37,914 nucleotides of DNA from a virus: the IMG/VR virus record IMGVR_UViG_3300025896_000074, positions 1 to 37,914 of that record; one strand, written 5' to 3'. The notes beneath the pieces were generated by a model, which saw only the letters and a list, made by a program, of their open reading frames with translations, made no database searches and was not told where the DNA came from. This document shows positions 1 through 37,914 of this stretch, piece by piece (the first letter of the stretch is position 1; each line of letters begins with the position of its first letter). Made by a program: the position numbers and the translations under genes.

Positions 1-8
1 CGACACAC
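1..8. repeat. terminal 8-bp direct repeat, left copy (possible cos or circularisation overlap)
   Basis: CGACACAC begins the window and the same 8 bp ends it. The right copy is 40 bp upstream of the terminase small-subunit start, the usual place of cos in lambda-like phages. Either cohesive-end sequence or a short assembly overlap of a circular molecule would explain it. Confidence 0.55.
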
Positions 9-325
9 CTCGATGGGTTTTTCACCGCATGAAGAGATTCCTTAGATGGGGTAATTGAATGATCAATCCTCCTGTTGATCTGGTCTCCAGCGGAAACTTG
101 GTTCTTTAATTCCCCTGTCTCGCCAAAAATCACCGCACCCCTTAGATACCTTTCGACTAGTCCATCGTTCGTGCTGTTCTCTCAACCGATTTTCATCCCT
201 AGTCGTTTCGATTCCCCTTCTTGCGTATGTCCCGCGTTTGCGTTCCATTAAAAATCAATAACGCAACCTTTTTGCTGTTGCAACCTTATTTCTTTTGCAA
301 GCAGTTTGCTTGGTTCTGTCAAATT
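9..325. other. AT-richer region between the replication genes and the genome end
   Basis: This stretch is visibly less GC-rich than its neighbours and holds at most one short minus-strand ORF (63-248). The 8-mer GCAACCTT occurs at 263-270 and 280-287, and the palindrome GTTGCAAC lies at 277-284, just upstream (in minus-strand sense) of that ORF. It could hold a late promoter, a packaging-site accessory element or part of an origin. I see no clear promoter or terminator. Confidence 0.3.
63..248 (-). CDS. small basic hypothetical protein
   Basis: A 61-residue ORF rich in Arg, Lys and Glu, with no recognisable domain. In a circular or cohesive-end genome it is the last gene before the terminase small subunit and is read in the same direction. 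Small DNA-binding or packaging-related proteins are often found there. The ATG follows an AT-rich leader without a clear Shine-Dalgarno sequence. Base composition differs from the GC-rich genes on either side, so it is either a recent acquisition or not a gene. Confidence 0.3.
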   Translation of the reverse strand: MERKRGTYARRGIETTRDENRLREQHERWTSRKVSKGCGDFWRDRGIKEPSFRWRPDQQED

Positions 326-712
326 TCAAGCCGCCGCGCGCTTCCTCGGCGCACGTTTCTGGTAAAGAAGCTTCCCCGGGCTCGTCTCACGGCCCGTCAC
401 CTCCAGCCACATCGCGCGGAACTCCTCATCCCGCAGCCACTTCGCATCCAGCCGGTGAATCGCCGCAATCACCGCCTGCCGCGTCCGGTAAAACGCCCGC
501 GCCGTCGTGTCAAAGTCGATCCCCGCGGCCACGCAGCAAGCCATCGAGAGCACCCGCGCCCAGGTCCGCGGATCGTGATTCGAATAATACGTTTCCCCGC
601 AAAACTTCGTCGCCGGAATCTCCGTCGCCGCCGCCACCTTGCGCAGAATGTCCGGGATTCTTTCCAACGCGATCCCGTGCTGCTCGCGGATTCTCAGTTC
701 TCGTAGTGTCAT
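326..712 (-). CDS. DnaA domain IV-like DNA-binding protein
   Basis: The 128-residue product has a central segment (about residues 25-100) resembling the C-terminal DNA-binding domain of DnaA. A helix with paired Cys residues (about 58-59) is followed by a TTARAFYRTRQAVIAAIHRL-like stretch that resembles the DnaA signature helix where the FGRDHSTV motif normally sits. There is no AAA+ domain. It is the last of four genes that look like a replication block and starts 2 bp after the DnaC-like gene ends. It probably binds phage origin DNA or helps recruit the replisome. The basic C-terminus (RAPRKRAAA) may add DNA affinity. The domain match is by pattern only; a different helix-turn-helix family is possible. 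Confidence 0.55.
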   Translation of the reverse strand: MTLRELRIREQHGIALERIPDILRKVAAATEIPATKFCGETYYSNHDPRTWARVLSMACCVAAGIDFDTTARAFYRTRQAVIAAIHRLDAKWLRDEEFRAMWLEVTGRETSPGKLLYQKRAPRKRAAA

Positions 713-714
713 CG

Positions 715-1488
715 TCAGATCACAGGTAAAATCTCCGTCTCATCCATCAGCCGCGAAACAATCGGCGCGAACCTCGGCCTTGCCGATGCCGCTCCCGTCG
801 GATCCAGCGCCCGCCCCAGCACGTTTGCCGGGTCCAGCTTCAGCCGCTCCGCAAGCGCCGGTTCATCATCCGGCAGCGGATTCATCGTCCAGTGGATCGG
901 AAACCCGCGGGACGAACGCAGATCGATCAACGCGAAAAACTCGCTCTCCACCGCCTCCGTCCACCGATGTTTCCCCAGGTCATCCAAAAACAACACATTG
1001 CAGTCCTGCCAACGCCGCAGCCACTTTTTCGCGTCCGCCCCGTTCACATCGTCCCACTGATTTTGCGCGGCCCATTGGAAACTCGTCGCCGGACACCAGC
1101 CCACAAACAAATCCGAAGCAATCGCCCGCTTCGCCATCAGCGCCAGCAAGCGCGTCTTGCCCCGGCCCGAGGGACCAATCAGCCCGATCGACCTCTCGAT
1201 CCCCAGCGATTTCAACCCCGTCCAGATCGCCGCCGGAAAATTCGGATGCGAAACCACCGTCTCCCGGTATTTCTTCGGAACCGTCGCCACCCACGCGCTT
1301 TCCCGCTTCGCCCGCAGCCGCTGCGCCGCCGCCTCCGCTTCCGCCTCCTCGCGCCCCTCCGTGCATCGCTGGCAATAATGCGGCAGCGTCGCCAGCAGAT
1401 CGAAACCGCAGGCATCCAGAGGTTCGTAATCAGTCACCTGCCCGCAATCATCGCAGGCCCTCGTTGTCGGATTTGCTGTCGTGCTCAT
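715..1488 (-). CDS. DnaC-like helicase loader, AAA+ ATPase
   Basis: A 257-residue P-loop ATPase of the DnaC/IstB type. A zinc-ribbon-like N-terminus (C12xxC15 and C39xxC42) precedes an acidic, Ala/Glu-rich linker. The Walker A motif GPSGRGKT is at about 105-112 and Walker B VLFLDD at about 165-170. Proteins of this build load the replicative helicase onto origin DNA, and a phage copy normally works with an initiator encoded just upstream. Here that partner is the 1485-2300 gene, which overlaps it by 4 bp (ATGA), a sign of translational coupling. The transposase-helper family IstB is the alternative, but there is no transposase nearby. Confidence 0.85.
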   Translation of the reverse strand: MSTTANPTTRACDDCGQVTDYEPLDACGFDLLATLPHYCQRCTEGREEAEAEAAAQRLRAKRESAWVATVPKKYRETVVSHPNFPAAIWTGLKSLGIERSIGLIGPSGRGKTRLLALMAKRAIASDLFVGWCPATSFQWAAQNQWDDVNGADAKKWLRRWQDCNVLFLDDLGKHRWTEAVESEFFALIDLRSSRGFPIHWTMNPLPDDEPALAERLKLDPANVLGRALDPTGAASARPRFAPIVSRLMDETEILPVI

Positions 1489-2300
1489 GATTTTCCAGAT
1501 TCGATTTTGTTGAGAAGCGCGAACGACGGATTCCGACCGCCCGTGTCAATCGACCGCCGCACCGCACCCTTCCCGCCATTCGTCCGCCCGCCGAAGTTCT
1601 CCGCAGGCTTGTTCCAAAGATCCTCCCCAAAAAACTCCGGCGCGTTCTTCACAAACTTCGCCCGCTCCCCCGGCGTCCACGTCATCACCTGCGCCGCGTA
1701 GCCACGCACCCCCTCCAGCACCGTCGCAAACCCGTGCCGACCGATCGCCCCCAGCGCCGCCCGCAGCGCAGGCTGGCTCTTGTCCCGCGACGGGTGACTC
1801 TCGCAAAGCGTGATTGCCTGCTCCGAAGGAGTGTTTTCCGCGTCGCTGTAACTTCCTTTCCCCTTATCCTTCCTTTCCCCTTCCCCTTCCGCTTTCGGAG
1901 ATTTGACCAACGTCGGTTCAGGCTGGAAACCAACGTTGGTTTCAACGTCGGTTATTTCAGGCTTGCTAGGTCGGCCCCCGGACTTGCGGCCGTTCTCCTT
2001 CGCAATCTCCCGCTTCATCTTCACCTCCTGCTCCTTCTCCACCGGGTAAAACGCCACCGTCAAATCCTCACCATCCCAGCGGATCAGACCGCTTTCCAGA
2101 TTCGTTTCCGCCTTCGTAACTCCACACAGTTGCTGCCACTTACGGCACTTCCACCCGCTGCACTTCGTGATCCTTCCCCCATTCTCCAGCGCCGCGCAGA
2201 ACGCAGAAAGCTTCAGCCACGTCGCTTGATTCGTCGGATCCTCCCCGATGAATTCCGGCGACCTCAAAACCGTGGGAATATGCAGATTAAGCCAGTCCAT
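1485..2300 (-). CDS. phage replisome organiser / replication initiation protein
   Basis: The 271-residue protein has an N-terminal domain (about 1-75, beginning MDWLNLHIPTVL) of the winged-helix kind seen in phage replication organisers. A polar Lys/Glu/Pro/Ser linker (about 95-165) and a small C-terminal helical domain follow. It precedes a DnaC-like loader with a 4-bp overlap, the usual initiator-loader pairing (compare lambda O-P or DnaD-like proteins). I infer that it binds the origin, possibly within its own gene. The N-terminal match is to the general family, not to one named protein. Confidence 0.6.
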   Translation of the reverse strand: MDWLNLHIPTVLRSPEFIGEDPTNQATWLKLSAFCAALENGGRITKCSGWKCRKWQQLCGVTKAETNLESGLIRWDGEDLTVAFYPVEKEQEVKMKREIAKENGRKSGGRPSKPEITDVETNVGFQPEPTLVKSPKAEGEGERKDKGKGSYSDAENTPSEQAITLCESHPSRDKSQPALRAALGAIGRHGFATVLEGVRGYAAQVMTWTPGERAKFVKNAPEFFGEDLWNKPAENFGGRTNGGKGAVRRSIDTGGRNPSFALLNKIESGKS

Positions 2301-2333
2301 AAAACAGTAGTTTGAATTTGTTGTTTCTGAAAA

Positions 2334-2642
2334 TCACACCACCTCGATCGTGATCGGCGCATACAGCGCCTCCACCATCCTCTTCTTCGCCTTGAACTCC
2401 GCCGTCTCCATCCCCTTCGTATCCACGAAATGCACCGAGCCATCCGCGCGGAACTCCAGAAAATCGCACACATACCGCACCCCGCCCGGCAGATGGAAAG
2501 GCACCTGGCGCAGGAACGTCACCACCTCCCCGGCCGCCACCCGCAGCTTCAGCGTCCCATAATACCGCGCCTCCTTCTTCGAAGAAAACCGGATACCATC
2601 CACCTCCGTGGCCACCGCAGCGTATTTGTGTCGAAGTTTCAT
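2334..2642 (-). CDS. DUF1064 family protein, restriction-endonuclease-like fold
   Basis: The 102-residue product fits the DUF1064 pattern: VDGIRFSSKKEARYY near the N-terminus, a RQVPFHLP segment, then CDFLEFRADGSVHFVDTKG and a final Lys-rich helix. The conserved E of KKEA, the D of CDF, and DTKG match the E...D...ExK/DxK layout of PD-(D/E)XK nucleases. In phages this family is found beside replication genes and is thought to process branched DNA. The ATG at 2642 is preferred because the upstream extension is a low-complexity Arg/Gly/Trp stretch in shadow frame. Confidence 0.8.
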   Translation of the reverse strand: MKLRHKYAAVATEVDGIRFSSKKEARYYGTLKLRVAAGEVVTFLRQVPFHLPGGVRYVCDFLEFRADGSVHFVDTKGMETAEFKAKKRMVEALYAPITIEVV

Positions 2643-2649
2643 AATCGTC

Positions 2650-3288
2650 TCAATCCACCGGCTCCGGCGGCGGCCAATTCCCCACCGACTCCAATCCCTG
2701 GAACGCATTACGCGGCCGTTCCACCCGCTCCCCCGTCTCCCCATCCCGCCGCGGCTCGAAGATCGCAAACGCTGGCGGCGTGTTATCCAGCGAGCTCGCC
2801 CGCGCGATCACCCCGCATCCCCCCGAGAACCGCAGCCACAGCGGCGCAGACCGATCCGCAGGCCCCGTGTAAACCTCCACCCGAGGAAGCCTCGAAACCA
2901 ATTGCAGCACCGAAAGCCTCGCCCGGAACCTCCCGCCCACCATCACCACCGGCGAGGCATTCGTTTTCCCATTCAACCACAGCCCGATCGCCTTCCGCCC
3001 AAACAGCCGCGGAGCCACCTCCTCCAGCAAACTCCACTCCGGCCGATCAAACGGCGCGTTCCAATCCAGCTTCCGGATCCGCTTCAGAAACTCCGGCGCA
3101 TCCTCCGCACTCTCGATCTCCCCATCCATCCAATTTCCCTTCGAAATCTTCAGCGCCAAGTGAGTGTTACCCGTCCAAGTGTATCCCTCATGAAACCGAG
3201 GCCGATCAAACACCGAGCCCGCAGCCGGATGACAAAACTCCCCCAGCGCATGGCGGGGCAGGGGAAATGGAAAACCCTTCTTGCTCAT
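2650..3288 (-). CDS. hypothetical protein in the replication block
   Basis: A 212-residue protein without a family I recognise. It has a mixed alpha/beta look, an RLSVLQLVSRLPRVEVYTGP stretch in the middle and a Pro/Arg-rich C-terminus. It overlaps the integron integrase stop by 4 bp (ATGA) and is followed after 7 bp by the DUF1064 gene, so it is probably co-translated with both. The start at 3288 is chosen for that overlap; the longer upstream reading runs through the integrase gene. Being next to replication genes suggests a DNA-metabolism role, but nothing in the sequence shows one. Confidence 0.6.
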   Translation of the reverse strand: MSKKGFPFPLPRHALGEFCHPAAGSVFDRPRFHEGYTWTGNTHLALKISKGNWMDGEIESAEDAPEFLKRIRKLDWNAPFDRPEWSLLEEVAPRLFGRKAIGLWLNGKTNASPVVMVGGRFRARLSVLQLVSRLPRVEVYTGPADRSAPLWLRFSGGCGVIARASSLDNTPPAFAIFEPRRDGETGERVERPRNAFQGLESVGNWPPPEPVD

Positions 3289-4253
3289 GCGCTCGCCCTT
3301 GCCCTCCACGGATGATCTATCACATTTCCAGCGATTTCCACCCGATCCAGCGGGCTGGCCGTCCCGTGCGAGCCGATCGCATGAGCATAAATCTCCGTGG
3401 TTTTCACATCCGTGTGGCCGAGTTGCATCTGCAACGTTCGAATATCCACCCCGGCATGCAGCAGATTCGTCGCATATGAGTGGCGGAAAGTCCTCAGCGT
3501 CACCCATTTTACAATTCCCGCCTCACTCACCGCTTTCGCCACAGCTTCCTCAAATCCTCGCGCAGTTGCATGGCCCCGGATGTTTCCATGCTTCACCCGT
3601 GATGCGAACAGCCATCGCCACGCCAGGCTTCCAAGCAGTCTTGTTCCAAGCTTCTTTTGAAGCGATGGCAGCTTCACCGGGCAAATCGTCCCGCCGGATC
3701 CATCGCGCTGCCATTCCAGATGACACATCCGCACTTTTTCAATCAATTGTGGAATCAGCGCTTCAGGAAGCCGCACCGTTCGATCCTTGTCACCCTTGCC
3801 TCCGCGGATGGTCAGCATCCGCGCTTCAAAATCCAAATCCTTCAGCCGAAGCGTGAACAGCTCCGAAGGGCGGAGCCCGCAACCATAGGCCAATTGGGCT
3901 TTGATCCGATCCTCCGGATTGAGAAACGAGAACACCGCCAAGCACTCCGAATGCGTCATGAAAACCGGAACCCGCGTCTTTTTCTTGCAATGCGGAATAT
4001 CAAACACCGGGCGCTCCCGCCCCAGCACTTTCGAGCAAAAAAACACACCCGCATTCAAAGCCAACCTCACCGATGATGGAGCACCATTGACCGCGGTATG
4101 ATTCAGGAACTCCTGATAATTCGACACCGTTCCACGCTTCAAAAGATCCAAATAATTGCCGATTACCCGCCGGTAAGTGTCCCGGGTATTCGGCAAGTGA
4201 TCCGCCATTTTACCGGCATCTTCCAGCCTTTGAAGAATCGATTCCTTATTCAT
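3285..4253 (-). CDS. intI: integron integrase (IntI-type tyrosine recombinase)
   Basis: A 322-residue tyrosine recombinase. Catalytic residues visible are R128 (GCGLRPSE), K153/K156 (GGKGDKDR), R257, H280 (QLGHTDVKTT) and Y289. Between the K and R motifs, residues about 193-219 carry an LP...KK...WRWLFAS segment that lines up with the extra segment specific to integron integrases (LP.ALERKYP...WGWQYVFPS in IntI1). The ending GTASPLD also matches IntI1 (VRSPLD). The box-II residue before R257, normally His (HTLRHS), is Arg here (RTFRHS). It reads away from 12 attC-like sites that begin next to its start codon, the standard intI-attI-array layout. Expected role: insertion and excision of cassettes. 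Since it is the only integrase in the window, it might also act in phage integration. Confidence 0.88.
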   Translation of the reverse strand: MNKESILQRLEDAGKMADHLPNTRDTYRRVIGNYLDLLKRGTVSNYQEFLNHTAVNGAPSSVRLALNAGVFFCSKVLGRERPVFDIPHCKKKTRVPVFMTHSECLAVFSFLNPEDRIKAQLAYGCGLRPSELFTLRLKDLDFEARMLTIRGGKGDKDRTVRLPEALIPQLIEKVRMCHLEWQRDGSGGTICPVKLPSLQKKLGTRLLGSLAWRWLFASRVKHGNIRGHATARGFEEAVAKAVSEAGIVKWVTLRTFRHSYATNLLHAGVDIRTLQMQLGHTDVKTTEIYAHAIGSHGTASPLDRVEIAGNVIDHPWRARASA

Positions 4254-4275
4254 CCCTGTTTGTGTTATGCGAACT
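4253..4275 (+). other. attI-like junction between intI and the first cassette
   Basis: A core GTTATGC at 4264-4270 lies 10 bp from the integrase start codon. Its position matches an attI recombination point (G^TT), and it has no palindromic partner upstream, as expected for attI rather than attC. The left half of the site would have to overlap the first codons of intI, closer than in well-known integrons. The exact limits cannot be set from sequence alone. Confidence 0.5.
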
Positions 4276-4288
4276 CAGGTTCGATAAA

Positions 4289-4543
4289 TTAACTGTTCGA
4301 TGGACTGAGTTCCGGGGTGATGTCGGCACGGCATCCAAGGCAGATCCACATGCCCGCGCCGTTGAGTTCGTGGCCCATGTTGTGCGGGCATTCTTCCTCC
4401 ATCGGCTCCATGACGTAGGCGGCCTTGCCATCGTTGCGGAGCGTGATGAGCAGGTAGCCGATTCCCCGGTCTTTCATGACCTTGGCGATGGGTTTGATGA
4501 AGGCGGCTTCCCATGCCTTTTTGTCGTTCACGTCTTTGCTCAT
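4289..4543 (-). CDS. cassette 1: hypothetical protein with Cys/His cluster
   Basis: An 84-residue product of the attI-proximal cassette. The N-terminal half looks alpha/beta (DRGIGYLLITLRNDGKAAYV). The C-terminal half has C-P-H...H...W-I-C-x2-C residues that could bind zinc. The ATG at 4543 lies 30 bp before attC1, and the stop is 25 bp inside the attI junction. No family recognised. Confidence 0.6.
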   Translation of the reverse strand: MSKDVNDKKAWEAAFIKPIAKVMKDRGIGYLLITLRNDGKAAYVMEPMEEECPHNMGHELNGAGMWICLGCRADITPELSPSNS

Positions 4544-4573
4544 TTTGTATCGGAGTTGGTTGGTAGTTTGGCC

Positions 4574-4662
4574 ATCGAACAAGCCCGCTGGTGGCAACCG
4601 CGGGAACGTCCATCTTTCAATCGGAGTCCTTCGGCGCGGTTGCCACAGCGGGAGCGTTCATT
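4574..4662 (+). repeat. attC1
   Basis: Outer cores ATCGAAC (4574-4580) and GTTCATT (4656-4662). The arms GCCCGCTGGTGGCAACCGCG and the complement of CGCGGTTGCCACAGCGGGAG pair almost fully, with one extra G on the left arm. Cassette 2's ORF ends inside this site. Confidence 0.8.
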
Positions 4663-5582
4663 TGAGATAAGAGGCGCCATGCAAGTACAACCACTGCCGG
4701 AACTTGGCCGTTGCCGAGTGCGCGCAGTCGGTCCACCCGAGAGGCCACCCCATGAGCCACTCGACCCAGGGCGGGTTCAGACTCCCACCAACTTCCGCGT
4801 TCAGCGGCTTGGAGTTGCGTTTCATCTGCGATGGTGCGCCATTGTTTTTCGAGTCCTGCACGGTGACTGTAGCCATTCGATTCACAGCCCGGCCGAGTTC
4901 GTTCCCGCTCGGGCCGTTGCTCCTGCCGTCCTTGCTCATTCCATGGAGAGTGGGGAGCCGTTTCACGGCTTGATGCAGATCGAGCTGCACCTTCTTTCCC
5001 TTGTGATAGAAGCTCTTCCCCACTTGCTCCGCATGGGCGATCGTTCGCCCCCCATTCGGGACGCAGGGCGTCGGTAGCGACAATCCAGATTCGCTCGCGG
5101 AGGTGATCGATGCACGGAGTGCCAGCAAGCCAGATGGCATCGGCAGCGGATAGAACTCCCCATCTTGCATCATACCCCATCGCGGCCAAGTCTCCGAGAA
5201 CGACTCCCAGCCCCCGAGAAGTGAGGATTGGTGAGTTTTCCACGAGCGCGTATCGAGGTCGAACTTCGCTAATGATCCGCGACATTTCCGACCAGAGGCC
5301 GCTTCGCTCGCCATCGAGTCCGGCGCCTTTCCCGGCGGCAGAGATGTCTTGGCACGGGAAGCCGCCAGTGACGATATCCACCACGCCACGCCAGGGCTTC
5401 CCATCGAAGGTTCGCACGTCGTCCCAGATTGGATATGGTTCGGTGCATCCGTCGTCTTGCCGAGCGATGAGCATTCCGCGAGCGGACGCTTCGATTTCGA
5501 CGGCGCACACGGTGTGGAATCCGCAGAGGATTCCACCGAGGATGCCGCCTCCAGCGCCCGCGAATAGTGCCAGCTCATTCAT
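4617..5582 (-). CDS. cassette 2: C5-cytosine DNA methyltransferase
   Basis: A 321-residue cytosine-C5 methyltransferase of the Dcm type. Motif I is LFAGAGGG (6-13). The PC motif GGFPCQDIS has catalytic C77. ENSP (115-118), RERIWIVA (163-169) and the closing RLRALGNGQVP motif follow. The variable target-recognition region spans about 170-270 and is longer than in the paralogue at 8502-9287. It transfers a methyl group from SAM to cytosine and probably protects phage DNA from host restriction. No matching endonuclease is present. The last 13 or so residues are encoded past the attC1 recombination point, so they depend on the neighbouring cassette. Confidence 0.93.
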   Translation of the reverse strand: MNELALFAGAGGGILGGILCGFHTVCAVEIEASARGMLIARQDDGCTEPYPIWDDVRTFDGKPWRGVVDIVTGGFPCQDISAAGKGAGLDGERSGLWSEMSRIISEVRPRYALVENSPILTSRGLGVVLGDLAAMGYDARWGVLSAADAIWLAGTPCIDHLRERIWIVATDALRPEWGANDRPCGASGEELLSQGKEGAARSASSRETAPHSPWNEQGRQEQRPERERTRPGCESNGYSHRAGLEKQWRTIADETQLQAAERGSWWESEPALGRVAHGVASRVDRLRALGNGQVPAVVVLAWRLLSQMNAPAVATAPKDSD

Positions 5583-5605
5583 GCCTCCCTCCCGAAGATG
5601 AAGAA

Positions 5606-5727
5606 AATGAACAAGGCATCGCTCCTAACCGATACCCGCCCCGTGTCGGGCTGGCGGCGTGGTTAGGAGGCTCGGGATGTAGCGGAGTGGCGTTCACGGT
5701 ATCGGTAGGAGGATTTAGGCGTTCGCC
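5606..5727 (+). repeat. attC2
   Basis: Cores AATGAAC (5606-5612) and GTTCGCC (5721-5727). The left arm ...CTCCTAACCGATACC pairs with right arm GGTATCGGTAGGAGG. A second palindrome (CCTAACC...GGTTAGG) lies in the terminal loop, giving a long 122-bp site. It lies directly upstream of the C5 methyltransferase start. Confidence 0.75.
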
Positions 5728-6056
5728 AGACGGAATGGAGCGAGCGTCTTGGTCGTGAGGTTCTCGACGTGTTTCGGCACCAGTTCGCGGCCTCCTTGGA
5801 AGGTTGCCCATGTGTGGATGATCTGGAGCGAGGTCTTACATTTGATGCAGTCAGCCAGTCCTGAGAGTGCGTCTTTTCTGGTAGCTCCGATTGATGCCAT
5901 GCCGTCCTGACTGGCCACCCAGACATCGCCAAGCTGCCGAACAAGCCGTCGCTCGGAACCGCTCGAAGGCGGTTCTTTCGCGGGCGTATCCGCGTATCGG
6001 CATTTCCGGCGTTCGGAGCAGATGCTTGGGATCGAGCACATATCACAGTATTTCAT
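5715..6056 (-). CDS. cassette 3: hypothetical Cys-rich small protein
   Basis: A 113-residue product with an N-terminal cluster CDMCSIPSICSERRKC and a later CIKC pair, suggesting metal binding. No family recognised. The chosen ATG at 6056 puts the Cys cluster at the very N-terminus; an in-frame ATG at 6122 would add 22 residues. The stop is 6 bp past the attC2 recombination point. The start lies in the large loop of attC3. Confidence 0.55.
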   Translation of the reverse strand: MKYCDMCSIPSICSERRKCRYADTPAKEPPSSGSERRLVRQLGDVWVASQDGMASIGATRKDALSGLADCIKCKTSLQIIHTWATFQGGRELVPKHVENLTTKTLAPFRLANA

Positions 6057-6097
6057 TGGCGTTTCAGTTTCGCGGTCCGAGGACTCAATCGTTCGCT
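5936..6097 (+). repeat. attC3
   Basis: Cores GCCGAAC (5936-5942) and GTTCGCT (6091-6097). The arm CTCGGAACCGC pairs with GCGGTCCGAG, leaving one extra A on the left. At 162 bp it is the longest site, and its loop holds the start of cassette 3's ORF. A nearby second core-like sequence, AATTCGTTCGC (about 6104-6114), is an alternative right end. Confidence 0.65.
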
Positions 6098-6870
6098 GAA
6101 GAAATTCGTTCGCTCGCCACACGGAAAAAGTCAGCGTCTTTCTCTATGCCGATGAACCTCCGTCCCGTGTTGGCACACGCCAGCCCGGTAGTCCCGCTCC
6201 CCATTGAGTTGTCCAAGACCGTTTGGCCTTCGTTGGAATACGTCCGTATCAGGTATTCCATGAGTTCCACGGGCTTTTGCGTATTGTGAAGCCTCCCCGT
6301 TGGGGACACCGAATCAAATTCGATTACCGAGATTGGATACTTCACATCAGTCTTCTGCTCCACCACCGCGCCCGCCGCGCCATACGTTCCGGTCCCTTTG
6401 ACTCGGCTTCTGCCGCTGACGTGGTTTGGCGTTCCTGTCCGCATTTGTGGGTTGTATTGGAAGCGTGGAGTGGCAGAGAACACCAAGATACTTTCATGCG
6501 CCCTCATCGGCCTACGGTTGGCATCCAGATGCCCCGTGGGTCGGGACTTTTTCCACACATCTTCATGCCTGAACATCTTGGGGTTGCTCATCACCAGTGC
6601 TGCCGTGAACGGTTGGCAGGCAGTCAGCACGATTGCGGCATCCGGCTTGCACACTCGCTTGTATTCCGCCCACAGCGCATCCAGCGGGATCACGCTGTCC
6701 CATTTGCAGGAGGTTGTGCCGTAAGGCAGATCGGCACACACCATATCCACGGAGCCGCTTTCAATACCCTTCATCACGTCGAGGCAGCATCCGAAGAACA
6801 GCGAACAAGACGCTGCATGGAACGCCGAGGAGCGTCCTTCTTGAAGCGGAGATTTAGTGTCGGCGTCCAT
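6085..6870 (-). CDS. cassette 4: N4-cytosine/N6-adenine DNA methyltransferase
   Basis: A 261-residue DNA methyltransferase of the N6_N4 family (PF01555 type). The catalytic motif reads DLPY (47-50, with Leu where DPPY is usual). The SAM-binding motif LDNSMGSGTTGLACANTGR is near the C-terminus, so the motif order is catalytic before SAM-binding, as in the beta class. A TQKPVELMEYLIRTYS segment precedes the SAM motif, typical for this family. It probably modifies adenine or cytosine to block host restriction. No cognate endonuclease is present. The N-terminal 20 residues are encoded within attC4, and the stop lies 6 bp past the attC3 point. Confidence 0.92.
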   Translation of the reverse strand: MDADTKSPLQEGRSSAFHAASCSLFFGCCLDVMKGIESGSVDMVCADLPYGTTSCKWDSVIPLDALWAEYKRVCKPDAAIVLTACQPFTAALVMSNPKMFRHEDVWKKSRPTGHLDANRRPMRAHESILVFSATPRFQYNPQMRTGTPNHVSGRSRVKGTGTYGAAGAVVEQKTDVKYPISVIEFDSVSPTGRLHNTQKPVELMEYLIRTYSNEGQTVLDNSMGSGTTGLACANTGRRFIGIEKDADFFRVASERISSAND

Positions 6871-6886
6871 GAGCTATGCGTTCTCT
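6800..6886 (+). repeat. attC4
   Basis: Cores AGCGAAC (6800-6806) and GTTCTCT (6880-6886). GCTGCATGGAACGCCGA pairs with TCGGCGTCCATGAGC, with an extra G and an extra A bulged on the left arm, the classic attC asymmetry. Confidence 0.85.
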
Positions 6887-7293
6887 GGAGAATTAGAGTC
6901 CCACGGCATCGGTGGGTAGTTTGTCTCGAAGCCGTTCTCCGCGAGCATTGCGCAGGCTTCAGAGGCTATGCGGCGAGCTTCGTCACGCTCTGAGTATATC
7001 TCTTCCATGTCTTTCAGTGCCTCCTTATACCGCCCTTCCGCATCCTTTACGTCACGATTGAGGCTCGCCCATTTATCGGCACGGACAGGTATCATTGGCA
7101 TCCGTTGATTGCGACATTCGCACGGCACGCATCGGCTCCAAAAACCGTCACCGTCCTTTTCGCTTATTGTGACCGTTCCAGACTCGTTGCATTTTTTACA
7201 GTTGCCGACAGTCGTTTCGTTTTCGATGGCGTCATCATGGTCTTGGCATTTGCATTCTTCATCGGACATGCAGCCGGGGTAGTGTGCTTTCAT
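6874..7293 (-). CDS. cassette 5: hypothetical protein, zinc-ribbon-like with C-terminal helix
   Basis: A 139-residue product. CKKCNESGTVTISEKDGDGF followed by a C-x2-CEC pair suggests a DnaJ-type or rubredoxin-like zinc site (about residues 33-66). A long charged helix (VKDAEGRYKEALKDMEEIYSERDEARRIA, about 80-110) follows and may be a coiled coil. The ATG at 7293 was chosen over 7347 because the upstream stretch has no support. No function can be assigned. Confidence 0.6.
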   Translation of the reverse strand: MKAHYPGCMSDEECKCQDHDDAIENETTVGNCKKCNESGTVTISEKDGDGFWSRCVPCECRNQRMPMIPVRADKWASLNRDVKDAEGRYKEALKDMEEIYSERDEARRIASEACAMLAENGFETNYPPMPWDSNSPENA

Positions 7294-7324
7294 TTTATGG
7301 TAGTTTGTTGGTAATTCGGAAGAC

Positions 7325-7426
7325 AGAGAACAAGGGAGTGATGGCAACGGGAACTAGCCGTTCTGCTTGGTTGGTGATTCGGAGTCCTGCGCGGCTAGTT
7401 CCCGCGCCATACCCCCAGCGTTAGCC
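7325..7426 (+). repeat. attC5
   Basis: Cores AGAGAAC (7325-7331) and GTTAGCC (7420-7426). GGCAACGGGAACTAGCCG pairs with CGGCTAGTTCCCGCGCC, one of the longest near-perfect stems of the array. Confidence 0.85.
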
Positions 7427-7854
7427 TGAATAATTGGCACCAACTGGTCGCGGCGATCTTCCCGGATGACTCGCGTCACGTTCACGTTGACCCACGAGAA
7501 GTGGCCTGACCCGTCGAGGCGATCAATCGTCCATCGGCGCTCCGAGGGCACATAATCGTCCTCATCCTCGATCTCCCGGCAGGGCAGGTGTTCGATGCTC
7601 ACCAGCCATCCGATGCGCTCGGTGGCGGGCGTATTAGCGGCGACCGATCCAATCAGCACGAGGTCACCGATCTTCGGCGGTTTCCGCATCGCTGCGGTGG
7701 TGTCATAGACAGACTGGCACGCGCCGCCCACAAGCAGGCGTGACCATGTAAGTTCCACTTGTTCGACTAGCCGCTCGATCAACCAAGAATGGCTAACAAG
7801 TGGGTGCTGTGAACCGCCATCTGCGGCTTCGTTGAGTTCTGGGGTAGGAGGCAT
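7354..7854 (-). CDS. cassette 6: hypothetical protein
   Basis: A 166-residue product with a beta-rich middle (IGDLVLIGSVAANTPATERI, then WTIDRLDGSGHFSWVNVNV) that might form a small barrel. No family recognised. The start at 7854 lies inside the attC6 loop; ATG at 7890 is an alternative, 12 codons upstream within the right arm. The C-terminal 22 or so residues are encoded past the attC5 recombination point, across most of that palindrome. Confidence 0.6.
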   Translation of the reverse strand: MPPTPELNEAADGGSQHPLVSHSWLIERLVEQVELTWSRLLVGGACQSVYDTTAAMRKPPKIGDLVLIGSVAANTPATERIGWLVSIEHLPCREIEDEDDYVPSERRWTIDRLDGSGHFSWVNVNVTRVIREDRRDQLVPIIQANAGGMARELAAQDSESPTKQNG

Positions 7855-7908
7855 TTGATTTCTTCGGTTGAGGTTTTCGTCGGCGGTCACAGACCCTTTG
7901 CGTTATGC
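7791..7908 (+). repeat. attC6
   Basis: Cores GGCTAAC (7791-7797) and GTTATGC (7902-7908). GGTGCTGTGAACCGCC pairs with GGCGGTCACAGACC, with extra G and extra A on the left arm. The right core supplies the TAA stop (TTA at 7903-7905) of cassette 7's ORF. Confidence 0.87.
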
Positions 7909-8076
7909 CGGAACCGCATCGCGCAGTTTCATGAGCTTCGAGCGTTCATCGAGCGCAGCGTCGATCTTGGCCATCCAGTGCGATTTCTTCTCAGGCTTCG
8001 AGTCCATCCAGCTTTCGCGGAGGATCGTGAGTTTTTCATCTACTTGGGCGATTTGTTGTATCGGATCTTGGTTCAT
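7903..8076 (-). CDS. cassette 7: small helical hypothetical protein
   Basis: A 57-residue, highly charged protein (MNQDPIQQIAQVDEKLTILR...DERSKLMKLRDAVPA) likely to form one or two amphipathic helices. The stop codon TAA is made by the attC6 core GTTATGC itself. The ATG is 29 bp before attC7. No function recognised. Confidence 0.55.
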   Translation of the reverse strand: MNQDPIQQIAQVDEKLTILRESWMDSKPEKKSHWMAKIDAALDERSKLMKLRDAVPA

Positions 8077-8104
8077 ATTCGGTGTTTTCTGGTAATTCGA
8101 AGAG

Positions 8105-8192
8105 GCATAACAAGGGCATGCTGGCGACGGCGATAAGCTCTCAAGTTGGATTCGGGCCGCCATCCGCCGCCGCCAGATGCCTAGCGTTCTCC
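8105..8192 (+). repeat. attC7
   Basis: Cores GCATAAC (8105-8111) and GTTCTCC (8186-8192). GGCATGCTGGCGACGGCG pairs with CGCCGCCGCCAGATGCC, with one extra G on the left arm. Confidence 0.87.
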
Positions 8193-8509
8193 CGATAAAA
8201 TGGCCTGAGATACCACGGGAATCTGGTTTGCTCGATCATGTAAGGGGCGACGGCGATTGATGTCACAGACAGCAGCTTGTGGACGCCCCATCCTTCCGTC
8301 ACGAGCGCCAGCCCATTCTGGATTTTTAGGATGCGCCAGCGTTTTACCTGTCCGTAATTCGAGAAGGCGATTTTGTATCCGGCCCGCAACTCCGAACCGG
8401 GAGAACAATCCGCCGCAGAACGACGGGCTTCAGCAGGTTCTTTCGCTAGGCACTCCTTGCAGGTTATCCCGTGCTCGATCCGTTTTTTGCATATTGTGCA
8501 TTCAATCAT
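8141..8509 (-). CDS. cassette 8: hypothetical protein with N-terminal zinc finger
   Basis: A 122-residue product. It begins MIECTICKKRIEHGITCKEC, a compact C-x2-C...C-x2-C zinc-ribbon-like unit, followed by a beta-rich domain (YKIAFSNYGQVKRWRILKIQ). The last 15 or so residues lie past the attC7 recombination point. The start falls in the attC8 loop. The family is unknown; a nucleic-acid-binding role is plausible from the finger only. Confidence 0.6.
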   Translation of the reverse strand: MIECTICKKRIEHGITCKECLAKEPAEARRSAADCSPGSELRAGYKIAFSNYGQVKRWRILKIQNGLALVTEGWGVHKLLSVTSIAVAPYMIEQTRFPWYLRPFYRENARHLAAADGGPNPT

Positions 8510-8553
8510 TGGCTTTTCCTTTCTCGCCCGCGTCTGGGCTTTTTTCGTTCATT
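8400..8553 (+). repeat. attC8 (less regular)
   Basis: Cores GGAGAAC (8400-8406) and GTTCATT (8547-8553). Arms CCGCAGAACGACGGGC and GCCCGCGTCTGGGC pair with bulges. The weakest of the twelve palindromes, accepted because it falls exactly where one cassette boundary is expected. Confidence 0.5.
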
Positions 8554-9287
8554 TGGAGAAGATTCCATGCAGTCGCCGCCACGACTGGATTCTGTCCGTT
8601 TCCAATGGCTTTAAGGCGGTCCATTCCATCGGCCACATCATCAGGATTTCGTTTGAGTTCGGCGTAATCATCTTGTGATAGCATCGCGCCGATTGCTCCT
8701 GAATGTTGCCGTCGGCATGATTCTTCCGAATGAGCGATTTCAAGTTGCGGAAGGTCCATGCTTTCCAGCATTGGGCCGTCGGCCTCAACAGCGACAATCC
8801 ACAGGCGCTCTCCGTTCGCACACCCTCCCAAGGAGAATCCACCCAGCACCCCGTTGCGTCCCATGTAGCCCATTGCGGCCAGGTCTCCAATGACTCGGGT
8901 TGCCCCCCGAAAAGCAAGAGCTGGCGAGTTTTCCACGAAGACGAAGCGCGGTCGAACTTCGCTAATGATTCTTCGCATTTGCGACCACAGCCCCGAGCGT
9001 TCGCCATCGAGGCCCGCGCCTTTACCGGCGACGGAGATGTCTTGGCACGGGAAGCCGCCAGAGACGATATCCACCACTCCACGCCACGGCACGCCGTCGA
9101 AGGTGGTGACATCGTCCCACACGGGGAAGGGGTCGAGCGTGCCGTCTTCTTGCCGCGCAAGTAGCACGTTCCTCGGGTATTCCTCGATTTCAACTGCACA
9201 GACAGTGCGCCAGCCGAGGAGTTTTCCAGCGAGTATTCCGCCGCCAGCGCCTGCGAATAGTGCCAGCTCATTGAGTTGTGATTTCAT
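8502..9287 (-). CDS. cassette 9: C5-cytosine DNA methyltransferase, second copy
   Basis: A 261-residue cytosine-C5 methyltransferase. FAGAGGG, GGFPCQDIS (catalytic C81), VENSPAL, GERLWIVA and RLKAIGNGQNP are all present. The first 150 residues closely match the cassette 2 enzyme, with the same WRGVVDIV...GKGAGLDGERSGLW run. The region between motifs VIII and X is about 60 residues shorter, so the target-recognition domain, and probably the target, differs. Likely role: protection from host restriction. Its C-terminus is encoded past the attC8 point. Confidence 0.92.
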   Translation of the reverse strand: MKSQLNELALFAGAGGGILAGKLLGWRTVCAVEIEEYPRNVLLARQEDGTLDPFPVWDDVTTFDGVPWRGVVDIVSGGFPCQDISVAGKGAGLDGERSGLWSQMRRIISEVRPRFVFVENSPALAFRGATRVIGDLAAMGYMGRNGVLGGFSLGGCANGERLWIVAVEADGPMLESMDLPQLEIAHSEESCRRQHSGAIGAMLSQDDYAELKRNPDDVADGMDRLKAIGNGQNPVVAATAWNLLQMNEKSPDAGEKGKAND

Positions 9288-9316
9288 CGGTTAGGGGTGT
9301 CATCGGAAGAGAAGAA

Positions 9317-9403
9317 AATGAACAAGGCGCAGAAGCCGATGCCGGTCAGCTTCCACTTTGAATTCAATCCGCCGCGCGGCACGGCTTTGCTTGGACGTTA
9401 GCG
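9317..9403 (+). repeat. attC9
   Basis: Cores AATGAAC (9317-9323) and GTTAGCG (9397-9403). AGAAGCCGATGCCG pairs with CGGCACGGCTTTGC. The right core provides the TAA stop of cassette 10's ORF. The sequence leading into the left core (GAAGAAAATGAACAAGGC) is nearly the same as at attC2, and both lie upstream of a C5 methyltransferase. Confidence 0.83.
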
Positions 9404-9679
9404 CCACATTTCCACGAGTGACCAATAGGAGTCGTGGTAGCGGTTTGCACGGTTTTCGGTTTCTTCGGCGGTCAGATCGAATCCGTCCGCCGCCTCGTTG
9501 TTGGCGTGATCGGTGGTGGATTCCGCGAGACTCCAGAGAGCAGCGGCCATGACGAGCACCTCGCCAGGGACATCCTCATCGAAGTCTGATTTCGCGGCTT
9601 TGATTGACTCGGGCGTCACCCAAGACGCTAACAAGTCGTGGCTGGGGCAACCGCTGCCCGCTTCGTGTTGGTTTTCCAT
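9398..9679 (-). CDS. cassette 10: acidic hypothetical protein
   Basis: A 93-residue acidic, largely helical product (DFDEDVPGEVLVMAAALWSLAE...LTAEETENRANRYHDSYWSLVEM). No family recognised. Its strong negative charge recalls DNA-mimic anti-restriction proteins, but that is only a resemblance. The stop TAA lies in the attC9 core. The start lies in the attC10 loop. Confidence 0.58.
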   Translation of the reverse strand: MENQHEAGSGCPSHDLLASWVTPESIKAAKSDFDEDVPGEVLVMAAALWSLAESTTDHANNEAADGFDLTAEETENRANRYHDSYWSLVEMWR

Positions 9680-9751
9680 GGTAATTACTGAGGTTGAGAG
9701 TGGATCGGGCTGGCGCTCCCGGCATCGGTGCCAGCACTTTTTGCGTTCTGC
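9626..9751 (+). repeat. attC10
   Basis: Cores CGCTAAC (9626-9632) and GTTCTGC (9745-9751). GTGGCTGGGGCAACCGCTGCCCGC pairs imperfectly with the complement of GCTCCCGGCATCGGTGCCAGCAC. Start of cassette 10's ORF in the loop. Confidence 0.72.
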
Positions 9752-10062
9752 GGACATGGCTGGGAGAATCCTCCATTCATCGACGTGGCTTCGCATCTGC
9801 GGCAGCAATCAATACCAGGGTGCCCAAACGCATCATCGTATTTCACATCATGATCGGTGGCGTCTTTCTGCCCAGATGGCGCGCCCACAAACTCAATGTT
9901 GATCGATTCTCGGCGACCCTCGGCGTATGTCATCCCAGCGTTGTGGATTGTCCCACCACCATTCCGAACGCTCATTTTGTTCATGAGGTTTACCAGTGCT
10001 TGCTCCTCTGGCGTTTCCGGAGTGATTACCAGAGATAGGGTTGGCGTCATTTTATATTTCAT
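9685..10062 (-). CDS. cassette 11: hypothetical protein
   Basis: A 125-residue product with a beta-strand-like start (MTPTLSLVITPET), a middle IHNAGMTYAEGRRESINIEFVGAP stretch and a C-C-x2-C cluster (about 86-90) near a Ser/Pro-rich tail. No family recognised. The ATG at 10062 or 10050 may be used. About 20 C-terminal residues are encoded past the attC10 recombination point. Confidence 0.55.
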   Translation of the reverse strand: MKYKMTPTLSLVITPETPEEQALVNLMNKMSVRNGGGTIHNAGMTYAEGRRESINIEFVGAPSGQKDATDHDVKYDDAFGHPGIDCCRRCEATSMNGGFSQPCPQNAKSAGTDAGSASPIHSQPQ

Positions 10063-10092
10063 CGTTTTTCGTGTTGTAGGAGGTTAGAAGAG

Positions 10093-10178
10093 GCAGAACA
10101 AATCACGGCTGGCGACCGCTGGAAGCTCCCAAAGTTGCGGAGTCCAGCGGGGCGGACGCCAGCGTTGTGACGTTCAGC
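10093..10178 (+). repeat. attC11
   Basis: Cores GCAGAAC (10093-10099) and GTTCAGC (10172-10178). GGCTGGCGACCGCTGGA pairs with TCCAGCGGGGCGGACGCC. The right core supplies the TGA stop of cassette 12's ORF. A second GTT (10164) makes the exact right end slightly uncertain. Confidence 0.78.
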
Positions 10179-10665
10179 CCAAGACTTGGACGCGCCCACG
10201 CGGGCCGTCGTCGCCATGGTTGAGGTTCCATCGGGTGATTGCGTCAGGAAGATTCGCGTTTTCCGCGCAGTTGCAGCAGCAGTTGGCGTCTGGATCGTCA
10301 CCGTTTTCGATGTCCTCTTTTCGGTTCTCGCAGAGCTCGGGATCACCGAAGCAAGAGCAGCAGGACACCTGATAGTTTGAGATGTAGAGGAATTCTCCGC
10401 CGCAGTCTTTGCATGGTCGCAGGGTATGCAGAAGTGCCAGCTCGCGGAGCGTGCCGCGACATTGACTGCCAAGGGACCGGAATTCGGCGATGCCAGTCGC
10501 GGTGTATTCTGGCTGGTCGTGATATTCGCATAGACTTTGGCTGCTATTCCAGCCGCAGTGCCTTTGCTTATCGAACTCATCGGCCAGAGTCATCGCATCG
10601 ACCAAGGCTGAACAAGACGGTGATCCCGATGGAGACCCGTTCCGAGTTTGATTTTCAGTGGACAT
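10174..10665 (-). CDS. cassette 12: Lar-like restriction alleviation protein
   Basis: A 163-residue protein. LRPCKDCGGEFLYI (about 82-95), a strand YQVSCCSCF (about 99-106) and DAITRWN (141-147) match the layout of Lar-type restriction alleviation proteins (PCPFCGG...V.C..C......AI..WN). An extra Cys-rich insert (NCCCNC, about 128-133) and an 80-residue N-terminal extension are unlike short Lar proteins. Lar of the Rac prophage modulates type I restriction and modification. The attachment to an array with three methyltransferases supports an anti-restriction role. The stop codon lies in the attC11 core and the start in the attC12 loop. Confidence 0.65.
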   Translation of the reverse strand: MSTENQTRNGSPSGSPSCSALVDAMTLADEFDKQRHCGWNSSQSLCEYHDQPEYTATGIAEFRSLGSQCRGTLRELALLHTLRPCKDCGGEFLYISNYQVSCCSCFGDPELCENRKEDIENGDDPDANCCCNCAENANLPDAITRWNLNHGDDGPRGRVQVLG

Positions 10666-10728
10666 TAAGACGTTTTGTTAGGATTCAAGCTGGCGCTCCC
10701 GTCTCCACGGGATACCTCAGCGTTACGA
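10607..10728 (+). repeat. attC12 (distal end of the array)
   Basis: Cores GCTGAAC (10607-10613) and GTTACGA (10722-10728). ATCCCGATGGAGACCCG pairs with GGCGCTCCCGTCTCCACGGGAT with bulges. It is the last site; the core's TTA is the stop codon of the phage winged-helix gene at 10723. Confidence 0.75.
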
Positions 10729-11067
10729 AGTCTTCACCACCTCATCTCCCATCGGAAGCTGTCCTCCATGGGCCGCTTTCTCGTCCGCGGTCAAGTGCCC
10801 GGCCATCAGCCGGAAACCCATTCGTGAAAGCGTGATCACCAGCGGATGGCCCGGCTTATCGCGCAGCCGTTGCTCGATCGTCAGCTTCATCTCCTCCAGC
10901 CGGATCAGCGTGTGCGCCACCGTGTTGTAACTCAGCCCCGTCGCGTCCGCGATTTCCTGCATGCCCGATCCCGTCAACCCGCAAAGCGCCAGATGCCACA
11001 GCACCGCAGAGTCCGTCATATTGCGGATCCCTGCCTTCAGCAGAAAAATCGGATTCGGCGGGCGCAT
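10723..11067 (-). CDS. winged-helix DNA-binding regulator, MarR-like
   Basis: A 114-residue protein. MQEIADATGLSYNTVAHTLIRLEEMKL is a clear helix-turn-helix plus wing entry, and RDKPGHPLVITLSRMGFRLM looks like the wing of MarR-type proteins. It has the GC-rich codon style of the phage backbone, unlike the cassettes beside it, and its TAA stop is formed by the last attC core. It is read into the cassette array, so it may regulate early genes or the array. The start at 11067 is preferred over 11094. Confidence 0.65.
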   Translation of the reverse strand: MRPPNPIFLLKAGIRNMTDSAVLWHLALCGLTGSGMQEIADATGLSYNTVAHTLIRLEEMKLTIEQRLRDKPGHPLVITLSRMGFRLMAGHLTADEKAAHGGQLPMGDEVVKTS

Positions 11068-11068
11068 G

Positions 11069-11161
11069 TTAGAGCAAGTGAAGCAGTGAAACAAAAGCCG
11101 CGATCAGCGCGATCGTGCCGAGCGCCAAAATCCATTGGTTGAGAAGTTCGTCCGTTGTCAT
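11069..11161 (-). CDS. 30-residue single-membrane-segment peptide
   Basis: MTTDELLNQW followed by a hydrophobic helix ILALGTIALIAAFVSLLHLL and a stop. It starts with an overlap on the stop of the 11158-11415 membrane protein and ends 1 bp before the next gene, so it fits the operon exactly. Such peptides may act at the membrane, but no function can be named. Confidence 0.5.
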   Translation of the reverse strand: MTTDELLNQWILALGTIALIAAFVSLLHLL

Positions 11162-11415
11162 AATTTCGATTTCATCCGGAGGTTTTCATGCGCGCGATCA
11201 ATCGCCACCATCCACCGCAAGCAGTAGATTTCCCGCGCGTGGAACCGCAGCCTGTTTCCAAACGCAAACGCCAGAAACCACAGCGCCATCGAGAAACCCG
11301 GCAGCGATCGCAGCGTCCACGCGCCCCACAGCGCCAGCAACAAGCCCGGCAGCGCGATCCCAACCGCAATCCACGATTGCCGCAGAAGCCGGCGGTGAAG
11401 TTGCAGCGCCGTCAC
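11158..11415 (-). CDS. small membrane protein, two membrane segments
   Basis: An 85-residue product with hydrophobic segments at about 15-34 (WIAVGIALPGLLLALWGAW) and 40-54 (FSMALWFLAFAFG), and a basic C-terminus. It overlaps the upstream gene by 4 bp (ATGA). It is part of a run of small early genes. A superinfection-exclusion role would fit its place in a temperate phage early operon, but nothing in the sequence proves it. Confidence 0.6.
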   Translation of the reverse strand: MTALQLHRRLLRQSWIAVGIALPGLLLALWGAWTLRSLPGFSMALWFLAFAFGNRLRFHAREIYCLRWMVAIDRAHENLRMKSKL

Positions 11416-11768
11416 GCCAGCCCCCTTTCCCGCATCGAGCGGCCCAGCCGCAGCAGCGCCGCCTTCCGTTGTTTCAGCCAGCGCAATTCATGCCCCTGGT
11501 CCTTCGTCAAACCAAAGCACGGAAACGCCGCAATCCGCCGGCACACATCATCAAACACCGCCGGCAGCATCCCCGCCGTGTAGTCCCGGATATTCCGATC
11601 ATGCTCCGCCTGCTCCCGCGCCTGCCGCTCCGCGAGAAAATCCAATCCCGTTTTTCCCACGCTACCGCCCCTGGTCGCGCCCTTGCGCTCCAGTGGTGAA
11701 ACCGAACCCGCCCCGGGCGGCGGCCGGTTGTCCGTCACCCGGACCTTTGAAAAACGGATGCGGCTCAT
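11412..11768 (-). CDS. hypothetical early protein
   Basis: A 118-residue product with a basic, disordered N-terminus (MSRIRFSKVRVTDNRPPPG) and a helical C-terminal half (FLAERQAREQAEHDRNIRDY...LRWLKQRKAALLRLGRSM). No family recognised. Start 11768 gives a 4-bp overlap with the upstream stop; both ends are coupled to neighbours. Confidence 0.6.
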   Translation of the reverse strand: MSRIRFSKVRVTDNRPPPGAGSVSPLERKGATRGGSVGKTGLDFLAERQAREQAEHDRNIRDYTAGMLPAVFDDVCRRIAAFPCFGLTKDQGHELRWLKQRKAALLRLGRSMRERGLA

Positions 11769-12034
11769 GGCTTCTCCTCGTTCCAAAGTTTCAACCCATT
11801 GCGCTTAGCCATCTCCACGATCGCTGCGTCTTCCGTCAGCCCAAACCCGATCACCTCCTCGTTGTCCGGATGATAACAGCCATTTTCCGTTTCGCTCCAA
11901 TCGTGAACCGGAAGCCATGCACTCCACGGAGTTTCATTGAGCTCCACGCATTCATGCGTCCTCACCTCATGATCCTTCATCCACTGAAGCCGTGGCGAAA
12001 GCGACACTGGCACATCCAAGAGAAATTCACTCAT
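11765..12034 (-). CDS. hypothetical early protein
   Basis: An 89-residue product (MSEFLLDVPVSLSPRLQW...) with a WLPVHDWSETENG middle and an EDAAIVEMAKRNGLKLW C-terminal helix, a pattern seen in small phage DUF proteins. Not assigned to a family. ATG 12034 overlaps the previous stop; ATG 12040 is two codons upstream and also possible. Confidence 0.6.
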   Translation of the reverse strand: MSEFLLDVPVSLSPRLQWMKDHEVRTHECVELNETPWSAWLPVHDWSETENGCYHPDNEEVIGFGLTEDAAIVEMAKRNGLKLWNEEKP

Positions 12035-12189
12035 GACCATTCCGCGTTGAGGATTAAACCCTTCAGCCTCTCCTCCCGGCGCAGCTTCGCCTGCCAGCGC
12101 GCGCGGTCAAAAATCAGAAAGGCATCATACAACTCCGCCTGCACGGCCCACAGCCGGCGGCACAAAGTGAGAAGATTTTTTCGGCTCAT
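12031..12189 (-). CDS. small helical hypothetical protein
   Basis: A 52-residue basic product rich in Leu, Arg and aromatic residues (LLTLCRRLWAVQAELYDAF). The start at 12189 is the only in-frame ATG close to the operon; the reading back to 12309 crosses a run of eight Cs and is unlikely to be coding. The 116 bp upstream (12190-12305) show no other gene. Confidence 0.45.
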   Translation of the reverse strand: MSRKNLLTLCRRLWAVQAELYDAFLIFDRARWQAKLRREERLKGLILNAEWS

Positions 12190-12305
12190 CGTATCTTGGT
12201 TTTTCAGGGTTGGCGGGGGAGAAACACAAATCAGGGTTTCCCGCCGGTCGCCTCGTTGCCTCTCCCCCCCCGGGTAAAACAACTGGCGCACCGGACGGGA
12301 AAAAT

Positions 12306-12521
12306 TCATCCGGCCGCCGCATCACCGCCGCGGATCCAAGCATCCAGATCCTCCCGCGCGATCCGTGTTTCCTTCGTCGGCCCATCGGAAACCTTCACCT
12401 TCTTCACAGGGAAACGCTTCTTCTCCATCGCCAGCCGGATCGAGCTCACGGAAAAACCCGTGTAGATCGCAGCCCCGCGAATCGAGAACCAGCCCGGAGT
12501 TATGGTATCCTTGGCAGCCAT
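12306..12521 (-). CDS. MerR-like / excisionase-type HTH protein
   Basis: A 71-residue helix-turn-helix protein. WFSIRGAAIYTGFSVSSIRLAMEKKRFPVKK, then TRIAREDLDAWIRGG, is the layout of the HTH_17/excisionase family (helix, turn, recognition helix, wing, closing helix). In temperate phages such proteins serve as recombination directionality factors or small regulators. No conventional phage integrase is in the window; the only tyrosine recombinase is the integron-type one. It starts 5 bp after the RHH gene ends. Confidence 0.75.
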   Translation of the reverse strand: MAAKDTITPGWFSIRGAAIYTGFSVSSIRLAMEKKRFPVKKVKVSDGPTKETRIAREDLDAWIRGGDAAAG

Positions 12522-12525
12522 GGCT

Positions 12526-12708
12526 TCAGGCGGCAGTGGTTTTCTTCTCCAGCAGTTGAGCCAGCACCATGTCCACCCCGCGGTCCACAGCCAGCCGCAA
12601 CACGTCCGACTTCTTCAGCTTCGTCCTGCGCGCCGCCTTCATCACCTTCGCGTCCAGATCCTCCGGCATCCGCAAACTCACCACCACATCGCATTTTTTC
12701 GAACTCAT
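12526..12708 (-). CDS. ribbon-helix-helix (Arc/CopG-like) regulator
   Basis: A 60-residue protein with the RHH build: a strand DVVVSLRMP, helix A EDLDAKVMKAARRTK and helix B KKSDVLRLAVDRGVDMVLAQLL. Such dimers bind DNA through the strand pair. It is the first gene of the leftward operon and faces a second RHH-like gene across 80 bp that carry an inverted repeat (12728-12756), so self-repression or a genetic switch is likely. Confidence 0.8.
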   Translation of the reverse strand: MSSKKCDVVVSLRMPEDLDAKVMKAARRTKLKKSDVLRLAVDRGVDMVLAQLLEKKTTAA

Positions 12709-12788
12709 GGGCGAAGCTTAGCCAAAATGACTACACCGGCAAGAAAAAAGTAGTCAAAATGAATTTTTTCTGTTTCATTCCCCACGTC
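12709..12788. promoter_or_regulatory. divergent control region with operator-like repeats
   Basis: The 80 bp between two divergent RHH-type genes contain TGACTAC (12728-12734) and its inverse GTAGTCA (12750-12756), 22 bp apart centre to centre. They also hold an 11-of-12 direct repeat, TAGCCAAAATGA (12719-12730) and TAGTCAAAATGA (12751-12762). On the minus strand a TTGACT hexamer (12755-12760) could be a -35 element; no strong -10 is seen. Repeats two helical turns apart suit two RHH dimers. Confidence 0.65.
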
Positions 12789-13049
12789 ATGAGCATCCCT
12801 CCCAAAAAAGTCTCCGCCCCACTCCGCATGTCGCCGGAGCTATTGGAGAAAGTTCAACTTGCCAGCGATCGAACCGGCATCTCCCAGGCGGACATTCTAC
12901 GCCCCGCCAGCGCGGAAACGTGTCCGCTACCCCTCCGGCGGAAAAAAAGCCAAGTAACACCCGAATTCTCCGAGTGCTCGCCATTCCTACCATTCCATCC
13001 CTGCACCTGGTGCCAATGCATCCCTAAAACCGGAAAACCCGCTTCATGA
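12789..13049 (+). CDS. RHH-like regulator, possibly frameshifted at the C-terminus
   Basis: An 86-residue plus-strand ORF. The first 38 or so residues (KVSAPLRMSPELLEKVQLAS...GISQADILR) are a good RHH match: strand, helix A and most of helix B. The sequence then turns into a Pro/Cys-rich tail unlike the family. Shifting frame near 12900 gives a short basic ending (ARKRVRYPSGGKKAK) instead. It is one of only two plus-strand genes and diverges from the minus-strand RHH gene, the position expected of a lysogeny-side repressor. Confidence 0.5.
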   Translation: MSIPPKKVSAPLRMSPELLEKVQLASDRTGISQADILRPASAETCPLPLRRKKSQVTPEFSECSPFLPFHPCTWCQCIPKTGKPAS

Positions 13050-13088
13050 AATAACAAGTCCACCCGTGGACGCCACCGGAAAACCAAC

Positions 13089-13442
13089 ATGACAAAACTC
13101 TGCGATTGCAACGATGGCCCATGGCCCGATCCCTACAAATTCTGCCCGTCGGGCGGAAAGAACCTGTCCAGCTTATGCCCATCGGACGCGGCGGGTGGGT
13201 CTGCATCTTCCGAGAATCTAGCGCCATGCCGCATCCGCGAGGATGGAATCCCAGAGTTCGACGGCACCCGATGGGAAAGCGGCATGCACCTCATGGGGGA
13301 TCTCGTCGCGGATCGGCTGCCGGAGCCGTGCTGGATTCGAAACGGACGATCCGCAATGAAGATCAACCCCGGTGAAAGCCGTATCATGGGCCGCGGAATC
13401 ATGCTCGGATACGATGTAACTGAATTTTCGCAGAACGCCTAA
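13089..13442 (+). CDS. hypothetical plus-strand protein
   Basis: A 117-residue ORF with CDCNDGPWPDPYKFCPSGGKNL near the start, resembling a zinc ribbon that has lost one Cys (CPSGG for CPSCG). The rest is not recognised. It follows the RHH-like gene on the same strand and ends just before the tRNA 3' fragment. Overlapping minus-strand readings are shorter and look worse. It could be a lysogeny-expressed accessory gene or a decayed one. Confidence 0.4.
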   Translation: MTKLCDCNDGPWPDPYKFCPSGGKNLSSLCPSDAAGGSASSENLAPCRIREDGIPEFDGTRWESGMHLMGDLVADRLPEPCWIRNGRSAMKINPGESRIMGRGIMLGYDVTEFSQNA

Positions 13443-13503
13443 TCCTACCATTCCGAGTTGGGAGAATCGCCCCCGCTCAAAACGCCACCCGCGCCGCTGC
13501 CCC

Positions 13504-13550
13504 GGAAATCAAACTGATCATCGTTGGTTCGATCCCAACCGCCGGAGCCA
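13504..13550 (+). tRNA. 3' fragment of a tRNA gene (candidate attP core)
   Basis: A T-arm GTTGG-TTCGATC-CCAAC (13523-13539) is followed by seven acceptor bases CGCCGGA, G and an encoded CCA (13540-13550). No matching 5' acceptor strand (TCCGGCG) lies upstream, so only the 3' part is present. Phages that integrate into tRNA genes carry just such a 3' fragment as attP. The minus-strand reading of it encodes the spurious GGWDRTND motif. Confidence 0.6.
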
Positions 13551-13643
13551 CATTTTACAAGGGTTTCCAGCCGATCGCGAGAAATGGGGGGCTGTGAAAG
13601 GGGGCGGTTTTGGTTGACTTCCGGTAACTTCTCAGCGGATACG

Positions 13644-13677
13644 AAAAAGCCGCCACCCCGTGAAGGATGGCGGCTTT
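13644..13677 (-). terminator. rho-independent terminator of the late operon
   Basis: Stem AAAGCCGCCA / TGGCGGCTTT (13646-13655 and 13668-13677) with a 12-nt loop. On the minus strand it ends in a run of five T, 99 bp after the endolysin stop codon. It lies 4 bp after the tRNA-like sequence, as terminators after tRNA genes do. Confidence 0.8.
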
Positions 13678-13681
13678 GAAA

Positions 13682-13739
13682 TGAGCGGGACGGATTCGAA
13701 CCGCCGACACTTGCCTCTGGCCAACTGAGATACCGCTCA
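13682..13739 (-). tRNA. tRNA-like sequence lacking the anticodon arm
   Basis: Read on the minus strand: a 7-bp acceptor TGAGCGG/CCGCTCA, TA at positions 8-9, a D-arm TCTC-AGTTGGCCA-GAGG, then only 8 nt (CAAGTGTC), then T-arm GGCGG-TTCGAAT-CCGTC. The total is 58 nt instead of about 76. The acceptor, D and T arms pair well, but the anticodon stem-loop is missing. It follows the endolysin gene by 37 bp and precedes a terminator. It is either a tRNA remnant or a deliberate anticodon-less RNA. Confidence 0.65.
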
Positions 13740-13776
13740 CCTCGAAGCAAGCAAATCGGCGATGGCTTGGCAAGCG

Positions 13777-14352
13777 TCAGCGCGTGGCTTGGAAGTGCAT
13801 GGCGTCGTAGCCCCAGAATGCGGCGGCGCTGATCCAGCCTTCGCGGGCGAACTCTTCGATGATTTCTAGGGGCATGTCGGCGTTGATCGGCCAGGCGTTT
13901 TTGAAGGTGTTGTCGTCCGCGTCCAGGTCGATGGCGGCACCGTAGGCGTGGAGGCTGTAGGTGGATCCGCCGCGCTTGTAGCGGAAGTTGAAGACTCCGC
14001 AATAGTCGGTGGCTTCGTCCACGATGTCCGGGACGGCTTCCATGCGGGTGCGGATGCGATTGAGGATGCGCAGGAGGCTCTCGGCGCATTTGCGGTGCAC
14101 GCGGGTGCGGGTGACGAGTTTGCCGTCGTATTTGATTTCGTAGGGGAACTCGATGGTGACGAGCTGGGATTCGTCTCCAGGCGCTCCGTAGAACTTGCGG
14201 AGGCTCGCTTGATCGCTGGCAGGCCATGGGTTTGGCGTTGGCATGAGCTGGCGCAAATGCTCGCGGCAAGCGGCTTGGGAACGCGGCCCCCAGAATCCAT
14301 CCGGCGCGGCTCCTACGATAGTCTGCATGCGCTTGATTTCGGATGAGGTCAT
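13777..14352 (-). CDS. endolysin: peptidoglycan-binding domain plus M15 peptidase
   Basis: The 191-residue protein starts with a short peptidoglycan-binding-like repeat (about 5-33, KRMQTIVGAAPDGFWGPRSQ). An M15-type zinc peptidase domain follows. H135 and D142 in SLHAYGAAIDLD, and H186 in WGYDAMHFQ, are the three zinc ligands (HxxxxxxD...H). The family cleaves peptide bridges of peptidoglycan (D-Ala-D-Ala carboxypeptidase or L-Ala-D-Glu peptidase). It has no signal peptide, so it needs a holin, which the two genes just upstream could provide. It is the last gene of the late operon. Confidence 0.88.
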   Translation of the reverse strand: MTSSEIKRMQTIVGAAPDGFWGPRSQAACREHLRQLMPTPNPWPASDQASLRKFYGAPGDESQLVTIEFPYEIKYDGKLVTRTRVHRKCAESLLRILNRIRTRMEAVPDIVDEATDYCGVFNFRYKRGGSTYSLHAYGAAIDLDADDNTFKNAWPINADMPLEIIEEFAREGWISAAAFWGYDAMHFQATR

Positions 14353-14507
14353 GGTTTGGCGATGAGGTTGGAGGCGATGATGGAGGCGACGGCGAGAAAG
14401 CCGAGGATCACGATGGCGATCAGGATGCCCGCGGCGGTGGGGATCAGTGAAGTTGAACGGTGGCCCGTCCATTCTTCCACCGGGCGCAGCGGATCGTCGT
14501 TCTTCAT
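14349..14507 (-). CDS. small membrane protein, holin-like
   Basis: A 52-residue product with one strong hydrophobic helix (about 23-48, LIPTAAGILIAIVILGFLAVASIIASNL) after a polar, acidic N-terminus. It overlaps the endolysin start by 4 bp and the DUF1353 stop by 4 bp. Position and single membrane helix fit a holin or holin-associated protein. A structural membrane protein is not excluded. Confidence 0.6.
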   Translation of the reverse strand: MKNDDPLRPVEEWTGHRSTSLIPTAAGILIAIVILGFLAVASIIASNLIAKP

Positions 14508-14893
14508 GGCGGCGGGAGTTTTTTGAATGAGGAACCGCCGAACATGCGAACGGCGCGGTAGATGATTTCCCGGCGCAGCCAGTCCACGCCGATGTTGAAC
14601 ATGGCTTCTTTGAAAATCAGATCGGACTCGAGGCGGGAAAGATTGTGATGCGGGGAGGAGCGGCGGGAATAGAGGAAGTCGTGAATGAGGGCGGCGGGAA
14701 AGTAGGGTCCCCATGGATCGAGGATGCTCCAGAGCGGATGAGGGATGCTTGCGCCATCGGTGAGGAATCCGGTGGGAACGGTGATCTTGCCCTTGGAGGA
14801 GAAGTAGCGAAACGGGCGCTCGATGCGAAACACGCGGGAGGTTCCGCGCATGCCCGCATCGACCAGGTGCAGCTCGTCCGGGAAGTGTTTCAT
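14504..14893 (-). CDS. DUF1353 family protein
   Basis: A 129-residue protein. VPTGFLTDGASIPHPLWSIL and AALIHDFLYSRR are the hallmark of DUF1353, followed by LIFKEAMFNIGVDWLRREIIYRAVRMFGG. This family is common in phage lysis and tail-end regions, but its biochemical role is not established. Conserved Asp/His residues (TDGAS, IHD) suggest a metal site. It sits between two membrane proteins in the lysis block, with 4-bp overlaps at both ends. ATG 14893 is chosen for the overlap. Confidence 0.85.
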   Translation of the reverse strand: MKHFPDELHLVDAGMRGTSRVFRIERPFRYFSSKGKITVPTGFLTDGASIPHPLWSILDPWGPYFPAALIHDFLYSRRSSPHHNLSRLESDLIFKEAMFNIGVDWLRREIIYRAVRMFGGSSFKKLPPP

Positions 14894-15264
14894 GGGGAGC
14901 TGCGGCGCATTTCCGCGATTTCGCGGGTTTGGTCTGAGATGGCGGCGCGGAATTCCATCATGACGCGGGTGTTTTCCTTGTAGGCGTGGAAGAGTTCCGC
15001 GCGATCGGCGCGCATGTCCTGATAGACGTAGTAGGTGGACGCGGCGAACACGACGGCGACGCCGAACCTTCCGAGGAGCCACAGGGCGATGCCGCTGGGA
15101 GTTGGCGGAATGTTGACGTGGTCCGGGGTGTCTGCTTGGGCGGTGGCGTGGAGTTCGTCTTTGGACATGGCGAGGGGATTACTGTTTGACGGCGATGGCG
15201 TGGGTGGAGCTGTTGCGGTATTTGCGGCAAGGACAAGCGCCAAAAATGGGAGATATGCTTTCAT
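14890..15264 (-). CDS. membrane protein of the lysis block (holin candidate)
   Basis: A 124-residue product. The N-terminus (MKAYLPFLALVLAANTATA) looks like a signal peptide or first membrane segment. A Pro/Ser/Asn-rich linker, a second membrane helix (about 58-76, ALWLLGRFGVAVVFAASTYYV) and a charged helical tail follow. An internal ATG (15168, MSKDEL) would give a 92-residue one-helix form. Dual starts are known for holin/antiholin pairs, so both may be used. It overlaps its neighbours by 4 bp. Confidence 0.6.
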   Translation of the reverse strand: MKAYLPFLALVLAANTATAPPTPSPSNSNPLAMSKDELHATAQADTPDHVNIPPTPSGIALWLLGRFGVAVVFAASTYYVYQDMRADRAELFHAYKENTRVMMEFRAAISDQTREIAEMRRSSP

Positions 15265-15671
15265 GGGTTGGTTTTCTGACGAACGAAGAGTCTGGGTCCT
15301 GCTTGCCCGTTGACGGTCATTTCCTCGGGGAGAAGGATGGTCACGTTCTGCCATGTCTTGGTGTCGGTGCTGGCTTGGATGGTCACCGCGTAGATCCGGC
15401 CGCTTGGAGCGGCGAGCGTGATCGGCGCGGATGGCGAGGCTTCTCCGAGTTCGTTGAAGGCCACGACGCTGATTTGGTCGCCGCTGTTGGCGTTGATGAC
15501 CAGCGATGCGCCGGACGTGGTTCCAAGCGTGGTCATGCTTGATCCCACGACCCGGCAGACGCGGTAGCTCACACCCACCTGTGCTTGTGCCAGCGCCCAA
15601 GAGATGCGCCACTGCGCGGCAGCGACGTTCTGGGCAAGCGATAGCGCGATGATGGGGAGGAGGTGTTTCAT
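15261..15671 (-). CDS. exported fibronectin-III-like protein
   Basis: A 136-residue product with a signal peptide (MKHLLPIIALSLAQNVAAA). One beta-sandwich-like domain follows, with the look of a fibronectin type III repeat (WALAQAQVGVSYRVCRVVGSS, ...ISVVAFNELGEASPSAPITLAAP). An export signal is unusual for a phage tail-region protein. It may be released to the periplasm or surface, or may be a virion decoration. Overlaps at both ends keep it in the operon. Confidence 0.6.
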   Translation of the reverse strand: MKHLLPIIALSLAQNVAAAQWRISWALAQAQVGVSYRVCRVVGSSMTTLGTTSGASLVINANSGDQISVVAFNELGEASPSAPITLAAPSGRIYAVTIQASTDTKTWQNVTILLPEEMTVNGQAGPRLFVRQKTNP

Positions 15672-17239
15672 GGCTCAATCGCAAGCTGCTGCGCGGCTCC
15701 GGTGGCAAATTTCGCCATAAGCTTTGTTTTTCCTGATCCGTTATCGACGGCATAAATCACAAATCCATTTGCCGCTGGTGCCGCTGGCTCGGATGCCTGC
15801 TCGGTGCCTGTTAGAACGGTGCCGAGATAAATGCCTTTGGCGAAAGAACCACCGCCGCTGGTCCGGAAAGCGCCAGCGGAGGATGTGGCGTCGTTGGTTT
15901 GAGTCTGGGTGATCGTGGTGGCAAAAGTAGCGGTTGCACTTCCCGGATTGAATGTGACTTGCGCCGTTCCCAGCCTATTTTGCCAAACCGTGGTTCCGCT
16001 ATTCGCGCCTGGCTCACTGGTGACGCGCCCGAAGAACGTATTGCCGTTCAGGTCGGTGTAGAGATCTCCGGTGGTCTGTGTATTGGCTCCCGTTAGCGTG
16101 AGTGGAACAGCGACCTCAAATGGATAGGCGGCGGTTCCGGGAAGATTCGCATTGTTGCTGATCCGGGTCCTGCCGTTTTGCAGGCGTAGCGTGTTCGCTA
16201 CCGCAGAAGTTCCTACGGATGTGACAACCGCCACACTATTTTGCGTAAGCGTGAAATCACCAGCAGCCTTGAAAGTCCTTCCATCCGGCAAAACTGGTCC
16301 AGTTTCGGTCAATCCGAGTGATTTGGTATTTCCGCTAGACGCCAAAATGCGTCCATAAGCAGCAGGGCCACCGGGAGACATTTGTCCGTTTATACCAGCA
16401 GGGCCGCCGATCCAAATACCAAGTTCACCACTCTTCACACCAGCAGGAACATATTGGATAGACGCTTGTGATGGCTGTGCAGCACTTCCATTCCAGATGT
16501 TTCCCCTGAACTGCACCGCGATTGACTCACGCGTGCCGTCCAAAGTGCCACCTAATGTAGAAGTGCCATTTGCGATCCCCAGCGAGTTTAGATACAGGTA
16601 GCGCCAACCACGTAATGCCTCCGCGTTCCCTAACTGAAACCCACCATACCAATAGAAACAATGCCGTGACGATTCCCAAAACATTTCGGGGTAAGTCCCG
16701 CTGTCCCAATCATCCCCGTGATTGGCGATCATGCGCGTGTTTCCCACAGTTGTCCCGGTGTAATCCTCAAACTCCAAACGCTGCTCCGCAGCCAACCTCC
16801 AAGCCCCTCCGGGATTAGTGGGGTTTGGGTTAATTGGCACGTTGCGAAAAACTCCATTACTGTCCAGTTGAACCACCTTGTTCGCGCCGCCGGTGGTGGA
16901 GAGCTGCGAAACAGCCACATAGAGCGTGTCGAAGTAGAGTTTGAGAGTGGCTTTGATGTTCGACCACGAAAGTTTTTTCATCGCCCATGAAGCGGCGGAG
17001 TCGAGGAGGCTGAGGACGTCGGAATCTACGGGCGTTGTTTTTTCCGAGGTTCCGTTGATGGCGCTGGCGACGTTTGCGGCGGTGACGGATGCGTCGCTTC
17101 CGGCCGGGCCGGTGGCACCAGTGGAGCCAGTAGCGCCCGTGGCTCCGGTTTCTCCGGCAGGGCCTTGCGGGCCGACTCCGGTTTCGATGGTGAAACTCCG
17201 GCTCTCGCCGTCCTGGATGATGGTGAATGAACGGGCCAT
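15668..17239 (-). CDS. tail fibre / receptor-binding protein with collagen-like repeat
   Basis: A 523-residue product. After a short N-terminal strand (MARSFTIIQDGESRSFTIE) comes a collagen-like Gly-X-Y run (about 24-50, GPQGPAG then GATGATG units). A short helical segment and a long Asn/Gly/Thr-rich beta region of the kind in trimeric fibre shafts follow. The C-terminus (NGFVIYAVDNGSGKTKLMAKF...) resembles a fibre tip or head-binding end. A role in receptor recognition is inferred from these features and from its place at the end of the tail genes. Confidence 0.7.
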   Translation of the reverse strand: MARSFTIIQDGESRSFTIETGVGPQGPAGETGATGATGSTGATGPAGSDASVTAANVASAINGTSEKTTPVDSDVLSLLDSAASWAMKKLSWSNIKATLKLYFDTLYVAVSQLSTTGGANKVVQLDSNGVFRNVPINPNPTNPGGAWRLAAEQRLEFEDYTGTTVGNTRMIANHGDDWDSGTYPEMFWESSRHCFYWYGGFQLGNAEALRGWRYLYLNSLGIANGTSTLGGTLDGTRESIAVQFRGNIWNGSAAQPSQASIQYVPAGVKSGELGIWIGGPAGINGQMSPGGPAAYGRILASSGNTKSLGLTETGPVLPDGRTFKAAGDFTLTQNSVAVVTSVGTSAVANTLRLQNGRTRISNNANLPGTAAYPFEVAVPLTLTGANTQTTGDLYTDLNGNTFFGRVTSEPGANSGTTVWQNRLGTAQVTFNPGSATATFATTITQTQTNDATSSAGAFRTSGGGSFAKGIYLGTVLTGTEQASEPAAPAANGFVIYAVDNGSGKTKLMAKFATGAAQQLAIEP

Positions 17240-17240
17240 G

Positions 17241-17594
17241 TCAGTCGGTGATCTGGGTGAGGATTTCCCATGTGCCGGCAAACTCGGTGCGGACGGTGCC
17301 GGCGGAGTCGGTGGTTTCGACGTCGTGGGAATAGACGCCAGCGCCGAGGGAGGTGGTGGAGATGGCTGCGATGGTGAAGGACCATGCTCCGGCGGTGGCG
17401 GTGCCGATGGTGACGCCGGTGGTCTGGCTATCGAGCAGCAGGGCGGCGCTGGTGGATCCGGCGGCTTTGATTTTCACACGGACACGGGAGAGCGTGGTAT
17501 CCGCGGAGGTTTCCGTGATGAGGGTGGCGGGGAAGGTGTCCCCTTGGGTGATGGGTGCCCAATCCCATTTCAGGGGCGTGAGGTCGAGTGCCAT
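17241..17594 (-). CDS. small tail-associated beta protein
   Basis: A 117-residue, beta-rich, Thr/Ala-rich product. The pattern (ITQGDTFPATLITET...LSRVRVKIKA...GVYSHDVETTDSAGTVRTEFAGTWEILT) resembles the N-terminal baseplate or Ig-like domains that anchor fibres. It is placed 1 bp upstream of the collagen-like fibre gene. Likely a virion adaptor protein. Confidence 0.55.
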   Translation of the reverse strand: MALDLTPLKWDWAPITQGDTFPATLITETSADTTLSRVRVKIKAAGSTSAALLLDSQTTGVTIGTATAGAWSFTIAAISTTSLGAGVYSHDVETTDSAGTVRTEFAGTWEILTQITD

Positions 17595-17606
17595 GGGGGA
17601 AATGGA

Positions 17607-18488
17607 TCAGGTGGTGGAGCCGATGACGGTGATGGTGAAATCGCAGGTGTGGGTGGAGTCGGTCTCGATGTCCAAAGCGGTGTTGATTTCCGGATTGATG
17701 AGGAGGAAATAGCTGCCCGCGGTGAGTTTCCCGCCGGTGTCCACGGTATCGGTCCAGACGGCTTCTCCGGCAGAGCATTTGATGAGGATGCCGCGGTGGG
17801 TGACGATGGAATGGAGGGGGACGCCCTCGAAGTCGTTGCCGTCTCCGTCGTAGATTTTGGCTCCATCGGTGGCTACTCCGGCGGTGGTGTTGGTGGAGGT
17901 GGCGGCGGCGGTGACGCCGAGGCCGGAGGGAATGGCGAGATTGAGGGTGCCGTCGTTTGCGGGATAGAGATTGAGGGTGCCGCCGGTGACGGTGAAGGTG
18001 CTGGTGGGATCGATGGTGAGGACGATGTCGGCACCGGTGCCGGAGGCGGTGAGCCAAGCGGCGGCGACGGTGTCCGCATTGATGGCGGCGCGGGCTGCGG
18101 TGGCGATGAGCGCGGCGGTGGTGTGCTCGGTGGTGGTGAGCGCGACGTTGATGGTGCGCGGGCTGCCGGTCATGCCTGCGGCGGTGAGGGTCATGGCCAT
18201 GGTGCCGTTGCTGGTGCAGCCGGAAGCAGCGACGATGGTGGCGGTCTCCACTTGGGCCGTGCCAGCTGCCCATGTGATGGAGCCGGAGGTGTCTCCATCG
18301 GCGAGGACAAGGGCGAAGGAGTTGGTGCTTGGTGCAAGGATGGCGCGCAGGCTGTAGGCGACATTTGCATCGGCGAAGGTGATGGGGCTGATGGACTCAC
18401 CGATCTGGACGTTTCCGCTCAAGTTGGTGCCCGATGGGGTGCCGAGTGCGGTGAGGCTGATATTTGCCTTGGCGTCTGAAATGGACAT
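17607..18488 (-). CDS. tail-region structural protein, Thr/Ala-rich
   Basis: A 293-residue, Thr/Ala/Gly-rich product with no recognised domain. The middle (ANDGTLNLAIPSGLGVTAAATS) and C-terminus (FLLINPEINTALDIETDSTHTCDFTITVIG) look beta-structured. It starts exactly 35 bp after the conserved leader at 18489-18523. Probably a tail tip or fibre-related protein by position. Confidence 0.5.
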   Translation of the reverse strand: MSISDAKANISLTALGTPSGTNLSGNVQIGESISPITFADANVAYSLRAILAPSTNSFALVLADGDTSGSITWAAGTAQVETATIVAASGCTSNGTMAMTLTAAGMTGSPRTINVALTTTEHTTAALIATAARAAINADTVAAAWLTASGTGADIVLTIDPTSTFTVTGGTLNLYPANDGTLNLAIPSGLGVTAAATSTNTTAGVATDGAKIYDGDGNDFEGVPLHSIVTHRGILIKCSAGEAVWTDTVDTGGKLTAGSYFLLINPEINTALDIETDSTHTCDFTITVIGSTT

Positions 18489-18523
18489 GCGGCGGGTGTC
18501 CCGCGCGCGGCGCGAATGTCAAA
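18489..18523 (-). promoter_or_regulatory. conserved 35-bp leader, copy A
   Basis: Reads TTTGACATTCGCGCC, 8 variable bases, GACACCCGCCGC, then ATG. The same 35-bp layout occurs before the genes at 27784 and 34837. The TGA within TTTGACA is also the stop codon of the upstream glycosyltransferase. TTGACA resembles a -35 hexamer, but no -10 follows. Confidence 0.7.
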
Positions 18524-19601
18524 CCGGGATCCACTCTTGAGCACGCGCGCGGAGGTGGCCTTGGTAGGGCCCCTCGGGTTCGTGGTAGGCGATGTGGTGG
18601 GTGATTTTTCCGGCGGGGTCTTTTTTGACGTGATCGCAGGCGACGTGGGGAACGCAGGCGATGCGGAGACCTGCGGGCCGCCAACGGCGGAAGCAGAGAA
18701 AGAGGTCTTGAGTGCCGCCGCCATCGTATCCGGCAAAGTCCGCGAGGGCGAGGGCGCGGCGATCAAGGAGGGTGCAGCCGAGTCCGCACCAATCGGAGGG
18801 GACAATGGCACCTTCACCGATGCCGGGGTAGGCGTAGTCGAGCCAGCCGCGGGGATGCCAGCCGTGTTTTGCGATGACTTCCCAAATGTTCCCGTCGGGC
18901 GGGGAGGCTTTCACGCACTTCATGAGGCGCTGGTGCCTGCGTTGTTCTTTTTCCAGTGAAGAGGCTTTCTCCTTTTGCCATTTCGCCAAACTGATCGGCT
19001 GCTCGGAGATTGTGGAAGGCGGCGGCAAATTCACTTTGCCGAGTCTTTTTTCACATTCATTCAGGCATAATTTGAGGCGTGGCTTGAGTTTCCTCTCGGT
19101 GGGAAGGAAGTCTTCCGCGATGGGGTTTTGATAGGTGCCACGGCCGCCGAGGAATAGGCCGTTTTGATAGGTTCCGGCGGCGATGGCGTAGAGAGGAGAG
19201 CCGTCTGCGTGTGGCATGGAGAGGGTCCACTGGAGGACGCGCAGGGCATTTGCGGGGACGATGTTATCCGACTCGACGGACCAGAGAAAATCCGGGCGGA
19301 TCTTGACGCGGGCGGTGTGCAAGGCGGCACCTTGAAGGGCGGCAATGCGGAGCTGCGCGGATTTCTGATAGTCCTTGGCGTCGTCTTCCATGCCTGCCAG
19401 GCGGATGACGGTGATGGCCCAGCCCTCGGGGAGTTCGGCGCGGAGGGTTTCCTCGGCTTGTTTGGATTCGTCCGAGTGATCGGTGGCGAAGATGAAATGG
19501 CCGTTGGTGATGTGGGCGGCGGCGGTGGCAATGGAGCGCACGCACTGCGGCCAGGCGTGCAGGTAGGACTTGGTGGCGGCGGTAACGACGGCGAGTTTCA
19601 C
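18519..19601 (-). CDS. glycosyltransferase-like protein
   Basis: A 360-residue protein starting at GTG (GTGA overlap with the upstream stop). The start KLAVVTAATKSYLHAWPQC and the acidic motif in FLWSVESDNIVP (about 106-115) fit a GT-A type fold. Later GGTQDLFLCFRRW is like the closing motif of family 2 glycosyltransferases. It lies directly downstream of a Ser/Thr-rich fibre-like gene, so that protein is a candidate acceptor. The upstream in-frame extension to 19826 is a shadow of that gene. Confidence 0.7.
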   Translation of the reverse strand: MKLAVVTAATKSYLHAWPQCVRSIATAAAHITNGHFIFATDHSDESKQAEETLRAELPEGWAITVIRLAGMEDDAKDYQKSAQLRIAALQGAALHTARVKIRPDFLWSVESDNIVPANALRVLQWTLSMPHADGSPLYAIAAGTYQNGLFLGGRGTYQNPIAEDFLPTERKLKPRLKLCLNECEKRLGKVNLPPPSTISEQPISLAKWQKEKASSLEKEQRRHQRLMKCVKASPPDGNIWEVIAKHGWHPRGWLDYAYPGIGEGAIVPSDWCGLGCTLLDRRALALADFAGYDGGGTQDLFLCFRRWRPAGLRIACVPHVACDHVKKDPAGKITHHIAYHEPEGPYQGHLRARAQEWIPV

Positions 19602-22069
19602 TGATGTTTCAAATGTTGCTGTGAGGAAAAGGCGGAGGCGTTTCCGGCGGTGTCCCAACGGGCTGTTAGAACTGGTTCCATGGAGAGGACGATGGCGTGG
19701 GAGTGGGGGACGCTGAGGGAGAGTGAGGCATCGGTGCCGCTGGTGGAGTGGGAGAGGGCGGCGGTGGATTGGCCGGCGCTGTATTCCGTCCATGAGGCGG
19801 CTCCCTGTCGGAGGAGGAGTTTCCATGATTCGCTGATGGCGTTATCTCCGATGGCGTAGCCGCCGGAGTTCGCGCCGCCGGGCATTTCGGAGCGGGCGGC
19901 GGAGTTGAAGGTGATGGGATCGGAGGACCAGTAGCTGCCGGTGATCTGGGAAGCCATGGCGATGGTGTGGGTGGCTGCGCGGGTGGTGGTCGTGGAGGTG
20001 GTGCCGGTGCTGGCGGTGGTGGAAGTGGTGCTGGACCAGGTGGCGGCGACGGAGATTTCCGAGGTCATCACGGAGGGGGTGGAGATGAGGGAGGTGGAGA
20101 CGGCGTTTCCAGTGCCGCCGAGCTGGATGGCGGAGGGGACGGGGTAGAAGGTGAGGCCTTGGCAGGCTAAGGCGGTGGCGGTGAGCTGGAGGGTTTCCTC
20201 GGTAAAGGTGGATCCGGAGGCGAGGCCTTGGGTGGTGGTGAGGTAGGCATCCAGCGCGGAAGCGGTGAAGCTTCCGCCGAAGCCTGCGAGTCCGTAGGGG
20301 TGGACTTGGAAGCGGGCTTCGTTGAGCGCGGGGATGTTGTCGTCAGTAGGTCGAGCATCGACAGAGATTCTGCCGCGTGCTTCGGTCCATGCGGTTAGGC
20401 TGGCTCCACCGTTGGTGGTGCCGAGGTGGGAGGTTCCGGCGGAAATAAACTGATAGGTCTGAGAGGGAACGGAAGCGTGCAAGTCCGCGTGCCAAGTGGG
20501 GAGTGTGTAGGTGCTGGAAACGGATGAAGCGCGGGTGGTGTTGGTTGGAACCAGACCTAGCAATGAGCTGCTTGTATTGGTTCCGGTGCCCCATGTGCTG
20601 TAGCTTGAAATCAAGATTTCGTCGGCGGTAGTTGCGCGACTTGATCGGGTAACGGTAGTCGAAGCGGATGACCATGGGGCTATGCGGGTTCCCGTTTCGG
20701 TAACGTCGTTACCCCACTCCGCGCTGGTGGTGGTGCTAGTCCAGCGCGTTCCGGAAGTGTAGCCTGTGAGTTGCGCGCTGTGGGTGTAGATGGTGGAAGA
20801 ACTTGTCGCCTTTGGTGCGTTGGTGTCCGTCGTGGTTGCTACCGTCCACGTGCTTTGAGATGAAGAAACGTCTCCGAGGCTGTGACTTGCGGACCATGTA
20901 GCGGTATAGTCGGAATCCGCATAGGAGTTCCCGTTGTAAGAGGTTGCGGTTCCGGTGGCGGTGTAAGTTTCGGCGGCGGCGGCGGTGTCCGTGGTGCTGG
21001 TTCGCGTGGCTGTGCGCGTAGCTGTCGCGGTGCTTGTCGTGATGACGGTGACGGGGGCGGATGAAGTCAGGAAAACGGAACGTTCCGAGAGGGTGACGGT
21101 TTGTGAGGCGTTTGACGAATAAAGGGCGGAAAAAAGCGCGGCCGTGGTTTGGGTTGATGCGATGGCGGACGTGTTGAACGTCCAAAGGTTGGGGGATAGG
21201 TTGTAACCGTCCGCGCCAAGATTCGCGTTCATGATGCAGACCGTATCTTGTAGCAGATTGTTAAACTGCCAGTTTGTCCGGGCGTGGGTGGTGGCTGTCA
21301 GGTTGATGCTGTCATCCTCCGTCCAAGTTACGTCAGCGGTCGCGGTGGTAATCGTTGTGGGTCGATTGGTTAGGCTTGTATATCCAGTTCCCCACGTGCT
21401 GTAGGACGATGAAACGCTTCCTGTCGTGCTTGTGGCCGTGGTGGTGTAGCCGCTGCTGCTACTTGTGGTGGTGAAGGCGTTAAAATGGCCATCGCTGGCG
21501 GTGGTGGTGACGGTGGAAAGATCAATGGCGACGGTCTGCGTCGTGTAGGTGGTGCTGGTTCCGCTGGCGGTGTAGGCGGTGCTGGTGGAGCTGGTGGAGT
21601 AGGATGCAGCCGTGGCGGACGAAGTGGAACTGGAGTGGGTATCGGACTCGGTGGAGCTGGATCCGGTGGTGAGGGAGGTGTTTGAGGTGGCGGCGAAGGA
21701 GGAGTCTCCGGCGGCGACGCTGCGGGCGATGAGGCGGGCCTCGGTGTAGCTGTAGGTGTCCGAGAAATTGATGGCGCTGCCGGGGTTGTGCGCGGATTGG
21801 TGGACGTTTCGAACGGTGAGGCTGGAAGCGGTGGAAACAGTGGAGACGGTGCGGCCGATCTCTGAGACGTAAACGAGGCTGGTGGTGCCTGCGTTTTGAA
21901 CGAGGGCGGTGAGGCCAGCGGTGGAGCCCGCCGTGTTCGATGAGGAGGCGCCGGCGGTGGTGCTGGCGCTGGTGCGCAGATCGTAAACTCCGGTGGAAGA
22001 GGTGCCGATGTGGTAGGCGGTGGAGGAAACCGTCCACGCGGTGGAGGGGCGCTGGGTGTAGGTTTTCAT
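19598..22069 (-). CDS. large Ser/Thr-rich tail or fibre protein
   Basis: An 823-residue product. About residues 1-530 are extremely rich in Thr, Ser and Ala (runs such as STTAGASSSNTAGSTAG), with repeated SYSTWGTG units at several places. The last 300 or so residues are more ordinary globular sequence (WTEARGRISVDARPTDDNIPALNEARFQVHPYG...). It lies among tail genes and immediately upstream of a glycosyltransferase, which suggests an O-glycosylated fibre or surface protein. The start at 22069 overlaps the upstream stop; the longer upstream reading is a shadow. Confidence 0.65.
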   Translation of the reverse strand: MKTYTQRPSTAWTVSSTAYHIGTSSTGVYDLRTSASTTAGASSSNTAGSTAGLTALVQNAGTTSLVYVSEIGRTVSTVSTASSLTVRNVHQSAHNPGSAINFSDTYSYTEARLIARSVAAGDSSFAATSNTSLTTGSSSTESDTHSSSTSSATAASYSTSSTSTAYTASGTSTTYTTQTVAIDLSTVTTTASDGHFNAFTTTSSSSGYTTTATSTTGSVSSSYSTWGTGYTSLTNRPTTITTATADVTWTEDDSINLTATTHARTNWQFNNLLQDTVCIMNANLGADGYNLSPNLWTFNTSAIASTQTTAALFSALYSSNASQTVTLSERSVFLTSSAPVTVITTSTATATRTATRTSTTDTAAAAETYTATGTATSYNGNSYADSDYTATWSASHSLGDVSSSQSTWTVATTTDTNAPKATSSSTIYTHSAQLTGYTSGTRWTSTTTSAEWGNDVTETGTRIAPWSSASTTVTRSSRATTADEILISSYSTWGTGTNTSSSLLGLVPTNTTRASSVSSTYTLPTWHADLHASVPSQTYQFISAGTSHLGTTNGGASLTAWTEARGRISVDARPTDDNIPALNEARFQVHPYGLAGFGGSFTASALDAYLTTTQGLASGSTFTEETLQLTATALACQGLTFYPVPSAIQLGGTGNAVSTSLISTPSVMTSEISVAATWSSTTSTTASTGTTSTTTTRAATHTIAMASQITGSYWSSDPITFNSAARSEMPGGANSGGYAIGDNAISESWKLLLRQGAASWTEYSAGQSTAALSHSTSGTDASLSLSVPHSHAIVLSMEPVLTARWDTAGNASAFSSQQHLKHQ

Positions 22070-22644
22070 AGCGCCTCCACGTTCCATCGCCACCAGCGGG
22101 AGAAGGGCTCGGCACCGGTGGCGGGGGCTGATTTGGACTCGCGGAAGACCTCGGCGGCGACGGCTTCGAGGTTGGTGGTGATGATCATCTTGGCGGCGGT
22201 GCGGCCGATGGCTCCGAGGACGATCTTGAAGGAAACGGGCGGGGTGTCTTTGGCAATGCTGTCCTCGGTGGGTGGGGAGGACTCGACGGCGAGGGTGAGT
22301 GCGGTGACTTTTCCGCTGGCGGTGGTGACGGCAAGGGTGACGAAGTGGAAATCGTCCCCAGCCATGGAGAGGGTGAATGCGTCGTTCCAGTTGGTGGAGA
22401 CGTTCTGATTGAGGGTGCCGAGGTGGAAGCGGCATTTGTAAACGGTGGCCTCGCCGGTGCCTTCGGTGAAGAAGGTGGGCTGCCAGGGAACGAGCGCGGC
22501 GGCGGCGGTGGCGCTGGATCCGCTGCGGCGGATGGCTTTGCGGCGGGCGAGGCGGGCGATGGATTCGCGCAGGGAGTTTGCCCAGAAGGCGGAGACGGGC
22601 TGCCCTGGAACGACGCGCGGCGGGAGGTTGATGGGCAGGGACAT
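22066..22644 (-). CDS. tail protein, unknown
   Basis: A 192-residue product with a basic N-terminal helix (RESIARLARRKAIRR) and a beta-rich remainder (FHFVTLAVTTASGKVTALTLAVESS). Not recognised. It lies between the 278-residue tail protein and the Ser/Thr-rich protein, starts 7 bp after the former and overlaps the latter. Probably part of the tail tip. Confidence 0.55.
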   Translation of the reverse strand: MSLPINLPPRVVPGQPVSAFWANSLRESIARLARRKAIRRSGSSATAAAALVPWQPTFFTEGTGEATVYKCRFHLGTLNQNVSTNWNDAFTLSMAGDDFHFVTLAVTTASGKVTALTLAVESSPPTEDSIAKDTPPVSFKIVLGAIGRTAAKMIITTNLEAVAAEVFRESKSAPATGAEPFSRWWRWNVEAL

Positions 22645-22651
22645 GGCGGGA

Positions 22652-23488
22652 TCAGGCTTCCGGGCCGAAGATTTGGGTGGGGTAGTCTTCCTCAGAGCCG
22701 GAGGTCCACGTTTTGGAGTAGGAGTTTGCGCCGTCTCCCGAAACGGCGATGGATTCGGTGGCTCCGGAGTAGATCCAGACGTCTCCGGGCAGGGCGGCAG
22801 GGCTGCCGGGTGGATCATCGATCATGCCGAAGTCCGCGAAGTCCGCGGAGCGCAAGGCTCCTTTGCCGGTGGCGGTCTTGGTCCAGTCCGAGGTGGCTTT
22901 GGGATAGGTGAGGTGGCCTTTGGTGACGATGTAGTCCCACCAGAAGCGGAAGTTTTCGTCGGTGAGGGTCTCGATGAGCGCGCCGGAGCTCGCGTTGACG
23001 ATCTCAAATGAGCTGGTGGTGGAGTTGGCGAGGTTTTTGATGTAGATGCCATCGGCTCCGCCCTTGATGGTGTCCCGGGTGTTTTCGGTGACTTGCGCGA
23101 GGAAGCGCGGGTTGGTGAAGATGGGGGCGTCCGCAAGGGCGTTGTTGCGGCTGTAAACGACGCTGCCCTCGAAGGTGTAGTCGGTGCCGGAGACGTCCAC
23201 GCCTTTGAACTCCACGGAAACGACGGAGTATGCTCCGGGTTCATCCCGGGAGGTGTAGCTATCGACGCGGAGGTAGCCGAGGCCTGCGGGGACTTGTGGG
23301 TAGAGCTGGCCGATGAGGGTGCCCTTGGCGAGCTTGGCCTTGATGACTGGGGTATCGATGGCTCCCTTGCGGCAGGTGAAGTCCATGGAGCCGGTGGTCA
23401 TGCCTTCCGGGGTGACGACGTAGGTGAACCGCGGCCCGGGATTGAGGGTGGCTGCGGCAAGTCCGTAGATTTGCGAGGAGGTGCTCAT
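22652..23488 (-). CDS. tail protein, distal-tail candidate
   Basis: A 278-residue protein that follows the tape measure directly. The sequence is beta-rich (FTYVVTPEGMTTGSMDFTCRKG, YLRVDSYTSRDEPGAYSVVSVEFKG) and ends with an acidic segment. Position after the tape measure suits a distal tail or tail-tip protein (compare lambda M/L), but no domain is recognised with confidence. Confidence 0.6.
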   Translation of the reverse strand: MSTSSQIYGLAAATLNPGPRFTYVVTPEGMTTGSMDFTCRKGAIDTPVIKAKLAKGTLIGQLYPQVPAGLGYLRVDSYTSRDEPGAYSVVSVEFKGVDVSGTDYTFEGSVVYSRNNALADAPIFTNPRFLAQVTENTRDTIKGGADGIYIKNLANSTTSSFEIVNASSGALIETLTDENFRFWWDYIVTKGHLTYPKATSDWTKTATGKGALRSADFADFGMIDDPPGSPAALPGDVWIYSGATESIAVSGDGANSYSKTWTSGSEEDYPTQIFGPEA

Positions 23489-23491
23489 GGT

Positions 23492-24625
23492 TCAGGCGAA
23501 TCTGGCGGTTCCTACCTCGCGGCGGATGTCGCTGAGGAGGGTGTTGGTTTTCTGGAGGGCGGGATCGGACTCGGCTTTGGCGGTCTTGCCGCCGCTGCCG
23601 AAGCCCATGAGGGAGGGCATGAGGGATTTGACGTCGATTTTGAGGGAGTCCTTGATGCCTTCTCCGAAGGATTTTCCGAGGTTGCGGAAGATGTCCCCGA
23701 AGGATTTGCCGAGGTCTTGGGAGAGCAGGACTTCGAGATTCCGGCCGAGCATGGACATGAGTTCTTGGATCTTCGGGCGGAATTTCTCGGCATCGAGGGA
23801 ATCGAAAATGCGATTGATGCCGCCGCCGCCGCCGAAGCGGCTGACTTCGTCGAGCGCCATGGTGCCGAGCGAGCGCTTGAGGGTTTGCCAACGGCCAAGG
23901 GCGTCTCCCATGTCGTCGATGCGGGCGGCGAGGCCTCCGTCCATGGCGCTGGCGAGGTCTCCGACGTTGTTGCGGGCTTGGCCCATGCTGCCGTTGAAGT
24001 CTTTGAAGAAACGGATGAGCTTGTAGCCCATGCGCGCGCCGAAGAGATCGGCCATGGAGGACTCGAGCCCGGCGATTTTGTCGGAGGTCTCGACGATCTG
24101 GGTGCCGACTTTGGGGCCGAAGAGGTAGGTGAACTCGATGGGGGTGCGGGTGGTTTTGGTGAGCTCGGCGATGCGCTGGCCGATGGTGTAGAATGCCTGA
24201 TCGATGTTCATGCCGGCGATTTCCTGCGCATTGAGTCCGAGCTTACGCAGGGCGTCCGCGGCGGGTCCGCCGTTTTTCGCTGCTTCCGAAAGGTTTGCGG
24301 CGAGGGTGGAAATCATGCGGGAGGTGTCCGCGCCCTCGGCTCCGGAGAGGCGCAGGGCTTCCTGCAGTTCGATGAGGCGCTTCACGGAAACGCCCGTCTG
24401 GGTGCTCATGTCGTTGAGGCCTCCCGCCCAGTCCATGGTTTCCCCGAGGTTTTCAGGAACCACGGACAAAACGCGGCCGATCCAGTCAGTCATGCGTGCT
24501 CCGACTTCTCGGCCCATACCGATGCCGACTTGGCGGCCGACTCGTCCAACAATGTTAGAGATGTTCCCGAGTCCGCGGGAAACGGAGGTGCCGTCAAATC
24601 CGAGTTTGAAGGTGGTGCCGATCAT
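23492..24625 (-). CDS. tape measure protein, short
   Basis: A 377-residue protein placed right after the G/GT pair. It is largely helical, with Gly-rich N-terminal helices (GLGNISNIVGRVGRQVGIGMG) and tape-measure-like middle motifs (GVSVKRLIELQEALRLSG, LNAQEIAGMNIDQAFYTIGQRIAEL), and ends with the protein-protein helix TNTLLSDIRREV. Siphovirus tape measures are usually 700-1500 residues. At about 1.5 angstroms per residue this one predicts a tail of only about 55-60 nm. The position makes the call good despite the size. Confidence 0.82.
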   Translation of the reverse strand: MIGTTFKLGFDGTSVSRGLGNISNIVGRVGRQVGIGMGREVGARMTDWIGRVLSVVPENLGETMDWAGGLNDMSTQTGVSVKRLIELQEALRLSGAEGADTSRMISTLAANLSEAAKNGGPAADALRKLGLNAQEIAGMNIDQAFYTIGQRIAELTKTTRTPIEFTYLFGPKVGTQIVETSDKIAGLESSMADLFGARMGYKLIRFFKDFNGSMGQARNNVGDLASAMDGGLAARIDDMGDALGRWQTLKRSLGTMALDEVSRFGGGGGINRIFDSLDAEKFRPKIQELMSMLGRNLEVLLSQDLGKSFGDIFRNLGKSFGEGIKDSLKIDVKSLMPSLMGFGSGGKTAKAESDPALQKTNTLLSDIRREVGTARFA

Positions 24626-24628
24626 GGT

Positions 24629-24886
24629 TCAGGTGTATTCGGGTTCGAGGGTGGCCCATTCCACGGCAAGCGGGATGTCCGGGGTTTCGAATGGTGCGGT
24701 GAGTTCTGGCGCGGGCGCGAAGTAAACGGCCCATGCGAAGGATGCTCCGGCGCGGACGCCCTCGGCGTGGAGGAGTTGGAGGACGCGGCCGAGGTCGGTG
24801 TGGCGGAGGAGTTTTTCGGGGGCGATTCCATGGCGGAGGGCGAAGAGATCGATGAGGGCTAGGAGTCCTGGGCTGGCGGGTGAGAC
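24629..24886 (-). CDS. GT-like extension reached by -1 frameshift
   Basis: The second part of the tail-assembly chaperone fusion. Reading continues here in the -1 frame from the slippery site at 24886-24892 and gives about 85 more residues (SPASPGLLALIDLFALRHG...ATLEPEYT), for a total fusion of about 210 residues. It has no good start of its own and ends 3 bp before the tape measure start, as in lambda G-T. Confidence 0.82.
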   Translation of the reverse strand, partial: VSPASPGLLALIDLFALRHGIAPEKLLRHTDLGRVLQLLHAEGVRAGASFAWAVYFAPAPELTAPFETPDIPLAVEWATLEPEYT

Positions 24887-25260
24887 TTTCCCCGGCCCTC
24901 GCTTTCCACGGCGGCGGCCATGGCGGCCTCGATGCGGGCGAGGAGTTGGGGTTTGAGTTCCTCGATCCCGGCTTCGTGGCTCAGGGCAAAGGTGAGAACT
25001 TCCGCGGCGCGTTCCTGTGGGGTGAACTGGCGGAACTTTTCGATTTGGTCGAAGTCGTCCGCGGCGAGGTGCCACATGATGAGGATGCCTTCCACCATGC
25101 CGGAATACTCGGTTTGGTTTTCGGGGCCGGGAGCGGCGAAGAATGCGTTGCCACGCTCGCGGATGATTTCGTTGGCGATGGCGGAGAAGATGATTTCCCG
25201 GCCGGCGAGCATCATGGGCGGGCCAATGTAGGACTTGGAGAGGAGGCAGGTGCGTTTCAT
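24859..25260 (-). CDS. tail assembly chaperone (gpG-like)
   Basis: A 133-residue acidic, helical protein upstream of the tape measure, the place of lambda gpG. Helices such as MVEGILIMWHLAADDFDQIEKFRQF and AEVLTFALSHEAGIEELKPQLL fit the class. Close to its 3' end the slippery heptamer GGGAAAG lets a share of ribosomes shift to -1 and make the G-GT fusion. Both products chaperone tape-measure and tube assembly and are usually absent from finished virions. Confidence 0.8.
   Translation of the reverse strand: MKRTCLLSKSYIGPPMMLAGREIIFSAIANEIIRERGNAFFAAPGPENQTEYSGMVEGILIMWHLAADDFDQIEKFRQFTPQERAAEVLTFALSHEAGIEELKPQLLARIEAAMAAAVESEGRGKSHPPAQDS
24886..24892 (-). promoter_or_regulatory. programmed -1 frameshift site GGGAAAG
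   Basis: G-GGA-AAG in the frame of the upstream gene is a perfect X-XXY-YYZ slippery heptamer and is identical to the lambda G/GT site. It lies 9 codons before the G stop codon, and the -1 frame is open for 85 residues. Placement, heptamer and open frame agree. Confidence 0.9.
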
Positions 25261-25266
25261 GGTTTC

Positions 25267-25851
25267 TTAGCCTTGGAGGCGGGAGAGAAGTTCGGTGCGC
25301 TGCCAGACGGGCAGGCGGGTGGAGATGAGGGCGTGGCGGGTCTGGTCGCCCTCGCCAGTGGTTTGGTAGATGCAGCGCTTGGCGTTGCGGTGGAGCTGGA
25401 AGCAGATTTCCCGGTTCCAGACGTAGGCGAGCACGAAGGCGGCTTCGCCATGCGGCAGGGCTTTGACGAACTGCGGGACGTCCGCGAGTTTTCGCAGGCC
25501 TGGCATGGTGTGGCCGCGCTCGGCGAGGTAGGTGACGGCGAAGCCAAGCAGATCCTCGGAACCTTGGAGTCCGCGCGGGCGGGAGCGGATGAAACGGCAG
25601 ACTTGGGCGAAGCCGTGGTCCGCCTCAAGGTTATCGTGGCCGTTCCAGAAAAGCATGAGGCGCTCGCAGTCCTCGGTGCCGTCCTCGGAGCATGCGCCGA
25701 AGCGGTAGGAGCCATAGGCGGGGCCGGTGCCGCCCTCGATGAGGCGGACGGGCTCCCGGGAATCGAGCGGGATGCCTTGGGACATGAGGGCCGCCACGAG
25801 ATTGATGTCTCCGGAGTGGTGGCCGCGCGCGCCGTTGAGTTGGGGTGTCAT
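25267..25851 (-). CDS. hypothetical protein between major tail and chaperone genes
   Basis: A 194-residue product (MTPQLNGARGHHSGDINLVAALMSQGIPL...) with a QTTGEGDQTRHALISTRLPVWQRTELL C-terminus. Not recognised. It is an extra gene relative to the lambda order V-G. It is 6 bp from the chaperone gene and 23 bp from the major tail gene, so it is co-transcribed with them. A structural or assembly role is inferred from position only. Confidence 0.55.
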   Translation of the reverse strand: MTPQLNGARGHHSGDINLVAALMSQGIPLDSREPVRLIEGGTGPAYGSYRFGACSEDGTEDCERLMLFWNGHDNLEADHGFAQVCRFIRSRPRGLQGSEDLLGFAVTYLAERGHTMPGLRKLADVPQFVKALPHGEAAFVLAYVWNREICFQLHRNAKRCIYQTTGEGDQTRHALISTRLPVWQRTELLSRLQG

Positions 25852-25874
25852 GGTTTCTCAGGTGTGGCACCGCG

Positions 25875-26303
25875 TCAGGTGGCGGTGTAAGTGGTGCCGA
25901 GGGCGACGTAGGGCAGGTAAAGGCCGGTGAAACCGCCGCCTTCGAAGCCGGTTTGTTGCGGCGAAATGGTGTTGCCGGTGATGACGATGCCCGCACCGCT
26001 GGCAGGGGTGACGCCGAGGCCTTCGCTGTTGCGCGTGCGGGTGTTCTTGGTGGTGTTCGCAAGGGTGAGCACGTCGCCGATATCGCCCACGAGGCCGGTG
26101 CCCTTGGCGGCGAGCACGCCGTCTCCGGAGACTTCCTTGCGGGGATTGTAAACGGCGAGGGCGATGGAGTTTCCGATGTGATCCGGAAGCTCGGCGGTTT
26201 CTGAGGATCCGGTCCAGGTGATGGAGCCGATGATGGTGCCGGTGGCGGGGGTATCGTCTGCAAGACCGAACTGCGCGGCGGAATAAACGGTGGCGGAGGA
26301 CAT
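25875..26303 (-). CDS. probable major tail (tube) protein
   Basis: A 142-residue, beta-rich, Gly/Thr-rich protein following the tail-terminator-like gene, the position of lambda V. Strand patterns (GTIIGSITWTGSSETAELP, SIALAVYNPRKEVSG, GAGIVITGNTISPQ) suit a tube protein, but it is short for the family (usual 140-250). ATG 26303 chosen; the longer upstream reading is out-of-frame noise. Confidence 0.55.
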   Translation of the reverse strand: MSSATVYSAAQFGLADDTPATGTIIGSITWTGSSETAELPDHIGNSIALAVYNPRKEVSGDGVLAAKGTGLVGDIGDVLTLANTTKNTRTRNSEGLGVTPASGAGIVITGNTISPQQTGFEGGGFTGLYLPYVALGTTYTAT

Positions 26304-26316
26304 GGCGGAAAGGGTG

Positions 26317-26754
26317 TTAGTGTGCGGGAGCGGAAACGATGTTGAGGACCCAGCTCGAAATGCGGCGTCCCTCGGACACGTCGGTCGTCGGCGCTGCCAA
26401 GCGAATGTCAAAAACGTTCCATCCATTCCGCCCGTCCATCCAATCGATCGCGCGGCGGTCTCCGAGGATGTCGTAGAGCTGGCGGCGGTAGTCGCGTTCG
26501 GTTTCTGGCGCGGTGCCGTCGTTTTCCGCATCGGCGGGCACGGTGTGGAGCTCGCAGGTGATTTCCACGGTGGAGACGCCGGGGAGCATCACGTCGTCCT
26601 GCTTGTAGGGCTCGGAGCCGGTTTCACGGATGCCGAGGAATGGCGGGTCGAGTTCGTCCGTCTCGCCGAGGGTGACGAGGGTGAGGACTTGGAGATCGGG
26701 CTTGGATGGCAGGTTGTGCTGGATCCAATCGCGCAGGCTTTCGTTGAGGGTCAT
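26317..26754 (-). CDS. tail terminator-like protein (gpU position)
   Basis: A 145-residue product. MTLNESLRDWIQHNLPSKP, VEITCELHT and DWMDGRNGWNVFDIRLAAP are reminiscent of minor tail protein U / DUF-type terminators, with an alpha-beta-alpha layout. It overlaps the Z-like gene by 4 bp and precedes the major tail gene, as in lambda Z-U-V. A copy of TTTGACATTCGC, the first 12 bases of the leader motif, occurs inside this gene at about 26402-26413 as FDIR codons. Confidence 0.55.
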   Translation of the reverse strand: MTLNESLRDWIQHNLPSKPDLQVLTLVTLGETDELDPPFLGIRETGSEPYKQDDVMLPGVSTVEITCELHTVPADAENDGTAPETERDYRRQLYDILGDRRAIDWMDGRNGWNVFDIRLAAPTTDVSEGRRISSWVLNIVSAPAH

Positions 26755-27473
26755 GGCTTCTGTTTCTTGTTTTGGGCGGAGACGGCGCGGGAATACCACT
26801 GGACGGTCTTCTTGAGGCCGAACTCGATGGCGCGCTTGAGCCCGGATTTTTTCAGGACGTAGGCGGATCCGGTGTGGGCGGCGCGGTTTTTCAGAGTGGC
26901 GCTGGTGGCAAAGCCCGGCCGCGGGCGGGTGGCGCTGCCGAATGCGGAATGCTTCTGGGCGTAGCTGAGGAAGTTCTTGCCGATGGCGATGCGGTTCGCG
27001 CCTTTCTGGGCCTTGGCGATCTCCATGCCTGCGCCGATGAATCCGCCTTTGGCGATGCCGGCGTGTTTCATGAGCAGGCGAACAGTGGCGGTGAAGACGG
27101 TGCGAGAAACGGTCTTTTTCTGGGCGGGCGGAAGTTTCCGCGTGCGGTGGTTTTCGGCGCGGTTCTGGTCCATCCAGGCAATGACGTCCGCGGGGGATTG
27201 CAGCAAGCGCTCTCCTCCGGCCTTGCGGCGCGCGCGGGAAACCGTTTCCTGCACGTTGCAGACGCGGCCGATGTCTTTCTGGATGGCGGCTTGCTGTTGT
27301 TTCTTGGCGGAGTCGGATCCTTTGGTTTTCCAAGGCAGGGTCTCGAGCGCGGCTTCGCGGCATGACTGCACACCCCAGCGGGCGATGGCGGTGGCGTTGG
27401 TATCGCCGAATTCCTTGGCAAAGCGCTTGAGGGAGCGCTCGAGCTTGGGGCGATCGATGCTGGCCTTGATCAT
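26751..27473 (-). CDS. tail completion / minor tail protein (gpZ position)
   Basis: A 240-residue basic protein (MIKASIDRPKLERSLKRFAKEFGDTNATAIARWG...). Rich in Lys/Arg helices, with a Gly/Ala middle. The size and N-terminal pattern fit lambda Z / HK97 gp10-like proteins that finish the tail before it joins the head. The start at 27473 gives a 4-bp ATGA overlap with the neck gene; the reading back to 27608 has a Cys/His-rich shadow N-terminus. Confidence 0.55.
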   Translation of the reverse strand: MIKASIDRPKLERSLKRFAKEFGDTNATAIARWGVQSCREAALETLPWKTKGSDSAKKQQQAAIQKDIGRVCNVQETVSRARRKAGGERLLQSPADVIAWMDQNRAENHRTRKLPPAQKKTVSRTVFTATVRLLMKHAGIAKGGFIGAGMEIAKAQKGANRIAIGKNFLSYAQKHSAFGSATRPRPGFATSATLKNRAAHTGSAYVLKKSGLKRAIEFGLKKTVQWYSRAVSAQNKKQKP

Positions 27474-27784
27474 GAGCGGGTGGGTTCGATCAAGGTGAGG
27501 GTGGTGAAGGTGGCACCGGCACTCACGGCATCCACACGCCACGACGCTCCGCGGGCGGTCGCGGTTTTCTTGACGATGGCGGTGCTGCCAATCGCGGAGG
27601 TTTTGCAAGTGGCGGTGAGGGTCTTGCGCGCCTCGAATCCGCCGTTTTCTGAAAACTCCGGGGCGTTACTGGCCTCCGCGAGCACGCAGGAAAGCGAAAG
27701 CGCGCCAATGGTGACGGTTTCCTCGCCGATCATGGCGGCGGCCGCGGTGTGCGCGGCGGTGGCGAATGCGGAAACGAGTGACAT
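27470..27784 (-). CDS. head-tail joining protein (FII-like position)
   Basis: A 104-residue protein. A helical N-terminus (FATAAHTAAAAMIGEETVTIG) is followed by a beta-sandwich-like rest (LTATCKTSAIG...WRVDAVSAGATFTTLTLIEP), the general shape of lambda FII-type neck proteins. It starts exactly 35 bp after the conserved leader at 27785-27819, just downstream of a glycosyltransferase gene. Confidence 0.55.
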   Translation of the reverse strand: MSLVSAFATAAHTAAAAMIGEETVTIGALSLSCVLAEASNAPEFSENGGFEARKTLTATCKTSAIGSTAIVKKTATARGASWRVDAVSAGATFTTLTLIEPTRS

Positions 27785-27819
27785 GCCCGCGGTGTCCCAC
27801 GCGCGGCGCGAATGTCAAA
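27785..27819 (-). promoter_or_regulatory. conserved 35-bp leader, copy B
   Basis: TTTGACATTCGCGCC, 8 bases, GACACCGCGGGC, then ATG. Identical layout to the copies at 18489 and 34838. The TGA of TTTGACA is the stop codon of the glycosyltransferase upstream, as in copy A. Confidence 0.7.
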
Positions 27820-28396
27820 GGCGGGCGGGCTCCGGTGCCGCGGTGGTGGCGGCGTCGTGGCGGTAGGTGTGGAGGATGGCGTCGATGTGCCAGCCGCTGG
27901 CGATGCGGCGGCGGGCTTGCTGGCACCAGATGAAGTCCTCGCCGTAGTTGGTTTCTCCAAACTGGCAGGTGGCCACGCGCTCGCGTTTCCAGGCGCAGAC
28001 GTGCCAGGGGGCGCGCTTGGTCACTTCTCCGGGGCGGAAGGGGTGATCGTGGTGATTGAGTCCGAACTCGATAATCCCTTCCTGTCCATTGTAGATGCAC
28101 TGCTGGCGGAAGGTGATGACGTCGGCACCGGTGCGGATGCCTTCTAACAACTTTGCGACGTAGTCCGGAGAGATGGCGTCATCGTCATCCACGAATGCAA
28201 AATACTCGCCGCGGGAGATGTCCACCAGCGCCTGGCGTTTCGCTCCGATGGTCCGCTGGCGGTTGTCCGAGAAAATGAGGTGTTCCACCTGCCCGAGGAA
28301 TCCGCCCTCGGTGATCTGGCGGGCGGTCTCGGCGGCAAGCGTTTCCGCAGCAGCGGTGCGCTCGGGAATGGATGGGGTGAGGATGGAAAGTTTCAT
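27815..28396 (-). CDS. family 2 glycosyltransferase
   Basis: A 193-residue GT-A enzyme. LSILTPSIPER is the nucleotide-binding first strand and FAFVDDDDAISPDYV (about 67-80) holds the metal-binding DDDD motif. YNGQEGI...NYGEDFIWCQQARR (ED near 154) looks like the catalytic-base region. It is short but covers the core fold. It transfers a sugar from an activated donor; the acceptor is unknown. It lies beside the large GT-methyltransferase gene, so both may act on the same virion glycan. Confidence 0.85.
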   Translation of the reverse strand: MKLSILTPSIPERTAAAETLAAETARQITEGGFLGQVEHLIFSDNRQRTIGAKRQALVDISRGEYFAFVDDDDAISPDYVAKLLEGIRTGADVITFRQQCIYNGQEGIIEFGLNHHDHPFRPGEVTKRAPWHVCAWKRERVATCQFGETNYGEDFIWCQQARRRIASGWHIDAILHTYRHDAATTAAPEPARL

Positions 28397-28399
28397 GGC

Positions 28400-28681
28400 T
28401 TAGAATGGGATGTCGTCTTCTTCTTGGTAGTCACCTTCGGGAGGCGGATCTTTGGGTTTCGGACGGGGATCGGGCGCTTGCCGCGGCGCTTGTTTTTCCG
28501 CGGGATAGAGCGAGAGCCAGCCGGACCAGCCGGGGCCGGGAATGGCATCGAGCTTGATGGCCTGGCGGCCTTCGTCATCGGTGAAACACTTGCCGCAGGT
28601 GAGGTAGCGCTTCTTGGTTTCTCCAGCGCTGTTCTTGTATTCGCCAATGGTGGCTACGACGTCGTGGGTGAGTTTTGCCAT
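28400..28681 (-). CDS. SSB-like small protein with acidic C-terminal tip
   Basis: A 93-residue protein. The first 60 residues (KLTHDVVATIGEYKNSAGETKKRYLTCGKCF...AIKLDAIP) look like a small OB-fold strand set. A Pro/Lys-rich linker leads to the ending EEDDIPF, the same type of acidic tip by which SSB proteins bind partner enzymes. Probably a ssDNA-binding protein, although it sits between two glycosyltransferase genes in the late operon rather than with the replication genes. A non-SSB OB-fold protein is the alternative. Confidence 0.6.
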   Translation of the reverse strand: MAKLTHDVVATIGEYKNSAGETKKRYLTCGKCFTDDEGRQAIKLDAIPGPGWSGWLSLYPAEKQAPRQAPDPRPKPKDPPPEGDYQEEDDIPF

Positions 28682-28694
28682 GGTGGTGGTGCGG

Positions 28695-30875
28695 TTATTT
28701 ATGATGGATCCAGCAACGGCCGATGCGCTGGATTTGGAGCTTGTGGGTGGCGAGCGCGGCGATCACGCCCGGGGCGTCCGCATCGTGCCCGGCGAGGATG
28801 CCGCCGGGCTTGACCTTGGGCAGCCATGCGGCGATGTCCGCGGTGACGGAGGCTTCGTCGTGGGCGGCATCGAGGAAGATGATGTCATGCTCTCCTTTGA
28901 ACTTTTCCGCGGCTTCGATGGAAGGCATGACGACGGTTTCCACATCAAAAGCCACGATGGCGGATTTCAGGTTTTTCTTGAATTCCTGATAGACGTCCGC
29001 CTTGCCGGTTTCGGCATCTCCTTGGAAAGTGTCCACCGCATAAAGCGTGCAGGATTTGCCGATGTCCTGGCAGCGCTGGGCGAGGTAGATGATGCTTTTC
29101 CCTTTCCAGCTTCCCACCTCGATGAAAGTTCCATCGGATGGAATTTCCTTGGCGAAGTAGTCATAGACATCCCGGAAATCGAACCATCCGTGAACGTCCG
29201 AGCTGGTCATCACTCCGGCGCGGAGGCGCTTGATGATTCCTTCGCCGGTCTGATAGTGATATCCCTGATTGCTGCGAGCGTAGGTTTCATCGATCTCCGC
29301 CTTGCCGAATGCAGGGTGGATGTGCTCGAAGGTGATGCGGTCCCGGGCGTCGATGACCACGCCGTCCAAGAATGCCTGCTCGGAAAACCAGTTATCCGAG
29401 TGCATGGAAAAGAACTCGGGGTGAAACAGGTATCCCTGCTGCTGATATCTCGCCCGGGTGAGGATGGCCATGCAGAGCAGATCGTCTTTGCGGTGGCCGT
29501 CGTTGACGGCAAGCACGGCCTCGCGGGTGGTGTCTCCAATGGCATCGAGGATCAGCTTGTCCCAGTGCATGGGAGGTTCCCAATCGTCGGACATTTGCAC
29601 GATGACGCTGCCCTTGGACTTGGAGGCTGCGGCATTCCAAGCGGCGACGGGTCCGCCGTTGCCGGGGAGCACGACGTGGTTGTGGACGGTGAGAAACGCG
29701 GCCATCGGATCATCCGCATCGATCGCGAAGATATGCTCGATGGCGTCCGGGTCCGCGGCTTTTTCGAGCCAGTTCAAACGGGCGGTGACGGCTTGCTTGG
29801 TCCTCCCGCGGGTGGCGTGGACGAGGGAAATTTTCGCACCGTGGCGGATGAAGTGGTTGGTTTCCACCGCATCCGCTTCCTCGAAGTATCCGGAGGCGCG
29901 CAGGGCCATGCCGTGGAGTTGTTCGCCGAGCCAGCCGTAATACTTGCCGCGGCGGTTCCAGTGGAACTCGGCCGGCGGCTGGAGGGCGCGCATGCTGTTG
30001 GTGTAGGAAAGCGCGTCTGCAGGGCGGCCCATGCCCATCATGCACAGCGCCATTTCGCCATACCCCTCGCGGCGCGTGGGATCGGTGGCCAGAGCTTGAA
30101 GCATGAACTGCGCGCGCTGGGATGGCTCCGGAGAAAGCTGGCCGGCGGCGATGAACAACTCGAAGCGCTCCGCCTTGCCGATGTCTGCGGATGGATCCGC
30201 CAAAATGGAAACGACCTCGGCGGCGGCGTCCTCGGTGCGGCCCACGGCGCGCAGGGATTGGAACAGGTGAAAGCGGTGGGATCCGCTGCGTTTTTCCGGA
30301 GGGATGCTTTCGAGGATGCGGAGGTTTCGCTCGTCGTTGGCGGCACGCGATCCGGTGGGGGCGTGGAGAATGTGACCGTGATGGATTTCCGCCAGTTTGG
30401 GTTCTTCGTGGAACTTGAGAAACTCATGGATCGGCGAAGTCCAGACGGCGCTGCCCTTGCGGATGATGCGCTCGCGGTAAACTTTCAGGCCATCTTCCGG
30501 CACCACGTAGGGCATGGAGATGCCCACGCAATCCTCCGGCAAGCGAGCCATGGCGGCGCGGATGGCGGCAATGGATTCCGCGGAAATGGTATCGTCCAGA
30601 TCCGCCCACATGATGAGATCATGGGAGGCGAGTGAGAACGCCATGTTTCGCGCGGCAGCGAAGTCGTCCACATGCGGCCAATCGTGGCTGTTCGAGTAGA
30701 TGGCGGTGCGGCAGCCGCATTGCTTGGCGATGGCCAGCGTCTGGTCCGGTGGTTGGTTTCCGCAGGCGCGGACGATGATGATTTCATCGGCGAGCGGTTT
30801 GAAGTTTTCCAGAAAGCGGCCGATGTATTGCTCGGCGTTGCCGGTGATGACGCAGAGACTGAGAAGTGGTGTCAT
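28695..30875 (-). CDS. fusion: glycosyltransferase - helical repeat - glycosyltransferase - SAM methyltransferase
   Basis: The 726-residue protein has four parts. First is a GT2 domain (1-205; LLSLCVITGNAEQYIGRF, metal motif DLDD at 92-95). Next is a helical TPR-like region (about 205-335). A second GT-A-like domain follows (about 348-520; KISLVHATRGR, IDADDP, MSDDW). Last is a class I methyltransferase (about 580-715; FIEVGSWKGKS, YAVDTFQGD, DIIFLDAAHDEASV) of the Methyltransf_24 type. It could build and then O-methylate a short glycan. It is placed right after the capsid gene and its hairpins. The start at 30875 is chosen; the upstream reading runs through the hairpins. Confidence 0.8.
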   Translation of the reverse strand: MTPLLSLCVITGNAEQYIGRFLENFKPLADEIIIVRACGNQPPDQTLAIAKQCGCRTAIYSNSHDWPHVDDFAAARNMAFSLASHDLIMWADLDDTISAESIAAIRAAMARLPEDCVGISMPYVVPEDGLKVYRERIIRKGSAVWTSPIHEFLKFHEEPKLAEIHHGHILHAPTGSRAANDERNLRILESIPPEKRSGSHRFHLFQSLRAVGRTEDAAAEVVSILADPSADIGKAERFELFIAAGQLSPEPSQRAQFMLQALATDPTRREGYGEMALCMMGMGRPADALSYTNSMRALQPPAEFHWNRRGKYYGWLGEQLHGMALRASGYFEEADAVETNHFIRHGAKISLVHATRGRTKQAVTARLNWLEKAADPDAIEHIFAIDADDPMAAFLTVHNHVVLPGNGGPVAAWNAAASKSKGSVIVQMSDDWEPPMHWDKLILDAIGDTTREAVLAVNDGHRKDDLLCMAILTRARYQQQGYLFHPEFFSMHSDNWFSEQAFLDGVVIDARDRITFEHIHPAFGKAEIDETYARSNQGYHYQTGEGIIKRLRAGVMTSSDVHGWFDFRDVYDYFAKEIPSDGTFIEVGSWKGKSIIYLAQRCQDIGKSCTLYAVDTFQGDAETGKADVYQEFKKNLKSAIVAFDVETVVMPSIEAAEKFKGEHDIIFLDAAHDEASVTADIAAWLPKVKPGGILAGHDADAPGVIAALATHKLQIQRIGRCWIHHK

Positions 30876-30883
30876 GGTGTCGT

Positions 30884-30924
30884 GTGAAAAAGGAAGGGCC
30901 GCAGGTGGGAGAAACCTGCGGCCC
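30884..30924 (-). terminator. terminator after the major capsid gene
   Basis: Perfect 10-bp stem GGGCCGCAGG / CCTGCGGCCC (30896-30905, 30915-30924) with a 9-nt loop. On the minus strand it is followed by TTCCTTTTTC. It lies just before the GT fusion gene, so it may cap capsid transcripts with partial read-through. Confidence 0.72.
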
Positions 30925-30955
30925 CGGATTGGAAGGCCCTCCAAAAGTGAACGCC

Positions 30956-30984
30956 GCCCGTCGTCTTCTCCCGAGACGGCGGGC
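30956..30984 (-). other. second stem-loop after the capsid gene
   Basis: Stem GCCCGTCGTC / GACGGCGGGC (one G-U) with a 9-nt loop, 20 bp after the capsid stop and 31 bp before the terminator. No T-run follows; it may protect the 3' end of the capsid mRNA or act together with the terminator. Confidence 0.6.
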
Positions 30985-31004
30985 AGCGGGTCATGATGCC
31001 GAAA

Positions 31005-31901
31005 TCAGGTGGTCGGCGTGGTGAAGACCTTGAGCGCGGTGGTGACAGCCTTGCTGTAGCCGTAGAGCATGTGAAGGTTGATGAACCACTTGGCCTGAGC
31101 GCGGCTCCAGTGGCGGGTGTAGAGCATCGACAGGCCGGTTTCGTCATCGATGAAGGTTTCCATCGCTTCGAATTCTCCGTCCGGAAGCGCCTGGTTGATC
31201 TGGCGGAACGCGACGGCGATGGCTTCCTTGCCGCAGACGAATCCGTTGAGGGAAATCGAATTGGTGGGGAAGGCGGACGAGGCATAGAGATCCATGCCGA
31301 GCAGTCGGCCGAGATTGCCTTCCTTGATGGCCATGGCATCGCCACGGTTCAGGGCGAGGGTGATCTTGTCATCGCCGAGGAAGGCGGATTCGATCACGCG
31401 GTTGGAAACGAAGGACATGTCTCCATCCACACCGGCATCGAGCGCGGCTTGGCGGGCGGCGATGAGTTGGGTGCGCGCGTAGTTCGAGGACGCGGTGGTG
31501 ATGACCGCGGCTCCGAAGTTCACGGTGGTGATGACGCTCATGATGTCCTGAAGGACCATCTTGGCCATCGACTTCGCCATTTGGCCGGAGAACGCATCCA
31601 CACGGCCGGCGGCCGAGGACTCGAGGAGTTGTTGGTGGGTGAGGTCCACGGGAGTGATCTTGCGCGAGGTAAGGCTCACGGTGATCGCCGAGATACTGCC
31701 TCCGGTTTGCTCCATCACGTCAGTGGCCTGCGTGAAGGTGGTGGTGGTGACATTGCCGAACAGCGGCACGGTGACGGAATCTCCGGGGCCTTTCAGCTCG
31801 TCCGAGATGTCCGTGGAAAACGCGCTGATGGGGATCAGCAGCGAGTTGAGTTGTTGGAAGATCTTTTGTCCGAAAATCTTGTCGTTGTAAACGGTGGCCA
31901 T
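31005..31901 (-). CDS. major capsid protein, HK97 fold
   Basis: A 298-residue capsid protein. The N-terminal SLLIPISAFSTDISDELKGPGDSVTVPLFGN, the ATDVMEQTGGSISAITVSL region and the long helix AGRVDAFSGQMAKSMAKMVLQDIM suit the spine helix and E-loop region of an HK97-type subunit. LGMDLYASSAFPTN and TFIDDETGLSMLYTRHWS are typical later strands. It follows the protease-scaffold gene as expected and is followed by two RNA hairpins, a common way to favour high capsid mRNA. No separate decoration protein (gpD) gene is seen. Confidence 0.82.
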   Translation of the reverse strand: MATVYNDKIFGQKIFQQLNSLLIPISAFSTDISDELKGPGDSVTVPLFGNVTTTTFTQATDVMEQTGGSISAITVSLTSRKITPVDLTHQQLLESSAAGRVDAFSGQMAKSMAKMVLQDIMSVITTVNFGAAVITTASSNYARTQLIAARQAALDAGVDGDMSFVSNRVIESAFLGDDKITLALNRGDAMAIKEGNLGRLLGMDLYASSAFPTNSISLNGFVCGKEAIAVAFRQINQALPDGEFEAMETFIDDETGLSMLYTRHWSRAQAKWFINLHMLYGYSKAVTTALKVFTTPTT

Positions 31902-31935
31902 GGTGGTGGGTGGTTAGGTGATGGGTGTGAGGGAT

Positions 31936-32439
31936 TCAGGCTTTTGAGGAGCGCTGGGCGGCGGCGATTTCCTTCTCGTATTTCTTGAAATAGGCGGAGG
32001 CTTCCGCGCCGGAGAGGGAGTTGTAAACTTCCAGATGGTTCACGACCTGCGTTTCCACTTCCTCCAGCGGCTTGTCCTGTCCGATGCTGGCGAGGATCTC
32101 GATGGCTTGCTTGCCGGAGGATTGCTTGGCTGCCTCGATGGCGGCGTCCTTGGCGGTGAGGTCGGCTTGCGCGGTGGCGAGGGACTCGCTGGCGGTTTGC
32201 AGTTCCGCGGTGAGGGTGGTGATGCTTTCATCGCGCGCGGCGATGGTGGCGATGTTCTCGGCGATGGTCTGGTCCTTGGCGGTGAGGTCGGTGACGTAAC
32301 CGGAAATCAGGGCATCCTTGGCGGCGATATCGGCGCGGAGAGAATCGATCTCAGCGGCGGCGGCTTCGATCTGGGCGGATTCGTCTTTTCCGGGGAACAG
32401 GCGGGCGAGCAGGTTCATGGACGGTGGTTTCAGGTCCAT
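31936..32439 (-). CDS. internal in-frame scaffold protein (Nu3-like)
   Basis: An internal ATG (codon 212, MDLKPP) starts the coiled-coil half, giving a 167-residue scaffold. It is preceded directly by TTGACATTCGCGCC, the first part of the leader seen before three other genes. A second ATG (32418, MNLLARLF) is 7 codons on. Lambda makes Nu3 from such an internal start. The motif also encodes VDIRA in the longer protein, so chance remains possible. Confidence 0.5.
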   Translation of the reverse strand: MDLKPPSMNLLARLFPGKDESAQIEAAAAEIDSLRADIAAKDALISGYVTDLTAKDQTIAENIATIAARDESITTLTAELQTASESLATAQADLTAKDAAIEAAKQSSGKQAIEILASIGQDKPLEEVETQVVNHLEVYNSLSGAEASAYFKKYEKEIAAAQRSSKA

Positions 32440-33072
32440 GGCGCGAATGTCAACATGGCCGGAGTCGGAATTTTTCGCGGCTTCGGTTTTGCCATCTTTG
32501 ACGATGGCGTGGATGAAGCCGTTTTCCTTGGCTTGCTCGGCGGTCATCCATGTTTCCTCAAACATGAGGTTGCGGATGGCAGCGGCATCGCCACCGGTGC
32601 GCTCGGCGTAGATGCCGGCGATTTCTGCGGAAATGCCTTCGAGCAGGTTGGCGGTTTTGCGCATGGTGCGGGCGTCTCCGTATGCAATGGATGAGGCCTC
32701 ATGGATCATCACGCGGCTGCCCTTGGTCATGCGGCGCTGGTCTCCCGCCATGAGGATGACGCTGCCCATTGAGGCGGCGATGCCGTTCACGGTGGTGGTG
32801 ATGGCGACTCCGCGGCCGGACATCTCGCGCAGGGCGTTGTAGATGCGCTGGCCTTCGAAGACTCCGCCGCCGGGAGAGTTGATTTCCACCTCGACGGCTT
32901 CGAGGGCATTGGATGTGGAGCAAACGACGTCACCGATCTTCATGCCGGAGGCGACGGCAGCGGGGCCGTAGAGGCGGTCGAGTTCTTCGATGAGTTTGTC
33001 CGCGCTTTCCTTGTTCACGCCATCGTTGAGGCGGAGTTTTCCGGTGCGGTTTTCAATCTGGATCAGGTTCAT
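31936..33072 (-). CDS. ClpP-like head maturation protease fused to scaffold
   Basis: The 378-residue protein has a ClpP/S49-like domain (about 1-195): INSPGGGVFEG, nucleophile S101 in GIAASMGS, H124 in VMIHEASS and the TWMTAEQAKENGFI motif near 175-187, where Glu takes the third catalytic place. From about 212 on it is a long coiled coil (SLRADIAAKDALISGYVTDL...), the scaffold part, with a charged C-terminal end (QRSSKA). Lambda C/Nu3 has the same arrangement. The protease cuts scaffold and capsid delta regions during prohead maturation. The gene overlaps the portal by 20 bp. Confidence 0.88.
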   Translation of the reverse strand: MNLIQIENRTGKLRLNDGVNKESADKLIEELDRLYGPAAVASGMKIGDVVCSTSNALEAVEVEINSPGGGVFEGQRIYNALREMSGRGVAITTTVNGIAASMGSVILMAGDQRRMTKGSRVMIHEASSIAYGDARTMRKTANLLEGISAEIAGIYAERTGGDAAAIRNLMFEETWMTAEQAKENGFIHAIVKDGKTEAAKNSDSGHVDIRAMDLKPPSMNLLARLFPGKDESAQIEAAAAEIDSLRADIAAKDALISGYVTDLTAKDQTIAENIATIAARDESITTLTAELQTASESLATAQADLTAKDAAIEAAKQSSGKQAIEILASIGQDKPLEEVETQVVNHLEVYNSLSGAEASAYFKKYEKEIAAAQRSSKA

Positions 33073-34558
33073 TGGAAGGTGGGGCTTGGGGTGGTGCTGG
33101 ATCCGCCTGGTTGGCGGCGCTCATTTCGTTAGCGGTGAGCATGAACATTTCGCGGTCTTCGATGACGATCTGGCGGCCGTGTTTGGCGTTGAGTTCTTCG
33201 GCCACGGTGAGTGCTTTGAGCTTGCGGAGGTAAACGGAGCGGGCGCGCTGGTCCTCGAATTCTTCCTCGGTGAGGCCGCGGGCTTCGAGCACTTCGCCGA
33301 GGTTGCGGGAACCGGTGATGAGTTCATCGAGTTCCATTTTGGACTCCCGTCCATCGTCCACGGAGAGGCGGGGCGGGCGGGAGAAGTCCCACGCGGTGGG
33401 ATTGGCGAGCATGGGCACGCGGCCGGCGCTGGCGAGCACGCCATACGCCCATGAGAAGGCGCGGCGGGCGGCATACCAAAGCTGGCCTTGGCGCTTGGTG
33501 ACGAAGCGGCGGCATTTGAGGATTTCCCCGCGCTCGGCGGTGCCTTGGCCGCTGGATTTCCAGACGCTGTAGGACCAGACGGAGATGACGGCGTCCCGCA
33601 CGATGCGGTCTTGGAAGCTGTCCCAGATGGGGCCGGGGTTGTCGTGGCGCATTTGCTCGACGCGCTGGTTTCCCTCGGAGGGGAGATACATGACGCCTCC
33701 GGGGAAGGCTTTGGTGGAAAAGCCGAGGGGGGCGTCCGTTTCGTTGTCGAGCACGGTGCCGGGGTCGTCCAGATCCGGCGCGCCGTGTTCGTTGAAAACG
33801 GTGAGGTGCAGGCGGGAGATGATTTGCTGGCGGATCCGCTCGTCCTCGGTGGAGAGCAGGGACATTTTCAGCGATTCCAGGGCGTGGGTGAACGCGGGAA
33901 GACCGCGTCCTTGCTCGCAGTGGGTGGGATCGAAGTGGTGGATGACATTGGCGGCCGGGATGTCCTCGAACGCTTCCTCGCCGTCCTGTCCGACGTTGAA
34001 ACGATAGGCTGCGGGGCGGCCGCCGCGGTGGTAGATGACGCCATCGATGATGCGGTAGCCGGTGAATTTTCCCTCTTCGACTCGGGTGCCGTTGTTCCGA
34101 TCGTAGCAGCGGTGGCCGGGGACAAGCTGAACGCGCGGGAAGCCATCGTCCCCCTTGATGAGCAGCCAGAAACAATCGCCGTCCCGATCGATGGCGACGG
34201 AGGAGAGTTCGAGCATTTTCCACCAATCGAAGATGCCGCCGCGGGTGTCGCACTGCGGGAACCAGAGGTCCCGCATGGTTTTGGCAACGGCTTTGCCGCG
34301 GTCCGCATCCGGGCCGAGGTAGCTGGGAAGCCAAGCCTCGCCGACGGAGAAGTCCGCTTTCTGGAGCACGCAGGCCTTGGGCACGCCCATGTTCATGAAC
34401 AGGCGGTTCGAGAGGCTGGCGAGGGTGCGGCGGTCGTTGGCGGGGATGAGCCGGTCGATGTCGTCATTGCGCACGGTGAACTGCGGCCCGCGGCGGTGGC
34501 TGCGGTCTGCGGCGTGGGCGAAGGTGAAGGGCTGCCCGAATTCGTTGAGGATCGCCAT
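33053..34558 (-). CDS. portal protein (lambda type)
   Basis: A 501-residue protein. The order terminase-gpW-portal-protease is that of lambda. KKDSPLF-type starts are absent, but the lambda portal family pattern is present: TLASLSNRLFMNM near 46-58, the DRDGDCFWLLIKG strand (about 124-136), RLHLTVFNEHG and SEGNQRVEQMRHDNPGPIWDSFQDRIVRDAVISVWSYSVW-type wing/stem segments. The C-terminus is Pro-rich and disordered (PAPPQAPPSNEPDPD). The portal forms the 12-subunit DNA entry ring and docks TerL. Confidence 0.88.
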   Translation of the reverse strand: MAILNEFGQPFTFAHAADRSHRRGPQFTVRNDDIDRLIPANDRRTLASLSNRLFMNMGVPKACVLQKADFSVGEAWLPSYLGPDADRGKAVAKTMRDLWFPQCDTRGGIFDWWKMLELSSVAIDRDGDCFWLLIKGDDGFPRVQLVPGHRCYDRNNGTRVEEGKFTGYRIIDGVIYHRGGRPAAYRFNVGQDGEEAFEDIPAANVIHHFDPTHCEQGRGLPAFTHALESLKMSLLSTEDERIRQQIISRLHLTVFNEHGAPDLDDPGTVLDNETDAPLGFSTKAFPGGVMYLPSEGNQRVEQMRHDNPGPIWDSFQDRIVRDAVISVWSYSVWKSSGQGTAERGEILKCRRFVTKRQGQLWYAARRAFSWAYGVLASAGRVPMLANPTAWDFSRPPRLSVDDGRESKMELDELITGSRNLGEVLEARGLTEEEFEDQRARSVYLRKLKALTVAEELNAKHGRQIVIEDREMFMLTANEMSAANQADPAPPQAPPSNEPDPD

Positions 34559-34561
34559 GGC

Positions 34562-34837
34562 TCAGAAGGTGGAGATTTGAGTGGAGGAAATGGCGGTGCC
34601 CGCATCGAAACAACGGACGACCCACCGGAGCAGGGCAAGCCTCTGGCCGGTGGTGATGGTGGGCTGTGCTGTGAAGCTCTGCCCGTTGACCGTGGCGCTC
34701 GTCACGGTGGCCACGGATGCCGGATCGGTGGTAATGGCCAGCGCCAGCGTCTTGAGTTCCGCGCGGACCTTCGCCACGGCGGCGGCGTCGTCCTTGAGGG
34801 CGGAATAGATGGCGTTTCCCGTGGCGGCGATGTTCAC
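34562..34837 (-). CDS. gpW-like head completion protein
   Basis: A 91-residue product starting at GTG. The helical N-terminus (IYSALKDDAAAVAKVRAELKTLALA) and the TVNGQSFTAQPTITTGQRLALLRWVVRCF region suit a small head-completion protein, and it lies between terminase and portal as lambda W does. It is longer than lambda W (68). It begins 35 bp after the conserved leader at 34838-34872, with the start codon GTG. Confidence 0.5.
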   Translation of the reverse strand: MNIAATGNAIYSALKDDAAAVAKVRAELKTLALAITTDPASVATVTSATVNGQSFTAQPTITTGQRLALLRWVVRCFDAGTAISSTQISTF

Positions 34838-34872
34838 GCGGCGGGTGTCGCAACCCGGGCGCGAATGTCAAA
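34838..34872 (-). promoter_or_regulatory. conserved 35-bp leader, copy C
   Basis: TTTGACATTCGCGCC, 8 bases, GACACCCGCCGC, then GTG. Same length and spacing as copies A and B. It lies 5 bp after the stop of a small membrane-protein gene rather than overlapping the stop. Confidence 0.7.
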
Positions 34873-34877
34873 CCGCC

Positions 34878-35054
34878 TCAGCGCCGTGGAGCGGGCACGG
34901 CGGTCTTGGAATCGATGCGGCGCAGCAATTCATTCGTGCGCTTGAGCCGGGTGCAGATGATCCAGATGAAAATGGGCTGCATCACCACGGCAAAAATGAA
35001 GGCGCAGACCGCAAGAACGGTGACGATGGATGCACCGGTGAGGAGTTCTTTCAT
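34878..35054 (-). CDS. small single-helix membrane protein
   Basis: A 58-residue product with a long hydrophobic helix (about 8-34, ASIVTVLAVCAFIFAVVMQP then IFIWIIC) and a basic, helical C-terminus (TRLKRTNELLRRIDSK). It starts with a 4-bp overlap on the HNH stop codon and ends just before leader copy C. A membrane protein between packaging genes is unusual; holin-like or superinfection-exclusion roles are possible. Confidence 0.55.
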   Translation of the reverse strand: MKELLTGASIVTVLAVCAFIFAVVMQPIFIWIICTRLKRTNELLRRIDSKTAVPAPRR

Positions 35055-35551
35055 GGGTCGGTGGTAGCGGGTTTTGGGGTGGGGGTCAAGTGGGGAGGTT
35101 TGTCGGTAGTGGCTGAATCCAAAACAGCTCGATTCTCTCGCCTAAGTCTTTCGGCGTTAGCTGCGTGAAGAAGCCATTTTTCGAATTCAACACGCCCGAT
35201 GTCGCTCGCCAGCATTCCGCATTCCACGGCGAGATCCCAGTGATGGCCAGTTCCATCTGTTATTTGGTCCCCAAAGATAAATCCGATCATCGCTTCCCAC
35301 TCCGTTCCTATTTTTTCATCCTCAGCTTCTGGCGCGCTATGTTCGTCATCATGGCATGATTCGCACAATGTTTCCAGTGACCACATAGGGTATTCCCATG
35401 GATTCCTTCCTCTGATGTAGAAAAGATGATGAACTGCTAATGTGGATTCGGAATCCAAACAACGAAGACAGCAAAAATCATCTCGCTGCAATACTTCTAA
35501 ACGCTTCTTTTGCCAGCGCGGATCTTTCAGTTTTTCAGAGTATGTTTTCAT
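35051..35551 (-). CDS. HNH endonuclease
   Basis: A 166-residue HNH protein. CLRCLDSESTLAVHHLFYI (C29, C32, H43-H44) followed by LETLCESCHDDEH (about 59-71) gives the beta-beta-alpha metal motif with two Cys pairs. An HNH gene next to terminase is frequent in cos phages, where HNH proteins work with terminase at cos, so a packaging role is likely. A homing endonuclease is the alternative, but there is no intron or interrupted gene. The C-terminal 60 residues are helical, then Pro/Thr-rich. Confidence 0.85.
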   Translation of the reverse strand: MKTYSEKLKDPRWQKKRLEVLQRDDFCCLRCLDSESTLAVHHLFYIRGRNPWEYPMWSLETLCESCHDDEHSAPEAEDEKIGTEWEAMIGFIFGDQITDGTGHHWDLAVECGMLASDIGRVEFEKWLLHAANAERLRRENRAVLDSATTDKPPHLTPTPKPATTDP

Positions 35552-35572
35552 GGGTATCTTGGTTTTACAGAT

Positions 35573-37354
35573 TCAATTTTCCTCCTCAGAATCAAAGACC
35601 CGGAAGGCAAGGGCTGCGCCGACTTGGTAGCACATGGTGTCCCACAAGTGGTTTGCTTTCGATCCGGGGCGGATCCAGACGGATTTTTCCTCTCCGGTCT
35701 TGGGGTGGCGCTCGACGGTGCGGCGCTCGCAGTTGATGTGGTTTTGGAAGGCTTTGCTCAGATCGGCGGGCAGCTCGATGGCGGTGCCGCTGCTGAGGAG
35801 ACGTGCGAGCACGTCTTTGACGGGATTGGAGGCGAGGAAGATGAAGCGGGCGATGCCGCCGGACTTGGCGCGGGCGCGCTTGACCTTGGAGAAGAGTTTC
35901 TCGATGGGCTTGCCCTTGGCGTTTGGGTGGATGAAGAAGCGTTTGTTTCCCTCGCCCTTGATCCCGGTCCAGCCGTGTTTAACGCAAAGGTCAAGGATGC
36001 GGTCTTGCTCGTAGCCGATATCGATGAAGGTCTGGGGCGGGGGAACGTGGTAGCGATCGACAAGGGCCTTGAGCTCGGCTTCGTCCGCGCCATCGCTGGG
36101 GACGTAGCCTTCCCAGAGGACGCGGCAGGTGCCGCCCTGCCTCCAGGCGGCGATGGTGAGCCAGTAGTGGTCTCCGCCGGCGTCGATGGTGGCGAAGCGG
36201 CGGACTTCTCCGGGGATGGGTGCGCCGTTTTCGTGATCGAGCTTGGTGAAGTCGGTGGTGGTGCGGATTTCGACTTTGGCGATGGCCATATCGTCGGTCC
36301 AGAAGCGGGCGCGGCGTTTTTGGGTGAACTGGCGGAGGCGATCGACAACTCCGGCTTTGGCGAGGCGCTTGGCTTCAAGGAATTCCTGCACTTCCTGCGC
36401 CCATGGGATCCACCAGATGGCAAGGGAATCGATGTGGAAGCCGCGGCGGCCATGGAGTCCGCCGGCGGTGGAGATGTAGCCGAGCGCGCCGTTTTTCATG
36501 TTGGAGGAGGCGAGCAGGCGGCGGTTTGCGACGGTGTCCGGAAAGGCTTTGGAGCACTTCCTGCAGGTCATGCGGGCGGTGGTGCTGGTGGCTTGGTCAT
36601 CGATGCCGCCTGTGGGTTTCTCGATGAGGTCGTAGCGCAGGCTTTCGAAGTCGTAGGGCTGGGGCTCGCGGCACTTGGGGCAGCGCCAGGAGAACTCAGC
36701 TTGATCGGACTTTTTCCACTCGCGCCAGAGTTCGTCGCCGCCCTCGCAGTTTCCATTCTCGTCCTCGGTGCCCGCGGTGCCGCCTTGGGAGACGAGATAT
36801 TCCTTGCGGTTCCAGCGGTTGTGATGGCGGGCTTGGAACTCGCGGACAAGCCCAGGTGCCCACGCCCAGACTTCGTCGCCGAACAGCCAGCGGACGGATT
36901 TTTCCTGAAAGTTCGAGAGGTTCGCCCCGCCCATGATGAGGGGCATGTGGGGAAAGATGATCTCGAGCTTGCGGGACTTGTGGCGGTCCTTGGGCCAGAG
37001 GGGCTTGATGGACTCGCAGGACTGGAGGGCGGGGATGAGCCGGGTTTCTCCCCAGAACTTGGCGTCCGGATCGGTCTGCGAGGCGTAGAGGAACGGGCCG
37101 GGGTTTTCTGAAACGACGTAGGGGATGAGGGCTTCGCCGAGAGTGGACTTGCCGGATCCGGTGGGGGCGAGGATGACGACTTGGCGGGTTTGGTAGTCCG
37201 CGGCGCATTCGAGCGGGGCTTTCCACCAGGGGAGCTGGTCGGGGTCGAACTTGGGAGAGCGCTCGGAGTTTGCGATGCGGACGTTGTTTGCCGCCCACTC
37301 CCAAGGGGTGAGCTTGGTGGGGGGACGGATGGCGGTGCGGAAAGACGCGCTCAT
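35573..37354 (-). CDS. terL: terminase large subunit (GpA family)
   Basis: The 593-residue packaging ATPase-nuclease of the lambda GpA family. Walker A is APTGSGKST (63-71) and Walker B LFGDE (157-161). Two CxxC pairs (CPKC 225-228, CRKC 264-267) form a zinc finger seen in GpA proteins. The nuclease domain begins at about 386 with RRFATIDAGGDHYW (D391). It drives DNA into the prohead and cuts the concatemer, most likely at cos. It overlaps TerS by 4 bp (ATGA). Confidence 0.95.
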   Translation of the reverse strand: MSASFRTAIRPPTKLTPWEWAANNVRIANSERSPKFDPDQLPWWKAPLECAADYQTRQVVILAPTGSGKSTLGEALIPYVVSENPGPFLYASQTDPDAKFWGETRLIPALQSCESIKPLWPKDRHKSRKLEIIFPHMPLIMGGANLSNFQEKSVRWLFGDEVWAWAPGLVREFQARHHNRWNRKEYLVSQGGTAGTEDENGNCEGGDELWREWKKSDQAEFSWRCPKCREPQPYDFESLRYDLIEKPTGGIDDQATSTTARMTCRKCSKAFPDTVANRRLLASSNMKNGALGYISTAGGLHGRRGFHIDSLAIWWIPWAQEVQEFLEAKRLAKAGVVDRLRQFTQKRRARFWTDDMAIAKVEIRTTTDFTKLDHENGAPIPGEVRRFATIDAGGDHYWLTIAAWRQGGTCRVLWEGYVPSDGADEAELKALVDRYHVPPPQTFIDIGYEQDRILDLCVKHGWTGIKGEGNKRFFIHPNAKGKPIEKLFSKVKRARAKSGGIARFIFLASNPVKDVLARLLSSGTAIELPADLSKAFQNHINCERRTVERHPKTGEEKSVWIRPGSKANHLWDTMCYQVGAALAFRVFDSEEEN

Positions 37355-37866
37355 TTGAACTCTGCCCAGAATGGGGATTGTTCGTCGGCCATCATGAGGA
37401 GGACTTCGTGGCCCATGTTCATGAGGATTTTGTGGATGCCCGCCGCGTCGAGCCCCTCAGCCATGGGGGCGGAGTCGTTGCAGAGCTTCAGCACACCGGC
37501 CTTGACCACTGAGGCGATCCGGATGTCGCGCTCGCGGACCTCGGCAAGCGGGATGAGTTCGCGCATTTCGCGCTGGAGCTTGGCGGCGGTCTGAAGGCCT
37601 TTGAGTTTCTCGGAGAGGATTTTGACGGTGTCGTAGTCCGCGGCAATGGCCAGTTTATCGCGGATATCCTCAATGGAATTGGCTTCGCTCGCCGGATTGT
37701 CTTTTGGGATTTCAGCACCTTTGGAAATTCGCTTTCTCCTCTTCGAAATCCATAGTTCAAAAGCATTCCTATCCCACGGATCTACCCCTTGCCGCTTTGC
37801 TTCGTCCCAGTCTTTCCTGTTAATTTGGCGGGCGCGGCACGCATCAGCTATGGTCGTCCGCGGCAT
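37351..37866 (-). CDS. terS: terminase small subunit
   Basis: A 171-residue protein upstream of TerL, with an N-terminal HTH-like segment (IADACRARQINRKDWDEAKRQGVDP) of the kind that binds packaging DNA. A helical middle (DKLAIAADYDTVKILSEKLKGLQTAAKLQREM) and LIPLAEVRERDIRIASVVKAGVLK, found in phage small terminases, follow. AGGA 6-9 bp before ATG is one of the few Shine-Dalgarno-like sequences in the window. It recognises the cos/pac site, here expected in the 48 bp to the end. Confidence 0.8.
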   Translation of the reverse strand: MPRTTIADACRARQINRKDWDEAKRQGVDPWDRNAFELWISKRRKRISKGAEIPKDNPASEANSIEDIRDKLAIAADYDTVKILSEKLKGLQTAAKLQREMRELIPLAEVRERDIRIASVVKAGVLKLCNDSAPMAEGLDAAGIHKILMNMGHEVLLMMADEQSPFWAEFK

Positions 37867-37906
37867 GGTTCCTATTCAAAAAAATTTTGCACGCATTTAC
37901 CCCGCG

Positions 37907-37914
37907 CGACACAC
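37907..37914. repeat. terminal 8-bp direct repeat, right copy
   Basis: CGACACAC, same as positions 1-8. It is preceded by a GC-rich palindrome-like CCCCGCGCG. The stretch between the TerS start and the end is otherwise AT-rich (AAAAAAATTTTGC). Confidence 0.55.

Follow-up and report, generated by a model that had tools for sequence, protein, structure and literature searches.

A repeated two-box element before the virion genes of an uncultured phage and its relatives, read as a probable family of late promoters

Five copies of a repeat among the late genes

The window, by which we mean the whole stretch of DNA analysed (37,914 nt, IMGVR_UViG_3300025896_000074), codes its late genes on the minus strand. 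Names with profile support could be given to the terL, portal, protease, capsid and tape measure genes, and the names W slot, tail-tube slot and scaffold were taken from synteny with lambda. Both ends of the window (1-8 and 37907-37914) read GTGTGTCG in the minus-strand direction and lie next to CTAAGGAATCTCTT, a block kept before terS in relatives, which makes it probable that the contig represents an entire genome, cut at the cos site or close to it. The phage is probably temperate, as a tyrosine integrase is encoded at 3285-4253. Two related genes resembling C5-cytosine methyltransferases (4617-5582 and 8502-9287) share about 350 nt of DNA at 77-80% identity, and each is overlapped by a long ORF read in a different frame. 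A fibre-like protein with a collagen-like GPQGPAGETGATG stretch is encoded at 15668-17281. Searches of the window for tRNA genes and for Rfam families gave no match.

Five copies of the repeat are present in the window, all on the late-gene (minus) strand. Site A (34838-34872) carries TTTGACATTCGC at 34872-34861, in the place of a -35 box, and GACACC at 34849-34844 as a -10-like box, and adjoins the GTG at 34837 of a gene lying between terL and portal, in the lambda W slot. Site C (27785-27819) has the same two elements at 27819-27808 and 27796-27791 before the ATG at 27784 of the first tail-module gene, and site E (18489-18523) has them at 18523-18512 and 18500-18495 before the ATG at 18488 of a late tail or fibre gene. 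At both C and E the TGA within TTTGACA doubles as the stop codon of the gene upstream, which is a glycosyltransferase gene at site C; the gene upstream of E (18519-19826), called a glycosyltransferase in the initial annotation, has no Pfam match. The 35-base copies at A, C and E are exact and each ends at the start codon, just as first described, and it is also correct that these three stand directly behind accessory genes.

The remaining two copies lie inside genes. Site B (32419-32454) is located within the ClpP-type protease gene, with GTTGACATTCGC at 32454-32443, GAAACC at 32431-32426 as the -10-like box and the ATG of the nested scaffold at 32418; the scaffold then begins MNLLARLF, which aligns with MSLLAKLF and MNLLKMIF of relatives. 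A copy near the scaffold, at 32440-32454, had been noticed before, as a partial one abutting a start at 32439, but it is a full copy and the ATG at 32418 is 21 nt on. Site D (26384-26412) has TTTGACATTCGC at 26412-26401 and GACGAC at 26389-26384. The gene that contains it, towards the C-terminal end, precedes the probable tail-tube gene, and the ATG of the latter, near 26303, is about 110 nt on. The earlier count of three copies and a fragment was thus right as to the three exact copies and short in total, the full set being five including 26412-26401.

A 29-nt pattern searched with up to 3 mismatches had four matches in the window against 0.00 expected from 100 shuffles, the fourth match, at 32426-32454, being that of site B. 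When the sites were scored with a profile built from relatives only, the five had scores of 24-26, the next best place in the window 12.4 and the best of 20 shuffles 17.5; nothing beyond the five sites had a similar score on either strand of the window.

Behind the major capsid gene, on the same strand, there is a hairpin with a 14-bp stem and a T-rich tail (30953-30987), and a second terminator-like hairpin of 12 pairs (30895-30925) lies between the capsid gene and the next glycosyltransferase gene. The latter (28695-30944, 749 aa) is fused to a methyltransferase domain and is found directly behind the capsid terminator in most relatives. Of 20 non-redundant relatives, 18 have an intrinsic terminator behind the major capsid gene, while 11 other late genes combined gave a single case and shuffled sequences none. 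Scaffold and capsid would therefore form one unit read from site B, and the later genes would need new promoters.

Anatomy and conservation of the motif

The consensus, built from 53 non-redundant sites of types A, B, C and E, is TTTGAC[A/T]TTCGC, 11 nt, nA[A/T]Anc and the start codon. The positions of TTTGAC[A/T]TTCGC are near 2 bits and the middle 11 bases are poorly conserved. An A is present at offset +24 in 45 of the 53 sites, but sites of one slot share descent, and such counts do not represent independent events; we take the independent evidence to be the same two-box layout recurring across five slots. TTGAC[A/T] is near-invariant and agrees with a sigma-70-type -35 box, and the -10-like box follows TTGACA at about 16-17 nt. 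In this second box, mostly GAnnnC, the most conserved base is the A at +24, which corresponds to the -11 A of promoters, followed by a weak A/T and A, and the last T is mostly C. A scan with the sigma-70 consensus does not call the five sites, because the -10 box is too degenerate and is without the T of TATAAT. At A, B, C and E the start codon follows the 15-mer by 20 or 21 nt and the -10-like box lies 6-7 nt before it, as in leaderless promoters, which is not the case at D.

An alignment of the sites with a 21-nt gap fits, taken alone, an A-rich box anchored either to the -35 box or to the start codon. Site D separates the two, since in relatives it is placed 104-140 nt from the next gene start and still keeps A at +24 in 13 of 14, with different codons at that position (T, N, I, M, F); the A-rich box is therefore anchored to the -35 box. 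The codons TTT GAC ATT CGC are also chosen beyond background, both at D (p 6e-5, 3.5e-4, 9e-7 and 0.017) and at B (p 1e-4, 1e-4, 1e-7 and 0.003), which indicates that the nucleotide sequence itself is under selection, although the boxes at B and D lie in coding sequence and conservation there may partly reflect the protein.

Searches of IMG/VR with terL and portal gave about 50 related uncultured contigs, and the motif is found in them at the same slots A-E with 0-3 mismatches, more in distant members. This search of related phages at the same junctions had been set beforehand as the refuting test, and the motif was present, also in phages with merely 30-44% identity in terL or portal. In three of the distant members (L188, L205 and L216) the -10 A is displaced by one, and the group comprising L216 and L182 has its D copy 21 nt before the gene in the tail-tube slot. 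All 34 diverse phages compared at the E gene carry TTTGACA with at most one mismatch in the region upstream of it, in most cases 35 nt before the start codon, against 1 of 34 after shuffling; the TTCGC extension at this gene is confined to part of the 34. A scan of IMG/VR with the bare 15-mer returned mostly unrelated contigs, which served as controls, and nearly all of them are without the context of start codon and A at +24. The 29-nt pattern had no match in a scan of the genome collection, where terL likewise revealed no prophage relative, and a literature search for TTTGACATTCGC gave, among the matches listed, unrelated (cardiac and stem-cell) papers only.

The relatives also clarify the relation of the motif to the accessory genes. 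Many relatives are without the HNH gene, and in them the motif adjoins terL; in seven (G003-G005, G007, G009, G012 and G013) the site A motif follows terL directly with nothing inserted. G007 keeps copy C though both glycosyltransferases are absent. The accessory genes are accordingly insertions upstream of a conserved element, that is, upstream of a promoter which stays with its downstream gene. Between their first two tail genes G007 and G008 have an extra stretch with an additional copy behind it, as expected were an insert there followed by its own promoter. The reading of the repeat as a boundary at inserted accessory genes, proposed in the initial annotation, or as a target for their insertion, is hardly credible. 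In its favour are the three window copies directly behind accessory genes and the extra copy in G007 and G008, but it is refuted by the relatives that keep the motif without inserts, with B (in the protease gene) and D inside core genes and no second copy at the opposite edge of the inserts.

An analogous set of sites in phage P8625

The closest isolated phage by portal is the Verrucomicrobia phage P8625 (NC_029047), at 28% identity, and this best isolated match weakly suggests a host among the Verrucomicrobia. In P8625 the form TTGACA...GTATCC-N7-GGATAC occurs six times in front of late genes, against 0.26 in shuffles. In four of the six sites the ATG comes 30 nt after TTGACA ends, and the arrangement is TTGACA-N17-(-10), with TATTGG (three sites) or TATCTG (one site) in the -10 place. 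As in the window, promoter-like sites stand before late genes in comparable slots and a hairpin lies behind the capsid gene; unlike in the window, the inverted repeat GTATCC/GGATAC replaces the TTCGC extension and there are about 2 nt more before the start codon. The genome paper of P8625 makes no mention of promoters (PMC4642752), and by comparison of the sequences P8625 appears to hold an analogous, unreported set of sites. Common to both are the -35 box, the position of the -10 box and a predicted start at the start codon or close by, and the element between the boxes depends on lineage, which is as expected of a lineage-specific reader. P8625 gp13 is annotated from TTG 9620, and the promoter-like site together with a start reading MTQFTDF suggests ATG 9656.

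Late promoters and their possible reader

A sequence shared before several late genes, on their coding strand and kept in relatives, is what a dispersed family of late promoters would present. In our judgement the repeat most probably constitutes five late promoters before particle-building genes, with the RNA predicted to begin at the start codon or one base ahead of it. The -35 box TTTGAC[A/T]TTCGC would then be TTGACA with a lineage-specific extension, and transcripts starting at or one base before the start codon would be leaderless mRNAs. Site A would fire a unit of the W-slot gene and portal, B the scaffold and capsid unit ending at the terminator, C the tail module, D the tail-tube slot, with a leader of roughly 80 nt in the window, and E the late tail or fibre genes. 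We infer from the sequence that RNA polymerase uses these sites, as well as the polymerase concerned, the late timing, the start sites and their leaderless character.

The strongest competitor, which we nevertheless regard as unlikely, is that the block from -35 to -24 is the site of a phage activator, in the manner of Mu C or P2 Ogr, so that TTGACA would belong to an activator box and would not be read by sigma. Several features would suit an activator: at 12 bp the conserved block exceeds the usual length of a -35 box, TTCGC within it is specific to the lineage, the -10 box is a weak one, and upstream of terS there is a small conserved ORF. However, TTTGACA persists in different lineages though the remaining sequence varies, and P8625 has TTGACA with a wholly different spacer element, which points to a sigma contact at TTGACA. 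The activator reading is moreover still that of a promoter, and differs only in who reads the box.

The initial annotation had offered a late promoter or translation leader, of which the promoter half is well supported and the translation half does not agree with the placing of site D. A translation leader or enhancer, acting in the mRNA from 20-35 nt ahead of the start codon to attract ribosomes in a host that uses few Shine-Dalgarno sites, would explain the near-constant spacing at A, B, C and E and would suit the near-absence of Shine-Dalgarno sites. We consider it improbable. Site D retains both boxes although the next start is 104-140 nt away, a -35 TTGACA combined with a conserved -11 A is how a promoter is laid out, and the gap to the start codon is 28 and 7 nt rather than 2-3 nt at two of the six P8625 sites. 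Neighbouring late genes are equally without Shine-Dalgarno sites, yet have no motif; as genes with and without the motif in the window have hardly any such sites, the comparison between the two is not discriminating. Many starts of minus-strand genes read ACC-ATG or GCC-ATG. For the promoter family, leaderless or Shine-Dalgarno-free translation would fit the near-absence of Shine-Dalgarno sites.

In lambda, one late promoter, pR', with antitermination by Q serves the whole late operon. The window resembles lambda in late gene order and in the scaffold nested in the protease gene, and differs from it by five late promoters, as we read them, and a terminator inside the operon; the five sites and the internal terminator rule out a lambda-type single late promoter with Q. 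In the Mu C and P2 Ogr systems, host RNA polymerase and a small phage activator serve several late promoters with a common box. The window is similar in having several putative late promoters with a common box, but the box is a different one, the starts are predicted at the start codon and no homologous activator was found. Bacterial sigma-70-type promoters that yield leaderless mRNAs, those of Mycobacterium for example (PMC3898074, PMC4633059), share with the window sites the -35/-10 layout and a -10 box 6-7 nt before the start codon, while the window sites have a long conserved -35 box with TTCGC, a degenerate -10 box and repetition among late phage genes. The late promoters of phiKZ, as cited in PMC5312081, have TATG with the start site at the G. 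From that citation, phiKZ would share with the window many dispersed late promoters and a start site within the start-codon context, and would differ in being a jumbo phage with a phage non-virion RNA polymerase and no TTGACA box. A phiKZ-type late promoter was rejected, there being no TATG element in the 53-site consensus. A distributed late-promoter family with predicted leaderless transcripts would be a variation on known late-promoter families.

A basic ORF of 61 aa (63-248, minus strand; MERKRGTYARRG..., with a KRGxYxRR start) lies just upstream of terS, and is the only ORF of the non-structural region common to nearly all motif-positive relatives with sequence upstream of terS. Its position and conservation make it a candidate regulator. 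Pfam and PHROGs searches with this and other early proteins found no sigma factor, late regulator or known activator family, no homologue of the ORF was detectable in P8625, and the predicted structure is a single helix with a mean pLDDT of 62, which is not usable. It is speculative to suppose that a phage factor, for instance the product of this ORF, recognises TTCGC. We regard as possible, though doubtful, a wider scenario in which a widespread group of uncultured siphophages, probably verrucomicrobial, has replaced lambda-type antitermination with leaderless late promoters, a small phage protein (perhaps the 61-aa ORF) reading the lineage-specific extension of the -35 box and thereby allowing host RNA polymerase to start at the start codon though a proper -10 box is absent.

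With the motif, late transcription can be approached from the sequence in a large phage group. Read as a promoter, it predicts exact RNA 5' ends and would correct gene starts, namely those of the nested scaffold in the window and of gp13 in P8625; as the host of P8625 is cultured, the prediction is directly testable. Overall, the sites suggest that, where hosts make little use of Shine-Dalgarno sites, the virion genes of their phages may be expressed from leaderless mRNAs.
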